In this document: piece by piece, positions 1 to 64,000 of the stretch
Position numbering within the stretch: position 1 is the first letter of the stretch
How the letters are laid out: the number at the start of each line of letters is the position of its first letter
Assembly: GCA_026399575.1 (NCBI GenBank)
Contig: JAPLQS010000011.1
Span: 1 to 64,000 of the forward strand
Direction of reading: 5' to 3'
Source of the DNA: Nitrosospira sp.
Lineage (GTDB): Bacteria; Pseudomonadota; Gammaproteobacteria; Burkholderiales; Nitrosomonadaceae
Length of the DNA stretch: 64,000 nt
Translations under genes and position numbers: made by a program
Notes under the pieces: model-generated
Seen by the model: only the letters and a program-made list of their open reading frames with translations
Database searches by the model: none
Told to the model about the DNA's origin: nothing

Positions 1-128
1 AGAAGTTCAATGGAATATCCGTCATCACCTTCTACCTGCATTTGAAAGAAACTGAATTCCGCTTTAACCATCGCCGTGATAATCTGTATCTTGAGTTACT
101 TCGATTATTGAGATTAAACCCGCTTTAA
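1..128 (+). mobile_element. IS1595-family transposase, C-terminal fragment cut by the window edge
   Basis: Codons from position 3 to the TAA at 126-128 give 41 residues with no start, so the gene enters from the left. The segment FYLHLKETEFRFNHR, followed by LYLELLRLLRLNPL and the stop, resembles the usual C-terminus of ISXO2-like DDE transposases of the IS1595 family. Only this tail is visible, so integrity, copy number and the left terminal repeat cannot be judged. The bases just after the stop (137-150, GACCCATTTCTATT) resemble a motif that also occurs in the direct repeats around the toxin-antitoxin module at 48931-49627, so they may belong to the element's right end. The family call rests on recall of the family's C-terminal pattern. 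Confidence 0.7.
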
Positions 129-170
129 CTTCCTAAGACCCATTTCTATTATCCAAATCTTCTTTCTGAT

Positions 171-767
171 TCAGTCCTTAACCAAGCGGATACTGCGAAA
201 CCAGCCTCCTGCCAGCACCGGCACATCTGTTTCCAGCTTCAATCCGGGAATGTCTGCCAGCACCTTTTCAAACACCACATCCAGTCGCGTGACCGTATGC
301 TGCGTCAGCAGATTCAATATTCGCCTGATCCACGCAGCCTCGCCTGGCTTGAGAAATTTGTCGAGTATCAATACGCTCCCACCCGGTTTCAGCACACGCA
401 CAGTTTCCCGCAAACAGGCGAGCGGGTTGGGAACCACCGCAAGAATCAAGTGCAGTACCACATGGTCGAAGCACTCGCTGGCAAATGGTAGCGCCATACT
501 GTTGCCTTGCACGAGATCGAGGTGTAGTCCTGCGCTGCGAGGCTTTGTCTGCTTGAGCATGGCAGCGGTAAGATCCAGGCCGGTATAACGGTGACATGGC
601 GGGAGGTGGGGCAGATCCAGCCCGGTACCGATGCCATTGATGAGGATATTGAGACTGCCTTGCTGCGGCAATTGCCGCAGACTGGTGGCACGTACAATTT
701 TGGATGCTGCCGCGACGAAAGCGTCATAGAGCGGAGCGATCAGGGTGTATGTGTGGCGCAAGGACAT
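171..767 (-). CDS. Class I SAM-dependent methyltransferase (UbiE/PmtA-like)
   Basis: The start is set at the ATG at 765-767 (MSLRHTYTLIAPLYD), giving 198 residues. It lies 10 bases after the lgt stop, with AGGGG as a plausible ribosome binding site; a longer frame would run back into lgt. The opening 'Y..iAPlYD' is typical of UbiE/PmtA-like methyltransferases. A glycine-rich SAM-binding stretch (INGIGTGLDLPHLP), an acidic YTGLDLT strand and a post-core VLKPGG motif follow. Substrate is not decidable: lipid head-group or quinone-ring methylation are both possible. It is probably co-transcribed with lgt, which fits a membrane-lipid role, but that is inference. Confidence 0.75.
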   Translation of the reverse strand: MSLRHTYTLIAPLYDAFVAAASKIVRATSLRQLPQQGSLNILINGIGTGLDLPHLPPCHRYTGLDLTAAMLKQTKPRSAGLHLDLVQGNSMALPFASECFDHVVLHLILAVVPNPLACLRETVRVLKPGGSVLILDKFLKPGEAAWIRRILNLLTQHTVTRLDVVFEKVLADIPGLKLETDVPVLAGGWFRSIRLVKD

Positions 768-777
768 GAGGATGCCC

Positions 778-1596
778 CTATTTGCGATCCTGTTTGCCAG
801 CTTTGACCGGTTTGTCCGACTTACGATTGGCCCAGACCAGCATCCAGATACCCACTGCAATCATCGGCAACGACAGCCATTGGCCCATGCTGATGCCCAG
901 TGTCAGCACGCCGATGAAGCCATCTCCCGGTTCGCGAAAGAACTCAGCCAGCGAGCGGAATACGCCGTAGCCGATCAGGAACATGCCCGAGACCGCCCCT
1001 ACTGGTCTTGGCTTGGATGAGTAAATCCACAACAATGCAAAAAATGCCAGGCCTTCCAGCGCAAATTCATAGAGCTGGGAAGGGTGACGCGGCAATGCGT
1101 CCACGTGCGGGAAGATCATGCCCCAGGCCACGTCGGTGGGACGTCCCCACAGTTCGGCATTGATGAAGTTGCCTATGCGACCGGCACCCAGTCCCAGCGG
1201 CACCAGCGGTGCAATAAAATCCGTCACGACCAGCCAGCGCAATTTATATTTGCGTGCCAGCAACGCCATCGCTGTTATCACGCCGAGAAAGCCGCCGTGA
1301 AACGCCATGCCGCCCTGCCATACCGCAAAGACTTCCAGCGGTTGCTGCAAATAATAGCCAAGATTATAAAACAGCACATAGCCCAGACGGCCACCCACTA
1401 TTACCCCCAGCACACCATAAAACAGCATGTCATCCAGCATGGTGTTGGTGAACGCTGCTTGTGGGCGACGCCGGATGCAATAGCGCCCTAACAGAATGAA
1501 CAATGCAAACCCCAGCAGATACATGAGACCGTACCAGCGAATGGCGAGGGGTCCAAGATAGATGGCGACAGGGTCGAACTGCGGATGAACGAACAT
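778..1596 (-). CDS. lgt: Prolipoprotein diacylglyceryl transferase
   Basis: Transfers diacylglycerol from phosphatidylglycerol to the lipobox cysteine of prolipoproteins, the first step of lipoprotein maturation, in the inner membrane. The 272-residue product has about seven hydrophobic segments and the Lgt signature region around [15 protein letters not shown] and HPSQLYE. I chose the ATG at 1594-1596 ([11 protein letters not shown]), which matches the usual Lgt N-terminus and has AGAAG upstream; an in-frame ATG at 1644 would add 16 unlikely residues. It is divergent from ilvD and likely in an operon with the methyltransferase at 171-767. Confidence 0.96.
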
Positions 1597-1714
1597 CGGT
1601 ATCAACTTCTTTTGCGGTAAAATCGGATTATACGGCAAGCGCATTCACTACAATGTTATGAGCATCGAGAATGCCTCTGCAGCTACGGATTTCTAACGTT
1701 TCCCAGGAGTGATC

Positions 1715-3394
1715 ATGTCATACAACAAATGCAGCCAGGCTATTACCCAAGGCGCGCAGCGCTCTCCCAGCCGTGCCATGCTGCGAGCGGTGGGTTTCGG
1801 TGACATGGATTTCGACAAGCCCATCGTCGGCGTCGCCAATGGTTTTTCCACCATCACGCCCTGCAATATGGGACTGAATGAGCTGGCCATAAACGCCGAG
1901 AGCGCATTGAAGCAAGCCGGGGCGATGCCGCAGATGTTTGGCACCATCACTGTGTCCGATGGCATTTCCATGGGTACTGAAGGCATGAAGTACTCGCTGG
2001 TGTCGCGCGAAGTGATCGCGGATTCGATTGAAACTGCGGTACAGGCAGAAAGCATGGATGGGGTGATCGCGATAGGCGGCTGCGACAAGAACATGCCGGG
2101 TGCGATGATCGCGATGGCGCGGATGAATGTTCCGGCTATTTTTGTTTACGGCGGCACCATCAAGCCCGGCCACTACAAAGGGCAGGACCTGACCATCGTC
2201 AGCTCGTTCGAAGCGGTCGGGCAATATGCCGCGCACAAGATAGACGAGCAGGAACTGCTGGCAGTGGAGCGCCATGCCTGTCCCGGCGCGGGTTCCTGCG
2301 GCGGCATGTTCACTGCCAACACCATGTCGTCGGCATTTGAAGCGATGGGTATGAGCCTGCCCTACTCTTCGACGATGGCGGCGGAGGATGACGAGAAGCG
2401 CGTGAGCGCGGCTCGTTCGGCCGAAGTGCTGGTTGACGCAATCAAGCAGCAGATCCGCCCGCGCGACATCATCACCCGGAAATCCATCGAGAACGCGATC
2501 GCCGTGATCATGGCGGTGGGCGGCTCAACCAATGCAGTATTGCACTTCCTTGCGATTGCCCATGCGGCTGAAGTGGAACTCAGCATCGACGATTTTGAGC
2601 GCATGCGCGGCAAGGTGCCGGTATTGTGCAATCTGAAACCATCCGGACGTTACGTTGCCACTGATCTGCATCAGGCAGGAGGTGTTCCGCAAGTGATGAA
2701 AATGCTGCTCGAGCATGGCTTGTTGCACGGCGATTGTCTGACCATCAGCGGTCAGACGGTCGCGGAAATACTGCGGGATATTCCCGTGACACCGCGCAAA
2801 GATCAGGATGTGATCCGGCAATGGGAAAACCCGATGTACGCGCAGGGCCATCTTGCCATCCTCAAGGGCAACCTCTCCACCGAAGGCTGCGTGGCTAAAA
2901 TCAGTGGAGTGAAAAATCCAAAGATCACCGGCCCGGCGCGGGTATTCGAATCGGAAGAAACCTGCATGGCGGCGATACTCGCACGCGGAATCCAGCCTGG
3001 CGATGTGGTGGTGATACGCTATGAAGGTCCCAAGGGAGGTCCCGGCATGCGCGAAATGCTCTCGCCCACTTCCGCCCTCATTGGCGAGGGTCTGGGAGAT
3101 TCGGTGGGGCTCATCACCGATGGCCGTTTTTCCGGCGGCACCTACGGCATGGTGGTTGGTCATGTTGCGCCGGAAGCATTTGTCGGTGGAACCATCGCGC
3201 TGGTGCATGAAGGCGACTCCATCACCATAGACGCGGAACAGCGGTTGCTGCAACTCAATGTCGCGGAGGAAGAGCTTGCCCGGCGCCGTGCCGCATGGCA
3301 GCCGCCCGCGCCGCGCTATACGCGTGGAGTTCTGGCGAAATATGCGAAACTGGTTTCCAGTGCCAGCCGCGGCGCAATAACCGACGGGTCATAA
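1715..3394 (+). CDS. ilvD: Dihydroxy-acid dehydratase
   Basis: Dehydrates 2,3-dihydroxy-isovalerate and -methylvalerate to the 2-oxo acids in valine/isoleucine synthesis, using an Fe-S cluster. The 559-residue length is normal. Diagnostic motifs are GGCDKNMPG and [16 protein letters not shown] (cluster cysteines), and [11 protein letters not shown] near the C-terminus. The ATG at 1715 follows CAGGAG with proper spacing; a GTG two codons upstream is less likely. It is divergent from lgt and followed 18 bases later by the YyaL-type gene, probably in the same transcript. Confidence 0.97.
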
Positions 3395-3412
3395 CCGGGA
3401 AGGTTGTCGAGC

Positions 3413-5476
3413 ATGCCTAATCATCTCGCGGGCGAAACCAGCCCGTATCTTCTGCAGCACGCAGATAACCCAGTGGATTGGCATCCCTGGGGTGAGAAGG
3501 CGCTGGCGCTGGCGCGCATGCAGAATAAACCCATACTGCTTTCCATCGGTTATTCCGCCTGTCACTGGTGCCATGTCATGGCGCACGAATCGTTTGAGGA
3601 CGAGGAAGTCGCTGCGGCGATGAACCGGCACTTCATCAACATCAAGGTGGATCGCGAAGAGCGCCCCGATCTTGACCAGATTTATCAGACCGCCCTCTAC
3701 ATACTGACTCAGCGCAACGGCGGCTGGCCGTTGACCATGTTCCTGACCCCCGAGCAGAAGCCGTTCTTTGGCGGCACTTATTTCCCCAAGTTGCCGCGTC
3801 ATGGCATGCCAGGTTTCCTCGATTTATTGCCGCGCGTCGCCGAGACTTATTACGTACGTGGCGCGGAAATCGAACAGCAGAACAGCGCATTGCTGGAATC
3901 GCTGGCGAGTACGCTGCCGTCAAGAAATCCAGAGGTACCGGCATTCTCGGAGCAACTGCTGGCCAATGCGCTGGTGGAATTAAAAGACAGATTTGATGCT
4001 GTGCATGGTGGTTTTGGTGGGGCGCCAAAATTTCTGCATCCTACCGAGCTTGAGTTCTGTCTGCGACATTACGCGACAACCAAGGACCAAGAAATTCTGC
4101 GAATTGCTTCTTACTCCCTGGAAAAGATGGCAAAAGGCGGTATTTACGACCACCTGGGGGGTGGTTTCTGCCGTTACAGCACCGATCAGCACTGGAGCAT
4201 TCCGCATTTTGAAAAGATGCTGTATGACAATGGGCCACTGCTGCGGCTTTACGCCGATGCCTGGCTGGCAACGGGCGATTCTCTGTTCGAGCAGATTGTG
4301 GACGAGACTGCCGCGTGGGTAATGCGCGAAATGCAGTCACCGACGGGGGGCTATTACTCAACCATTGACGCCGATTCGGAACATGAAGAAGGCAAGTTCT
4401 ATGTCTGGGGGCGCGAGCAGGTGGAGCAAGTGTTGTCGCCGGAAGAATATGCGGTGGCCGCACCTTATTACGGTTTCATGCGCCCCCCCAACTTCGAACA
4501 TCAGCACTGGAATCTGGAAATCGCGCAATCGCTGGCGGAAGTGGCCCAAGCCATTGGCATCAGCCGGGAGGAAGCACAACAAAGACTGACAGTCGCACGC
4601 ATAAAACTGTTCAGCGAGCGCAAGCTGCGTGTGCATCCGGGGCGCGATGAAAAAATTCTCACCAGCTGGAATGGCTTGATGATCAAAGGCATGGCGCGCG
4701 CAGGCAGTGTTTTCGGGCGTGGCGAGTGGGTGCATTCAGCCGCCCTGGCAGTGGATTTTATTCGTTCCGTGTTGTGGAAAGACGGGCGCCTGCTGGCGAC
4801 CTGCAAGGATGGCAAGGCGCATCTCAACGCCTATCTCGATGATTACGCTTTCTTGTTGGATGGTCTGTTGGAACTGATGCAGGCGGAGTTCCGCCAGGCC
4901 GATCTGGATTTTGCTGTGGCGCTGGCCGAGGTATTGTTGGAACAGTTTGAGGACAAACAGGCGGGAGGTTTTTTCTTCACCAGCCACGAGCATGAAAAAC
5001 TAATCCACCGCCCCAAGCCAGGTCATGACAATGCTACACCTTCAGGTAATGGAGTGGCGGCCTACAGTCTGCAACGCCTTGGCCACCTGCTCGGCGAGTT
5101 GCGCTACTTACAAGCAGCGGAACGCACCCTGAGTTTGTTTTATCCCGTATTATCCCGTCATGCCAGCTCCGGTTGCAGCCTGCTGACGGTGTTGGAGGAA
5201 ACGCTTACTCCGCCCCAAACCGTTATCCTCCGTGGACAGGTGCCGGCTCTTGCAGAATGGCGAGATGCATTGCTACCCATTGCACCTTATGCCATGGTGC
5301 TTGCCTTGCCAGCGGAACTTGTCGGCTTGCCGGTGAGTCTGAGTAAACATGCGCCGCCAGATAAGGTTGTCAACGCTTGGGTCTGTCAAGGCGTTAGGTG
5401 CTTACCGGAAATTTCTGACTTGCAGGAATTGCTGCGCGTCTGTGAAGTTCAAGGTAGAATAAAGTTTCCTCGATAA
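3413..5476 (+). CDS. Thioredoxin-domain protein of the YyaL/SPATA20 (DUF255) family
   Basis: A 687-residue protein with an N-terminal thioredoxin-like domain, beginning [19 protein letters not shown] and carrying CHWCHVM at about residues 50-56, followed by a long alpha-helical glycosidase-like (six-hairpin) region with motifs such as [12 protein letters not shown] and [13 protein letters not shown]. The architecture is that of YyaL and spermatogenesis-associated protein 20. The molecular function of the family is not settled. The ATG at 3413 is preceded by GGGAAGG; an in-frame TTG three codons upstream is less likely. It probably shares a transcript with ilvD. Confidence 0.88.
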
Positions 5477-5500
5477 CTTTAACGGATAAAAGGAGTAAAA

Positions 5501-5812
5501 ATGAAAACTGTCTGGATGGGAATGATTGCAGCATCAGCCCTGTTGATGGTAGGCACCGCGCAAGCGAGTCAGGAACTGGCCCAAGGCAGCGGCTGCATGA
5601 ACTGCCACATGCTCGACAAGAAAATGGTCGGACCCGGTCTCAAGGATATCGCCGCCAAGTACAAGGGTGATGCCGGCGCCGCAGCCAAGTTGACCGAGAA
5701 GATAGTCAAAGGCAGCAACGGGGTGTGGGGACCAATCCCGATGCCACCGAATGCGGGCGTCAGCGAGGCGAATGCCAAGACCTTGGCGCAGTGGATTTTG
5801 TCGCTCAAGTAA
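5501..5812 (+). CDS. Class I c-type cytochrome (cytochrome c551/c552-like)
   Basis: A 103-residue periplasmic electron carrier. The first 22 residues form a Sec signal peptide ending around TAQAS, and haem attachment is CMNCH at residues 32-36. A distal IPMPPN segment supplies the likely axial methionine, as in Pseudomonas c551 and Nitrosomonas c552. It has a strong ribosome binding site (AAAAGGAG) 24 bases after the YyaL stop and a clear terminator 18 bases after its own stop, so it may also be expressed as a short monocistronic message. Its redox partner is not shown by the sequence. Confidence 0.93.
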   Translation: MKTVWMGMIAASALLMVGTAQASQELAQGSGCMNCHMLDKKMVGPGLKDIAAKYKGDAGAAAKLTEKIVKGSNGVWGPIPMPPNAGVSEANAKTLAQWILSLK

Positions 5813-5830
5813 CCTGGGTTTATCGTACAG

Positions 5831-5862
5831 AAAAAGCCGACGCAGTTATGCGTCGGCTTTTT
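5831..5862 (+). terminator. Rho-independent terminator after the cytochrome c gene
   Basis: A perfect 14-bp inverted repeat, AAAAAGCCGACGCA at 5831-5844 and its complement at 5849-5862, with a GTTA loop. It continues into a T-rich run (TTATTTT). It lies 18 bases after the cytochrome stop codon. Confidence 0.95.
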
Positions 5863-5914
5863 ATTTTGCGCCAGGCGCCTTCGAATCTGGATTACGGGAG
5901 ACTGAGTTAAGATC

Positions 5915-6676
5915 ATGGGCTGGTTCGCGACCAATCTGCTAAGTGCTTTTCTGCTGCCGCCGCTAAATCTTATCCTGCCGGGTGCGCTGGGTGTGCTATT
6001 GCTCAGGCGTCACCCGCGACTGGGCAAGCTTCTGGTTGCCAGCACATTGATTCTGCTTTATCTGCTGTCCACTCCTTTTGTTGCCGGGACTATGCTGCAG
6101 AAGCTGGAAACACCGTTTGTTCCCGGTTTCGCCGACAGTGGGGCGCAGGCCATCGTGGTGCTGGGTGGTGGGACTTATTTCAACGCGGTCGAATATGGCG
6201 GCGATACGGTAAGCCGTTACAGCCTGGAACGCATTCGTTATGCCGCCCGCTTGCATCGGCTTACAGGCAAGCCGATACTGGCGACCGGCGGTGCCCCGCT
6301 CGGCAATGCTTCTTCCGAAGCGGCGCAGATGAAAGTGGCGCTGGAAAAGGATTTCCAGGTTCCGGTCAGGTGGGTCGAGGAAGCCTCGAACAACACGCGT
6401 GAAAACGCTTACAAGAGTTTTGCCATGCTGAAGAAAAGCGGGATCACGCACATCATGCTGGTTACTCATGCCTGGCATATGCCAAGGTCAATGCAGGAGT
6501 TCGAGCAGGCGGGGTTCAAGGTTAGCCCTGCCGCCACAGCGTTTACTACCCGTTACCGGACGGACGCGCTGGCGTTTATCCCCACGGCCGGCGCGCTACA
6601 GCAGAGCGGATTATTCATGCATGAAATGATAGGGATGCTGTGGTATCGGCTGTTTCCGGCCTCTGACCAAACTTGA
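5915..6676 (+). CDS. YdcF/ElyC-family (DUF218) membrane protein
   Basis: A 253-residue protein with two N-terminal hydrophobic segments (residues about 5-30 and 40-60) and a DUF218 domain: AIVVLGGG near residue 84, the ATGGAP turn, EEASNNTRENA and VTHAWHMPR. This is the pattern of SanA/ElyC/YdcF proteins, which are linked in enterobacteria to envelope integrity and lipid carrier metabolism. The exact reaction is unknown. The start at 5915 comes after the terminator of the preceding gene, so it needs its own promoter. OsmC follows after 42 bases. Confidence 0.85.
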   Translation: MGWFATNLLSAFLLPPLNLILPGALGVLLLRRHPRLGKLLVASTLILLYLLSTPFVAGTMLQKLETPFVPGFADSGAQAIVVLGGGTYFNAVEYGGDTVSRYSLERIRYAARLHRLTGKPILATGGAPLGNASSEAAQMKVALEKDFQVPVRWVEEASNNTRENAYKSFAMLKKSGITHIMLVTHAWHMPRSMQEFEQAGFKVSPAATAFTTRYRTDALAFIPTAGALQQSGLFMHEMIGMLWYRLFPASDQT

Positions 6677-6718
6677 AGTCGTTAGAATGGCACCCGAAAA
6701 TATTTAAAAAGGATAGAT

Positions 6719-7135
6719 ATGAAAGCGCGTATCAAGTGGAAGGATGGAATGAGTTTTCTGGGCGAATCCGGCAGTGGCCATGCAGTGCTGATGGACGGCC
6801 CGCCGGAGGCGGGCGGCAAGAACCTGGGGCCGCGCCCGATGGAAATGCTGTTGCTGGGAACCGGCGGCTGCGCCGCCTTCGACGTGATGCTGATCCTGAA
6901 AAAGGGCCGTCAGGCAGTCAGCGATTGCGTGGTGGAAATTGAAGCGCAACGGGCAGCACAAGATCCCAAGGTGTTCACCCACATCCACTTTCATTTCATC
7001 CTGACCGGGAAAAACCTGCAGCCGCAGCAAATTGAGCGGGCGATCAGTCTATCCGCAGAAAAATACTGTTCGGCTTCGATCATGCTGGGGAAAACGGCAG
7101 AGATGACACACGATTTTGAACTCGTGGAGGAGTAG
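6719..7135 (+). CDS. OsmC/Ohr-family peroxide-detoxification protein
   Basis: A 138-residue OsmC-fold protein with the family's two reactive cysteines in GTGGCAAFDV (near residue 50) and EKYCSASIML (near residue 117). Members reduce organic hydroperoxides using thiols. The sequence is closer to the YhfA-like subgroup than to classic OsmC, judged by the conserved LGPRPMEMLL stretch. The ATG at 6719 follows AAAAAGGAT. Convergent with coq7; only 22 bases separate the stop codons. Confidence 0.9.
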   Translation: MKARIKWKDGMSFLGESGSGHAVLMDGPPEAGGKNLGPRPMEMLLLGTGGCAAFDVMLILKKGRQAVSDCVVEIEAQRAAQDPKVFTHIHFHFILTGKNLQPQQIERAISLSAEKYCSASIMLGKTAEMTHDFELVEE

Positions 7136-7157
7136 AGCTTCCGTTCGAAGCCGTGTG

Positions 7158-7784
7158 TCAAACCCAATAAGCTGTCCGCGTCATCACTTTCGATCCCAGT
7201 TGCATTGCCAGCTTTACCGGTGCCGGCAACTCTGCACCACCATAAGACATGGCCGTAGTGGCATGGCCTGCTTCGTCGACTTGCATCTGTGCGACGATGG
7301 CCCGACTTTTCCCATCATGCTGCGGTAAGCGCTGCAAATGTCCAGCCAGATGAGTCTCCACCTGGCGCTCGGTCTCTGCAAGAAACCCCAGGTTCCATTT
7401 GTCGCCGAGCATGCCCGCGAATGCACCGATGGCGAAGGATCCGCCGTACCATAGCGGATTCAGCAAACTCTTGCGCCCGCCCAGTTCTGCAATACGCCGT
7501 TCGGTCCAGGCAAGATGCTCCGTTTCTTCACGCGCTGCATGTGTCAAGGCTTGCTGTACCTCGGCATCCCGCGCAGTGAGCGCTTGTCCCTGGTAGAGCG
7601 CCTGTGCACAGATCTCACCGACATGGTTGACGCGCATCAGCGCGGTGGTTTCATTTTTTTCCGCGTCGGTCAACTCGACTTCCGGCAATCCGGTTCCGGG
7701 AACCGGGCGTAGAGTCTGCGCTGGCGTCAGCAACGTACGCAACGCGTTGTCAAAACCGATGATGAACTTGTCAATATTCGCCAT
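7158..7784 (-). CDS. coq7: Demethoxyubiquinone hydroxylase (Coq7-type di-iron monooxygenase)
   Basis: Catalyses the last ring hydroxylation of ubiquinone synthesis at the inner membrane. The 208-residue protein has ferritin-like iron-ligand motifs: [15 protein letters not shown], the ExxH in [12 protein letters not shown], and [11 protein letters not shown] near the C-terminus. This type replaces the flavoprotein UbiF in many betaproteobacteria. It is followed upstream on the same strand by the GlcF-like gene, 21 bases away. Together with ubiC-ubiA-ubiD at 50631-53525 it shows an aerobic ubiquinone pathway. Confidence 0.95.
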
Positions 7785-7805
7785 GAATTTTCCTGAATGA
7801 TGTAA

Positions 7806-9110
7806 TTAAGATGGCATGCCCATCTGCCGCGCCAGCAGTGTTACCGGATGCAGCACCTCAATTTCCGATCCCGCCTGCCGCAATGCACTGGCCAGATGCA
7901 GTGCACAGCCGATGTTGGCAGTGGCAAGATAATGCCCCCCGCTTTCGTTCACTGCAATCATTTTATCATCCAGCAGCGCCTTTGCCATCTCCGGCTGATC
8001 GAGAAAATATGTCCCGGCTGCGCCGCAGCACTGATCATTGCCGGCGAGCGGAACAATGCACGCGCCGGGAATGCGCGCCAGCAACGCATAGGGATGAGCT
8101 GCGCCGCGCAGCACATTACGCAGGCTGCAGGGCTCATGCACTGCAATTTTGTGTGGCAACGGTGAGATTTTCACGTCATTCCATCCTTCGGCCTGCTGCA
8201 GAAAGGCGCTGATGTCGACGATCTTGGCGGAGAAATCAGGGGGGGCTTCCGCAAGCTGCACACCACAGCCCGATGCGGTACTGATGATTGCGTGCAGGTT
8301 CAACCCTGCGAAAGCCGCCGCGTTTTCTCGCGCTAGTTGCGCTGCCGTGTGCAGATCGCCGCCATGTCGGTGCAGTGCGCCGCAGCAGGTTTGCGCAGGC
8401 GGTACATGCACCGTGTAACCCAGGCGATTGAGTACAAATATGGCTGCATTCAACGTTGTCACATCCGCCAGTCGTGCAACACAGCCGAGGAACAGACCGA
8501 CTTCGCCGCGCGCATTGCCGCTTGCGGGATAAATCGTTTGCCATGATGCGGCTGTCTTGTTGGAGGCTGAACAGGGTGTGTCGATAAGCGGCAACTGTGC
8601 CTCCAGCACGGCAAGTTTTGTTTTCCCCAGCATCCTCGATTTGCGCACCCAAGCCTGCAGACCGCTGGTCTGGTAAAGGCGCAGGAGCGGGCGCAGCGCA
8701 TCGAGGCGTGCAGGTTTGGTGATGAATTCCTTCTCCGCCAGGGTTCGCAATGCAGACTTTTGCATTCCTGTACCTTGTCCGGGCCGGGCAGATGATGACT
8801 GCGTCATGGCCGCGCGAGCACTGTCAATCAGCTGCCCGTAAGCTACATGGTTGGGGCAGACAGCTTCACAGGCGCGGCAGGTTAGGCAGCGATCCATGTG
8901 CAGGGCAAAGCGTGCATTCATCGGAATGCGTTCGCTGGCAACACCGCTGATCAGAGCGATGCGTCCACGCGGCGAATCGGCTTCCGACAGGGTTATGCGG
9001 TAGGTTGGGCAATGCGGCAGACACAGGCCGCAGGCAACGCAGCGGTTGGCTTCGGCGAGCAGCGAAGCGGAAGAAAAATCAGGCGGGAGATCGGCTGGTT
9101 TCGTGATCAT
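7806..9110 (-). CDS. GlcF-like iron-sulfur oxidoreductase subunit (two 4Fe-4S, two CCG domains)
   Basis: A 434-residue protein with two N-terminal ferredoxin motifs, CVACGLCLPHCP near residue 25 and CLTCRACEAVCP near residue 75. Two cysteine-rich CCG domains follow (CCGALHRHGG and CCGAAGTYF). This is the layout of glycolate oxidase subunit GlcF and related heterodisulfide-reductase-like proteins. The flavoprotein partners GlcD and GlcE are not adjacent, so the substrate (glycolate, lactate or other) is undecided. Probably co-transcribed with coq7. Confidence 0.85.
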   Translation of the reverse strand: MITKPADLPPDFSSASLLAEANRCVACGLCLPHCPTYRITLSEADSPRGRIALISGVASERIPMNARFALHMDRCLTCRACEAVCPNHVAYGQLIDSARAAMTQSSSARPGQGTGMQKSALRTLAEKEFITKPARLDALRPLLRLYQTSGLQAWVRKSRMLGKTKLAVLEAQLPLIDTPCSASNKTAASWQTIYPASGNARGEVGLFLGCVARLADVTTLNAAIFVLNRLGYTVHVPPAQTCCGALHRHGGDLHTAAQLARENAAAFAGLNLHAIISTASGCGVQLAEAPPDFSAKIVDISAFLQQAEGWNDVKISPLPHKIAVHEPCSLRNVLRGAAHPYALLARIPGACIVPLAGNDQCCGAAGTYFLDQPEMAKALLDDKMIAVNESGGHYLATANIGCALHLASALRQAGSEIEVLHPVTLLARQMGMPS

Positions 9111-9374
9111 CTCCGGCGTAGAAGGCTGGAAAATTTTTTTGCTGGAATGGTAGGCACGGGCAGAGTCTACCCGCTAAAAGACGGGAAGGGTAGAGGAGTC
9201 GCCACTGCCATTCCTGAATGGAAACCCGGCATTATATGTAACAGTCTCAGGTAGATTCACCCAGTCGCCGCAACGGGAAAGCACCCTTGACGAACAAGAT
9301 GAGCGTGTCTACCATTCATAATGGAGACTGACTAGTTTCCCGCATGTTTCCTCAATTATTTAAAGGAGTTGATT

Positions 9375-9968
9375 ATGCTACAGCATCGATTTTTCCGGAA
9401 AACACTGCTTGGCGGCATTGCCCCGCTACTGCTGTCCGGCATGTTGATTACTCAGGTTGCGCCAGTCGGCGCGTCGGAACATGGGCATCACAAAGCCCAT
9501 GCCAAATTCAACCAGGCGGGAGAGTTGGCTCGACCAGCAAACATCAAGGAATGGATTTCCATCGGCGCATCGGTGACCCCGAAAGATATGAACAACGGCA
9601 AGCCGGCATTTCCCGAGTTTCATTATGTCTATATTGATCACGCAAGCTGGTCTCATTGGAAAAAAACGGGCGAGTTTCGCGAAGGTGCCATGATTGCCAA
9701 AGAACTGGTCAGCGTGGGCTCCAAGTCGGCAGCCAGCGGCAGCGGATATTTTGCCGGTGATTATGTCGGCCCGGTGGCGGTTTCAGTCAAGGACAGCAAG
9801 CGTTTTGCCAAGTCAAACAATTGGGGTTATTTTGTTTTTGGCGACGATAAAGCGCAAAATGCGGCAGCTGATGAAAGTTGCGTGGCTTGCCACAAAGCCA
9901 ATGCTGCGCAGGATATGGTCTTCACCCAGTATTGGGCGCCATTGCGCGCAGTCAGTCCTAAAAAATAA
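9375..9968 (+). CDS. Cytochrome P460-family periplasmic haem protein
   Basis: A 197-residue protein with a signal peptide (cleavage near VGASEHG), the family stretch FREGAMIAKEL, a GYFVFGDD strand and a haem-binding CVACH at about residues 169-173, followed by FTQYWAPL. This order is typical of cytochrome P460/cytochrome c'-beta proteins. In ammonia oxidisers P460 oxidises hydroxylamine and NO, while c'-beta members bind NO. Which applies depends on the haem-crosslinking lysine, which I cannot place without an alignment. The ATG at 9375 sits 6 bases after AAAGGAG. The gene stands alone with a 264-base upstream region. Confidence 0.85.
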   Translation: MLQHRFFRKTLLGGIAPLLLSGMLITQVAPVGASEHGHHKAHAKFNQAGELARPANIKEWISIGASVTPKDMNNGKPAFPEFHYVYIDHASWSHWKKTGEFREGAMIAKELVSVGSKSAASGSGYFAGDYVGPVAVSVKDSKRFAKSNNWGYFVFGDDKAQNAAADESCVACHKANAAQDMVFTQYWAPLRAVSPKK

Positions 9969-10049
9969 ATCAATCGGCAGCGGCAAGCCGGGGTAGCGGC
10001 ACCATAGAGTGCGCCCCTTGCTTGTCGTTGCATTCATATCGGATCCGGG

Positions 10050-10625
10050 ATGACAAAAACAATGACACATGATTACGCAAGTTTGGCCCCGGAGCTGCAA
10101 ATATCGGATTGGCTGAATACGCCGCAGCCGCTTACGCTTGCCGCGCTTCGCGGCAAAGTGGTGGTGCTGCATGCTTTTCAAATGCTCTGTCCGGGCTGTG
10201 TGCAAGTCGGCATTCCGCAGGCGCAGCGGATTTACGATGAATTTGACCCTAAGCGGATCGCGGTAATCGGTCTGCATACCGTATTTGAGCATCATGAAGT
10301 GATGGGACCCGATGCGCTGGAGGTATTCGCTTACGAATACCGATTGCGCTTTCCGATCGGCATCGACAAGTACGAAGGCGAGCAGCGCCAGGGTCTGCCG
10401 TTGACCATGGGCGCGTACCAGATGCAGGGAACCCCGACGCTGATTCTGATCGACAAAGCCGGGCGTGTGCGCTTGCATAAGTTTGGCCACGTGAATGACC
10501 TTATGCTTGGGTTCTCGATAGGCGCACTGCTTTCTGAAGAGATTGATGGTGTGGCAGAAGATGCAGCAGCGACGCAGGAAAATGGCGCAAATACTGCTTG
10601 TGATGCGGATGGATGCAGCGTCTGA
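10050..10625 (+). CDS. Redoxin (AhpC/TSA-type thioredoxin-fold protein)
   Basis: A 191-residue cytoplasmic thioredoxin-fold protein: LAALRGKVVVLHAFQMLCPGC places a CPGC active site near residue 49, and GTPTLILIDKAGRVR is the cis-proline strand. There is no signal peptide. The C-terminus carries an additional cysteine pair (CDADGCSV). Physiological substrate unknown; peroxide reduction or disulfide exchange are possible. Start chosen at 10050; an alternative ATG at 10062 would remove four residues. Confidence 0.8.
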   Translation: MTKTMTHDYASLAPELQISDWLNTPQPLTLAALRGKVVVLHAFQMLCPGCVQVGIPQAQRIYDEFDPKRIAVIGLHTVFEHHEVMGPDALEVFAYEYRLRFPIGIDKYEGEQRQGLPLTMGAYQMQGTPTLILIDKAGRVRLHKFGHVNDLMLGFSIGALLSEEIDGVAEDAAATQENGANTACDADGCSV

Positions 10626-10641
10626 TCAGAGGTTTATTCTT

Positions 10642-12081
10642 TCAGCGTCCATACACATCCTCAAAACGCACAATATCATCTTCGCCCAGATACGAGCCCG
10701 ATTGCACCTCTATCATTTCGAGCGGTACACAACCAGGGTTTTCCAAGCGGTGACGGGTGCCGAGCGGGATGAAGGTGGATTCGTTTTCGGATACCAGATA
10801 GCTCGTGTCGCCACGCGTCACTTGCGCCGTGCCACGCACCACGATCCAGTGTTCAGCCCGATGATGATGCATTTGCAGGGATAATGCGGCCCCCGGCTTG
10901 ACGACAATGCGCTTCACCTGGAAGCGGTCCCCGGCATCCACGCCGTCGTACCAGCCCCACGGGCGGAATACCTTGCGATGCAACTGTCCTTCCGGTCTGC
11001 CTTCGCGTTTGAGGCTGTCGACAATTTTTTTTACGTCCTGCGTCTTGTTCTTGTGGACGACCAGGATGGCATCTGGCGTTTCGACTACCACTACATCCTC
11101 CACTCCCACGCAAGCCACCAGGCGGCCTCCCGACATGACCAGCGTGTTGCGGCAGTCGTGCAACAATACATCGCCCTGCGACACATTGCCTTCAGCGTCT
11201 TTAGGCAATACCTGCCACAGGGAATCCCATGCGCCGACATCAGACCAGCCAGCCGCGAGCGGAATCACTACTCCTGACGGCAATGCGTTGTCACCGGCGG
11301 CAATGCGCTCCATCACTGCGTAGTCGATCGAATCGCTTGGGCATTGCGCAAACGCCTCTTTGCCTACGCGCAAAAACTCGCCATCGGTCGAACCTTGATC
11401 CCAGGCTGCACGGCAAGCTGCCAGGATATCCTGACGGCAGGTGGCAATGGCCGCCAGCCATACCGAAGCGCGCAGCATGAACAGGCCGCTGTTCCATAGA
11501 TAACTGCCGTCATCCAGGTAAGCTTGTGCCGTGGCGAAATCCGGTTTTTCCACAAAACGTGCGATATGGCAAGCCCCGCCTTCGCCGAACGCCGCACCGG
11601 ACTGGATATAGCCAAAGCCCGTTTCCGGTGAATCCGGCGTGATGCCGAAAGTAACGACGGCACCTTCTGCCGCCAGCGCCATACCCTTGCGCACCACTGT
11701 TTGAAAAGCCGCGGTATCCAGGATTACATGATCCGCCGGCATCACCAGCAGGACCGGGTCGCCTCCCTCGCGCATCGCCGCCAGCGCAGCCAGAGTGAGC
11801 GCTGGCGCCGTATTGCGCCCGACCGGTTCGAGCAGGATCGTGCCCGCTATGTTCATCAATCGCAGTTGTTCTGCGATCACGAAACGGTATTCCTCATTGC
11901 AAACCACCATCGGCGCTTCGAGCCGTATGCCCGCAAGCCCCTCGATACGGCGGATGGTGGCCTGCAACAGGGAATCTTCACCAATCAGCGGCAATAACTG
12001 TTTGGGATATTTCTCGCGCGAGAGTGGCCACAAACGGGTACCGGAACCGCCGGAGAGAACGACAGGAAGCAGTGTTTGCAT
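10642..12081 (-). CDS. manC: Mannose-1-phosphate guanylyltransferase / mannose-6-phosphate isomerase
   Basis: A 479-residue bifunctional enzyme that makes GDP-mannose for surface polysaccharides. The N-terminal nucleotidyltransferase has GGSGTRLWPLSREKYPKQ at residues 11-28. The C-terminal cupin isomerase domain starts near residue 365 (FRPWGWYDGVD) with metal ligands in LQMHHHRAEHW. The usual exopolysaccharide neighbours are absent here, so it stands alone. Its possible link to the exosortase-associated acyltransferases at 26273-28604 (also an extracellular-matrix theme) is only thematic. Confidence 0.95.
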   Translation of the reverse strand: MQTLLPVVLSGGSGTRLWPLSREKYPKQLLPLIGEDSLLQATIRRIEGLAGIRLEAPMVVCNEEYRFVIAEQLRLMNIAGTILLEPVGRNTAPALTLAALAAMREGGDPVLLVMPADHVILDTAAFQTVVRKGMALAAEGAVVTFGITPDSPETGFGYIQSGAAFGEGGACHIARFVEKPDFATAQAYLDDGSYLWNSGLFMLRASVWLAAIATCRQDILAACRAAWDQGSTDGEFLRVGKEAFAQCPSDSIDYAVMERIAAGDNALPSGVVIPLAAGWSDVGAWDSLWQVLPKDAEGNVSQGDVLLHDCRNTLVMSGGRLVACVGVEDVVVVETPDAILVVHKNKTQDVKKIVDSLKREGRPEGQLHRKVFRPWGWYDGVDAGDRFQVKRIVVKPGAALSLQMHHHRAEHWIVVRGTAQVTRGDTSYLVSENESTFIPLGTRHRLENPGCVPLEMIEVQSGSYLGEDDIVRFEDVYGR

Positions 12082-12325
12082 GGGTTTCCTAACGTGAGCG
12101 ATAAATCATATCTATTCTAACCAGCAGCTTAATCAAGCTTCAGTGGGCGAAATTCTACCATTGTAGTATCACAGCAAGGTCATTTGCTTAATTCTCTTTG
12201 AGGCAATTGGAGCATCCTTCCACATGTTCCAATGAATTTGGTGCTGTGTTAGAATTGCGCGCTCCCAATTGGCTGGCGTATAGGCAGCCCTGTTGTGTAT
12301 GCAAGGATGCGACAGCTTCACAAAA

Positions 12326-12401
<76 letters not shown>

Positions 12402-12502
12402 ATATCCATGTGGATTTCCGAGATTTCTCGATTTACGGATTTTCTACACCAGCGGAGAAGTTCCCGCAATCTTTCGGAAGACTTGCAACGCCTCTCATTG
12501 AT

Positions 12503-12530
12503 AGTATTCAAGCTGTTGTAATACTATAAT
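12503..12530 (+). promoter_or_regulatory. Possible hemA promoter with small dyad
   Basis: A consensus -10 hexamer TATAAT is at 12525-12530, 44 bases upstream of the hemA ATG. Just before it an inverted repeat AGTATT (12503-12508) / AATACT (12520-12525) partly overlaps the hexamer. No -35 with ideal 16-18-base spacing is evident, so the region may need an activator, or the dyad may be an operator. Prediction from sequence pattern only. Confidence 0.35.
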
Positions 12531-12573
12531 CAACGGATTTCGGATTATTCACCAGTTGCTTACACCATCTTCC

Positions 12574-13827
12574 ATGCAGTTATTTGCCTTCGGCATCAAC
12601 CATCAAACCGCGCCACTGGACGTGCGTGAGCAGGTTGCATTCCCGGAAGATGCAATGGAGGGTGCGCTGCATGATCTGGTGCAGCATCATCCAGTGGGGG
12701 AGGCGGCGATTGTCTCCACCTGCAATCGCACCGAAGTTTATTGCAGCACCGACAAACCCGAGGAAGCCACGCACTGGCTGGCGGATTACCATCACCTGCA
12801 GGCGAAGGAACTGGAACCCTATCTGTACAAGCTGCCGCGCGAACAGGCAGTGAAGCACGCTTTTCGTGTCGCCAGCGGACTGGATTCGATGGTGCTGGGC
12901 GAGCCGCAGATACTTGGCCAGCTGAAGGATGCAGTGAAATCCGCCGAACACGCCGGCACATTGGGTATGCTGCTGCACAAATTATTCCAACGCACTTTTT
13001 TCGTCGCCAAGGAAGTTCGCACTTCCACTGAAATCGGCACCAACTCCGTTTCCATGGCTGCGGCTGCTACCCGGCTGGCAGAACGGATTTTCGGCGACAT
13101 CAGTGAGCAGCGCGTACTGTTTATCGGCGCAGGTGAAATGATCGAGTTATGCGCCAGTCATTTCGCCGCACGCCATCCGAAACATATCACTGTTGCTAAT
13201 CGCACAATCGAGCGCGCACAGTTGCTGGCGCAGCGTTTCAATGCACAGGCCATTACTTTGAACGAGCTTCCCGAGCAATTGGCGCTGCACGATATTGTGG
13301 TGAGCTGCACCGCCAGTCCCTTGCCCATACTCGGCAAGGGCATGGTGGAGCGCGCCATCAAGGTGCGCAAGCATCGGCCGATTTTCATGGTGGATCTGGC
13401 GGTGCCGCGAGATGTTGAGCCGGAGGTGGCGGAGCTGGACGATGTATTTCTTTATTCCGTGGATGATCTGGCCGATATTGTCAAAGAAGGGCTGGATCTG
13501 CGCCAGGGTGCGGTGGCGCAAGCCGAAGCCATCATCGATTCCAACGTGATCAACTTCATGCACTGGCTGGAATCGCGAGAATTGGTTCCTACGATTCGTG
13601 CGCTGCGCGACCAGGCCGAGCGCTATCGGCGGCATGAACTCGAACGCGCCATGAAGCTTCTGGCCAAAGGTGAAGACCCGCAGAAAATCCTGGAATTGCT
13701 GAGTAACGGCCTCACCAATAAATTTCTGCATATCCCCTCCGAAGCGCTCAATCATGCTACCGCCGATGAGCGTGATGATCTGGTCGGGCTGGTCAACCGC
13801 TTGTATCAACTCCATCGCCCGGAATGA
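12574..13827 (+). CDS. hemA: Glutamyl-tRNA reductase
   Basis: Reduces glutamyl-tRNA(Glu) to glutamate-1-semialdehyde, the first committed step of tetrapyrrole synthesis by the C5 route; hemL at 22618-23901 performs the next step. The 417-residue protein has the catalytic cysteine in STCNRTEVY, the [11 protein letters not shown] motif, an NADPH-binding LFIGAGEM segment and a C-terminal dimerisation helix. I start at the ATG at 12574 ([14 protein letters not shown]); an upstream in-frame TTG is less likely. No good Shine-Dalgarno sequence precedes it. prfA overlaps its stop by four bases. Confidence 0.97.
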
Positions 13828-14900
13828 ACAATAGCATTGCTGCCAAGCTCACGCAGCTCAGCGTGCGCCTGGAGGAATTAACCCGTCTGCTGAGCAGCGA
13901 GACCATCACTGCCAATCTGGACAACTACCGCAAGCTGACACGCGAACGCGCCGAGATTACCCCGGTAGTCGAGCTTTATCATGCTTACCAGCAGGGTGAG
14001 CGCGACATCCAGACTGCGCAGGAAATGAGCGCCGATCTGGAGATGCGCGAATTTGCCGATGCCGAGATACGCGAAGGCAAAGAGAAGCTCGTGCGAATCG
14101 AAGCAGAGTTGCAGAAACAGTTATTGCCCAAGGATCCCAGCGATGAGCGCAATATTTTTCTGGAAATCCGTGCCGGCACAGGTGGCGACGAATCCGCATT
14201 GTTTGCGGGCGACCTGTTCCGCATGTACGCACGCTTCGCCGAGCGCCAGCGCTGGCAGGTGGAAGTGATTTCACAAAGTCCATCGGAAGCGGGCGGTTAC
14301 AAGGAAATTATCGCCAAGATCATTGGCCAGGGCGCTTACTCCAGACTCAAGTTTGAATCCGGCGGCCACCGGGTGCAGCGTGTGCCGGCCACCGAGACTC
14401 AGGGGCGCATTCATACCTCTGCCTGTACCGTAGCGGTGATGCCGGAGGCGGACGAAATCGACGATGTAACGTTGAATCCGGCTGAATTGCGTATTGATAC
14501 ATTTCGTGCTTCCGGCGCGGGCGGTCAGCATATCAACAAAACCGATTCGGCGGTACGCATCACGCACCTGCCGACAGGTATCGTGGTCGAATGCCAGGAT
14601 GGACGCTCACAACACAAGAATAAAGCACAGGCCATGAGTGTTCTGGTGGCACGAATCCGCGACAAACAAACACGCGAGCAGCAGGCCAAGCAAGCGGCCA
14701 CCCGTAAGTCGCTGATAGGCAGCGGCGATCGCTCGGAGCGAATTCGCACCTACAATTTTCCGCAGGGGCGTATTACTGATCACCGCATCAACCTGACGCT
14801 TTATAAAATAGACCAGATCATGGACGGAGACTTGAACGAGCTTTGTTCTGCGCTGATGTCCGAACACCAGACGGAACAATTGGCGGCGATGGCGGATTAG
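13824..14900 (+). CDS. prfA: Peptide chain release factor 1
   Basis: Recognises UAA and UAG stop codons and triggers peptide release. The 358-residue protein has the RF1 decoding tripeptide PAT in [14 protein letters not shown] and the catalytic GGQ in [15 protein letters not shown] at about residues 233-235. It overlaps hemA by ATGA, which implies translational coupling. prmC, which methylates the GGQ glutamine, follows 22 bases later, the classical hemA-prfA-prmC order. Confidence 0.98.
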
Positions 14901-14922
14901 AGTTGGGCACAGCAACCTCAGC

Positions 14923-15783
14923 ATGAGTCCTTCGCTACCGCAAACCACCATCGCACAAGCGCTGCAGCAGACGCGGCCGGATATTGATGCTACCGATGCG
15001 CGCATGCTGCTGCAGAGTGTGCTCAACGTGAGTCACGCTCATCTCATCGCTCACCCCGGCCAAGAGCTTGCACCCGAGCAAGCGCAGCAATTTTATTCAT
15101 TGGTAGCGCGCCGTGCCGCTGGCGAGCCGGTTGCCTATCTTGTTGGCGAACGCGAGTTTTACAGTCTGAACTTCAAAGTGACACCCGCCGTGCTGATTCC
15201 TCGTCCGGAAACCGAATTGCTGGTGGATCTGGCATTGGAGCGAGTTTCCACAGAGTGCCCTTGCAAAGTACTGGACTTGGGAACCGGTAGTGGTGCGGTA
15301 GCAATAGCCATCGCCAAACATCGTCCGTTAGCCAGCATTACCGCAGTGGATTCCTCGGTCGCTGCCATGGTGATCGCCAGAGTGAATGCCGAACATCTCG
15401 TTGCAACCAATGTGCGCATGCTCGCAAGCGACTGGTTCAGTGAAGTAGCTGGAGAGGAATTCGATCTCATCGTTTCCAATCCGCCTTATGTTGCCGACGG
15501 TGATCCCCATCTCAAGCAAGGGGACCTGCGCTTTGAGCCACATACGGCACTGGCGGCAGGCAGCGATGGACTGGATTGCATCCGCCACATCGTCACTGCT
15601 GCACCAGCTCATCTCATTACGGGCGGTTGGCTGTTGCTGGAACACGGCTACGATCAGGCAGCAGCGTGTCGCCAATTGTTGAGCAAGGCTGGGTTTGACG
15701 AGGTATTTTCCCACCCTGATCTGGCCGGCACAATGCGGGTCAGTGGCGGGAAACGCCAAAATTCCCCAACACAAAGCTGTTAA
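14923..15783 (+). CDS. prmC: Release factor glutamine methyltransferase
   Basis: Methylates the GGQ glutamine of release factors using SAM. The 286-residue protein has an N-terminal helical RF-binding domain, the linker GEPVAYLVGEREFY, SAM motif VLDLGTGSGAVAIA and the substrate-glutamine motif NPPY at residues 186-189. It directly follows its substrate gene prfA. Confidence 0.96.
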   Translation: MSPSLPQTTIAQALQQTRPDIDATDARMLLQSVLNVSHAHLIAHPGQELAPEQAQQFYSLVARRAAGEPVAYLVGEREFYSLNFKVTPAVLIPRPETELLVDLALERVSTECPCKVLDLGTGSGAVAIAIAKHRPLASITAVDSSVAAMVIARVNAEHLVATNVRMLASDWFSEVAGEEFDLIVSNPPYVADGDPHLKQGDLRFEPHTALAAGSDGLDCIRHIVTAAPAHLITGGWLLLEHGYDQAAACRQLLSKAGFDEVFSHPDLAGTMRVSGGKRQNSPTQSC

Positions 15784-15812
15784 AATATATGGCTTGGCTG
15801 CTTTGGCCAAGA

Positions 15813-15850
15813 TGCAGGGAAGCACTTGAGAGCGACGTAACTTCCCTGCA
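15813..15850 (+). other. Long-loop hairpin between prmC and grxD
   Basis: A perfect 10-bp inverted repeat, TGCAGGGAAG at 15813-15822 and CTTCCCTGCA at 15841-15850, encloses an 18-base loop. It lies in the short gap before grxD, 41 bases upstream of that start codon. No T-run follows, so it is not a convincing intrinsic terminator. It could be an mRNA structure or a protein-binding site. Confidence 0.35.
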
Positions 15851-15891
15851 AGCAGATTTTCAGGTTGATTAAATTTGACGAGGAGCTGGAT

Positions 15892-16200
15892 ATGGATACG
15901 CAAGAAACCATCAAGCAGCAAGTTAGCGCTCATCCCGTGGTGCTGTATATGAAAGGTACGCCGGAGTTTCCGCAATGCGGTTTTTCCGCCAATGCGGTAA
16001 AGATACTCAAGGTGTGTGGGGTGGACAATCTCTTCGCCGTGGACGTGCTCGCTGACCCGGAAATCCGGCAGGGTATCAAGGAATATTCGAACTGGCCGAC
16101 CATCCCCCAGCTCTATATCAATGGCGAATTCATTGGTGGCTCAGACATCGTAACGGAGATGTTCCAGGGCGGTGAGTTGCAGAAGCTGCTGCAGAAATAA
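15892..16200 (+). CDS. grxD: Monothiol glutaredoxin (Grx4 type)
   Basis: A 102-residue glutaredoxin with the monothiol CGFS active site at about residues 29-32 and the glutathione-binding WPTIPQLYINGEFIGG stretch. Such proteins carry 2Fe-2S clusters and take part in Fe-S cluster delivery and iron sensing. The ATG at 15892 follows GAGGAG with good spacing; an upstream in-frame ATG would add nine residues and is less likely. Confidence 0.95.
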   Translation: MDTQETIKQQVSAHPVVLYMKGTPEFPQCGFSANAVKILKVCGVDNLFAVDVLADPEIRQGIKEYSNWPTIPQLYINGEFIGGSDIVTEMFQGGELQKLLQK

Positions 16201-16274
16201 AGAATTTGATTGAGCTGGATTGCAACGAACAAGCGGGCATCTGCCAGTTTGTTCGTTGGGCAGGCTGAGAGCTA

Positions 16275-16694
16275 TCAGCTGATAGCCGTCGCGATCATCC
16301 AGTAGCGCGCAAATTTCCCCACAGCCATGAACAGCATGGCCCATAACCAGTTTAACCGCAGCCATCCCGCTGCAACACACAACAGATCGCCGATCAGCGG
16401 CACCCACGCCAGCAATAGCACCGGGCTGCCGTGCTTACGCACCCACTCCAGCCCCCGCATATTGCCGCCAGATTTCTTCAGCAGTGCTTTTTCATCGGGT
16501 AGCAGCCGTCCGATAGCATACGAACTCATGCCGCCCAGGGTATTGCCCAACGTGGCAACTCCCAGAGCAGGCCAGTAAAGCTGGGGGTGAGTGGTTAAAA
16601 CGCCAAACAGCACTGCTTCCGAGCCACCGGGAAGCAGTGTGGCGGCAAGGAAGCTGCTGGTGAACAGCACCAGCAGGCTCGATTGCTCATCCAT
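16275..16694 (-). CDS. YqaA-family inner-membrane protein
   Basis: A 139-residue protein with four to five hydrophobic segments and the motif pattern of small DedA/SNARE-associated-like YqaA proteins: FLAATLLPGGSEAVL at the N-terminus, GNTLGGMSSYAIGR in the middle and LAWVPLIGDLLCVAAGW. Transport role unproven. It lies alone, convergent with grxD and divergent from the CADD-like gene. Confidence 0.8.
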   Translation of the reverse strand: MDEQSSLLVLFTSSFLAATLLPGGSEAVLFGVLTTHPQLYWPALGVATLGNTLGGMSSYAIGRLLPDEKALLKKSGGNMRGLEWVRKHGSPVLLLAWVPLIGDLLCVAAGWLRLNWLWAMLFMAVGKFARYWMIATAIS

Positions 16695-16884
16695 AAAATT
16701 GTCCAGAAATGAATTAAACTGCAGTGTAGCCGCTAATTGGCTGGCGATGGAACGGGAATTGTCGGTTTTATGAGCGCGCCCGCTCTTTGTGAGTCAGGAT
16801 GGCGCTCACCAAAATTTGACTTGGCGATATTATTTGGCGATGATACGCCTACCAATCACCCATCTCTGTTCAAGAGGAAAAACC

Positions 16885-17628
16885 ATGACGACCAATGCAA
16901 CGCTCAAGCAAAAGATCGACTCCATTATTGCGACGCGGAGTCTGCTCAAGCATCCTTTCTATGTAGCCTGGACCCAGGGCAAACTGTCCAAGGAACAACT
17001 GCGCCAATACGCGGAACAATATTTTCATAACGTGCTGGCTGAGCCGACTTATCTGAGCGCAGTACATTTCAACACGCCGCACATGCACACTGAAAACAAC
17101 AGCGGCGACATCAGCGTGCGGCAGGAAGTGTTGAAGAATCTGATCAGCGAAGAACATGGCGAGAAGAACCACCCCGCGTTGTGGAGGACTTTTGCGCTGG
17201 CGTTGGGCTCCAGCGACAAGAGTCTGGCCGCAGCGGCCGCATTGCCGAGCACGGCCAAGCTGGTTGAGACGTTCCGGGATATCTGCCTGAACCAGCCGTT
17301 CTATGCAGGGCTGGCAGCACTGCATGCGTTCGAATCACAAGTACCGGAGATTGCTGCGGTAAAGATAGACGGACTGGCCAAGTTTTATGGCATGAAAGAT
17401 CCTGACAGCTACGAATTTTTCACGGTACATCAGGAAGCTGACGTGTACCATTCACAGGCGGAATGGGAATTGATCAAGCGTTTTGCCGACACCCCGGAGA
17501 AGCAGGCCGAGGTACTGGCTGCGACAGCTCAGGCTTGCGATGCGCTGTGGGGATTCCTGGATGGGGTCTACGAGAACTACTGCGCGGAGCTCGAGTGTGA
17601 ACGTGCGGAACCGGTGACGTTGCACTGA
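16885..17628 (+). CDS. CADD/PqqC-like haem-oxygenase-fold protein, candidate self-sacrificing p-aminobenzoate synthase
   Basis: A 247-residue protein of the CADD family. From recall of Chlamydia trachomatis CADD, corresponding blocks are visible: HPFYVAWTQGKL (CADD HTFYVKWSKGEL), where Tyr26 matches CADD Tyr27, the residue consumed to make p-aminobenzoate. Candidate metal ligands lie in SEEHGEKNH, HAFESQVPEIA and HQEADVYHSQAE, and the active-site lysine in VKIDGL. Nitrosomonas europaea has a homologue reported to replace pabABC. The ATG at 16885 follows AGAGGA; a longer frame from 16789 lacks a binding site. Family call strong; pABA function inferred. No folate gene is adjacent. Confidence 0.85.
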   Translation: MTTNATLKQKIDSIIATRSLLKHPFYVAWTQGKLSKEQLRQYAEQYFHNVLAEPTYLSAVHFNTPHMHTENNSGDISVRQEVLKNLISEEHGEKNHPALWRTFALALGSSDKSLAAAAALPSTAKLVETFRDICLNQPFYAGLAALHAFESQVPEIAAVKIDGLAKFYGMKDPDSYEFFTVHQEADVYHSQAEWELIKRFADTPEKQAEVLAATAQACDALWGFLDGVYENYCAELECERAEPVTLH

Positions 17629-17665
17629 GTATGGAAGGGGCGGAGCTTGCTACAAGTGCCTGATT

Positions 17666-20305
17666 TCAGTCCGCCGACTGTACTTGGGTAGTTGCATCTG
17701 CAGTCTGCAAAATTTTCAACAACTCTGTTTCCAGGTGGAGCAGAGTTTTTTCTTCGCTCAAGATCTTCCCCGTAACCAGAAAGGTATCTTCGGCACGTTC
17801 TCCCATGGTGCTGATCCTGGCGCTGTGAACGTTTACGCCGAAATGCACCAGTGCTTGCGCGATGCGCGACAGCAACCCCGGGCGATCTCCGGCAACAATT
17901 GACAGAACGTGGTAGACGCCCTTTTCGTCGGGCTCGATATCGACCGCCGGTGTGATTGGAAAATGCTTGAGGTGGCGGCTCAAGCGTCTAGGCAGCGGAG
18001 ACTCCAGCGGAGTCGGTTTCTTTAGTTGCTGTGTCAGTTCCCGTTCCACCAAACTGATCACACCGCTGCATTGCTCCATCGCATTCGCTGGAACCAGCAC
18101 CAGAAAACTGTCGAGTGCGTAGCCATGGCGAGTGGTGTGGATTTTTGCTTCGACAATGCCATAGTTGATACGCTCAAAAAAGCTGCAAATGCGCGCAAAC
18201 AAATCTTTCTGGTCAGGGACGTAGATCATCACCTGAATCCCAGTTTCAGCCGGAGCGACACGCGCTTTTACCACGGGCATGGGTGATTCCAGCCGGTCAT
18301 GCAGATGGTGCATATGCCAGGCGATTTCCTGTGAGTCATGTTGCAACAGATAAGCCGTATCCAGCTCTGCCCACAGCCGCTCATATGCGACGGCAGGGAT
18401 GGAGTCGAGTCGCAGCAGCCTCAGCACCTCTTCTCGCCGATGTTCCAGTGTGCCGCCGGCATTGGCCGGCACACCGCTCAGTTGTCGCTGCGTCGCCCAG
18501 AACAAGTCTTCCAGCAGCTTGCCTTTCCATGCATTCCATACTCTCGGGCTGGTGCCACGGATGTCGGCAACGGTAAGCAGATAAAGTGCAATCAGGTGGC
18601 GCTCATTGCCAACGCACTTGGTAAAGCCTGCGATTACGCTCGCATCGGACAAATCCCGTTTTTGTGCCGTGGCCGACATCACCAGATGGTTTTCCACCAG
18701 CCATACGACCAGCTCCATATCTTTCGCCGGCAGTTGATGCCGCTTGCAGAATTGCCTGGCGTCGACTTTACCAAGCAGCGAGTGATCGCCGTTGCGCCCT
18801 TTGGCGATGTCGTGAAACAGTCCGGCGAGATAGAGCACTTCCGGCCGCTCAAACTCACTGATGAGGCGGCTGCATAGCGGATATTCGTGGGCGAACTCGG
18901 GTGCCTTGAAACGGCGCAGGTTTCTCACCACCATCAGGATATGCTCATCCACGGTGTAGGCATGAAACAGGTCATGTTGCATCTGGCCGACGATACGTCC
19001 AAATGCCGGGATATAGCGGCCCAGTACGCCATAGCGGTTCATCAGACGCAGCTCACGCGTGAGTCCGCGCGGCTGGCGCAGGATCTCCATGAACAGCGCG
19101 CAATTGTGCGGATCGCGCCGGAATGCTGTATTGATAAGGGGCGTAGCGCGCCACAGCGCTCGCAGAGTGGCTGCACTACGGGCTGTCAATTCGGGATGCT
19201 GTTGCAGCAGCAGCGTACTTTCCAGAATTGTGCTTGGGTTCTGCCGCAGAATATTTTCATTGCGAGCTTCCAATAACTCGCCCCGTTTCTGGAAACGTTC
19301 ATTAATGATGACCGGGGTTGCGGCTGCATCAGGAAAGATTTCCGTTCGCAGCGTGAGTAACAGGATGGTGTTGATCTGTGTCACCGCCCTGGCAGCACGG
19401 TAGTAACGCTGCATTAATATTTCACCGGCACGGCGCGGCAGCTTGTCGGCGATGTTGTATTCTTCGGCGAGCTGGGTCTGATAGTCAAATAGCAGTCGGT
19501 CTTCACGCCGTCCCGCAAGATAATGCAGCCGGATGCGCAGGTCCTGCAGGATGGCTTGGTGGCGCTGCGCAAGGCGGGCTTCCTGGCGGGTAATGAATCC
19601 GTCTTTGGCGAGACTGGTCCAGGATTTTCCCAGCCCGGCAGCGCGGCTGACCCACAGAATATTTTGCAGATCCCGCAGGCCGCCGGGGCTTTCTTTCAGG
19701 TTGGGCTCAAGATTGTAAGCCGTATCATGATAGCGGCCGTGACGCTGCTGCTGCTCCAGCTGTTTGGCGTTGAAGAATGCACGAGGGTCAAGTGCAGCCC
19801 GCATGGCGTGCGAGAATTCGCTGACCAACTGACGGCTTCCGGCGAGGTGCCGCGCTTCCAGCAGGCTGGTCTGCACCGTGATATCCTTGGTTGATTCTTC
19901 TGTGCATTCAGCGAGCGTACGGACGCTGTGCCCCACTTCCAGCCCCATATCCCACAGCAGTCCTACCCATTGTTCCAGCCGGGATTTGATCGTTCCATCC
20001 GCCACATTTACACTGTTGACTCCGGCAGGGAACAGTACCAGCAGATCTACATCGGAACCCGGGAAAAGCTGGCCGCGGCCGTAACCACCTACTGCCAGCA
20101 GCGCGATGGAAGCGGGCAGCATCGTTTCGCGCCATGCTTGACGCAGCAGCCCATCCACCAGCCGGCAATGGCTACGCAACAGGGCCGTGCCGTTATGGTT
20201 TTCGTGATAGCGCTGGTGTAATAGTTTGCGACCCTGCAGCAGCACTCTCTTGCCTGCCGCAGCGTTTAACGGCTCTGGCAGAGGTTCCACGCCAAGGTCA
20301 TGCAT
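17666..20305 (-). CDS. glnD: [Protein-PII] uridylyltransferase / uridylyl-removing enzyme
   Basis: The glutamine sensor that uridylylates and deuridylylates PII proteins to control nitrogen metabolism. The 879-residue protein has the nucleotidyltransferase signature GGYGRGQLFPGSDVD at residues 73-87, an HD hydrolase domain (FHDIAKGRNGDHS near residue 495) and two C-terminal ACT domains near residues 690-760 and 790-870, all intact. It begins six bases after the map stop codon on the same strand, so map-glnD form an operon, a common proteobacterial order. Confidence 0.97.
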   Translation of the reverse strand: MHDLGVEPLPEPLNAAAGKRVLLQGRKLLHQRYHENHNGTALLRSHCRLVDGLLRQAWRETMLPASIALLAVGGYGRGQLFPGSDVDLLVLFPAGVNSVNVADGTIKSRLEQWVGLLWDMGLEVGHSVRTLAECTEESTKDITVQTSLLEARHLAGSRQLVSEFSHAMRAALDPRAFFNAKQLEQQQRHGRYHDTAYNLEPNLKESPGGLRDLQNILWVSRAAGLGKSWTSLAKDGFITRQEARLAQRHQAILQDLRIRLHYLAGRREDRLLFDYQTQLAEEYNIADKLPRRAGEILMQRYYRAARAVTQINTILLLTLRTEIFPDAAATPVIINERFQKRGELLEARNENILRQNPSTILESTLLLQQHPELTARSAATLRALWRATPLINTAFRRDPHNCALFMEILRQPRGLTRELRLMNRYGVLGRYIPAFGRIVGQMQHDLFHAYTVDEHILMVVRNLRRFKAPEFAHEYPLCSRLISEFERPEVLYLAGLFHDIAKGRNGDHSLLGKVDARQFCKRHQLPAKDMELVVWLVENHLVMSATAQKRDLSDASVIAGFTKCVGNERHLIALYLLTVADIRGTSPRVWNAWKGKLLEDLFWATQRQLSGVPANAGGTLEHRREEVLRLLRLDSIPAVAYERLWAELDTAYLLQHDSQEIAWHMHHLHDRLESPMPVVKARVAPAETGIQVMIYVPDQKDLFARICSFFERINYGIVEAKIHTTRHGYALDSFLVLVPANAMEQCSGVISLVERELTQQLKKPTPLESPLPRRLSRHLKHFPITPAVDIEPDEKGVYHVLSIVAGDRPGLLSRIAQALVHFGVNVHSARISTMGERAEDTFLVTGKILSEEKTLLHLETELLKILQTADATTQVQSAD

Positions 20306-20311
20306 GCGGGG

Positions 20312-21112
20312 TCAGGAACTGAATGCGGGTTTCGGTGGCGCACCGGCAGACAGCGTCAGTACTTCGTACCCAGTCTCGGTGACCAACACGGTATGCTCCC
20401 ACTGCGCAGACAGGCTGTGGTCTTTGGTGACGATGGTCCAGCCATCGGCCAGTTGGCGGATGGACGCCTTGCCTGCATTGATCATCGGTTCAACCGTAAA
20501 AATCATGCCGGTTTTGAGTTGCAGTCCGGTCCCGGCGCGGCCATAGTGAAGTACCTGAGGCTCCTCATGGAATTTTGCACCGATGCCATGACCGCAGAAT
20601 TCCCTGACTATGCTGCATCCTCGATTTTCAGCGAAGCTTTGAATGGCGTGACCAATATCGCCCAGATATTTACCGGGTTTGATTTCATCGATGCCGCGCC
20701 ACATTGATTCGTAAGTGATTTCACACAGACGCTTGGCCTGGATGGGCGGGTCGCCCACGTAATACATGCGGCTGGTATCGCCGTGATAGTCATTCTTGAT
20801 GACGGTCACGTCTATGTTGACGATATCGCCGGCCTTCAGCTTCTTCTCGCCCGGCACGCCGTGGCACACTTGATGGTTGACCGAAGTGCAAATTGATTTC
20901 GGATACGGTGCATATCCCGGCGGCGCATAATTGAGTGGTGCGGGAATAGTGTTCTGCACATTGACCATGTAATCATGGCATAGTGTATCAAGCTCGGCGG
21001 TGGTGATCCCGGGCCTGACAAAAGGCGTAATGTAATCCAGCACTTCCGAGGCGAGTCTGCCCGCGACCCGCATTTTCTCAATTTCCTGTGGAGATTTGGG
21101 ATGCACCGTCAT
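20312..21112 (-). CDS. map: Methionine aminopeptidase, type I
   Basis: Removes the initiator methionine from nascent proteins. The 266-residue length is standard. Metal ligands are visible in order: VNIDVTVIKNDYHGDTS, GHAIQSF, FCGHGIG, MIFTVEPMIN and WEHTVLVTETG. It heads the map-glnD operon. Confidence 0.97.
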   Translation of the reverse strand: MTVHPKSPQEIEKMRVAGRLASEVLDYITPFVRPGITTAELDTLCHDYMVNVQNTIPAPLNYAPPGYAPYPKSICTSVNHQVCHGVPGEKKLKAGDIVNIDVTVIKNDYHGDTSRMYYVGDPPIQAKRLCEITYESMWRGIDEIKPGKYLGDIGHAIQSFAENRGCSIVREFCGHGIGAKFHEEPQVLHYGRAGTGLQLKTGMIFTVEPMINAGKASIRQLADGWTIVTKDHSLSAQWEHTVLVTETGYEVLTLSAGAPPKPAFSS

Positions 21113-21206
21113 AGAGGTTTCCAGTTAATCAAATAGTCGCATAATGGGGGTTGCAGCAGTGCTTTGCAAGGCTGGCAGCAGGTGTAAAGGGTTGGCAGGC
21201 AGTCCA

Positions 21207-21836
21207 TCAAAGTGATGATGCAGCGACTTCACACCCGCTCGCTTTCAGTTCGCTCCCAGGGAACTCCTGTTGCAGGCGGATCATTTTCTCGATGACATCT
21301 TCCGTTGGTCTGGGTAGCACGAATGCCATCTGTTTCAAGCTGCGTTCACCCATGACTGCCGACCTGATGCCCTTGCTTCTCATTTCCGCTAAAAACTTCC
21401 GGGCTGTTTCTTCGCTACGAAAAATATCCAGTGAGATGGCGTTATTCCACTCACTGTTGTCCTGAACGTGAAAATAACTGCTCACACCCAGTTTTTTCAG
21501 CTCCTCAATTTTCTTTGCAGCGTCGTACCTGGTCTTCAACGGTGGAATATGTACCCAATAGGCCGGGACTTCGCCCACCATATGCCGGTTCAGACTATCA
21601 CCCAATTGTAGTTTGGCAATGGCCGTCTCGGCCCGCTGCAAGTCAGTTCCGATAAAATTTCCCCATTCGAGACAGGCCGCGGTTGCAAGTGCGGGCGTGG
21701 TGGCAGGTAGCAGTCTGATCTTTTCCGGGTGTAGCTCCGTGGGTAATGATGAGCTACTGCTGGAGCCAGATCCGGATTGAATATAGATTGCAAAAACCAC
21801 GTTGGCAAATAACAACAGAAAAAATAGTGCTTTCAT
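21207..21836 (-). CDS. SPOR-domain protein with N-terminal membrane anchor
   Basis: A 209-residue protein starting at the ATG at 21834-21836 (MKALFFLLLFANVVFA), one transmembrane segment at residues 2-18, then a serine-rich linker and a SPOR-like fold (AYWVHIPPLKTRYDAAKKIEELKKLG). SPOR domains bind denuded peptidoglycan glycans, so the protein likely sits at the periplasmic face. It is not one of the standard division proteins by layout. Divergent from cytochrome c4 with a 99-base shared upstream region. Confidence 0.75.
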   Translation of the reverse strand: MKALFFLLLFANVVFAIYIQSGSGSSSSSSLPTELHPEKIRLLPATTPALATAACLEWGNFIGTDLQRAETAIAKLQLGDSLNRHMVGEVPAYWVHIPPLKTRYDAAKKIEELKKLGVSSYFHVQDNSEWNNAISLDIFRSEETARKFLAEMRSKGIRSAVMGERSLKQMAFVLPRPTEDVIEKMIRLQQEFPGSELKASGCEVAASSL

Positions 21837-21935
21837 TTGTTGACGGTTTGTTGTTGTTAACAAGACCTTATCTTGTTAGAATTCGGCATCAACCGCATGA
21901 ATATCACTTTTTCGGGAGTCCCAGGAATGCAAGGC

Positions 21936-22571
21936 ATGAAAGTAGCATCAAACATGGCAATGTTGGCTATGCTGGCAGTATCCACGCAAATATTTGCTGA
22001 AACCGCCACCAAAGGTGATGCTGCCAAAGGCCAGCAGATTGCCACCCAAGTTTGCGCAGGCTGTCACAATGCCGATGGCAACAGCGTTATCCCGACCAAT
22101 CCAAGTCTGGCCGGACAGCATGCCGAGTATACCACCAAGCAACTGATGAATTTCAAGGCACAGGACGCTAAACCCGCGGAGCGCAACAGTCCGGTCATGG
22201 GTGCAATGGTCATGGCGTTGTCGCCGGATGACATGAAGAATCTCGGTGCCTATTATGCCCAGCAAGTCCCCAAGCCCAGAGGGGCCAAGGATAAGGCGCT
22301 AGCACAGCAGGGTGAAAAAGTTTATCGTGGCGGCAACATCGAGGCCAGCGTACCGGCATGTGCCAGTTGTCATTCCCCCAATGGTGCCGGCATTCCGCCG
22401 GTTTATCCGCGCCTCGCGGGGCAGCATGCGGAATACACCCTGGCACAGTTACGGGCGTTCCGCAAAGAGGAACGCACCAACGATAATAATCAAGTGATGC
22501 ATATGATTGCCACCCATATGAGCGAGAAGGAAATGCAGGCAGTAGCGGAGTTTATTTCCGGCCTGCGCTAA
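21936..22571 (+). CDS. Dihaem cytochrome c4
   Basis: A 211-residue periplasmic dihaem cytochrome made of two homologous halves, each with CxxCH (CAGCH near residue 44 and CASCH near residue 142) followed by PSLAGQHAEYT or PRLAGQHAEYT. A signal peptide ends at IFAETA. Cytochrome c4 passes electrons from the bc1 complex to terminal oxidases. The ATG at 21936 has AGGA nine bases upstream; an alternative ATG at 21927 lies immediately after that AGGA, too close for it. Confidence 0.94.
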   Translation: MKVASNMAMLAMLAVSTQIFAETATKGDAAKGQQIATQVCAGCHNADGNSVIPTNPSLAGQHAEYTTKQLMNFKAQDAKPAERNSPVMGAMVMALSPDDMKNLGAYYAQQVPKPRGAKDKALAQQGEKVYRGGNIEASVPACASCHSPNGAGIPPVYPRLAGQHAEYTLAQLRAFRKEERTNDNNQVMHMIATHMSEKEMQAVAEFISGLR

Positions 22572-22592
22572 ATCGGTTTAGTGGGATAGTGC

Positions 22593-22618
22593 ACAAAGGC
22601 GGCCTCGGCCGCCTTTGT
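22593..22618. terminator. Symmetric hairpin between converging cytochrome c4 and hemL genes
   Basis: A perfect 12-bp palindromic stem, ACAAAGGCGGCC at 22593-22604 and GGCCGCCTTTGT at 22607-22618, with a two-base centre (effective loop larger). It sits between convergent stop codons and touches the hemL stop. T-runs are weak on both sides, so efficiency is uncertain. The core AAAGGCGGCC/GGCCGCCTTT recurs at 57062-57087. Confidence 0.75.
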
Positions 22619-23901
22619 CATTTCCAGGCGCCAAATATGCGTTCAGCCGCAGCCAGTGTCTTGCTGATGTCTTCGGCGCCATGTGCAGCAGAAACAAACC
22701 CGGCTTCGAATGCTGACGGCGCGAAATAAATGCCTTCACTTAGCATGGCATGGAAGAAGCGGTTGAAAGCTTCCTTGTCGCATTCCATCACTTCGGCATA
22801 ACTGGTCGGCGGGCTTGCTCTGAAATAGAGACCGAACATGCCGCCTACTGCCTGCGCACAAAAAACGATGCCATATTTTTTTGCAGCGGCAGTGAGACCC
22901 TCGGCAAGTTGCCGGGTGCTGGCAGCAAGTTTTTCATAGAATCCTGCTGTTTGCACCAGTTGCAAGGTAGCAAGTCCTGCGGCTACCGCCACCGGATTGC
23001 CGGAAAGAGTCCCGGCCTGATACACGGGCCCCAGCGGAGCCAGACACTGCATGATGTCACGTCTGCCGCCAAAGGCTGCCATCGGCATGCCGCCACCGAT
23101 CACCTTACCGAGGGTGGTGAGGTCGGGCTTGATGCCGTAAAGTCCTTGAGCGCAGCCTGCGCCAACGCGGAAGCCAGTCATCACCTCATCAAAAATCAGC
23201 ACACTGCCATATTGTGTGCACAACGTGCGCAAAGCCGCCAGAAAACCGGGGTTTGGCGCCACCAGATTCATGTTGCCTGCTACAGGTTCGACGATGACTG
23301 CGGCAATTTCCTTGCCGGACTGAGCGAACGCTCGTTCCACGCCGACCAGATCGTTGTAATCCAGCACCATGGTATGGGCGGCAGTTTCTGCAGGAACCCC
23401 GGCGGAACTGGGATGGCCGAAAGTAAGTGCACCAGAGCCTGCTTTTACCAGCAGCGCATCATCATGGCCGTGATAACAGCCCTCAAATTTGATAATGCGG
23501 CTTCTGCCGGTATAGCCCCGCGCCAGGCGAATGGCGCTCATGGTGGCTTCAGTTCCGGAACTCACCAGTCGCACCTGTTCGATCGAGGGCACCAGCTTGC
23601 ACAGCAGTTGCGCTATTTCCAGTTCCGCTTCGGTGGGTGCACCGAAAGTCAGGCCATCCTGCGCCGCTGCCTGCACCGCTTTGATCACCTCCGGGTGAGC
23701 ATGACCCAAGATTAACGGCCCCCAGGAGCCGACATAGTCCAGGTAGGATTTGTTATCTGCGTCCCAGACGTAAGCTCCTTGCCCGCGGCGGAAAAATATC
23801 GGCACTCCACCCACCGACTTGAAGGCACGCACCGGGGAATTGACACCGCCAGGGATATATTTCTGCGAAAGCTCGAACAATTGCTGATTACGTGAAGTCA
23901 T
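22618..23901 (-). CDS. hemL: Glutamate-1-semialdehyde 2,1-aminomutase
   Basis: A PLP enzyme that converts glutamate-1-semialdehyde to 5-aminolevulinate. The product is 427 residues from the ATG at 23899-23901 ([10 protein letters not shown]); an ATG four codons upstream (23913) is also possible. Diagnostic segments are [10 protein letters not shown], the PLP-lysine region [11 protein letters not shown] and [12 protein letters not shown]. Its start overlaps the end of thiE, so hemL is translated from the thiD-thiE-hemL transcript. Confidence 0.96.
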
Positions 23902-24562
23902 GGGATAGCTCATAAGTGTGGTGGATGGAATATCGAGTTTGCTTGAATAATCGGGAAAAATTTTCAGCTGCAGACTGAATGTCAGGGACACCGAACAGGG
24001 CGTTGCTGGCGGCGATCGCATCAGCACCCTGGCGTATCAACCCCACGGCATGATGCGGGGTGATGCCGCCGATAGCAACCACTGGCACATGCAGTTTCTG
24101 TTTTGCCTGGAGCAGCAAGTCGATGGATGCAGTCACCGCACCGGGCTTGGTGGCGGAAACAAAAAATGCGCCGAAAGCAACATAATCAGCACCTTGCCGT
24201 TCGGCTTCAACGGCGGACTCCAGCCTGTTGTAACAGGAGGCCCCGATGATTTTTCCAGGCCCCAGTCTGCGCCGTGCTGCGGTTACGGAAGTGTCTTCCT
24301 GTCCCACATGCACCCCCGCCGCGCCGACCTCAGCGGCGAGATCAGGATGATCGTTGATAATGAGAAGTGCGTTGTATCTCTGGCAAAGGTTAACCAGTGC
24401 TTGCGCTTGTTCCAGACGCAGTGCGGCATCCGCCATTTTGTTGCGGTACTGCACCAGGCGTGCTCCGCCTGCCAGCACCTGCTGTGTCATCGTCACCAGA
24501 TCAGTGGTATCAGCCACATCCGGCGTGATGGCATACAGACCTTCAATTCTTGGCGGCAGCAT
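23888..24562 (-). CDS. thiE: Thiamine-phosphate synthase
   Basis: Joins HMP-pyrophosphate and thiazole phosphate to thiamine phosphate. A 224-residue TIM barrel with GLYAITPD near the start, [22 protein letters not shown] and [11 protein letters not shown]. Start set at the ATG at 24560-24562 ([12 protein letters not shown]); a frame from 24595 would extend further into thiD. It overlaps the 3' end of thiD by 20 bases and the start of hemL by about 14. Confidence 0.94.
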
Positions 24563-25397
24563 ACGTTTTATCCTTGTTCTCGGCATCGGTCGCATCGTAA
24601 GCCCAGAACAACCGGTCCGGTATATGTTGCCCCATTCCCGGACGGAAGCCGGCTTTCAGCGCGCGCCAGGTGTATTCTTGCGCTTCATACACGCCTTCGG
24701 CAATGGGTAGCCCATTAGCGATAGCGGCGGCAATGGCAGAGGCCAGCGTACAGCCTGATCCATGATAGGAGCCGGCCAGTCGCTGCCACGCATCTGCACG
24801 CACCACCCCATCTGCTGCATACAGGGTATTTATCACTTGCGGCGTATTTTCATGAGTGCCGGTGATGAGTACGTATTCACAGCCCATATGCAACAGCCGC
24901 TCTGCGCACTGGCGCAAATCCGGCGCATCCTGATCATCTTCCTCATCCTGCGCCAGCCGCCGTGCCTCCATGCTGTTGGGAGTGATAATGGTGGCTTGGG
25001 GCAACAATAGCTCACGCATGGTTGCCACCATATCTTCGTTGGCGAGTTCGTCACCGCGGCCGGAGGCTAGTATCGGGTCCAGCACCAGCGGGATGTCTGG
25101 GTAGTCGGAGATCACCTCGGCGATGGCCATGATGATTTCGACGCTGCCCAGCATCCCGATTTTGAAAACGTGCACCGGCATGTCTTCCAGTACCGCACGG
25201 GCCTGATCCGCCACCCACTCCGGATCCAAGGCCATGACCTCATCCACGCCAGCGGTGTCCTGTACGGTGATGGCCGTGATTACCGACAGCGGGTGGCAGC
25301 CCATGCTGGCAAGAGTCAGAATGTCGGCCTGGATTCCGGCACCGCCGCTAGGGTCGCTGGCGGCAAAAGAAAGTACGATGGGGGGTGGCTGAGACAT
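24543..25397 (-). CDS. thiD: Hydroxymethylpyrimidine / phosphomethylpyrimidine kinase
   Basis: Phosphorylates HMP and HMP-phosphate for thiamine synthesis or salvage. The 284-residue ribokinase-fold protein starts LSFAASDPSGGAGIQADI and has ITPNSMEA and the GSYHGSGCTLASAIAAAIA phosphate-binding end. It heads thiD-thiE-hemL. Only 45 bases separate it from the divergent rubredoxin gene, with no room for a TPP riboswitch. Confidence 0.95.
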   Translation of the reverse strand: MSQPPPIVLSFAASDPSGGAGIQADILTLASMGCHPLSVITAITVQDTAGVDEVMALDPEWVADQARAVLEDMPVHVFKIGMLGSVEIIMAIAEVISDYPDIPLVLDPILASGRGDELANEDMVATMRELLLPQATIITPNSMEARRLAQDEEDDQDAPDLRQCAERLLHMGCEYVLITGTHENTPQVINTLYAADGVVRADAWQRLAGSYHGSGCTLASAIAAAIANGLPIAEGVYEAQEYTWRALKAGFRPGMGQHIPDRLFWAYDATDAENKDKTYAAAKN

Positions 25398-25442
25398 GGG
25401 CTAATATCGTAAAATATTATTTTAACCTAAATCATTCTTACC

Positions 25443-25628
25443 ATGCCCACTACTGGAACTCCTTATCGCTGCTATATGTGCCTGATTTGCGGCTTCATCT
25501 ACGATGAAGCTGAAGGATCACCGGAAGAGGGCATACTCCCCGGCACACGCTGGGAAGACGTGCCGATGAATTGGACCTGCCCGGAATGCGGTGCACGCAA
25601 AGAAGATTTTGAGATGATAGAAATCTAA
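25443..25628 (+). CDS. Rubredoxin
   Basis: A 61-residue one-iron electron carrier with the two iron knuckles CLICG (residues about 13-17) and CPECG (near residue 46), and the usual [20 protein letters not shown] core. A short N-terminal extension precedes the first knuckle. It is divergent from thiD, and gloA begins on the base after its stop codon. Confidence 0.95.
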
Positions 25629-26018
25629 ATGCGCATCCTGCACACCATGCTGCGAGTGGGTGACCTGGAAAAATCCATTACTTTTTACACTGAAGTATTG
25701 GGGATGAAAGTGTTGCGCCGCAAGGATTATCCCGAAGGAAAATTTACCTTGGCGTTTGTCGGTTATCAGGATGAAGCAAATGGCGCGGTGCTGGAGTTGA
25801 CGCACAACTGGGAGGTGGAAAGATATGATCTGGGTGCAGGTTACGGCCATATCGCCATCGAAGTGGACGATGCCTACCGGGTCTGCGAGGAAGTAAAAAA
25901 GCGCGGCGGCAAGATCACGCGCGAAGCGGGGCCGATGAAACATGGCACCACCGTGATCGCCTTCGTGGAAGACCCGGACGGTTACAAAATCGAGTTCATC
26001 CAGAAGAAATCCGCATAA
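25629..26018 (+). CDS. gloA: Lactoylglutathione lyase (glyoxalase I)
   Basis: Isomerises the methylglyoxal-glutathione hemithioacetal to lactoylglutathione. The 129-residue length fits bacterial GloA. Metal ligands are visible as the His of [12 protein letters not shown], the Glu of [10 protein letters not shown], the His of [10 protein letters not shown] and the Glu of YKIEFIQ. It starts directly after the rubredoxin stop, so the pair is co-transcribed. Confidence 0.95.
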
Positions 26019-26272
26019 GTGCACCGAGGATTGCGCATTCCCCTCGCCCCGCTTTCTTGCTCCCCGTTTTTTTCCTATTCCGATAAGCTTGCATTTCATT
26101 TTTCAAGCGGAGATGAATAGCTCGAGTGCTGCCCCGACAGGGGCCACTATTCTCTTTTCATTGACCAGAGGAAGATGTCATCATGCCGGAGAGCAATTTG
26201 CTGTGTCACTTCACCAAGGCGGCGCCTGGCGTGTAGTCAGGGCAGAACTTGCAAGGTTGCGGGAAGCGGTTT

Positions 26273-27037
26273 ATGCCAAATGATATGCTGAGCACCTTCG
26301 ACGAATACTTCGAAGTCATCACTGCCGATACTCCGGAATTGCTGGAACAAGCATTTCGCCTGCGCTATGCAGTGCTGTGTACTGAAGCGCGGCTGCCAGG
26401 GTTCGAGGCTGCACGCTATCCCAACGGGATGGAGACAGACGACTATGACCGCCACGCTCATCATCTTCTGTTAAAGCATCGCCCCTCAGGTGATTTCATC
26501 GGCGGGGCGCGCTTGATCTTCCCTGATCCCTCGGATCCGGAAAAGCTTTTTCCTGTCGAGCAGCATACCCAGATTGATCCCGCACTGATCGACATCAGCA
26601 AATTGTCGAGGCAGCATATCGCAGAGATCTCACGTTTTATCCTGGTCGGCAGATACTCCAGGCGCAGGGAACAGCGGCGCAGATCGGAAAAGTCGGCAGC
26701 GAGTGAAAAGCGTGAGCCGCTAGATCGGCGACATTTCCCCCATCCGGTGCTGGCAATTGCTGTTGGCATCATCCGTCTGTGTGCCCGCCAAGGCATCACC
26801 CACTGGCTCTCGGCGATGGAGCCCGCCATGAACAGATTGCTGGGCCACCATGAGCTGCAGCTCGATCCCGTCGGACCACTAATTGATTATCACGGCCCGC
26901 GCCGGCCCTATTATGCCGAGATAGGCAAGGTGCTGGAGAGGGCGCACATAAACAATCTCCCAATCTGGGAATTGGTTACCGACCAAGGCAGAATCCTGCC
27001 GCCCCCCCCAGTGTGCGCGCCGGATCAAGCGCTGTGA
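26273..27037 (+). CDS. PEP-CTERM/exosortase system-associated acyltransferase, copy 1
   Basis: A 254-residue GNAT/LuxI-like protein. The pattern FRLRYAVLCTEARLPGFEAA, METDDYDRHAHHLLLKH, FIGGARLI and EISRFILVGRYSRRRE is that of the acyltransferase family associated with PEP-CTERM/exosortase systems, related to autoinducer synthases. The product is unknown; no exosortase or PEP-CTERM protein is in this window. Start at 26273 (MPNDMLSTFDEYF) matches copy 2. It ends about 30 residues earlier than copy 2, and the bases after its stop still resemble copy 2's coding tail, so a premature stop is likely. The 254 bases upstream hold no clear copy of the ATTCCTACA element. Confidence 0.85.
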   Translation: MPNDMLSTFDEYFEVITADTPELLEQAFRLRYAVLCTEARLPGFEAARYPNGMETDDYDRHAHHLLLKHRPSGDFIGGARLIFPDPSDPEKLFPVEQHTQIDPALIDISKLSRQHIAEISRFILVGRYSRRREQRRRSEKSAASEKREPLDRRHFPHPVLAIAVGIIRLCARQGITHWLSAMEPAMNRLLGHHELQLDPVGPLIDYHGPRRPYYAEIGKVLERAHINNLPIWELVTDQGRILPPPPVCAPDQAL

Positions 27038-27521
27038 CGTCAACGTAGCTGCCGAACCCGGAAAGCGGTTCAGGCAAGAATATTGTCAGTAGACCAGGAG
27101 CAGGGGGTAGCCTGCCCGCATAAAAATTATGACAATAGTTTTCAAACTTGAATCTCCGTCCCTGTTTTTGGCAAATGCAATTTGGAAAAAGGGGTGGTTT
27201 ACCCCGCAGTTCTTCACTTGGAAATTTCCCCGGATGGTTAAACTGAATCCACAAGAGCCCGCGACTGGGGCAGGTTTTCTGCAAACAACCTTAAAGTTTT
27301 AGTGAGGGTGTCCGAAAAAATGGGGAGCAGCAGAATGAGTCTCGATCAGCTTCTTCACCAGAATTCATGGATGCATAAGTTTAATTGCACATGGGCCATC
27401 CTGGTGTGAATCCGGATTTGCACGACTTGGAAGACGGGCTTGCGGAGGGCGCTCAATTGACCGGCAATTTTCCGGGGTTCGCGGTCAGACAGATTCCGTC
27501 CGCATATTTTTGTCCTCTCAT

Positions 27522-27577
27522 ATTCCTACAGAAGAATAAGCAAATTCCTACAGCAGAACATGGACCCATCCAGCACA
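27522..27577 (+). promoter_or_regulatory. Regulatory element A (22-bp-period ATTCCTACA repeat) of the acyltransferase/GGDEF-EAL operon
   Basis: ATTCCTACA occurs at 27522-27530 and 27544-27552, a period of exactly 22 bp (about two helical turns). CCAGCACA follows at 27570-27577. The same arrangement is found at 43199-43254 and 43845-43901 before PilZ genes. A TCCTC-containing segment precedes the first repeat in all three. The layout suggests a dimeric activator binding one DNA face upstream of a promoter; the regulator is unknown. It lies 172 bases upstream of the acyltransferase start. Confidence 0.65.
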
Positions 27578-27616
27578 ATCACTCCTCGAATTGTTGCCAA
27601 GCAAGTGGAGGCAGAG

Positions 27617-27736
27617 ATGGAACAGTCAAGTAGAGAAATTGCTGCAGATGGATTGACTGGAATGTTGAGTCGGTGTGATCTGAATGATGCGCTCTGGTGC
27701 GAACTCCGGGCTGGTTCAAAGGTTATTCAAGGTTAG
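27617..27736 (+). CDS. Possible small protein or leader peptide (39 residues)
   Basis: An ATG at 27617 has a strong Shine-Dalgarno GGAGG at 27607-27611, five bases upstream. The frame runs to a TAG at 27734-27736, 13 bases before the acyltransferase ATG at 27750. The peptide starts MEQSSREIAADGLTGML and has a CDLNDALWCEL segment; I recognise no family. Its position between element A and the operon suggests a leader peptide or a small regulator. An upstream in-frame ATG at 27560 would overlap element A and is less likely. Copy 1 has no intact equivalent. Coding status is unproven. Confidence 0.4.
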   Translation: MEQSSREIAADGLTGMLSRCDLNDALWCELRAGSKVIQG

Positions 27737-27749
27737 CGGGAGAAAATAT

Positions 27750-28604
27750 ATGCCAAATGATATGCTGAACGCTTTCGACGAATATTTCGAAGTCGTCATT
27801 GCCGATACTCCGGAATTGCTGGAACAAGCATTCCGCTTGCGCTACACAGTGCTGTGTATTGAAGAGCGACTCCCGGGGTTTGAAGCTGCACGCTATTCCG
27901 ATGGGCTGGAAACAGATGACCATGACCGCCACTCTCACCATCTTTTGTTAAAGCATCGTCCTTCCGATACCTTCATAGGTGGCGCACGCTTGATACTCCC
28001 TGACCCACTAGAAATGGAAAGGCCGTTTCCTGCTGAACAGTATGCCCAGATTGATCCCGCATTGATCGACAACAGCAAGCTGTCGCGGCAGCACACCGCA
28101 GAGATTTCACGTTTTATCCTGGTTGGCAAATATTCCAGGCGCAGAGAAGAGCGGCGCAGATCTGAGAGCGTGGCAGTTGGCGGAAAGCGTGACCCAGGCA
28201 ACCGGCGGCGTTTCCCTCACCCGATGCTGGCAATTTCTGTCGGCATCATACGCACGTGTATCCGCCACGGCATTACCCATTGGTTCTCAGTAATGGAGCC
28301 TGCCCTGAACAGATTGCTGGGACTCTATCAACTACAGCTTGATCCTGTCGGACCGCTAACCGATTATCATGGCCCGCGCCGACCTTATTATGCCGAGATA
28401 AGCAAAGTGCTGGAGAGACTGCACACAAACAATCTCCCGGTCTGGGAGCTGGTTACCGATCAAGGCAAAGTCCTGCCGCTTTCCACAATTTGCACACCGG
28501 ATCAAATGCGTAAGGCCAGCATAATTCCCGAACCCCGGAAAAGCAGTGTATTGGGTAATCTGTCGCGGCCCCAGATTCAGGTAGAAGAGAGCATGGGTAA
28601 ATAG
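27750..28604 (+). CDS. PEP-CTERM/exosortase system-associated acyltransferase, copy 2
   Basis: A 284-residue paralogue of the gene at 26273-27037, alike from the shared start MPNDML through ELVTDQG. It has FRLRYTVLCIEERLPGFEAA, LETDDHDRHSHHLLLKH, FIGGARLI and EISRFILVGKYSRRRE. The ATG at 27750 has GCGGGAG upstream; a longer frame from 27684 overlaps the small reading frame. Unlike copy 1 it keeps a C-terminal tail to residue 284. Its TAG overlaps the GTG of the next gene, so it is the first large gene of a four-gene coupled operon behind element A. The acylated product is unknown. Confidence 0.87.
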   Translation: MPNDMLNAFDEYFEVVIADTPELLEQAFRLRYTVLCIEERLPGFEAARYSDGLETDDHDRHSHHLLLKHRPSDTFIGGARLILPDPLEMERPFPAEQYAQIDPALIDNSKLSRQHTAEISRFILVGKYSRRREERRRSESVAVGGKRDPGNRRRFPHPMLAISVGIIRTCIRHGITHWFSVMEPALNRLLGLYQLQLDPVGPLTDYHGPRRPYYAEISKVLERLHTNNLPVWELVTDQGKVLPLSTICTPDQMRKASIIPEPRKSSVLGNLSRPQIQVEESMGK

Positions 28605-29068
28605 TGATATTAGCGACTAAAAAAATGATTAATCGCAGTTGCCGATTTGTCCTGCTGCTGACCCTGTTGCTCGGGATGCTGTCTGCTATTGGGGTGGCGC
28701 GGGCACATGAGCATTATGAGGTCGTGGTTAACGCCAATGTCACTGCGCGCAGCCTCCCCAGTAATTCACTGCGTGCCATTTTCGGCATGCGCCAGCAAAC
28801 CTGGCCGGACGGCACAGCAATAAAAGTCTTCGTCCTGGCCGATGACGCGCCATTACATAGTTCCTTCTGTAAAGAAAAACTGAGCGCATTTCCCTACCAG
28901 TTACGTCAAGCTTGGGACCGGATGGTTTTTTCCGGTACCGGCCAAGCCCCTACTAGAGTGTCTTCGAGTGAGGAAATGTTTGACAAGGTTGCCAGCACAC
29001 CCGGTGCGATCGGTTATTTAGAAAAATCAAAAATCAGTGAGCGTATCAATGTCCTCCAAATCAAATAG
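28604..29068 (+). CDS. PstS-like periplasmic substrate-binding protein (single small domain)
   Basis: A 154-residue exported protein with a signal peptide ending near ARAHEHY. It has the short PstS-like pattern VVNANVTARSLPSNSLRAIFGMRQQTWPDG, followed by AWDRMVFSGTG and TPGAIGYLEKS. These half-size relatives of phosphate-binding proteins often sit beside sensor or cyclic-di-GMP genes rather than ABC transporters, and none is present here. The GTG at 28604 overlaps the preceding TAG (TAGTG); an ATG at 28625 is an alternative. A ligand-sensing role for the GGDEF/EAL protein is inference. Confidence 0.75.
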   Translation: MILATKKMINRSCRFVLLLTLLLGMLSAIGVARAHEHYEVVVNANVTARSLPSNSLRAIFGMRQQTWPDGTAIKVFVLADDAPLHSSFCKEKLSAFPYQLRQAWDRMVFSGTGQAPTRVSSSEEMFDKVASTPGAIGYLEKSKISERINVLQIK

Positions 29069-30356
29069 CCGCGTGAATAACCCGCGCACCAAGGTAGCCA
29101 AACTGATCGCTATGTTGGCCATGGTGTGGAGCTTGCCTGCGCAATCTCAAGTGCTACCTGAAACTTTAAAAGTTCCCGACTTTTTAAGCGCGACCGCAGC
29201 GCGGATGAGCGCACTGAAACTGCCCGACACCGTGCAGGTTCATGGCTTCGCCACCCAGGGCTATATGAACTCCACGGGGAATAATAATGTCTTTGGAAAC
29301 AGTAACCAGGATAGCGGCACTTTTGGTTTCAGGGAAGTGGGACTCAACGCTTCGGTGCAGTTAAGGCCCAACCTGCTGATCTCGGCGCAGGGACTCCACC
29401 GCCATGCCGGTCAAGGCAGCCAGGACATTCGTCTCGATTACGGAGTGATCGATTACAAGGCATATTCCGGTGAAAACAGCCAATTTGGCATACGCTTGGG
29501 CAGGATAAAAAATCCGCTCGGTTTCTACAACGAGACGCGCGATGTCGCGCATACGCGGCCGAGCATCATGTTGCCCCAATCGATTTACTTTGATCGCTCA
29601 CGCAACCTGGCGATGGCAGCAGACGGCGGCCATGTCTATGGCGAGACCCGCACCAGCAAGGGAGACTTCTTCTATCAGTTCGGCGTAGTCATGCCATATG
29701 TCGGTGGCACAACCACCGAGGCAGCCTTGCTGGGCAGTGATCGAGCAGGTCACCTGACCTCGCAAGTGTCGTATATCGGACGCGGGATATATGAGTATGA
29801 TGGCGGGCGTGTCCGTTTGGCAGTCAGCGGAGCGCAGACGAATGTAAATTACAATCGAGGAGCCGACCCTGCGTTGCTTTCTGGTCAGATTCAATTCACG
29901 CCGATTATTTTCTCCGCGCAATATAATGCCGAGCGCTGGAGCCTCACTTCCGAATACGCCATCCGCCACACTGTAGCTAACAACTTCGGCGTGGCCTTAC
30001 CTAATTCGGCAACTACCGGCGAGAGCTACTATTTCCAGGGCATTTACCGGTTTACTCCAAAGTGGGAAGGCGTGATACGCTACGACGCGCTGTATACAAA
30101 CAGAGACGATCGTCACGGACATACGTATGCCGCCGCAAGTCCCGCCACACGTGATCCGAATAGCCGCTTTGCCAAGGATATAACTACAGGTATCCGCTGG
30201 AATGTTACCCCCTCATTCATGCTGGCTGCGGAGCATCACTATGTCAACGGCACTGCCTGGCTCGCGCCGCTGGATAACCCTGGTGCCAGCAGCCCCGCAG
30301 GTCATCACGCCCAGCACTGGCATCTGTTCGCGGTGCAGGGTTCCTTTCGATTCTAA
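29049..30356 (+). CDS. Outer-membrane beta-barrel (porin-like) protein
   Basis: A 435-residue protein starting at the ATG at 29049 (a GTG at 29037 is possible). A signal peptide ends near PAQSQVLP. Alternating hydrophobic strands follow, and the C-terminus ends in phenylalanine (GSFRF), the usual mark of outer-membrane barrels. It starts inside the 3' end of the PstS-like gene and its TAA is followed directly by the ATG of the GGDEF/EAL gene. Substrate is unknown. It may deliver the ligand sensed by its neighbours, which is inference. Confidence 0.78.
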   Translation: MSSKSNSRVNNPRTKVAKLIAMLAMVWSLPAQSQVLPETLKVPDFLSATAARMSALKLPDTVQVHGFATQGYMNSTGNNNVFGNSNQDSGTFGFREVGLNASVQLRPNLLISAQGLHRHAGQGSQDIRLDYGVIDYKAYSGENSQFGIRLGRIKNPLGFYNETRDVAHTRPSIMLPQSIYFDRSRNLAMAADGGHVYGETRTSKGDFFYQFGVVMPYVGGTTTEAALLGSDRAGHLTSQVSYIGRGIYEYDGGRVRLAVSGAQTNVNYNRGADPALLSGQIQFTPIIFSAQYNAERWSLTSEYAIRHTVANNFGVALPNSATTGESYYFQGIYRFTPKWEGVIRYDALYTNRDDRHGHTYAAASPATRDPNSRFAKDITTGIRWNVTPSFMLAAEHHYVNGTAWLAPLDNPGASSPAGHHAQHWHLFAVQGSFRF

Positions 30357-33305
30357 ATGGCCATCCTGATAGAACATGACTCTCAGGAAGGCACAGTTCC
30401 ATCCAAGGGCGCTCGCTTCGGGCTGCACAAATTTCTAGGCTTGAAGTGGAAGGTCTTGCTGCTGAGCAGCTTGATTCTGTTTGCCATCGTAACTTTATTT
30501 ACCGTAATCAGTTACCGGATTCTAATAACCAATTTCGAGAGTCAAAGCGAGGTGCAATACCAGCGCTATATCAAGGAAGTTGAAGGCTTGATTGGACAGA
30601 CCTCGCAGAATCTGCATCAGCTTGCCGGCTTGACTCCTTTCCTGAAGGGCATGGACACTGGGCTGCTTGCAAGTGACGGAATAAGCATCACCAATGCATT
30701 CGACCTGCATTGGGCATCATTGCAGTTGCATAACGGGGTCCATCTGGTGCGCTTTTACGACAAGTCAAGCCAGCGCATGGCAAGCTGGGGGGCCATTGAA
30801 TTCAATGCCCACAAGGAAAACGAGATACTGGCATGGGTTAAAGAGGTCAATAGTCGGGAGCAGCCCATCAGCCCGCTAAGTTGTGCCGAAAACTGCGTGC
30901 AATACGCCGTTGAGCCCCTGCTGGTAGAGGGTAGAAGTGTTGGCGTCATAGTTATCGGAGCTTCCCTGGTTGACGCGGTGCTGGGCTTTGAGAATATCGC
31001 AGGTGCTGATATCGGCCTGCTTGTCAGGGAACAAAGCGGCACACCGGCGGATATTGGTAACGGCATGCGAATTCCGGGCTGGAATGCGCGCATAGCGGCA
31101 CTTACCAATAGCACAGCAAATCTTCCCCTTCTCAAGCAAGCGGCAGCGAAACACTCAAGCCTTGATGAGCTGGGAAAAGGTGTTGAACTCACCTGGGAGG
31201 ATCGTCACTACCAACTAAGGCAGTTGCCGCTGCGAGGGATAACTGCATCCTCCGGGGCACGGTTGGTAGCTATCACCGATACCACCACTACAGTCGACGC
31301 CATTCGCAATTCGACCCAGCAGAATGTGGTGATAGGCCTGCTGGGCTTGCTGCTCTCGGAATTCCTGTTGTTTATCATTCTTACCAAGCCGCTGTCACGG
31401 CTGAAACACATAGTCTTCAGCTTGCCGCTCCTGGCCCAAAGCGATTTCAAGAACTTCCGCAGCGCACTTCTTTCCGCCGATCAGAAACAGTGGCTGAAAG
31501 ATGAAATAGACCTGCTGGATGAGACGGCAGCAGCGCTGTCTTATCAACTTGAGACACTTGAGGGCCAGATTGCCGACCGGACAGAGGCATTGGCCAGGCA
31601 GATGAGCGAGCTGAGCAAGGAAAGAGACTTTGTTGCACACTTGCTCGATATGGCGCAGGTGATTGTGATTACACAAAATGCCAGTGCCGAAATCATCTCG
31701 CTCAATGCTCATGGCGAAAAGATTATTCAATATGCGGAAAAGGACTTGAAGGGCAGGCCTTTCATTGATCTGCTGGTGCTGGAAGACGATTTACATGATC
31801 TGCCTCCCCGGCTTGAGGAAATATGCCTGGAACAAAGGGAACAGTTGCGGCATGAGACCACTACCATGTGTAAAGATGGTACGGTACGGCATATCGTCTG
31901 GTTGCATTCCCGTCTTAACCGGCATTCTCCAAATGACCCGGCGGTATTATCGGTAGGCCTTGATATCACCGAACACAAGCAAGCGGAAGGCCGCCTGGCC
32001 TGGCTGGCGGACCATGATCCGCTGACGCATTTGTTCAACCGCCGCCGCTTTCAGGAAGAACTGGAGCGGTTACTCAACCTGGCGACGCGTTATCAACGGC
32101 CAGGCGCGCTGCTTTTCTTCGATCTGGATCAGTTCAAGTACATTAACGATACCAGCGGACACCAGGCGGGCGATACTCTGCTCAAGACGGTTGCAAACAT
32201 GCTGTTACGCGCCGTGCGCAATGTCGATATAATCGGACGCCTGGGCGGGGACGAATTTGCGGTGCTGCTGCCTGAAACCTCGGCGGCAGGGGCGATTACG
32301 GTGACAAAATCCATTCTCGAGCTATTGGGCGAGGCGCGGCTGACCGTGGACGACCGGACTCACAGGGCCTCCGCCAGCATCGGTATCGCACTCTTTCCGG
32401 AGCATGGCAATGATGTGCATGAGCTGTTGGCTGCAGCAGATCTGGCCATGTACCAAGCCAAGGACGCGGGGCGCGGCGGCTATCACCTATACTCCGAAGA
32501 AGACAAGAGTCGCGAACGCATGCATAACCTGGTCCACTGGAAAGAAAAGATTGAGCTTGCTCTCCTCAATGATCGCTTTATCCTCTACTTTCAGCCTATT
32601 ATGCATGTCCAGAGCGGAACCCTCAGTCATTGCGAGGCGCTGCTGCGCATGCTTGATGACGACGGAACGGTGCTTGCACCGGCTGCCTTCATCTCCGCAG
32701 CAGAGCGTACCGGTCTTATTCACGAGATTGACCATATGGTGTTGCGTAAAGTCATCGCCCAGGCGGCTAGCGTCAACCTCAACCATAGTGGGCAGCGGAT
32801 TAATTTCTCGATCAACTTGTCCGCGCATGCGTTTAATGACCCAAGGCTATTGCAGACTCTGGATGAGGCGCTTGCGGAGAATGCAGCCAACCCCACAGAT
32901 TTTCTGTTTGAAATAACCGAGACGGCGGCATTGGAAGACATGCCCGCAGCGCGCAAGCTCATAGAGACAATCAGGGCGCTGGGGTGCCGTTTTGCACTGG
33001 ATGATTTTGGTGTCGGTTTCTCTTCTTTTGGTTACATCAGGCAACTTCCCATCGATGTGGTGAAGATCGACGGGTCATTTATTAAGAACCTGGCCACCAG
33101 TCCCGATGACCGGATTCTGGTAAAGGCCTTATGCGATGTGGCGCGAGGATTCGGCAAGAAAACCACGGCCGAGTTTGTGGAGAACGCAGAGACGCTCGCC
33201 TTACTGGGAGATCTGCATGTAGACTATGCGCAGGGTTATTTTGTCGGCAAGCCCGTGCCAGCGGGCGAGTCGTTCTTTAAACATCTGCTAAAAGCTGCCA
33301 GCTGA
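30357..33305 (+). CDS. Membrane sensor with PAS, GGDEF and EAL domains
   Basis: A 982-residue inner-membrane protein. TM1 is at residues 33-55, a periplasmic sensory region at about 56-320, TM2 at about 322-343, then a coiled-coil linker, a PAS domain at about 425-545, a GGDEF domain with intact RLGGDEFAVLL (630-634) and an EAL domain with intact CEALLRM (near 759), DDFGVGFSSFGY and VKIDGSF. Both the cyclic-di-GMP synthesis and hydrolysis sites look competent, so net activity cannot be told. It starts directly after the porin stop codon. Its periplasmic part could read the PstS-like protein; the PilZ proteins at 42710-44408 are candidate receivers. Confidence 0.93.
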   Translation: MAILIEHDSQEGTVPSKGARFGLHKFLGLKWKVLLLSSLILFAIVTLFTVISYRILITNFESQSEVQYQRYIKEVEGLIGQTSQNLHQLAGLTPFLKGMDTGLLASDGISITNAFDLHWASLQLHNGVHLVRFYDKSSQRMASWGAIEFNAHKENEILAWVKEVNSREQPISPLSCAENCVQYAVEPLLVEGRSVGVIVIGASLVDAVLGFENIAGADIGLLVREQSGTPADIGNGMRIPGWNARIAALTNSTANLPLLKQAAAKHSSLDELGKGVELTWEDRHYQLRQLPLRGITASSGARLVAITDTTTTVDAIRNSTQQNVVIGLLGLLLSEFLLFIILTKPLSRLKHIVFSLPLLAQSDFKNFRSALLSADQKQWLKDEIDLLDETAAALSYQLETLEGQIADRTEALARQMSELSKERDFVAHLLDMAQVIVITQNASAEIISLNAHGEKIIQYAEKDLKGRPFIDLLVLEDDLHDLPPRLEEICLEQREQLRHETTTMCKDGTVRHIVWLHSRLNRHSPNDPAVLSVGLDITEHKQAEGRLAWLADHDPLTHLFNRRRFQEELERLLNLATRYQRPGALLFFDLDQFKYINDTSGHQAGDTLLKTVANMLLRAVRNVDIIGRLGGDEFAVLLPETSAAGAITVTKSILELLGEARLTVDDRTHRASASIGIALFPEHGNDVHELLAAADLAMYQAKDAGRGGYHLYSEEDKSRERMHNLVHWKEKIELALLNDRFILYFQPIMHVQSGTLSHCEALLRMLDDDGTVLAPAAFISAAERTGLIHEIDHMVLRKVIAQAASVNLNHSGQRINFSINLSAHAFNDPRLLQTLDEALAENAANPTDFLFEITETAALEDMPAARKLIETIRALGCRFALDDFGVGFSSFGYIRQLPIDVVKIDGSFIKNLATSPDDRILVKALCDVARGFGKKTTAEFVENAETLALLGDLHVDYAQGYFVGKPVPAGESFFKHLLKAAS

Positions 33306-33340
33306 TTTATTTCAGAGACTTGGGCGGCGGCTTTGAAGTC

Positions 33341-34621
33341 TCAGATGGTTTTGCCGAGCAACCGCACTTCCCGTTGCGGGAAAGGGATTTCGATACCGTT
33401 GTTCTGAAATTCCCGCCAGATTTCCATATTGATGGCGGAACGCAAGCCAATCTGCCCTTCCTCCGGGTCGCTAATCCAGAAACCCAGTTCGAGATTGATG
33501 CCGTTGTCGGCAAATTCCTTCAGAAATGTCATTGGCTCCGGATCGGTGAGCACACGCGACTGCTTGCGTGCTGCTTCCTGCATGATACGCATGGCCGCTT
33601 CCAGCGGGCTGCCGTAGCTTATCTGCACGGTCAGCGCCAAGCGCACCTGATTGTTGGTATGCGTCTGCTTGACCACGGTGGAAGTGATAAAGGTGTCGTT
33701 GGGAACGATGGACTCGACGCCGTCAAGACCATGCAGCACCACGTAACGATTGGTGAGATCGACGACCTTGCCGGTACGGTTGTCTACCGTCACCACGTCG
33801 CCCAGCCGCAGCGAGTGATCCAACAGGATAATGAAGCCGCTGACATAGTTGCTGGCGATTTTTTGCAGGCCGAGTCCCAGGCCTACGCCGAGCGCACCGC
33901 CGAATACCGATAGCACAGTGACATCCACCCCGATCAGCGGCAGCGTGATCAGCACACTCAGCAGAATAAGCATGGTGCGGGCAACTTTCGACAGCATCAC
34001 CCGCTGGTTCATATCCATCGCTGCGATACTCATGACCCGTGATTCCAGCGAACTGGCGAGCCATAATGCCAGCAGCATGCTGACCGTGAATACCAGAATT
34101 CCCTGCAGGATCAGCAATACTGAGAGCCGCTGCTGGCCAACGTGAAAGGCAACAGCATCGAGCATGCCTAGTATTTCCGGCAGCACGCCGATGATATGCA
34201 GCGCCAGCACGATCCATATGGTCCAGCCGATGGTCCGTTCCCATGGATGCAGCCACTGCTGATCGTGAAAAACCCGGCGCAATATGTAAATGGCGATGCG
34301 AATCAGCGCGAGCGCAAACAACAACGGGATGGCGATATTGAGCAGATGCGTCGAGTGCCAGTGCTGGAGCGCCCATCTGCCGAGAACTACCAGGACCAGC
34401 GCAAACAGGGGGAACATGAGCCGGCTCCAGTTGTTTGCGCTGATAATGGGCGCGCGCTCGGCGCTAACCTGTGAGGTGATGCGCCCGGCGAGTTGTCTTT
34501 GCAGCAGCCAGGCGGCCCCCAGACTTGCGAGCAGCACGGCGAACTGCCACAGGGCGCTGATTTCCTGTACGTCAGTAATCAGATTGCTTAGTAGACTCTG
34601 GAATTCGTTATTGGGTTGCAT
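33341..34621 (-). CDS. MscS-family mechanosensitive channel
   Basis: A 426-residue inner-membrane protein with about five transmembrane segments. The MscS pore helix region is GGALGVGLGLGLQKIASNYVSG, read as adjoining short motifs FGGALGVGLG and LQKIASNYVSG. The beta domain follows (LDHSLRLGDVV, DLTNRYVVLHG, VPNDTFI). Opens on membrane tension at hypo-osmotic shock. Convergent with the GGDEF/EAL gene. Confidence 0.92.
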   Translation of the reverse strand: MQPNNEFQSLLSNLITDVQEISALWQFAVLLASLGAAWLLQRQLAGRITSQVSAERAPIISANNWSRLMFPLFALVLVVLGRWALQHWHSTHLLNIAIPLLFALALIRIAIYILRRVFHDQQWLHPWERTIGWTIWIVLALHIIGVLPEILGMLDAVAFHVGQQRLSVLLILQGILVFTVSMLLALWLASSLESRVMSIAAMDMNQRVMLSKVARTMLILLSVLITLPLIGVDVTVLSVFGGALGVGLGLGLQKIASNYVSGFIILLDHSLRLGDVVTVDNRTGKVVDLTNRYVVLHGLDGVESIVPNDTFITSTVVKQTHTNNQVRLALTVQISYGSPLEAAMRIMQEAARKQSRVLTDPEPMTFLKEFADNGINLELGFWISDPEEGQIGLRSAINMEIWREFQNNGIEIPFPQREVRLLGKTI

Positions 34622-34718
34622 GGCAATGTGCTGGAACGGGAATTTATTCTAGCATGAGCGGGACGAGGTGAACTGCGGGCATCCTACGTTTGTTGTAACA
34701 AAATCGCAGAATGCGCGG

Positions 34719-35291
34719 TTAGCGGTAAGGTTGCGAATGCTCGTAGTGCTGCTGCCAGTTTTTCAGATAAAGCTCGGTGAGTGCCGCGTTGCCGCGTATC
34801 ACCAGCACGTTCTCTGCATTCTTGTATTGCGCAGCATGGGTGAAGTTGAAGCTGCCGGTCACCAGCGCTGTTTCCGGACTGCCGGCGTCGATTACCATCA
34901 CCTTGTTATGCGCGCTGGTGTGATCAGCATCGAGGAAAACCGGCACACCAGCTGCTGCGATCCTGGCGATCACGCTGGTTGGAATTTTCTCGGTCTGTTC
35001 CTTGTCGGCAATCACTTTCACATCCACGCCACGGCGTTTGGCAGCGATCAGTGCTTCGGCGATTTGGTAATGGGTGAAACTGAACGCCTGCACTAGCACC
35101 TGGCGGTGTGCGCCGTTGATGGCGCTCGCGATCAGATTGCCGGCATCATCACCGGGTGTGAAAGCAGTTTGTATCGTACCGGTGGCGGGGAGAGTGATGG
35201 GCTTGCCGTTGTGGCTGGAAGCCGGCTCGAAAGCCGTGGCGGGAGCGGCAAACAGGACAGCCAGGTAAACTGCGATAACAGCAGTACGCAT
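34719..35291 (-). CDS. Exported phospholipase D-family nuclease (single HKD motif)
   Basis: A 190-residue protein from the ATG at 35289-35291 (MRTAVIAVYLAVLFAAPATAF), which gives a clear signal peptide; a longer frame only shadows the upstream gene. It has one HKD motif (HNKVMVID, followed by GSFNFT), typical of the Nuc-type endonucleases that dimerise to form the active site. Its start is two bases after the stop of the RsmB-like gene, so the two are coupled. Confidence 0.88.
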   Translation of the reverse strand: MRTAVIAVYLAVLFAAPATAFEPASSHNGKPITLPATGTIQTAFTPGDDAGNLIASAINGAHRQVLVQAFSFTHYQIAEALIAAKRRGVDVKVIADKEQTEKIPTSVIARIAAAGVPVFLDADHTSAHNKVMVIDAGSPETALVTGSFNFTHAAQYKNAENVLVIRGNAALTELYLKNWQQHYEHSQPYR

Positions 35292-35293
35292 GT

Positions 35294-36553
35294 TTACTTT
35301 CCTGCAAGTTCCAGCGCGGCAGCAAAAAACCCATCGGTGCCGTGCAGGCTGGGCGACAGTTGCAGGAATTTGCCAGTGTCGAGCGGGATCTTTTGCTGTG
35401 CCAACAGTTCGGCGCAATTCAGCAGCGTATAGCGGGGATGATCGGCGAGAAAATGTTCGATTATTTCCTGGTTTTCCTCCGGCAGAAAGCTGCACGTGGC
35501 ATAGACCAACCTGCCGCCGGGTTTGAGCAGGTTGGCTGCAGACGACAGAATTGCGGCCTGCTTGCGCTTGAGTCCTTCGATGCTGTGCGGAGACTGCCGC
35601 CATTTCAAATCCGGATTGCGGCGCAGCGTGCCCAGACCGCTGCATGGTGCGTCCACCAGAACCCGGTCAATCTTTCCGCTCAGACGCTTCACCTTGATGT
35701 CGTTTTCATTGGCAATGCGTTGCGGATGCAGGTTGGACAGGCCCGAGCGCTTGAGGCGCGGTTTCAGATTGTTCAGCCGTTTCTCGGAAATATCGAAAGC
35801 GTAAACACGTCCTTGCGAATGCATCAGCGCGGCCAGCATCAGCGTCTTGCCACCGGCACCCGCGCAGAAATCCACCACCATGTCATTGCGTTTCGGCGCA
35901 AGCAGATAGCCCAGCAACTGACTGCCTTCGTCCTGCACTTCCACCTTGCCGGTCAAGAACAGTGCATGGCGATTGATTGCGGGTTTGCCGACCAGACGGA
36001 TGCCGCTGGGCGAGTAAGGGGTGGCGTTGCCTTCGATGCCATCCTTGTTCAACGCCGCCAGTATTTCGTCACGGCTGGCAAGCAGGGTATTGACGCGCAG
36101 ATCCAGTGAGGCAGTCTGTTGCAGTGAGCGCCCCAGGCTGAGAATATCGGCCTCCGTCATGCAAGTGCGCAGTTTTTCCACCAGCCATTCGGGAAACTCG
36201 GCCTGGATGGCAAGCGGTTGCGATTCCGGTGTTGCTGCCTTGATTCCGGTAAGCCATTTGGCCTCAGCTTCGCTGACGAGCGGCGTCAGTTCGCGCAGGT
36301 TCATGCCCTGGAATTTAACCAGGTAGGCGAGCAACAGTGGTCGCGGTGCGGTGGTGTCGGTGGCGCACTCAAGGAAAAATCGATGACGCAGAATACCGAA
36401 CACTATTTCTGTGATGAATGCCCGATCGTTTACGCCGAGTTCGGGGCTGTCACGGAAAAAATGCCGCAGGATTGCGTCAGCAGGGTGTTCCAGTGGCAGC
36501 ACGGCGCGCAGTGCTGCGACAGCCATATCCAGGTGAGCAGGGGTGAGACGCAT
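35294..36553 (-). CDS. RsmB/NOP-family RNA (cytosine-5) methyltransferase
   Basis: A 419-residue SAM-dependent methyltransferase. SAM motif is VVDFCAGAGGKTL, the catalytic-cysteine region is VDAPCSGLGTLRRNPD and the second cysteine is in ATCSFLPEENQEI. The N-terminal half does not look like the NusB domain of classical RsmB, so this is probably another rRNA/tRNA cytosine methyltransferase of the family. The exact target is unknown, so no symbol is given. Confidence 0.88.
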   Translation of the reverse strand: MRLTPAHLDMAVAALRAVLPLEHPADAILRHFFRDSPELGVNDRAFITEIVFGILRHRFFLECATDTTAPRPLLLAYLVKFQGMNLRELTPLVSEAEAKWLTGIKAATPESQPLAIQAEFPEWLVEKLRTCMTEADILSLGRSLQQTASLDLRVNTLLASRDEILAALNKDGIEGNATPYSPSGIRLVGKPAINRHALFLTGKVEVQDEGSQLLGYLLAPKRNDMVVDFCAGAGGKTLMLAALMHSQGRVYAFDISEKRLNNLKPRLKRSGLSNLHPQRIANENDIKVKRLSGKIDRVLVDAPCSGLGTLRRNPDLKWRQSPHSIEGLKRKQAAILSSAANLLKPGGRLVYATCSFLPEENQEIIEHFLADHPRYTLLNCAELLAQQKIPLDTGKFLQLSPSLHGTDGFFAAALELAGK

Positions 36554-36665
36554 CTATCGTTGATCCTACAAAGAAGTGGAGAGAGTGAATATCTTGCTTA
36601 TTGGGAAGACAGGTATTGTAAGTGCCGATACGGGACATGCATGGCGCCCATGCCTGTAAGCCGGT

Positions 36666-37400
36666 CTATGGCAACAACTCCAGTTCCAAACGCAGTGCGC
36701 TGGCGTCAGCGTAGTTTATTTTTGTGACCATCTGGTCCAGCAACAGATCGCTTTCGGTAGCGACGATGCGCACTGGCAGCATGTGATAGGCGGGGGCAAG
36801 CCAAATTTTCCGGTAGAGCTTGTCATCCGCTGCCAGCTGTTTTGTCAGCACAATGGTGTCGAGTTTGCCTAGTGGTGTGTCCAGCGTTTCCTTGTCCACG
36901 ATGTAGCGTACCAGCTTGAGGCTGCGGCCATCGGTCTCATATATGTCCATGATTCCGTCGGGAGGTGGGGAAAATGCGAAGCTGTATAACAGGCTCAATC
37001 GGTCCTGGGTACCTGCGGGCAGGGGAGCTTGCTGCTCGTTGCCCCGATTGTTGATAGTCAGCAAACTCTTTTCCCAATCGAAAATGGCGATTCTGGGCAG
37101 CCTGTCACGGCGCTGATCGGAAAAGCGGCCAGGTTGTAATCCCTGTTCGGTGATGCTGCCCACGCTATCACGCAGGATATTGCCTGACTGTACCAGCGCC
37201 AACAGACCGATAGCGCGGACTGCGCTGCTGATTGCATAATTGCGTGTACCGTTTTCCTGCCTGATCTCGAGGGTGTCATTCGCTTCTCCTTCCATGGCGC
37301 CGGATCGGATCGAATAGCTGATGTCGACGCGGGTAGGAAGATCGTCGGCCAGGGTAGAAAAACTCAGTCCCCAAATCAAGGCAACAGCCAGAAGTCTCAT
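36666..37400 (-). CDS. DUF3108-domain exported protein
   Basis: A 244-residue protein with a signal peptide (MRLLAVALIWGLSFSTLADD) and the DUF3108 pattern: YSIRSGAMEGEANDTLEI near the N-terminus and PLGKLDTIVL with AYHMLPVRI near the end. Family function is unknown; members sit next to purN in many betaproteobacteria. It overlaps purN by four bases (ATGA), so it is translated from the purM-purN transcript. Confidence 0.82.
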   Translation of the reverse strand: MRLLAVALIWGLSFSTLADDLPTRVDISYSIRSGAMEGEANDTLEIRQENGTRNYAISSAVRAIGLLALVQSGNILRDSVGSITEQGLQPGRFSDQRRDRLPRIAIFDWEKSLLTINNRGNEQQAPLPAGTQDRLSLLYSFAFSPPPDGIMDIYETDGRSLKLVRYIVDKETLDTPLGKLDTIVLTKQLAADDKLYRKIWLAPAYHMLPVRIVATESDLLLDQMVTKINYADASALRLELELLP

Positions 37401-38035
37401 TTGTGTAATCCCGGCGAATATAAAACCGCGCCATCAGTTGTGGCGTCGATTACCTCAACACAGTTATGGGAAAGTTGCAGCCGATCTTCCAGAAACCAGC
37501 GTATGGCTTCGGGATAAATGCGGTGTTCCTGCTGCAGCACCCGTGCTGCAAGGGTTTCTGCGGTGTCGTCCGGCAGCACCGGGACTGCGGCCTGAACAAT
37601 GATCGGGCCGTGATCGACCTGTGATGTAACAAAATGTACGGTGCAGCCGTGGATTTTTACACCTTCCTGTAACGCGCGCGCGTGCGTGTCGAGGCCGGGG
37701 AAAGCCGGCAACAACGATGGATGAACGTTCATCAGCCTGCCGTGGTAACGATTGACGAAGATGTCTCCGAGTATGCGCATGAAACCGGCAAGCGCCACCA
37801 GGTCAGGCTGATAGGAATCAATTTTTTCCGCCAGTGCAGCGTCGAATGCTATGCGGTCGGGATAAGCCCGTTGATCCACCACCTGTGTTTCGATCCCGCG
37901 CATCTCTGCGATTTCCAGCCCCTCGGCCCCCGGTCTGTTGCTGATGACCGCAGCAATCCTGCCGGGCAGGCTGGCTTCGATCAGTGCCTGCATGTTGCTG
38001 CCGCGACCGGAGATGAGAATGACAAGGGATTTCAT
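37397..38035 (-). CDS. purN: Phosphoribosylglycinamide formyltransferase
   Basis: Transfers a formyl group from 10-formyl-THF to GAR in purine synthesis. The 212-residue protein has LISGRGSNMQALI at the N-terminus, LAGFMRIL and the catalytic MNVHPSLLPAFPG plus GCTVHFVT and D in DHGPIIVQ. It lies 33 bases downstream of purM. Confidence 0.97.
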   Translation of the reverse strand: MKSLVILISGRGSNMQALIEASLPGRIAAVISNRPGAEGLEIAEMRGIETQVVDQRAYPDRIAFDAALAEKIDSYQPDLVALAGFMRILGDIFVNRYHGRLMNVHPSLLPAFPGLDTHARALQEGVKIHGCTVHFVTSQVDHGPIIVQAAVPVLPDDTAETLAARVLQQEHRIYPEAIRWFLEDRLQLSHNCVEVIDATTDGAVLYSPGLHK

Positions 38036-38068
38036 GGTGCTGTTAGCAGGATGGGCTCGCTTCGCCGT

Positions 38069-39127
38069 TTACTCAACTATCGTTTGCGCTTCACCTGCGC
38101 CGCGCTGGCGGATGGAGCCGATACGCCACACGGTTTCACCTGCGGATTGCAGCATCTGCAGGGCGGCATCGGCATGCTCCGGCGCAATCACCAGCGTCAT
38201 GCCGATGCCGCAATTGAAGACGCGGTGCATTTCACTGTCAGTGACATTACCTTGCTGTTGCAGCCAGCGGAACAGTGGCGGCATCTCCCACGCGCTTTTC
38301 TGCAGTACAGCAGTGACGCCTTCAGGTAAAACGCGTGGGATATTTTCCACCAGTCCGCCGCCAGTAATGTGCGCCATGCCTTTCACCGGCAGATGCCGCA
38401 TCAGTTCCAGCAGCGGCTTCACATATATCCGGGTCGGCGCCATGATCACATCGCTTAACGTGACACCGTTGAAGTCGGCGGACAAGTCCGTGCGGTTTTT
38501 CTCGATGATCTTGCGGATCAGCGAGTAGCCGTTGGAATGTGCGCCGCTGGAGGCCAGTCCCAGCACAACATCGCCTTCCTGGATTGTGAGGCCGGTGATG
38601 ATATGGTCTTTCTCCACCACGCCCACGGCAAAACCCGCGAGATCATATTCGCCTTCCGGGTACATGCCCGGCATCTCTGCAGTCTCACCGCCAATCAAGG
38701 CGCAGCCCGCCTGCTCGCAGCCGGCAGCAATGCCTTTGACAACGCGGGTGGCAGTATCGACATCAAGTCTGCCGCAGGCAAAATAATCCAGGAAGAACAG
38801 CGGCTCTGCTCCTTGCACCAGAATGTCGTTGACGCTCATTGCCACCAGGTCTATGCCGACACTGTCGTGTTTGCCGAGCTCGAAAGCGAGTTTCAATTTG
38901 GTGCCGACACCGTCGGTGCCTGACACCAGCACCGGGTTACGGTATTTTTTGGAGATTTCAAACAGCGCGCCAAAACCACCGATGCCAGCAAGCACTTCCG
39001 GGCGCATGGTGCGCTTGGCATAGGGTTTGATGTTTTCCACCAGGCGATCGCCGGCATCAATGTCCACACCAGCATCGCGGTAGGACAGATGGGTTGAGAG
39101 CGGGTTTGCCGAATCGGATGCAGTCAA
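38069..39127 (-). CDS. purM: Phosphoribosylformylglycinamidine cyclo-ligase
   Basis: Closes the imidazole ring of AIR with ATP. The 352-residue protein begins [19 protein letters not shown] and has [24 protein letters not shown] and [13 protein letters not shown]. First gene of purM-purN-DUF3108. The 217-base gap to the divergent PerM gene carries the promoters, but no operator is recognisable. Confidence 0.97.
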
Positions 39128-39344
39128 GGGCGCCTCTAAAAATTCAAAGTTCTAAGCAGACACATTTACTGGTTGAGAGTGCGAATGAAAAATGTAGACG
39201 CAACATATGCTTATAGATAAGGCTAGTTTTTTGCGAACGACACAGTATTGCAACGGAATTTAAATTTTTGCAGGTGTTCGTAAGTTGAGTTCTCATCTCA
39301 TTGCAGATAGAGTGCCACTTTCAAGAAATGTGATTTTACCGTAA

Positions 39345-40406
39345 ATGGACTCCAAACACTCCGACGATCTGCATTATCTATGGTGGCTGGCGCTGGCCAC
39401 CGTCGCCGGGGTGCTGGTTTATCTGTTAAGTCCGATACTCACGCCATTTCTGCTGGCGGGGGTCATTGCTTATATCTGCAATCCACTGATGACGCGACTG
39501 GCGGCGGGAAAAATTTCGCGCACCTTCGGCGCCCTGCTGGTGATGGTGCTGTTGCTGGGCGTATTTGTGGCATTGCTTCTGATCATGCTGCCGCTGTTCG
39601 AACAAGAAGTCTCCCGTTTGATCGAGCGGGTACCGGCTTATCTTGAAACAATCAAAAGCAACCTGATTCCATTGCTGGAAACGCATCTGGGCATCAGCCT
39701 GCAACTGGATATTGCCACGCTCAAGCAGCTGCTGGCGCAGCATTGGCAAAGCGCGGGCGGAGCGGCGGCGAAGCTGCTGCCATCGCTCACCAGCGGTGGC
39801 ATGGCGGTGGTGGAGTTTTTCGTGAACCTGCTGCTGGTGCCGGTAGTGCTGTTCTATTTGCTGCGCGACTGGGACGGACTGGTCAGGCAGATCGACGAAA
39901 TGATTCCGCGGCGCTGGCATGAACAGGCGCATACGCTCGCACGTGAAACCGACCGTGTGCTGGCGGAATTTTTGCGCGGACAGCTTGCGGTGATGCTGTT
40001 GATGAGCGTTTGTTACGTGACCGGGCTGTGGCTGGTGGGCCTGGAGTTTGCATTGCCGATCGGGTTGCTGGCTGGTTTGCTGGTGTTCGTGCCTTATCTG
40101 GGTGCAGCGGTCGGCCTGATCCTTGCAACCCTGGCGGCATTGATGCAGTTCCAGGGGTGGAACGGCCTGCTGCTGGTATGGGCAGTATTCGCTGTTGGCC
40201 AACTGCTGGAAGGGATGGTGGTAACGCCGTGGCTGGTCGGTGACCGCATCGGTCTGCATCCGGTGATGGTAATTTTCGCGTTGCTTGCATTCGGCCAGCT
40301 GTTCGGTTTTTTCGGCCTCCTGCTGGCGCTGCCGCTGAGCGCTGCATTGCTGGTATGGCTGCGTCATGCACGCGCACAGTATCTGCAAAGCGAGCTTTAC
40401 AAATAA
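39345..40406 (+). CDS. AI-2E/PerM-family membrane transporter
   Basis: A 353-residue protein with about eight transmembrane segments and the family features: N-terminal LSPILTPFLLAGVIAYI, the middle FLRGQLAVMLLMSVCY and the C-terminal PWLVGDRIGLHPVMVIFALLA. Substrates of the family vary, and AI-2 export is not shown for most members. hda begins on the base after its stop codon, the usual perM-hda arrangement. Confidence 0.9.
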   Translation: MDSKHSDDLHYLWWLALATVAGVLVYLLSPILTPFLLAGVIAYICNPLMTRLAAGKISRTFGALLVMVLLLGVFVALLLIMLPLFEQEVSRLIERVPAYLETIKSNLIPLLETHLGISLQLDIATLKQLLAQHWQSAGGAAAKLLPSLTSGGMAVVEFFVNLLLVPVVLFYLLRDWDGLVRQIDEMIPRRWHEQAHTLARETDRVLAEFLRGQLAVMLLMSVCYVTGLWLVGLEFALPIGLLAGLLVFVPYLGAAVGLILATLAALMQFQGWNGLLLVWAVFAVGQLLEGMVVTPWLVGDRIGLHPVMVIFALLAFGQLFGFFGLLLALPLSAALLVWLRHARAQYLQSELYK

Positions 40407-41090
40407 ATGAAACAACTGCTGCTGGATATCGCCCCGCCGTCGCCGCCCACACTGGCCAATTTCGTGCCGGGACGCAACCGCGAACTGCTACAGGCTCTGG
40501 ACGATATGCTGGCGGGGAAAGAACGGTTTGTTTATCTGTGGGGTGCAGCGGGTTGTGGCAGGAGCCATCTGTTGCAGGCAGTAGTTGTTGCGGCTACGCG
40601 CAACCAACTGAACGCGGTATATGTTAAGTGCGACAGTGCCGACGACATGAGCGCCGCGTTTGCTGCAGCCAGTGCCGCCGACTGCGCGGCAGTGGATAAC
40701 GTGGAGCATCTCAGTGCCGACGCGCAAATCGATCTGTTCAACCTGTATAACCGCATGCGCGACGAAGGTCATGCACGGCTGCTGGTAAGCGGGCTGGTCG
40801 CGCCGGCACAACTGGGGCTGCGCGAGGATCTGGTCACGCGCCTGGGATGGGGGCTGGTTTATCAGGTACATGAATTAACCGATGAGGAAAAAGTACAGGC
40901 CATGCAAAGTCACGCTGCCAGCCGCGGTTTCGATCTGCCGCAGGAAGTGAGCGACTACCTGCTGCGGCATGGGCGACGCGATATGCCGTCATTGATCGCC
41001 ATGCTCGATGCGCTGGACCGCTATTCGCTTGCAAGCCAACGTCAGATTACTGTGCCATTGCTGCGTGAATTATTGCGGGGGGCGCCATGA
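40407..41090 (+). CDS. hda: DnaA regulatory inactivator Hda
   Basis: Promotes hydrolysis of DnaA-ATP with the sliding clamp after initiation. The 227-residue AAA+ protein starts MKQLLLDIAPP, with QLLLDI as the clamp-binding motif. A Walker A-like GAAGCGRSHLLQA and a Walker B-like AAVDNVEHL follow. The start is coupled to the PerM stop. Confidence 0.93.
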   Translation: MKQLLLDIAPPSPPTLANFVPGRNRELLQALDDMLAGKERFVYLWGAAGCGRSHLLQAVVVAATRNQLNAVYVKCDSADDMSAAFAAASAADCAAVDNVEHLSADAQIDLFNLYNRMRDEGHARLLVSGLVAPAQLGLREDLVTRLGWGLVYQVHELTDEEKVQAMQSHAASRGFDLPQEVSDYLLRHGRRDMPSLIAMLDALDRYSLASQRQITVPLLRELLRGAP

Positions 41091-41127
41091 CTCGTTGCCG
41101 TGGAGCGGCCGTTTGTGGGAGGGCACC

Positions 41128-41790
41128 ATGAATCTGGCACTGTTCGATCTCGACAATACGCTGCTGGCTGGTGACAGCGATTTCGAGTGGGCGCAATTCC
41201 TGATCGAGCAGCGCGTGCTCGACCGCGAAGTGTATGAAGCGCGCAATCTGGAATTCTACGAGCAGTACAAAGCCGGCACCCTCGATATTCACGCATTTCT
41301 CGATTTCCAGCTGAAACCATTGTCGCGTCACCCGCGCAGCCAGCTTGATACCTGGCACAGTGAATTCATGGCGAAAAAGATCAATCAATTGATTGCACCC
41401 GGTGCGCGCAAACTGATCGAGCAGCACATGCTCAACGGCGATTTGTGCGCCATCATCACCGCTACCAATAGTTTCGTGACTGCACCAATCGCGCAGGCGC
41501 TGGGCATCAGCCACTTGATCGCCACCGAACCGGAACAACAAAATGGCGAGTTTACTGGCCGGGTGTCAGGGACGCCTTGTTTCAGAGAAGGTAAAATCGC
41601 CCGGTTGGAAAGCTGGCTGGACGAACACAACCTGACCTGGCTATCGTTTCTGGAAAGCTGGTTCTATAGCGACTCGTTGAATGATCTGCCGCTGCTTATC
41701 AGAGTTACCCACCCGGTGGCGGTGGACCCCGATCCGACGCTGCGGAGTCATGCGGAGAAGAACGGCTGGCCCATCATCAGCCTGCGTTAG
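41128..41790 (+). CDS. HAD-superfamily hydrolase (subfamily IB, SerB-like)
   Basis: A 220-residue HAD phosphatase with motif I ALFDLDNTLLAGDSD, motif II in AIITATNSF and motif III/IV FYSDSLNDLPLL. The HAD-IB type acts on small phosphomonoesters. The ATG at 41128 follows GGGAGGG; a longer frame overlaps hda. In many betaproteobacteria the next genes would be pcnB and folK. Here a rhomboid protease follows instead, so the local order is altered. Confidence 0.9.
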   Translation: MNLALFDLDNTLLAGDSDFEWAQFLIEQRVLDREVYEARNLEFYEQYKAGTLDIHAFLDFQLKPLSRHPRSQLDTWHSEFMAKKINQLIAPGARKLIEQHMLNGDLCAIITATNSFVTAPIAQALGISHLIATEPEQQNGEFTGRVSGTPCFREGKIARLESWLDEHNLTWLSFLESWFYSDSLNDLPLLIRVTHPVAVDPDPTLRSHAEKNGWPIISLR

Positions 41791-41882
41791 TATCCGGATA
41801 AGAAAGAAAACGCTGGTGGTAAAAAACGGCCAGCCGCAGCGCCGTCCAAACGTGATTCACCTGAGGGCAGAGGGAGGTTACG

Positions 41883-42458
41883 GTGCGTACCCAGTCGTCC
41901 GTTGTTCAGACCCTAGTCATCATCACCATAGTCGTATTTCTGTGGGAGTCCGATGCCGCCGGCCCGATGGTGAGCGCTTTCGCCCTGTGGCCGCTGCAAG
42001 CCGGTTTCACGCCCTGGCAACTTGTGACCTATGCATTCCTGCATGCCAGCGTTCTGCACCTCGCTTTCAACATGTACGGCCTGTGGCTATTCGGCCGGGA
42101 ACTGGAGTCCTTGCTGGGGCGGCGTGCTTTCCTCCAGTTATATTTCGCCAGCATCCTGACAGCCGGAGTCACGCAGTTGCTGTTCACGCATCTGACCGGG
42201 GATGTTTATCCGACGGTGGGTGCATCGGGTGGCGTATTCGGAATACTGCTCGCCTACGGGATATTCTTTCCGAACCGGGTCTTGATGCTCCTGTTCCCGC
42301 CCATTCCACTGCCGGCATGGCTGTTTGTGACCCTTTACGCAGGTATCGAGCTGACCCTTGGCGTGACCGGGACCCAAGCGGGAGTGGCGCATTTTGCTCA
42401 TCTCGGCGGCATGGCGGGTGGGTATTTGATCATCCGCCGCTGGCGGCGCCGAAGCTGA
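41883..42458 (+). CDS. Rhomboid-family intramembrane serine protease
   Basis: A 191-residue membrane protease with six hydrophobic segments. HLAFNMYGLWLFG carries the conserved H/N motif, the catalytic serine is in GASGGVFGIL (about residue 118) and the catalytic histidine in AHLGGMAGGYL. The GTG start follows GGGAGG at good spacing. Substrates unknown. The following 251 bases to the first PilZ gene show no clear signal. Confidence 0.92.
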   Translation: MRTQSSVVQTLVIITIVVFLWESDAAGPMVSAFALWPLQAGFTPWQLVTYAFLHASVLHLAFNMYGLWLFGRELESLLGRRAFLQLYFASILTAGVTQLLFTHLTGDVYPTVGASGGVFGILLAYGIFFPNRVLMLLFPPIPLPAWLFVTLYAGIELTLGVTGTQAGVAHFAHLGGMAGGYLIIRRWRRRS

Positions 42459-42709
42459 TGGGGTTGTATCCTGGCGTTCTATTGAACGGCTTGAGTGTTA
42501 GACCGAAAGGCCGTTGAGTATCAGGAGGTGATCAGGCTTCAGCTCCACAGTTGCCATTCGTATAAATACGCGAATGCGTGCTGGCGGGCAGACCGGTTGC
42601 AGGGCAGCAGCAAGTAGTTGAACGTTAATGATGAAATAAGGCATCAAGCATGTTTTGTGTGTAGAATTCCATCATTGGCTCATTTCATTGCGGATAACGC
42701 ATTTATCAA

Positions 42710-43084
42710 ATGGCTATAGAAAACCGGGAACCTCGACGTTGTGTCGTGCATTGGCGAATCGCCATCGTTTTCGATGAGGCGGAGAAGAGGCCATCCATCC
42801 ATGCTCATACGCATGACCTGTCGCTCAGCGGCGCTTCCGTACACACCGATCATAACGTGGCCACGAACACGCTGGTCACGGTCCTGTTGTCTCCTCCGGT
42901 AGCGTACGAGGGGGAGCGGCAGAAAGTGATCGAAATCAGAGCGAAACTGGTCTACTCGGTATATTCAGGCAGTAATTTTTGTTTCCGCATTGGTTTGAAT
43001 TTCATCAAATTCAAGAACGATGGCCTACAGATTCTCAAGGATATGCTCGACAGCCAGCTGGATTCTCCAGGATATGCTCGATAA
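42710..43084 (+). CDS. PilZ-domain protein 1 (cyclic-di-GMP receptor candidate)
   Basis: A 124-residue single PilZ domain with both ligand motifs: the RxxxR near residues 5-9 (REPRR) and D-L-S-L-S-G at HDLSLSG. It is the first of three tandem paralogues. Its C-terminus differs from the others: a 31-bp imperfect tandem duplication at 43038-43081 shifts the frame and ends it with SPGYAR. The upstream region resembles that of PilZ 2 near the start codon but lacks the ATTCCTACA element. Confidence 0.85.
   Translation: MAIENREPRRCVVHWRIAIVFDEAEKRPSIHAHTHDLSLSGASVHTDHNVATNTLVTVLLSPPVAYEGERQKVIEIRAKLVYSVYSGSNFCFRIGLNFIKFKNDGLQILKDMLDSQLDSPGYAR
43038..43081 (+). repeat. 31-bp-period tandem duplication at the end of PilZ gene 1
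   Basis: AGGATATGCTCGA occurs at 43038-43050 and again at 43069-43081. Similarity continues on both sides (CAGCCAG versus TAACCAG). As 31 is not a multiple of three, the second copy falls in another frame, and its original reading (DMLDNQ) matches the C-terminus of PilZ 2. Confidence 0.7.
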
Positions 43085-43198
43085 CCAGACTCGCGTGATT
43101 TCGATCAATAGATGCGCCAAGATCACGCATCCAAGACACCTCTGCTGAGATCGCCTAGGACTTGTATCAGACAGATTTACCCACTCATGCTTTCCTCT

Positions 43199-43254
43199 AT
43201 TCCTACAGAAAAATAGGCGAATTCCTACATTGGAATGCCGGCCTATCCAGCACA
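43199..43254 (+). promoter_or_regulatory. Regulatory element B (22-bp-period ATTCCTACA repeat) before PilZ gene 2
   Basis: ATTCCTACA at 43199-43207 and 43221-43229, again exactly 22 bp apart, with CCAGCACA at 43247-43254 (17 bases after the second repeat, as in element A). It lies 107 bases upstream of the PilZ 2 ATG. Confidence 0.65.
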
Positions 43255-43361
43255 CTTCCCCGGTCTTAGTAGTTGAGGGCGCTAATGATAAGACCATGCA
43301 ACAATATATGTTGCGCGTAGAACTCCTGCCCTCACCTCGTCGCACATAGTGCAATCATCAA

Positions 43362-43745
43362 ATGAGTATTGAAAACCGGGGATTTTCGCGTCATTACGCG
43401 CGCTGGCGGATCGCCATCGTTTTCGATGAGTCGGAAAGCAAGCCGACCATCCACGGCCATACGCATGACGTGTCGCTCAGAGGCGCCTCCGTATACACCG
43501 AACATAACGTGGTTTCCAACAAGCCAGTCACGGTACTGCTGTCCCCCCCGCTGGCGCATGAGGGGGAGCGGCAGAAAATAATCGAAATTAAAACGCAACT
43601 AGCTTATTCGGTATATGCGGGCAGCAATTATTGCTTCCGCATCGGTCTGAATTTCATCAAATTCAAGAATGATGGTCTGCAAGTTCTCAAGGACAAGCTT
43701 GATAACCAGATTCTCTTGAGTTCGATAGGGGTAAAACCTGCGTGA
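43362..43745 (+). CDS. PilZ-domain protein 2 (cyclic-di-GMP receptor candidate)
   Basis: A 127-residue single PilZ domain: RGFSR gives the RxxxR motif and HDVSLRG the D/NxSxxG motif. Close paralogue of the genes at 42710 and 43995, sharing the block IVFDE and the NYCFRIGLNFIKF stretch. No other domain is present, so it must act by contacting partners. Element B upstream makes it a candidate member of the same regulon as the acyltransferase/GGDEF-EAL operon. Confidence 0.87.
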   Translation: MSIENRGFSRHYARWRIAIVFDESESKPTIHGHTHDVSLRGASVYTEHNVVSNKPVTVLLSPPLAHEGERQKIIEIKTQLAYSVYAGSNYCFRIGLNFIKFKNDGLQVLKDKLDNQILLSSIGVKPA

Positions 43746-43844
43746 GCGGCCACCTGCTTCGTGCTTCGGTTTAAGGCAAGCAACGTTATGAGAAATTGTA
43801 CCTAAGGCCCAATCAGGTTCCTGCTGCACATTCTGTCCTCCCAA

Positions 43845-43901
43845 ATTCCTACAGAAGAATCGGCGGATTCCTACATCGAAATGTCGCGACTATCCAGCAC
43901 A
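43845..43901 (+). promoter_or_regulatory. Regulatory element C (22-bp-period ATTCCTACA repeat) before PilZ gene 3
   Basis: ATTCCTACA at 43845-43853 and 43867-43875 (22 bp apart), then CCAGCACA at 43894-43901, here 18 bases after the second repeat. Preceded by TGTCCTC, as in element A. It lies 93 bases upstream of the PilZ 3 ATG. Confidence 0.65.
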
Positions 43902-43994
43902 ATTGCTTACATCTCAAGCTCCCAAGTCAAAGCTGCAACCGGGGATGGGAATGGGGCAGTTAAATCATGAAATCAACCTAGCTCGAGACTAAAT

Positions 43995-44408
43995 ATGGCC
44001 ATAGAAGACAAACGAGCGGCTCCACGCTATCGTGCGCACTGGAAAATCTCCATCATTTTCGATGCGGCGGAGAAAAAGCCCATCATTCATAGTTATACCA
44101 ATGACCTGTCGCTCAGCGGCACGGCAGTAAACACCGACCTTAACGTAGCCTCCACAAAACCGGTCACGGTTTTGCTATTCCCGCCATTGAAGTATGGAGA
44201 GGATAAGCAGAAAACAATCGAAATCAGATCGAATCTGGTCTATACAATATATTCAGGTAGTGATTCTTGCTTTCGTATCGGTCTGCATTTCATCAGCTTC
44301 AAGGACAATGGCCTGAAACTCCTCAAGGACATACTCGATCGCCAGTTTTCTGTGGGTTCGAGAGATGAAAAACTTCCGGGAATGCCGGCAGGCGGGGTTT
44401 TTGGCTGA
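43995..44408 (+). CDS. PilZ-domain protein 3 (cyclic-di-GMP receptor candidate)
   Basis: A 137-residue single PilZ domain with RAAPR (RxxxR) and NDLSLSG (D/NxSxxG). It is the most diverged of the three copies, with a longer C-terminal tail (GSRDEKLPGMPAGG). Element C lies upstream. The tandem set arose by duplication; the differing tails may give different partners, which is inference. Confidence 0.87.
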   Translation: MAIEDKRAAPRYRAHWKISIIFDAAEKKPIIHSYTNDLSLSGTAVNTDLNVASTKPVTVLLFPPLKYGEDKQKTIEIRSNLVYTIYSGSDSCFRIGLHFISFKDNGLKLLKDILDRQFSVGSRDEKLPGMPAGGVFG

Positions 44409-44528
44409 AAGACTCTTGGGCCGCATTCTGCGTTTTCACTAGTTTTACAGTGATTCAGCGTCCCGCCACAGCCCAACAGCCCATCTATTGAGAGAGGGTA
44501 TCTGTGAGCGTATCGCAAGGAGCGCTTA

Positions 44529-47270
44529 ATGCAACATGCCAATCCTCGCTACCTTCCTTCATTTTCTTGTAGTCACACGCAATCCGGCCAGATCATTCTG
44601 CGCGACGGAACAACAGCGGCGATTCGTCCCTCCGTACCAACAGACCAAACCGCCTTGCAGAATTTCATGGAGCGGCTTGCACCCGAATCCAGGAGGCATC
44701 GCTTTTTTTCCGCAACTTTGCCGCCTGGCGAAATTGTCGTATCGCTGTGCGATTCGACAGACCCCTGCACCCGCCTGACCCTAGTGGTAACCCGTGTCTG
44801 GGATGGGGCGCTGCGGATTATCGCGGCAGGCTCGTATTTGGCGCGAGATGAACGCACAGCCGAGGTCGCCATGGCGGTGGATGATGCCTTCCATGGGAAA
44901 GGGCTGGGTACGCTCCTGCTTGAGCGGTTGGCGATGTCGGCCATCCAGCACGGCTTTGTCCGCTTGTGGGCGGTCACACACACGGATAATCTGGCGATGC
45001 GTGAAGTCTTTCGGGAATCCGGCTTCGACATGCAGGAAAGCTGCGAAGGCGGAGAGGTCGAAGTCGAGCTGTCTCTGATCCCCACAGAAACCACCCTGGC
45101 CCATTCTGAGTTGCGAGACCGCATTGCCACTACCGCTTCGCTGCATCCATTCTTTCACCCGCGGGCAGTAGCGGTCATCGGTGCCTCGCGCGATCCGCGC
45201 AGTATCGGTTACCGATTGGTCGAGGCTTTGACCGGCAACCGCTTCCATGGCGCCATTTATCCGGTGAATCCACGGGCGACGGAGATTGCCGGCCTGCAGG
45301 CGTATCCGTCGCTCGCAGCCGTACCCGGCAGCGTCGATCTGGCCATCATTGCTGTGCCGCGCGATCTGGTCCTGACTGTGGTCGACGAGTGCGCGGCCAA
45401 GGGAGTGCGGGCCATAGTCGTGATTACTGCCGGGTTTGCCGAGACTGGTGCGCAAGGCAAGCGACTGCAGGATCGTCTGGTCGAGAAAGTACGCCAGCAA
45501 GGCATGCGCATGATCGGCCCGAATTGTTTCGGTTTGCTGAATACCGATCCGGCAGTCTGCCTCAACGCAACTTTTACTTCTACGTTTCCGCCGCCGGGGC
45601 GAGTCGCGATGTCATCCCAGAGCGGCGCACTGGGAATAGCCATTCTTACTGCGGCGCAGCGACTGCAGTTGGGAATCTCGTCTTTTGTCAGCGTCGGCAA
45701 CAAGGGCGATGTGTCCGGCAACGACCTTTTGCAATACTGGGAAGAGGACCCCGCAACCCATGTCATCCTGCTGTATCTGGAATCATTCGGCAACCCGCGC
45801 CGCTTTGCGAGAATTGCGAGACGAGTGAGCCAGCGTAAGCCTATCATTGCGGTGAAAGCAGGCCGGAGCCAGTCTGGATGCCGTGCCGCCGGTTCCCACA
45901 CTGCTGCGCTGGCGGCAAGCGACGTGGGAGTGGAAGCATTGTTCCACCAGACCGGAGTGATACGCGCCGAGACATTGGAAGAGATGTTCGCGCTGGCGGC
46001 GGGCTTGTCGGCCCAGCCACTGCCGGCAGGCCGACGGGTCGGGATCATCACCAACGCAGGCGGGCCGGCGATACTCTGTACCGATGCCTGCGAGGCCAGC
46101 GGCTTGACGGTGCCAGAGCTGTCAGCCTCGATCAGGGCCACACTCGCCGCATTCCTGCCGTCCGCCGCTGCGCTCAGCAATCCGGTGGATCTGATTGCCT
46201 CTGCCACCCCGGAACAGTACGCCCAGGCAATCGAAGCCGTGCTGAAAGCAGATGAGGTCGATGCGCTGATCATATTGTACGTCTCGCTGATGGCTGCCGA
46301 CGTGTCCCCGATTGCGGACGGCATTCTGGCAGGGCTCGCCGCCGCACAGGAAGCAGACATGCCGAAGAAACCGGTGTTCATCTGCTGGATGGCGGAAGGG
46401 GACCCGAATCGCTCCTTTACCTTGTCGGGCGAAACAATCCCTGTTTATCGCATGCCGGAAGTTCCGGCGCGGGTGCTGGGCAAGGCTGCCAGCTATGCCG
46501 AATGGAGAGCGCGGCCGTGCGGCACGACCCCGGATTTTGCCGACATGGATCTGCCGCTGGCGCGCGAAATTTGTGACAAAGCCCTCGCGCAGCGTGGCAG
46601 CGGCTGGCTGACCACGCAAGAGACCAGTGCGATACTGACGGCAGCACGGTTGCCGCTGCTGCCGGGGGATATCGCCACGACCGCCGATGCCGCAGCCGCT
46701 CTGGCGCGAACCATCGGCTTTCCGGTCGCAGTAAAACTGGCTTCGCATATTCTCGTGCACAAAACCGAAATCGGCGGAGTCCATCTGCATCTGGCTGATG
46801 AGACGAGCGTGCGGGAAGCATTCGAGGCAATTCGCGCGCGGCTGGCGCAGGATCATAACCTTGCTGCGATGGAAGGGGTGTTGGTGCAGCCGATGATGCC
46901 GGAAGGCGTCGAATTGATGATCGGGGTCACGCACAATTCGCTGTTCGGTCCGCTGATTGCGTTTGGCCTGGGCGGCATCCATGTGGAAATCCTCGGTGAC
47001 GTGTGCTTTCGCATCACTCCTCTCAGCAACTGCGATGCCGCCGAAATGGTGCGCGAGATCAAAGGTTACCGGTTGCTTGCCGGTTACCGCGGTCACCCGC
47101 CGGCGGATGTGGCGGCAATTGAACAGGTGTTGTTGCGCATCTCGCGTCTGGTGGAAGAAATTCCCGCAATAAGGGAGCTCGACCTAAACCCGGTTCTGGC
47201 TCTGCCGCCTGGCCAGGGCTGCCGCATCGTGGACGCGAGGATACGCGTTGACGCGGACGTGCCGGGATGA
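44529..47270 (+). CDS. GNAT acetyltransferase fused to an ADP-forming acyl-CoA synthetase-like protein (Pat/AcuA-type)
   Basis: A 913-residue protein. An N-terminal GNAT domain (about residues 25-185, with FHGKGLGTLLLERL) is followed by a CoA-binding Rossmann domain (AVAVIGASRDP near 212), succinyl-CoA-synthetase-like domains and a C-terminal ATP-grasp domain (about 697-905). Pat enzymes acetylate lysines of acyl-CoA synthetases; in enterobacterial Pat the GNAT domain is C-terminal, so the order is reversed here. The histidine in GSHTAALAAS (near 456), phosphorylated in active ADP-forming synthetases, is kept. The start follows AAGGAG. Either protein acetylation or acyl-CoA formation is possible. 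Confidence 0.85.
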   Translation: MQHANPRYLPSFSCSHTQSGQIILRDGTTAAIRPSVPTDQTALQNFMERLAPESRRHRFFSATLPPGEIVVSLCDSTDPCTRLTLVVTRVWDGALRIIAAGSYLARDERTAEVAMAVDDAFHGKGLGTLLLERLAMSAIQHGFVRLWAVTHTDNLAMREVFRESGFDMQESCEGGEVEVELSLIPTETTLAHSELRDRIATTASLHPFFHPRAVAVIGASRDPRSIGYRLVEALTGNRFHGAIYPVNPRATEIAGLQAYPSLAAVPGSVDLAIIAVPRDLVLTVVDECAAKGVRAIVVITAGFAETGAQGKRLQDRLVEKVRQQGMRMIGPNCFGLLNTDPAVCLNATFTSTFPPPGRVAMSSQSGALGIAILTAAQRLQLGISSFVSVGNKGDVSGNDLLQYWEEDPATHVILLYLESFGNPRRFARIARRVSQRKPIIAVKAGRSQSGCRAAGSHTAALAASDVGVEALFHQTGVIRAETLEEMFALAAGLSAQPLPAGRRVGIITNAGGPAILCTDACEASGLTVPELSASIRATLAAFLPSAAALSNPVDLIASATPEQYAQAIEAVLKADEVDALIILYVSLMAADVSPIADGILAGLAAAQEADMPKKPVFICWMAEGDPNRSFTLSGETIPVYRMPEVPARVLGKAASYAEWRARPCGTTPDFADMDLPLAREICDKALAQRGSGWLTTQETSAILTAARLPLLPGDIATTADAAAALARTIGFPVAVKLASHILVHKTEIGGVHLHLADETSVREAFEAIRARLAQDHNLAAMEGVLVQPMMPEGVELMIGVTHNSLFGPLIAFGLGGIHVEILGDVCFRITPLSNCDAAEMVREIKGYRLLAGYRGHPPADVAAIEQVLLRISRLVEEIPAIRELDLNPVLALPPGQGCRIVDARIRVDADVPG

Positions 47271-47343
47271 GCAGTTCAGAAATGCAGTAAAGATGTTCAA
47301 AGATGCCGGATTCTGCTAATTTGCAGTCCGGCACATTGATCCC

Positions 47344-48342
47344 TTGCATAACCGCGTGACTTCTCCCAGATATCCCTTGCCGTACCTGTTCCTCTTTCTG
47401 CTGCTCGCGGCAGGCAGCCTGTTTGCCGGATTGCTGTTCGGCAGCGTGAATCTCCCCGTTTCCGCCATTGCTCAGGCGCTGTTGTCACCGACCGATGACA
47501 CCACCAGCCAAGTTGTCTGGCAGTTGCGCCTGCCGCGCGTGCTGGCGGCGTTTGCCTGCGGCGGTTTGCTGGCGCTGGCAGGTGCGTTGTTGCAGGTACT
47601 GCTGCGCAATCCGCTGGCCGACCCCTATATTCTCGGGGTGTCGGGGGGCGCAGCAGTGGGCGCGCTTACCGCCATGCTGCTGGGATGGGGGTTGGTGCTG
47701 GTCAATCTGACATCGCTGGCGGGTGCATTGGCTGCGATTGCCGTCGTGTTCGGTTTGAGCTTTCGCAGCGGCGACTGGAATCTCTACCGGCTGCTGCTGA
47801 CCGGGGTGGTGTTGTCCGCCGGTTGCGCTGCGCTGACTACCTTGATCCTGACCCTGGCGCCAGCCAGCGACGTGAAAGGCATGTTGTTCTGGTTGATGGG
47901 TGATATGTCACGTGCGACCGGCGGAGAGGGGCTGTCATCTGCATGGATGACACTGGTTATCGTGGCCGCCATCAGCATGACATTTTCCGGCAGCCTCAAT
48001 GTCCTCAGCCTCGGCCAGATGAAGGCTAAAACCCTTGGGGTGGCGGTGCTGCCATTGCAAGTGGGAATTTACTTCGGCGCGGCATTGGCTACCGTAGCGG
48101 CGCTGATGCTGGCGGGTGTCATCGGCTTCGTCGGCTTGATCATTCCCCATGTCATCCGCTTGCTGGGAATCAACGACTATCGCTGGCTGCTGCCTTTGGC
48201 CATGCTGTTGGGGGGCAGTTTTCTCACGCTGGCGGATACGCTGGCGCGAACCCTGTGGGCGCCCCAGCAACTGCCGGTGGGAGTATTGACTGCGCTGCTG
48301 GGCGTGCCGCTGTTATTGTTGCTGCTATCAAGAAAGCGGTAA
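47344..48342 (+). CDS. FecCD/BtuC-family ABC transporter permease
   Basis: A 332-residue permease with about nine to ten transmembrane segments. Typical segments are LRLPRVLAAFACGGLLALAGALLQ, seen as RLPRVLAAFACGG and LALAGALLQ, then NPLADPYILGVSGGAA and GFVGLIIPHVIRLL. The family imports cobalamin, haem or ferric siderophores. The start is uncertain (TTG at 47344; no clear binding site). The partner ATPase and binding protein are not adjacent: the next gene is a GNAT on the other strand overlapping its last bases, so a transport operon may have been cut here. Confidence 0.88.
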   Translation: MHNRVTSPRYPLPYLFLFLLLAAGSLFAGLLFGSVNLPVSAIAQALLSPTDDTTSQVVWQLRLPRVLAAFACGGLLALAGALLQVLLRNPLADPYILGVSGGAAVGALTAMLLGWGLVLVNLTSLAGALAAIAVVFGLSFRSGDWNLYRLLLTGVVLSAGCAALTTLILTLAPASDVKGMLFWLMGDMSRATGGEGLSSAWMTLVIVAAISMTFSGSLNVLSLGQMKAKTLGVAVLPLQVGIYFGAALATVAALMLAGVIGFVGLIIPHVIRLLGINDYRWLLPLAMLLGGSFLTLADTLARTLWAPQQLPVGVLTALLGVPLLLLLLSRKR

Positions 48343-48900
48343 TTGAACAGGGTGTAATCCTGACTGGTGAAATTCTGATCCTGACCGCTTTTCCAAGACC
48401 TCGATTTTGAGATCATCATGTTTTGGGGTGCCAGCACCTGCCAACAGCGAATAATCCATTACGGAGCCTGTTCGCTGATAGCCACGCCGCAGATAGAAGG
48501 AAATAAGTTCACTTCTTGAGGATACAACGACGAGAATGAATTTCTCGGCGCCGAAATTTTCGCTTGCGTACCACTCGGCATGGGCGAGCAACTGTTTTCC
48601 TATCCCCATCCCTTGAAGAATTGGATCAACTGCGAACAATCCAATATAGCTATTGCTGGCGGCTTTTTCGATGTGAACACAAGCCGCAATCTCAGAGTCT
48701 TTGAGGCCAACAAGAATAATGGAATCCGGTTTTGACATTATTTCCGCAACTTGATTGATGTTTATTCTGTTTCCAGACACCAAATCGGATTCATGCGTCC
48801 AGCCGGACGCACCTGGTTCCGGGCGATATGCCTTGTTGACGAGATTGGCTATTGCCTCGGCATCTGGCTTATTGGCTGCGCGGAATATATCAATGCTCAT
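48328..48900 (-). CDS. GNAT-family N-acetyltransferase
   Basis: A 190-residue acetyltransferase starting at the ATG at 48898-48900 (MSIDIFRAANKPDAEAIANLV). The acetyl-CoA-binding loop is FAVDPILQGMGIGKQLL, followed by FYLRRGYQRTG. A longer frame reaching 49206 runs antisense to the toxin gene and is not used. Its 3' end overlaps the permease by 15 bases. Substrate is unknown. Direct repeat 48931-48957 lies just upstream, so its promoter region may derive from the inserted element. Confidence 0.82.
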   Translation of the reverse strand: MSIDIFRAANKPDAEAIANLVNKAYRPEPGASGWTHESDLVSGNRININQVAEIMSKPDSIILVGLKDSEIAACVHIEKAASNSYIGLFAVDPILQGMGIGKQLLAHAEWYASENFGAEKFILVVVSSRSELISFYLRRGYQRTGSVMDYSLLAGAGTPKHDDLKIEVLEKRSGSEFHQSGLHPVQLPLS

Positions 48901-48930
48901 GTCTGGGGTCGAGGCCGAACGAGGTCGTAG

Positions 48931-48957
48931 ATATAAGTCGTGTCTGACCCTATTTCT
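48931..48957. repeat. 27-bp direct repeat, copy 1, bordering the toxin-antitoxin module
   Basis: Contains GTCTGACCCTATTTCT at 48942-48957. It matches 49601-49627 at 25 of 27 positions in the same orientation, 670 bp apart. The toxin and antitoxin genes lie exactly between the copies. Confidence 0.8.
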
Positions 48958-48985
48958 GCTATCGCTAATCGAAAGACACGGCGTA

Positions 48986-49279
48986 CTATTTCCGTTGCGC
49001 CCAGTAGCCAGGACGCCGCCTGTGATGTGCCACGGCGAGAATTCGAAGCTCTTCTGCGGTGACCTGATAAATGATGCTATATGGGAATCGGCGGAGAATA
49101 TATCGCCGACGAGTGCTACGAAACATAGCGCCGAGCAGAGGGTTGTCCAGTACGAGATAGGCCGTTCGTTCAAACTCAGCCACAAACGCGAGACCAAGCT
49201 CGACATTCGCCTTCAGCGTATAAAACGCTGCCGCGTCGTGCAGTTCGGCGAGCGCCGGTGGAGTAACAACGAGTTTCAC
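48986..49279 (-). CDS. RelE/ParE-family toxin
   Basis: A 97-residue toxin: LVVTPPALAELHDAAAFY at the N-terminus, the basic FRSTRRRYILRRFPYSIIY strand and the C-terminal VAHHRRRPGYW, which is the usual ParE/RelE ending. ParE members poison DNA gyrase and RelE members cleave mRNA; the YILRRFPYSIIY pattern fits ParE better. Its start overlaps the antitoxin stop by four bases (ATGA), as is normal for type II modules. Confidence 0.9.
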   Translation of the reverse strand: MKLVVTPPALAELHDAAAFYTLKANVELGLAFVAEFERTAYLVLDNPLLGAMFRSTRRRYILRRFPYSIIYQVTAEELRILAVAHHRRRPGYWAQRK

Positions 49280-49500
49280 TTCAGTGCGGCACGAACCTGG
49301 GCCAGAGCGTCAGCAATCGGAATGACTTGTACCGTTCCACTTTCGATGTCAGCAATTCTGCGCTCGGTTTCGGCGGCCCACGCTTCCTCAATCTCGGTAT
49401 CTTCATCGAGACTAGCGAGCAATAGCTGGGCGAAAGCGGCACGTTCACCAGCAGTTAGTTTCAGGGCTTCGGCTTCGAGCAATTCTAGTTGATTTCCCAT
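49276..49500 (-). CDS. Addiction-module antitoxin (TIGR02574-type component)
   Basis: A 74-residue protein starting at the ATG at 49498-49500 (MGNQLELLEAEALKLTAGER). It has the pattern ALKLTAGERAAFAQLLLASLDED followed by EEAWAAETERRIADIESG, known for the small proteins that pair with ParE-like toxins. A longer frame to 49593 is possible but lacks support. Toxin and antitoxin are coupled by a four-base overlap, antitoxin first. Confidence 0.88.
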   Translation of the reverse strand: MGNQLELLEAEALKLTAGERAAFAQLLLASLDEDTEIEEAWAAETERRIADIESGTVQVIPIADALAQVRAALK

Positions 49501-49600
49501 GGCTAATGCCTCCGTAAAAATAATAAGAATTGTACCGCGAGTTTGGTGCCGAGTGATGAGGAGATGCCCAACGAATGAAATGGACTCTCCCACCCAGAAT

Positions 49601-49627
49601 ATATAAATCGAGTCTGACCCTATTTCT
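49601..49627. repeat. 27-bp direct repeat, copy 2, bordering the toxin-antitoxin module
   Basis: Same sequence as 48931-48957 with two mismatches. It ends nine bases before the stop codon of the HEPN gene, so the repeat separates the toxin-antitoxin module from the HEPN gene. Confidence 0.8.
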
Positions 49628-49635
49628 ATTTTGCT

Positions 49636-50313
49636 TCACTCATCTAGCAGGATGTCAACAATGCACGTATAAAACCTAACGGTTTGCTCTATTGCACCGA
49701 ATTTTAGATTAATACTTTGTGGACAATCGTATTTGTATAGCTCTTTAAGTTTTTTAACATCGTTTTCAAGATAATGAGGGGTTTTACTGACACCATGCAC
49801 TATCGCGTTCCTTCTAGAATAAAGCCAGTCTGCATACCCACAAACAGAATGCGGTATGTTAACTTTAGTGATGTTTGAGCTTTGTACTATATTGCCGTTG
49901 CCGGGCTGGACTTGGGGTTTTAATTTGGAATATTCCAACTTGTCAAATAGCTTTAGCAAAAACTGCAACTTTTGAGAGTGGCGCTTTCTTAGAATTGAAT
50001 TTCTTATTGCTGCTTTCAAGCGCTCATCAATCGCGTCTTGGACGCTATCAGTATCCATGAGTAATTTTAAGAGATAATGCTCACTCACTGTCTCTGTTAG
50101 AGATGGCGATATCGCTTCAATCACAAACTCTGACCTGCAATTAGCTAATATCGCGGTATCAACCATCACATCAAACCTATCCACAAGATTTGTATAAACC
50201 AATTTTTGGACATGCTTTCTACTGTTATCGTTAAGCCCCTTAATTTCAATAACTGAAGGAGTTATTTGGGTATCAACGTAATTTTTGAATGCATCAATCC
50301 TCGATGTGTCCAT
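49636..50313 (-). CDS. HEPN-domain-like protein, possible RNase
   Basis: A 225-residue all-helical-looking protein that I do not recognise as a named family. Near the C-terminus it has RRNAIVHG, where R168-N-A-I-V-H173 fits the HEPN catalytic pattern R(N/D/H)xxxH found in RNases of toxin-antitoxin, abortive-infection and CRISPR systems. No nucleotidyltransferase (MNT) partner is adjacent. Its DNA is visibly more AT-rich than its neighbours, which suggests recent transfer. It could be a stand-alone defence protein or a HEPN-fold protein of other function. Confidence 0.6.
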   Translation of the reverse strand: MDTSRIDAFKNYVDTQITPSVIEIKGLNDNSRKHVQKLVYTNLVDRFDVMVDTAILANCRSEFVIEAISPSLTETVSEHYLLKLLMDTDSVQDAIDERLKAAIRNSILRKRHSQKLQFLLKLFDKLEYSKLKPQVQPGNGNIVQSSNITKVNIPHSVCGYADWLYSRRNAIVHGVSKTPHYLENDVKKLKELYKYDCPQSINLKFGAIEQTVRFYTCIVDILLDE

Positions 50314-50460
50314 ATGTGATCCTATGCTTATTTTAGGTGGCTAACGTAATATATACGACATCAATTGTTCAATAATCCATTGCATGTGTCGCATAATCTC
50401 AATTGAAATAGACTATCGTATTGCCCAGACTGGTCAAAGGGTAAAGCAAAGGGGCGGGTC

Positions 50461-50571
50461 GTGCAAACAAATGCGACATCAACGCCAGGCAGGAAGTTAC
50501 TGGCTCAGGTGCGCGACAAGATACGTTTCAAACGCGATAGCTTAAGCACGGGAAACATCTGTTTACTCTGA
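50461..50571 (+). pseudogene. Integron-integrase-like N-terminal fragment
   Basis: The frame from GTG at 50461 to TGA at 50571 reads 36 residues, including KLLAQVRDKIRFKRDSLST. From recall this matches the N-terminus of integron integrases and related tyrosine recombinases (KLLDQVRxRIRxKHYSIRTE). After this point the similarity stops and a stop codon follows, so only a truncated remnant is left. It lies in the 317-base gap between the HEPN gene and ubiC; the rest of that gap shows nothing recognisable. I see no convincing attC sites nearby. Confidence 0.55.
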
Positions 50572-50630
50572 AAAGAGATTCAGCCGCACCGGGTTATACG
50601 GCATAATTCTTCCTTTTTCATTCCGTCGCG

Positions 50631-51176
50631 ATGAATGCTGCCCGGCTGGCCTGGTCTCCTGCACCGTCTTCCATCACACCGCGTGCCCGTGATTGGCTGC
50701 AGAACCGTGGCTCCCTTACCCGCCTGATTCAGCAGCGCTGCAGCAATTTTCGCGTCAAGCCGGTATCCCAGTCGCTGGCGACGGTATGCGGGGACGAGCT
50801 TGTCGTCATGGGTTTACGCCGCAGCGAGTTGGCGCTGGTGCGGGAGGTGTATCTGTATTGCGGCAACACACCGGTGGTTTTTGCGCATTCGGTTGTGGCC
50901 CGGAAAAATCTGCGCGGCGCATGGCGTGGATTGAGCGGCCTCGGCAACCGGTCGTTGGGTACGGTGCTGTTTACCAACCCGGTGGTCAAACGCACGCCGC
51001 TGCGATTCAAGAAACTGAATGCGGGCCATCCGCTTTTCCGCCGCGCCTGCAGAGGCTTGCCGGCGACGACGGTAGTGCCGTCCAGCCTGTGGGCGCGCCG
51101 CTCCCTGTTCACTCTGCACGGACAGTCCATCCTGGTTACCGAAGTGTTTCTTCCCGCCATTCTGGATTTAACCTAG
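50631..51176 (+). CDS. ubiC: Chorismate pyruvate-lyase
   Basis: Makes 4-hydroxybenzoate and pyruvate from chorismate, the entry to ubiquinone ring synthesis. The 181-residue protein has [14 protein letters not shown], the active-site region [19 protein letters not shown] and the C-terminal FLPAI. Its TAG overlaps the GTG of ubiA (TAGTG), so ubiCAD is one coupled operon. Confidence 0.93.
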
Positions 51177-52048
51177 TGATTCTTGCGCAACGCCTTGATC
51201 ATTACCGCAAACTGATGCGGCTGGACAAGCCCATCGGCATCCTGCTGCTGCTGTGGCCGACATTGTGGGGCCTGTGGCTGGCCGCCGGGGGTGTGCCCAA
51301 CATCAACATCCTGGTGATATTCGTGCTGGGTACGGTGCTGATGCGCTCCGCCGGTTGTGTGGTCAACGACTATGCCGACCGCAAAATCGACCCGCATGTC
51401 ACACGTACCAAGAACCGTCCGCTGGCGACCGGGGTGGTGAGCAGCAAAGAAGCGCTGCTGCTGGCAGCGGGCCTGAGTCTGTGCGCGTTTCTGCTGATAC
51501 TGCCGCTGAACCGGCTCACGCTCGTGTTGGCGGTGTTTGCACTGTTTCTTGCCGCCAGCTACCCGTTTACCAAGCGCTTCTTCGCCATGCCGCAAGCCTA
51601 TCTTGGCGTTGCCTTCAGTTTCGGCATCCCGATGGCGTTCGCCGCGCAGACCGGCGAACTGCCATCGCTGGTCTGGCTGCTGATGGCAGCGAACCTGCTG
51701 TGGGTGGTCGCTTACGACACCGAGTATGCGATGGTGGATAGAGCCGACGATCTCAAGATAGGCATCAAGACTTCCGCGATCACGTTCGGGCGTTTCGATG
51801 TGGCCGGGATCATGCTGTGCCATGCGCTTTTTCTCGGTATCATGCTCGGCATCGGGCTGATGCAGAAACTTGGCATCGCGTATTATGCCGGTCTGATTGC
51901 GGCAGCGGGTTTGATTGCTTACCAGTATCGGTTGATACATGAGCGCGATCCGGCGTGCTGTTTCAAGGCTTTTTTACACAACAACTGGGTGGGCGCGGTG
52001 GTGTTTGCCGGCATTGCGCTCGATTACCTGCTAGGGACAACTTTATAA
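51176..52048 (+). CDS. ubiA: 4-hydroxybenzoate octaprenyltransferase
   Basis: A membrane prenyltransferase that attaches the polyprenyl tail to 4-hydroxybenzoate. The 290-residue protein has about eight transmembrane segments, the first aspartate motif [20 protein letters not shown] and the second [21 protein letters not shown] (each shown here in part: [21 protein letters not shown]). The GTG start overlaps the ubiC stop by one base. A longer frame beginning at 50693 merely shadows ubiC. Confidence 0.94.
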
Positions 52049-52061
52049 GTGCGCCACTACC

Positions 52062-53525
52062 ATGAAATATAAAGACCTGCGGGATTTTGTCGCGCAACTG
52101 GAAAGCCAGGGCGAACTGAAGCGCATTACCACCGAGATCGACCCGCGTCTGGAGATGACCGAAATCTGCGACCGGGTGTTGAAGGGTGGCGGTCCTGCCA
52201 TTCTGTTCGAGCATCCCAAGGGGCATACCATACCCGTGCTCGGAAATTTGTTCGGTACCCCGCGGCGGGTGGCGATGGGCATGGGACAGGAGTCGGTGGC
52301 AGCATTGCGGGGAGTGGGCGAGCTGCTCGCTGCGCTGAAAGAGCCCGAGCCGCCCAAGGGTTTGAAAGATGCATGGGAAAAATTCCCGGTGCTGAAGCAG
52401 GTGCTCAACATGGCGCCCAAAGTGGTTTCGAGTGCGCCGTGCCAGGAAATCGTGTGGGAAGGCAAGGATGTGGATCTCGGCAGGTTGCCAATCCAGACCT
52501 GCTGGCCGGGAGACGCCGGTCCGCTGATCACCTGGGGATTGACCGTCACCCGGGGGCCGCACAAGACCCGGCAGAATCTGGGCATATACCGGCAGCAGGT
52601 GATTGCGCCCAACAAAATCATCATGCGCTGGCTGGCCCACCGTGGCGGGGCGCTGGATTTCCGTGATTTCTGTCTCGCCCATCCGGGACAGCCTTATCCG
52701 CTGGCGATAGCGCTGGGAGCAGATCCGGCGACCATACTCGGCGCGGTCACCCCGGTGCCGGACAGCCTCAGCGAATACCAGTTTGCCGGTCTGCTGCGCG
52801 GCGCCAAAACCGAAATCATCAAGTGCCTGAGCCATGACCTGCAGGTTCCGGCGAGCGCGGAAATTGTGCTGGAAGGATATATTCATCCGGACGAAACAGC
52901 GCTCGAAGGCCCGTTCGGTGATCACACCGGTTATTACAACGAGCAGGAGACCTTTCCGGTATTCACCATTGAACGCATCACCATGCGGCGCAATCCGATT
53001 TTTCATTCCACTTACACCGGCAAGCCGCCAGACGAGCCGGCGATACTCGGCGTGGCGCTGAACGAAGTGTTCGTGCCGCTGCTGCAGAAACAGTTTCCCG
53101 AGATCGCCGATTTTTACTTGCCGCCGGAAGGCTGCTCCTATCGCATGGCGGTGGTGAGCATGAAAAAGCAGTATGCCGGGCATGCCAAGCGCGTGATGTT
53201 CGGCGTGTGGAGTTTCCTGCGCCAGTTCATGTACACCAAATTCATCATCGTCACCGATGACGACGTGAATATCCGCGACTGGAAGGAAGTGATCTGGGCC
53301 GTCACCACGCGCGTCGATCCCGCGCGCGATACGCTGATCGTGGAAAACACGCCGATAGATTATCTCGATTTCGCCAGCCCGGTATCGGGTCTGGGCGGGA
53401 AAATGGGCCTGGACGCCACCAACAAATGGCCGGGAGAAACCACCCGCGCATGGGGCACGCCGATTGCGATGGATGCAGCGGTGAAAGCGCGCGTGGATGA
53501 AATCTGGCGGGATCTGGGGCTTTGA
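52062..53525 (+). CDS. ubiD: 3-polyprenyl-4-hydroxybenzoate decarboxylase
   Basis: Removes the carboxylate of 3-polyprenyl-4-hydroxybenzoate using prenylated FMN. The 487-residue length is standard. Motifs are [35 protein letters not shown] with the acidic catalytic residues and the C-terminal region DATNKWPGE. Third gene of ubiCAD. Its cofactor-supplying partner UbiX is not in the window. Confidence 0.96.
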
Positions 53526-53562
53526 TCGCCCGCTAGTTTTGCTGCAGCTGGAATTCCCGGAA

Positions 53563-55410
53563 CTACTCGACTGTCACTGATTTCGCCAGATTGCGCGGTT
53601 TGTCCACGTCGGTATTTTTTTGCAGGGCGACGTGGTAGGCCAGCAGTTGCAGCGGGATGGTGTGGAGGATGGGGCTGAGCAATCCCGCATGCTCCGGCAG
53701 GCTGATGACGTGCATGCCCTCGCTTTGCTGAATGGTCGAATCGGCGTCAACGAAAACGTAGAGCTCGCCGCCGCGCGCGCGCACTTCCTGCAAATTGGAT
53801 TTGAGTTTTTCCAGCAGCGCGTTGTTGGGAGCGATCGCGACCACCGGCATGTCTTCATCCACCAGTGCCAGCGGACCGTGCTTCAATTCGCCGGCAGCGT
53901 AGGCCTCGGCATGAATGTAGGAAATCTCCTTGAGCTTGAGCGCGCCTTCCATGGCGATGGGATAGTGCATGCCGCGCCCGAGAAACAAGGCGTGGCGCTT
54001 CAGCGCAAATCTTTCAGCCCAGACCTTGACTTGGGGTTCCACCTGCAGCGCGTGCTGCAGCGCGACCGGCAGGCGGCGCAGTGCAGTGATCACTTCGCGT
54101 TCACGCTCGCTCGATAATTTTCCACGCAGTTTCGCCAGTGTCACGGCAAGCAACATCAGTGCCGCCAATTGGGTGGTGAATGCCTTGGTCGAGGCCACGC
54201 CGATTTCCGGCCCGGCGCGGGTGAGGAAGCGCAGGTCGGTTTGCCGAACCAGCGCGCTTTCCGGCACATTGCAGATGGCCAGACTGTGACGGTGTCCCAG
54301 CGACTTGGCATAGCCGAGTGCGGCCAGTGTGTCGGCAGTTTCCCCTGATTGGGAAATCGCCACCACCAGCGTGTTGGGGCTGGCTACCGGGTCACGGTAG
54401 CGGTATTCGCTCGCGATCTCTACGTTGCAGGCCAATCCCGCCATGGATTCCAGCCAGTAACGGGCGACCAGTCCGGCGTGGTAGCTGGTGCCGCAGGCGA
54501 GTATCAGCACGCTGTCGGTATGCTGGAAAATATTTTCCGCCTCGCTGCCAAACAGTTGCGGAGAAATGGAATGGGCATTGAGCACCATTTCCAGCGTATT
54601 CGCCACTGCGCCTGGCTGCTCGAATATTTCCTTCTGCATGAAGTGGGCATAGGGCCCCAGTTCTACTGCAGCATCAGTCAGTTCACTTTCGTGCACAGCG
54701 CGCGTCACTTCCCTGCCTGAGCTATCAGCAAGACAGTTGACGATGCGATAGCCGTCGTAACGCAATTCGGCTACATCACCTTCTTCCAGGTAGATCATGT
54801 GCCTGGTTACCTGCAGCAGCGCAGAAGCATCGGAGGCGGCGTAATTGCCGTGCTCGCTCAGCCCCAGCAACAACGGTGCGCCATTACGGGCAACAATAAT
54901 GCGCTCGGGTCGCGCCTCTTCCATCACCGCGATGGCGTAAGCGCCTTGCAATTCGGCAAGGGAGCAGCACACTGCTGCAAACAGATCAGGGGTCTGCTTG
55001 AGGTTGAATGTGATGAGGTGGGCAATGACTTCGGTGTCGGTGTCGGACAGAAACTCGAAACCCACAGTCTGCAGGCGCTGGCGCAGCGCTTCATGGTTTT
55101 CGATGATGCCGTTATGCACCACTGCAACCTTTGTCACCCCAGTAGAAAAATGCGGGTGAGCATTGCGTTCGGAAGGCGCGCCGTGTGTGGCCCAGCGGGT
55201 GTGGGCGATGCCGACCTCGCCGTGAAACTGCTGTTCATCCGCAAGCTTGCTGAGTTCCGCTACTCGTCCGGTGGTGCGCAATCTGCGCAATCCGCCATCC
55301 ACCAGCGCGATTCCGGCAGAGTCGTAACCGCGGTATTCGAGGCGACGCAGACCTTCCAGCAGGGCGGGGACAACATCATGTCTGGCAATCGCGCCGACTA
55401 TGCCGCACAT
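53563..55410 (-). CDS. glmS: Glutamine-fructose-6-phosphate aminotransferase (isomerising)
   Basis: Makes glucosamine-6-phosphate for peptidoglycan and LPS. The 615-residue protein has the N-terminal nucleophile cysteine (MCGIVGAIA), the glutaminase domain ([13 protein letters not shown]), two SIS domains ([14 protein letters not shown] and [18 protein letters not shown], shown in part) and the C-terminal end NLAKSVTVE. Start at the ATG 55408-55410. It lies 55 bases after glmU on the same strand. I see no glmS ribozyme in that short gap. Confidence 0.97.
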
Positions 55411-55465
55411 AGGCAAATCCTCCTGGTACTACCTTCTTCGGGATGACAGAGTTGAGAGGATGCCT

Positions 55466-56845
55466 TCATTTTCCACTTTTCGTTTTTTTCACCGGTCGTT
55501 TCCAACCGGCGATGCTCATCTGCTTGGCGCGTGACAGAGTCAGGCTCTGCGGCGGCGTGTTTTTGGTGATGGTCGAACCCGCGCCTATGGTCGTGCCTTT
55601 CGCTACTGTCAGCGGCGCGATCAGCTGGGTATCGGAGCCGATAAATACGTCGTCTTCGATGATGGTCTGATGTTTGTTGGCGCCATCGTAGTTGCAGGTA
55701 ATGGTTCCGGCACCGATGTTGACATTCTTGCCGACGACGGCATCGCCGATGTAACTCAAATGGTTCGCTTTGCTACCGGCGGCGATGCTGCTGTTTTTGA
55801 CTTCGACAAAATTGCCGATATGGACTTCGCTCGCAAGCCGGGTTCCGGGACGAATGCGGGCATAAGGTCCGATGCGGCAGTTTTTCCCGATTTCGGCGTC
55901 TTCGATATGGCTGAAGGGAGCGATCAGCGTTCCTGCTGCAACCTTTACATTTTTTAAAATACTGTGAGCGCCCACTCTCACGTTATCACCTAGTTGCACT
56001 GCACCTTCAAAAATGCAGTTGATGTCGATTGCCACGTCACCGCCGCAGGTAAGCTGGCCGCGAATGTCGATACGCGCCGGATCGGCCAGGGTTACGCCCT
56101 GTTCCAGCAACCTGCTGGCGGATTCGTTTTGATAAATACGTTCAAGTGCTGCCAGTTGTACCTTGCTGTTGATGCCCAGTATTTCCCAGACATGACCCGG
56201 TCGGGCGGCTTCTACTCTGACCCCATCCTTGACCGCCAGCGCCACGATATCGGTGAGGTAATATTCCTTCTGCGCATTCCTGTTCTCCAGTCTGGGCAGC
56301 CAGTCGTGCAGATACTGATTGGGAATTGCCATGATGCCGGTATTGATCTCGCGGATCTGCCGCTGGGCTTTGCTGGCGTCCTTCTCTTCGACAATGGCGG
56401 TGATCTTGTCACCGCTACTGCGCACGATCCTGCCGTAGCCGGAGGGCTCGTCCAGTTCCAGCGTGAGCAGCGCAAGATATTTTGCTGCCGCTGTTGCTAT
56501 CAAACCCTGCAGGGTTTCAACCTTGGTCAGGGGTACATCGCCATACAGCACCAGTGTCACGCCTTTCTTGTCCAGATGCGGCAGCGTTTGCATCAGTGCG
56601 TGGCCTGTGCCCAGTTGCGGCTCCTGTTTTACCCAGATGAGCTTCCTGTCGGCTATCGTCTGCGGCACGGTTTCGCCGCCGTGACCGTATACCACGCAGA
56701 TTTTTTCCGGCACCAGCGCACGCGCCGTGTCGAGCACATGGGAAAGCAGCGGCCTGCCAGCCAGCGGGTGCAGCACTTTGGGCAGTGTCGAGTGCATGCG
56801 CTTGCCGAGTCCGGCGGCGAGAATGACTATGTTCAGTTTGGGCAC
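55466..56845 (-). CDS. glmU: UDP-N-acetylglucosamine pyrophosphorylase / glucosamine-1-phosphate acetyltransferase
   Basis: Bifunctional enzyme giving UDP-GlcNAc. The 459-residue protein has the uridyltransferase motif LAAGLGKRMHS at residues 8-18 and a C-terminal left-handed beta-helix of hexapeptide repeats (HIEDAEIGKNCRIGPYA), with the acetyltransferase KANHLSYIGD region. It forms an operon with glmS, downstream of the ATP synthase terminator. Confidence 0.97.
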   Translation of the reverse strand: MPKLNIVILAAGLGKRMHSTLPKVLHPLAGRPLLSHVLDTARALVPEKICVVYGHGGETVPQTIADRKLIWVKQEPQLGTGHALMQTLPHLDKKGVTLVLYGDVPLTKVETLQGLIATAAAKYLALLTLELDEPSGYGRIVRSSGDKITAIVEEKDASKAQRQIREINTGIMAIPNQYLHDWLPRLENRNAQKEYYLTDIVALAVKDGVRVEAARPGHVWEILGINSKVQLAALERIYQNESASRLLEQGVTLADPARIDIRGQLTCGGDVAIDINCIFEGAVQLGDNVRVGAHSILKNVKVAAGTLIAPFSHIEDAEIGKNCRIGPYARIRPGTRLASEVHIGNFVEVKNSSIAAGSKANHLSYIGDAVVGKNVNIGAGTITCNYDGANKHQTIIEDDVFIGSDTQLIAPLTVAKGTTIGAGSTITKNTPPQSLTLSRAKQMSIAGWKRPVKKTKSGK

Positions 56846-57061
56846 GACAGTGGGGGGTAATCAAGCATTCGTGAAAAGTGTGACAGCAGAAGGTGAGAGC
56901 CTGTTTCTTCCCACAGCGCTTTCAGGCATGGCGTGAGGCACGCTGCAGAATTGGCATGGATGAGTCGGGCGTGTTTGGATGGACATGGCTGGATTCTAGA
57001 GCTTTAGCGGGATAACGGCAACCCACGGAGAATTTGTTCGGCACTCTGGTTCCAGAGAAAG

Positions 57062-57087
57062 AAAAAGGCGGCCAAGGCCGCCTTTTT
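57062..57087 (-). terminator. Terminator of the ATP synthase operon
   Basis: A perfect 12-bp stem, AAAAAGGCGGCC at 57062-57073 and GGCCGCCTTTTT at 57076-57087, 20 bases downstream of the atpC stop. On the minus strand it ends in a T-run; on the plus strand it does too, so it can work both ways. It shares the core AAAGGCGGCC with the hairpin at 22593-22618. The rest of the 262-base gap to glmU shows no other feature. Confidence 0.93.
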
Positions 57088-57107
57088 CAGGAGAGAGATG
57101 AAGTGAC

Positions 57108-57530
57108 TTAATGTCCGCGTTTTCTGAGCTTCTGAATCGCTGCCAACTGTGCGATCGACTCGGCCAGTTCTGCCTGGGCACGGGCATAATCCATGTTGGA
57201 GGAGCGATCTTTTATGGCTTCTTCTGCGCGCTTCTTGGCTTCTAGCGCCTTGGCTTCGTCCAGGTTGGCGCCACGCACGGCGGTATCGGCAAGAATGGTC
57301 ACCACGTCTGGTTGTATCTCCAGCATGCCGCCGGAGACATAAATCAGCTCTTCTTCCTGCAGCGGTGCCTTGATCCGCACCGAGCCGGGCTTGATCCGGG
57401 TCAGCATGGGCGTGTGGTGCGGGTAAATGCCCACTTCGCCCGCTTCTGCTGGCGCCACCAGAAACTCGGCAGGACCTGAGTAGATCGATTCCTCGGCACT
57501 GACGATATCAACGTGAAATACGGTGCTCAT
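57108..57530 (-). CDS. atpC: ATP synthase F1 epsilon subunit
   Basis: The 140-residue epsilon subunit, part of the central stalk and an inhibitor of ATP hydrolysis. N-terminal beta-sandwich ([21 protein letters not shown]) and a C-terminal two-helix domain ([21 protein letters not shown], shown as [10 protein letters not shown]). Last gene of the atp operon. Confidence 0.97.
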
Positions 57531-57581
57531 TTAAGTTTCCAGTTATATGATGGGTCAGTCGAGTTCATAAAAAAGCTTCTG

Positions 57582-58970
<1,389 letters not shown>

Positions 58971-58991
58971 CTAAATACTAAATCAAAAAGT

Positions 58992-59873
58992 TTAAACTGC
59001 TGCCGCGCCGCCGACGATTTCGGACAATTCCTTGGTAATCGCAGCCTGACGGGATTTGTTGTAAATCAGCGTCAATTCATCTATTACGCTACCGGCATTA
59101 TCAGACGCCGCCTTCATCGCCACCATCCGCGCCGATTGTTCCGACGCCATATTTTCGGTCAGCGCCTGGTAAATCAGCGCCTCGACATAGCGCACCATAA
59201 TGTCATCAATCACGGGTTTGGCTTCGGGTTCGTAAATGTAATCCCATACACCTTTCTGCCCCTTGGGACCTTCGCCTCCTCTGAGGCGCTCGTCGGAGAG
59301 CGGCAGTAGTTGCTCCATCACCGGTTCCTGTTTCATGGTGTTGATGAAGCGGGTGTAGAAAATGTAGACACGGTCGAAGCGATCCTGGGTATATCCGTCC
59401 AGAATAATTTTCACCGCGCCAATCAGCTTTGCCAGATCGGGTGCATCCCCCAGACCGATAACATGCGAAATCACGTTGGCGCCGAGCCGGTTCATGAAAC
59501 CAAAACCCTTGTTGCCAATGCAGCAAGCCTCGATCTGCTCGCCTTCACCTTCCCACGCTTTCATTTTGCCTAGTGCCATGCGCAACACGTTGGTGTTGAG
59601 ACCGCCGCACAAGCCCTTGTCGGAAGTAACTACGACAATACCGATGCGTTTGACCGTATCCCGCTCTATCAGAAAAGGATGACGATACTCGGTGTTGGCA
59701 CGGCTCATGTGTGCGGCAACATTGCGGATCTTTTCGCCGTAGGGGCGCGCTTTCTTCATGCGCTCCTGTGCCTTGCGCATTTTGGAAGCAGCTACCATTT
59801 CCATGGCGCGCGTGATCTTCTGCGTATTCTTGACGCTTTTGATCTTGTTGCGGACTTCTCTGCTGCCGGCCAT
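58992..59873 (-). CDS. atpG: ATP synthase F1 gamma subunit
   Basis: The 293-residue rotor shaft. It has the N-terminal helix [25 protein letters not shown] (seen as [19 protein letters not shown]), [11 protein letters not shown] and the C-terminal helix [21 protein letters not shown]. It lies 3 bases after atpA. Confidence 0.97.
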
Positions 59874-59876
59874 CGG

Positions 59877-61418
59877 TTAATACGTTCCGTTTGTCTTGAA
59901 GTCCTGGATCGCGGCGTCGAGCTCTTTCTCGGTCGCAGCGTCGAGGTCTTTGCTGGTTTCAATCTTGTCCATAATGGCGCCGTATTTGCTGCGCATATGG
60001 CCTTTCAGTGCCGATTCAAATGCCAGTGCGCGCTTTACTTCCACATCGTCCAGATAGCCTTTGTTGACGGCAAACAGCGTGAGCGCCATTTCAGACACGC
60101 TCAGGGTGGCGTATTGCGCCTGTTTCATCAGTTCGGTCACCATCTTGCCGCGTTCCAATTGCTTGCGGGTGGCTTCGTCGAGATCGGAAGCGAACTGTGC
60201 AAATGCGGCCAGTTCACGATACTGCGCAAGCGCCAGACGCACACCGCCACCCAGTTTCTTGATGACTTTGGTTTGCGCCGCACCGCCCACGCGCGACACT
60301 GAAACACCGGCATTGATCGCAGGGCGGATGCCGGCATTGAACAGATCAGTTTCCAGAAAAATCTGGCCATCGGTAATTGAAATCACATTGGTGGGAACGA
60401 AAGCGGTTACGTCACCAGCCTGAGTCTCGATCACCGGTAATGCAGTCAATGAGCCGGTCTTGCCTTTGACTGCTCCGTTGGTGGCTTTTTCCACGTAGGC
60501 TGCACTGACGCGAGCGGCACGTTCCAGCAAACGCGAGTGCAAATAAAATACGTCGCCAGGATAGGCTTCACGACCGGGCGGACGACGCAGCAGCAGTGAA
60601 ATCTGTCGGTAGGCCCAGGCCTGTTTGGTCAAGTCGTCATAAATAATGAGAGCGTCTTCACCCTTGTCGCGGAAGTATTCGCCCATGGTGCAGCCGGAAT
60701 AGGGAGCAATGAACTGCATCGCTGCCGATTCGGATGCGGTAGCGGCCACCACGATGGTGTACTCCATTGCGCCGTGCTCTTCCAGCTTGCGCACCACGTT
60801 GGCGATGGACGAGGCTTTCTGCCCGATCGCGACGTAGATGCAAACCATGTTCTCGCCTTTCTGGTTGATGATCGCGTCTATCGCCACTGCAGTCTTGCCA
60901 GTCTGGCGGTCGCCGATGATCAATTCGCGCTGGCCGCGCCCGACCGGCACCATGGCATCAATTGATTTCAGTCCGGTCTGTACCGGCTGATTCACCGATT
61001 GACGCCAGATCACACCGGGTGCAATTTTTTCGATCGGTTCCGAGCCTTGCGCGGTTATCGGACCCTTGCCATCTATCGGCTGTCCCAGCGCGTTGACCAC
61101 ACGGCCCATCAATCCTTCGCCGACCGGGACTTCCAGAATGCGGCCAGTACACTTGACGGTATCACCCTCGGTGATGTGCTCGTAGGCGCCCATAATCACT
61201 GCACCAACGGAGTCGCGCTCGAGGTTGAGGGCAAGACCGAAAGTATTGCCGGGAAATTCCAGCATCTCGCCTTGCATCACGTCGGACAGACCGTGAATAC
61301 GCACGATACCGTCAGTCACCGAAACGATGGTGCCTTGAGTACGGACTTCCGCAGTAGTGGCGAGTCCCTCGATTCTGCTTTTGATCAGTTCACTGATTTC
61401 AGATGGATTTAACTGCAT
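59877..61418 (-). CDS. atpA: ATP synthase F1 alpha subunit
   Basis: The 513-residue regulatory nucleotide-binding subunit. Walker A is [15 protein letters not shown], with [17 protein letters not shown] for the Walker B region and the alpha signature [14 protein letters not shown]. Starts [16 protein letters not shown], the normal N-terminus. Confidence 0.98.
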
Positions 61419-61430
61419 TTCAAATAACTC

Positions 61431-61967
61431 CTAGCTTTTAAGGGCAACGGCCATGGCTTCCAATTTGCCGCGCACGGATGCGTCGAGCACTTCGTCACCG
61501 ATTTCAACTTTCACTCCACCGATTAATTCCGGGTTCACACTTACCTTTGCTTCTATTTTGCGTTTAAACTTGGCCTCAAGGTTTATCACCAAGTCCTTCA
61601 GTTGCGCATCATTCATGGCAAATGCGGAAGTAACATGCGCTTCCAATACGCCTTCATGTTGCGCCTTCAGTTGTTCGAACAGTTCGCTTACTTGCGGCAA
61701 TACTTCGACCCGTCCGTTTTCCACCAGCAGCAGAACAAAATTGCGGCCTTCGTTGTTGAGCTTGTTACCACAGATGCTGAGAAGCAGCTCGCTCAATCGT
61801 TTGGCTGGAATTTTCGGGTCGCCGATCAGGGCGCGAATACGCTCGTCACCGGTTATCGCAGCCGTGAGCTGCAGCATGTCAGACCAGGCGGGCAACGCAT
61901 TATTCGCCCGGGCCAGCTTGAATACCGCTTCAGCATAGGGCCGTGCAATGGTGCGGGCTTCGGCCAT
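61431..61967 (-). CDS. atpH: ATP synthase delta subunit
   Basis: The 178-residue peripheral-stalk subunit that binds the top of F1. N-terminal IARPYAEAVFKLA and the C-terminal VNPELIGGVKVEIGDEVLD motif are diagnostic. It begins 3 bases after the atpF stop. Confidence 0.96.
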   Translation of the reverse strand: MAEARTIARPYAEAVFKLARANNALPAWSDMLQLTAAITGDERIRALIGDPKIPAKRLSELLLSICGNKLNNEGRNFVLLLVENGRVEVLPQVSELFEQLKAQHEGVLEAHVTSAFAMNDAQLKDLVINLEAKFKRKIEAKVSVNPELIGGVKVEIGDEVLDASVRGKLEAMAVALKS

Positions 61968-61970
61968 TGC

Positions 61971-62441
61971 TTACAGCTCCGCCTTGATGGAGGTGAGCAG
62001 ATCAGCGTGAGTTTTGGCGTCCACTTCGCGCCGCAGGATTTTCGCGGCACCCGCTATGGCCAGGTCGGCCACCTGCTGACGCAATGTTTCCTTGGCGCGG
62101 AACACTTCCTGCTCGACTTCTGCCTTGGCGCCGACGAGAATGCGATCGCTTTCATCCTTGGCGGTTCCCTTCGCTTCCTCAATGATCTGGGAGGCGCGTT
62201 TTTCTGCCTGGACAATAATGTCAGCAGCCCGCTGCTTGGCTTCTTTCAGCGCATCAGCGGAACGGTGGCTGGCCAGCTCCAGTTCATGCTTGCCGCGTTC
62301 ACCCGCTGCCAGACCGTCGGCTATGGTTTTCTGGCGGTCTTCAATCGCACGCATCAACGGCGGCCAGACAAATTTGACCGTAAACCAGATGAATATGGCA
62401 AAGGCCGCCGCCTGAGAAAAAAGGGTGAAATTGATATTCAT
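61971..62441 (-). CDS. atpF: ATP synthase Fo b subunit
   Basis: The 156-residue stator subunit, with one N-terminal transmembrane helix ([20 protein letters not shown]) and a long charged helix. The [10 protein letters not shown] start is typical of the family. Confidence 0.96.
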
Positions 62442-62477
62442 GGCTAGCCCCTAATAATGGTACCGAGAGCCGGCATA

Positions 62478-63616
<1,139 letters not shown>

Positions 63617-63632
63617 TTAGTGCCTGCTCAAA

Positions 63633-63989
63633 CTATTTAATCTGTGGGGCCACTCTTGTATCATCCGGGACAAACAACGCCATGCCGAAGATCAGGACAG
63701 TGATGGCGAATGTTCCGATGAAGCTTACTGCAACAACATCCTTGTAAAACGTCAGTACCAGCCAGAGCAAAGCTATCATGGCCATGATTTTTACCGCTTC
63801 CGCCCGCAGTGCGGTTTTTAGCGCCCCACTTATGGTAGCGCCATGGTAGCGTGAGACAATGGTTGCATAAGCGGCAGCAGCGACAATGCTCACTGCCCCT
63901 CCCAGAAACGCCGAGACCGCACCGTGAAATCCCGACATTGGGGCGAGGATCAGTACCATCACCACGGTGACGATCAATTGCCAGCGCAT
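63633..63989 (-). CDS. atpI: ATP synthase subunit I
   Basis: A 118-residue four-helix membrane protein heading the atp operon (MVLILAPMSGFHGAVSAFLGG, later FGMALFVPDD), with the family role of helping c-ring or Mg2+ handling. The frame remains open upstream of the ATG at 63989 to the window edge, so the true start may lie outside the window. The operon promoter is not in view. Confidence 0.85.
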   Translation of the reverse strand: MRWQLIVTVVMVLILAPMSGFHGAVSAFLGGAVSIVAAAAYATIVSRYHGATISGALKTALRAEAVKIMAMIALLWLVLTFYKDVVAVSFIGTFAITVLIFGMALFVPDDTRVAPQIK

Positions 63990-64000
63990 GATGGTGCGTA

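Follow-up and report, generated by a model that had tools for sequence, protein, structure and literature searches.

Half-sites of the response regulator BvgA follow the heptad consensus WTTCYTA, while sites of the AraC/XylS type are direct repeats about 21 bp apart that overlap the -35 region. BvgA is reported to bind as head-to-head dimers spaced 22 bp apart, the proximal site abutting the -35 region, and its primary site at Pfha is TAAGAAATTTCCTA (PMC7250471). For the enteric Rcs system, the RcsAB box is given as TaAGaatatTCcta (PMC4325325), and K180 and S184 of RcsB are named as base-reading residues (PMC5829831).

An element reminiscent of these sites is found in three promoters (A, B and C; table 1) of the window, by which the whole analysed stretch of 64,000 nucleotides from Nitrosospira sp. 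is meant. The repeat ATTCCTACA occurs there six times, always on the + strand, against 0.17 expected from shuffles, and ATTCCTACA-N{10,16}-ATTCCTACA occurs three times, with N13 every time and not once in 100 shuffles; the spacers between the repeats are GAAGAATAAGCAA, GAAAAATAGGCGA and GAAGAATCGGCGG. A previous sequence-only reading had described these pairs, with a 22-bp period, at 27522/27544, 43199/43221 and 43845/43867, coordinates that are exactly reproduced here. Its further statement, that TCCTC precedes and CCAGCACA follows each pair, holds for A, B and C (TCCTC at 27513, 43193 and 43836; CCAGCACA at 27570, 43247 and 43894); neither sequence is present at D, E and F, the sites found elsewhere in the genome. 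What all six share is TC at -6/-5 upstream and a CACAAT-like box downstream (CACAAT in four sites, CACACT and CAAAAT in the others).

Table 1. Features of the three window promoters and of the genes associated with them (gene boundaries are those of mechanical ORFs).
Feature	Position	Strand	Remark
Promoter A, distal repeat ATTCCTACA	27522..27530	+	pattern match
Promoter A, proximal repeat ATTCCTACA	27544..27552	+	pattern match
Promoter A, proximal site TAAGCAA/ATTCCTA	27537..27550	+	12/14 to BvgA Pfha primary site
Promoter A, -10-like box CACAAT	27574..27579	+	predicted transcription start about 27586
exosort_acyl (TIGR03694) acyltransferase, copy 2 of tandem pair	27750..28604	+	NCBIfam; start codon picked from resemblance to first tandem copy (MPNDML...)
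Small protein, operon A	28604..29068	+	no NCBIfam/Pfam match
Operon A protein, porin-like by eye only	29037..30356	+	no NCBIfam/Pfam match
dCache_3-PAS-GGDEF-EAL protein	30357..33305	+	GGDEF, RxxD (I-site) and EALLR motifs all present
PilZ gene 1, heading the PilZ cluster, no element in front	42710..43084	+	RxxxR and DxSxxG present
Promoter B, ATTCCTACA twice, 22-bp period	43199..43229	+	
Promoter B, proximal site TAGGCGA/ATTCCTA	43214..43227	+	
Promoter B, -10-like box CACACT	43251..43256	+	predicted start about 43263
PilZ gene 2, behind promoter B	43362..43745	+	RxxxR and DxSxxG present
Promoter C, ATTCCTACA twice, 22-bp period	43845..43875	+	
Promoter C, proximal site TCGGCGG/ATTCCTA	43860..43873	+	
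Promoter C, -10-like box CACAAT	43898..43903	+	predicted start about 43910
PilZ gene 3, behind promoter C	43995..44408	+	RxxxR and DxSxxG present

With up to three mismatches allowed in the 18 fixed bases, the genome yields six sites, and the reversed pattern one; when the spacing is left free (N8-18), four exact sites are found in this genome, all four with N13. A profile scan returned the same six sites and nothing further at E <= 10, and weak sites may have been missed because 150 of the 817 first-look candidates in the genome were scored. Unpaired copies of ATTCCTACA number 10 (three in the reversed control), two of which are halves already assigned to E and F. The genome scan that the sequence-only reading had proposed finds all six copies upstream of a correctly oriented gene, with the start of the target gene 150-305 bp downstream of the first repeat in every case. 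Site D is overlapped, on the same strand, by an uncharacterised 143-aa ORF.

Conservation among the six is confined to a stretch that runs from about 20 bp ahead of the first repeat through the CACAAT-like box: mean pairwise identity in the core, divided into three bins of 10 bp, is 0.93, 0.75 and 0.87, and it is again 0.87 where the box begins; upstream of about -20, and at 10 bp or more past the box start, it lies at a background of 0.17-0.35. The distance from the second repeat to the box is 21 bp in five of the six sites and 22 bp in C. The paralogous promoters B and C are 74% identical in the element and 32% in the flanks; between species, the element is not always the better-conserved part. 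In the related genome G121, the C promoter carries a perfect TATAAT at the -10-like position. A scan for -35/-10 consensus pairs gave none in 27000-27900 and none on the + strand in 42400-44700. A sigma-54 promoter was rejected for the three window promoters, none of which matches TGGCAC-N5-TTGC, the sigma-54 motif, of the type of RpoN-dependent PEP-CTERM genes. A structured RNA was likewise rejected, Rfam finding only a tRNA over the window. Judged by the borders of conservation, the element looks like one activator-dependent promoter/operator present in six copies, and not like a longer mobile repeat. The six copies, their fixed geometry, the limitation of conservation to the promoter and the genes behind the promoters are results of computation; that the element serves as a promoter in vivo, and is activated, is inferred.

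The genes behind the promoters are the exosort_acyl...GGDEF/EAL operon (A), two short PilZ genes (B, C), an HDOD gene (D), a YcgR-like PilZ gene (E) and a kinase gene with a GGDEF gene behind it (F). The proposal that GGDEF and PilZ genes form one regulon downstream of the element gains from the finding that five of the six apparent transcription units contain GGDEF or PilZ, in a genome with 18 GGDEF and 8 PilZ matches in total; on an estimate of 2,000 genes, the chance of five cyclic di-GMP (c-di-GMP) units in six is about 2e-6, or about 4e-5 if B and C are counted as one event. Unit D consists of HDOD only, A and F each begin with a gene that is not a c-di-GMP gene, and the PilZ protein of E has no [DN]xSxxG motif. 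The HDOD copy bearing the element has its own promoter. Its paralogs, which overlap a GGDEF/EAL gene at that gene's end, have no promoter of their own. Two other suggestions of the sequence-only reading fared less well. Coupling to PEP-CTERM/exosortase matrix export found no backing, as NCBIfam scanning of 49 window ORFs, part of which listed only matches below 1e-40 or below 1e-30, gave no exosortase; and the LuxI-like acyltransferase, from which an acylated signal had been considered possible, matches exosort_acyl TIGR03694, and this name alone does not imply a diffusible signal.

The element resembles the Pfha-type promoters of Bordetella in its TTTCCTA-type heptad, the 22-bp spacing of centres along the same DNA face, the position of the proximal site next to the -35 region and the poor -35 itself (PMC7250471). 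It differs from BvgA promoters in having two units only, the distal one without an inverted partner, and in targeting mostly c-di-GMP genes. ATTCCTA is exactly the right-half heptad of the RcsAB box and is one base off the BvgA heptad; of the RcsAB positions, all six proximal sites retain T1, G4, T10 and C11 and three retain A3, but the element, unlike that box, is tandem at 22 bp. Across 12 sites of this genome and two related metagenome-assembled genomes (MAGs), both repeats read ATTCCTA in 11, the distal repeat of F being GTTCCTA, and the spacing is 22 bp in all 12, though eight of these came from a pattern with fixed spacing. Counted from the predicted -10, the proximal site has its centre at -41.5 in six of eight listed sites, and at -42.5 and -40.5 in the others.

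The proximal sites of A to F match the BvgA site at 12, 10, 8, 10, 10 and 11 of 14 positions, of which ATTCCTA itself supplies 6 or 7. The proximal left heptad has 2-6 of 7 matches to TAAGAAA, and the distal left flank, with 0-2 of 7, has no inverted heptad, so that a head-to-head pair could exist at the proximal site only. Since the proximal left heptad ranks only fourth of 116 placements in an offset control (the top two being ATTCCTA, and GAANAAT between the repeats the third), the BvgA-like dyad is suggestive but not decisive. The earlier argument from same-face spacing to a dimeric transcription factor agrees with the published BvgA geometry, which the 22-bp phasing fits. Because the ATTCCTA half-site, this phasing and a near site at about -41.5 match the BvgA/RcsB type, a NarL/FixJ-type regulator is the likeliest, and with moderate confidence the element may be assigned to a BvgA/RcsB-like response regulator of that family. 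No RcsB ortholog was found among six of the genome's eight GerE matches (best listed score 84 bits, cut-off 235), the six being those other than C69:66814 and C17:10997. Similar tandem sites occur in three Polynucleobacter MAGs (L075, L077, L079), where TTCYTACAnAAGAATnAGAAA units recur at a 22-bp period and two of three loci contain the exact BvgA-type TAAGAAATTTCCTA; these differ in having three tandem units, placed between genes read from the other strand, and no link to c-di-GMP genes was found among the ORFs listed.

A candidate regulator, put forward tentatively and with somewhat less than even confidence, is the response regulator encoded at 3577-4212 of contig C32, directly behind a receiver-PAS-HisKA_3 kinase gene. 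The cluster is present in all three genomes of the genus that have the element and in none of six that lack it. The protein carries K and T at the positions of RcsB K180 and S184, and its counterpart in G121 reads KTVGTYR; the regulator of contig C69 shares K/T, and therefore the helix does not single out the C32 protein. Orthologs of about 59-74% identity are common in sister genera, with the same KTVSTYR core as the C32 protein in all nine examined from one of them. The assignment is tentative because these orthologs lack the element: TARGNNNWTTCCTACA gave four matches in sister genera, against 11 for the reversed control (26 genomes, chosen by the authors from 108).

Two related MAGs hold four and two sites; in G122 and G121, which are incomplete MAGs, neither D nor F has a counterpart that carries the element. 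One G121 site is overlapped by a TTG ORF. In the family, one mismatch allowed, 116 genomes contain three single matches outside the genus (G052, G078 and G103), and none for the reversed control; in G103 about 890 bp separate the match from the first start downstream, and the G078 match sits in an 11-bp repeat ahead of an integrase-like ORF. A partial match in G124 was rejected as an element, as it lies inside an ORF that resembles an IS30 transposase by eye. In the order, the full pattern at one mismatch is found in one of 399 sampled genomes, a sample without G121 and G122, namely in the source genome (five of its six sites). Among the literature matches listed, no study deals with the element, none joins ATTCCTACA and PilZ, and none concerns c-di-GMP control in the ammonia-oxidiser family.

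The element is quite probably an activator-dependent, sigma-70-type promoter present six times, which would place a small regulon of mostly c-di-GMP signalling genes under one NarL/FixJ-type activator. Two molecules, probably dimers, of one response regulator would each occupy one ATTCCTA half-site, both on the same face of the DNA and 22 bp from one another; the proximal molecule, with its centre near -41.5, would contact RNA polymerase at the point where the promoter lacks a good -35 hexamer, and transcription would begin about 7 bp beyond the CACAAT-like box. Firing of the cognate histidine kinase would then raise the output of the whole set at once: the PilZ proteins, the HDOD protein, the receiver-GGDEF enzyme and the exosort_acyl/GGDEF-EAL operon.

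The same architecture could instead serve a regulator of another family, either an AraC/XylS-type activator or the SdiA-like LuxR protein of contig C26, a rather unlikely but not negligible alternative. It draws on the direct repeat, and not the dyad, being the strongest signal, and on the C26 protein, whose best NCBIfam match is SdiA (87 bits; cut-off 350), being present in each of the three genomes with the element; yet the heptad equals the right half of the RcsAB box and is one base from that of BvgA, 22 bp is the BvgA phasing, and the C26 protein is encoded in G119 as well, a genome with neither the element nor a PilZ match. The sign of regulation, moreover, cannot be told from sequence, and the predicted 5' leaders of about 85-240 nt would leave room for the repeats to be a repressor operator or part of an RNA leader. 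This is unlikely, given that the sites lie upstream of a -10-like box without a good -35, the usual position of an activator, and that no Rfam match in this region attains the gathering score of its family.

Least probable, and indeed very unlikely, is an intergenic repeat or mobile promoter fragment, dispersed by copying, that came to lie before signalling genes by accident. Duplicated targets (the tandem exosort_acyl genes, the tandem PilZ genes and the second HDOD copy) would agree with it, as would a 23-nt exact match to the G122 element B in the IS30-like ORF (by eye) of G124, but conservation ends right after the -10-like box and, on the other side, about 20 bp ahead of the first repeat, none of the copies lies antisense to the gene it precedes, the genome has six copies only, and a search with site B through 72,556 plasmid and 50,697 phage records gave nothing at E <= 0.01.

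The small regulon looks genuine, with promoters that resemble the binding site of one response-regulator activator, and regulons of this kind have precedents in other bacteria. It is conceivable, if somewhat doubtful, that it represents a dedicated two-component regulon with its output mainly in the c-di-GMP layer, in which one kinase/regulator pair sets the supply of three PilZ receptors, of make/break enzymes and of the HDOD protein, and which grew within one small genus by placing the same promoter before new gene copies. If this were true, a c-di-GMP regulon would be defined for an ammonia-oxidiser lineage, with the places of six promoters, predicted starts and a testable regulator, and it would offer an example of how a shared promoter may put second-messenger receptors and enzymes under one switch.

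The 9-mer ATTCCTACA is found six times in the window, against 0.17 expected, and its pair three times, with none in the shuffles; the three copies of ATTCCTACA-N13-ATTCCTACA followed by CCAGCACA that the sequence-only reading had reported all lie at the coordinates it gave and, as it had described, precede an acyltransferase/GGDEF-EAL operon (site A) and two PilZ genes (sites B and C). In the source genome as a whole (2.09 Mb in 93 contigs, the contig of the window, C90, being 70 kb), a search allowing up to three mismatches in the 18 fixed bases gives six sites versus one for the reversed pattern, and the same six, with no others, are recovered at E <= 10 by a 73-position profile, which was built from 12 sites and scored 150 of 817 candidates in this genome. 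None of the six is antisense to the gene it faces. The TCCTC stretch and CCAGCACA, which had been noted on either side of the repeat pairs, accompany the element at A, B and C and are absent from the other three genomic sites.

Genomic sites of the element, genes behind them and agreement of the proximal site with the BvgA site
Site	Position	Strand	Genes behind the site	Proximal left heptad	Identity to BvgA site
A	27522		exosort_acyl (27750), two genes without family hits, dCache-PAS-GGDEF-EAL gene	TAAGCAA (then ATTCCTA)	12/14
B	43199		PilZ gene	TAGGCGA	10/14
C	43845		PilZ gene	TCGGCGG	8/14
D	C55:11536		HDOD gene	TAGGCGA	10/14
E	C37:5907	minus	YcgR-like PilZNR-PilZ gene	TCAGAGT	10/14
F	C93:6258	minus	receiver-PAS-kinase gene, then receiver-PAS-GGDEF gene	TAAGCGA	11/14

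The regulon that had been envisaged for cyclic di-GMP genes is supported genome-wide, a PilZ or GGDEF domain being encoded among the first four genes in five of the six units, in a genome with 8 PilZ and 18 GGDEF matches; the chance of this is about 2e-6, or about 4e-5 with B and C counted once, both figures taking an estimated 2,000 genes. The RxxxR and DxSxxG motifs are both kept in the three short PilZ proteins; the PilZ protein of site E has RxxxR and lacks the second motif, so that its binding of c-di-GMP must be regarded as uncertain. Two exosort_acyl genes (acyltransferase family TIGR03694) stand in tandem in the window, at 26273-27037 and 27750-28604, with the element before the second only. 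The suggested link to PEP-CTERM export is unsupported, no exosortase being present among the 49 window ORFs scanned, and an acyl signal likewise found no support.

When the six non-orthologous sites are aligned on the first repeat, identity upstream stays at background until about -20; TC at -6 and -5 is invariant, as are A, AAT and G between the repeats, and both repeats are nearly so. When they are aligned on the CACAAT-like box, which follows the second repeat at 21 bp (22 in C), identity is high through the box and has returned to background 10 bp past its start. A perfect TATAAT occupies the box position in the C promoter of G121, one of two other element-bearing genomes of the genus, and consensus scans gave no ordinary -35/-10 pair at A, nor on the plus strand at B or C. 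Paralogous promoters B and C share 74% identity over the element and 32% over the flanks (71% and 43% for those of G121). Between species conservation is mixed: element and flanks score 1.00 and 0.89 (A), 0.94 and 0.93 (B), 0.97 and 0.91 (C) and 0.95 and 0.97 (E) against G122, the other element-bearing genome, and 0.83 and 0.64 (B) and 0.76 and 0.80 (C) against G121, so that neither E nor the latter C comparison favours the element. Overall, as read from sequence, the sites show the pattern of an activator-dependent promoter in which two sites lie on the same DNA face.

Excerpts from PMC7250471 describe BvgA as binding in head-to-head dimers at a centre-to-centre distance of 22 bp, the nearest dimer adjoining -35, and its primary site at Pfha as TAAGAAATTTCCTA; the RcsAB box is given as TaAGaatatTCcta (excerpt from PMC4325325). 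The proximal site is centred at -41.5 (-42.5 in C). The distal repeat has no inverted partner and the proximal left heptad ranks only fourth among 116 placements in an offset control, so that a BvgA/RcsB-type regulator family is favoured but not proved. As parallels, an exact-pattern scan of the genome collection returned three Polynucleobacter MAGs (L075, L077, L079) with tandem 22-bp sites, two of the three having an exact BvgA-type 14-mer; their units, TTCYTACAnAAGAATnAGAAA, occupy the gap that precedes a permease-like gene on the other strand. It also returned a Magnetocorallium contig (L073, 1-3160) whose ATTCCTACA pair follows a NarL-type regulator gene at 317 bp and precedes a large ORF by 221 bp. 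Two matches from Peptoniphilus, which immediately follow a gene, are probably unrelated.

Among the eight GerE-domain matches of the source genome, a 211-aa receiver-GerE protein, encoded on contig C32 in overlap with the end of a receiver-PAS-HisKA_3 kinase gene, has close cluster members within the genus (genomes 51-99% complete) in G122 and G121 only (93% and 76%), that is, in exactly the element-bearing genomes. At the places of RcsB K180 and S184, which read bases (excerpt from PMC5829831), an ungapped alignment by eye puts K and T in the C32 protein and in C69:42353, K and V in those of C87 and C37, and E and N in C17:11946. Two points speak against the C32 protein: its orthologs (about 59-74% identity) are common in sister genera, nine of nine examined from one such genus having the same KTVSTYR core (KTVGTYR in the G121 counterpart), yet those genera show no enrichment of the proximal site, with 4 matches versus 11 for the reversed control in 26 genomes chosen from 108. 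The C32 protein is a tentative candidate for the regulator, somewhat less likely than not.

The element is present in three of nine genus genomes, with six sites in the source genome, four in G122 (A, B, C, E) and two in G121, both before PilZ genes. PilZ matches number 8, 10 and 5 in these genomes, two each in G117 and G124, which are without the element, and none in the other four. At one mismatch, single matches occur in three of the remaining 116 genomes of the ammonia-oxidiser family Nitrosomonadaceae, to which the lineage belongs (reversed control none), and across the order the full pattern occurs in one of 399 sampled genomes, the source genome itself. Site E of G122 (L023, C6 6287-9487) precedes three consecutive same-strand PilZ matches versus one in the source genome. 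G124 has one partial match (L127, about 5911-5933, C44), inside an ORF resembling an IS30 transposase by eye; its 23 nt are exact to element B of G122, which is improbable by chance. In another family genome (L123, about 4821-4866, G078:C122), four [AT]TTCCTACA direct repeats of 11-bp period stand immediately upstream of an integrase-like ORF.

No element stands before the HDOD gene in G122, in G121 or at a paralogous locus in the source genome; at all three the gene overlaps with the end of one of GGDEF/EAL type. Copy D, which does carry the element, is 70-74% identical to these HDOD genes. The targets encoding the acyltransferase and the PilZ proteins likewise belong to tandem sets, with one copy per set lacking the element, and on both counts it appears that gene copies acquired the promoter. 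Alternatively, D and F could simply be missing from G122 and G121, two incomplete MAGs. The literature matches listed contain no description of the element, and none of ATTCCTACA together with PilZ. The finding is, by computation, a true small regulon with a well-defined promoter, its mechanism being of an already known kind.
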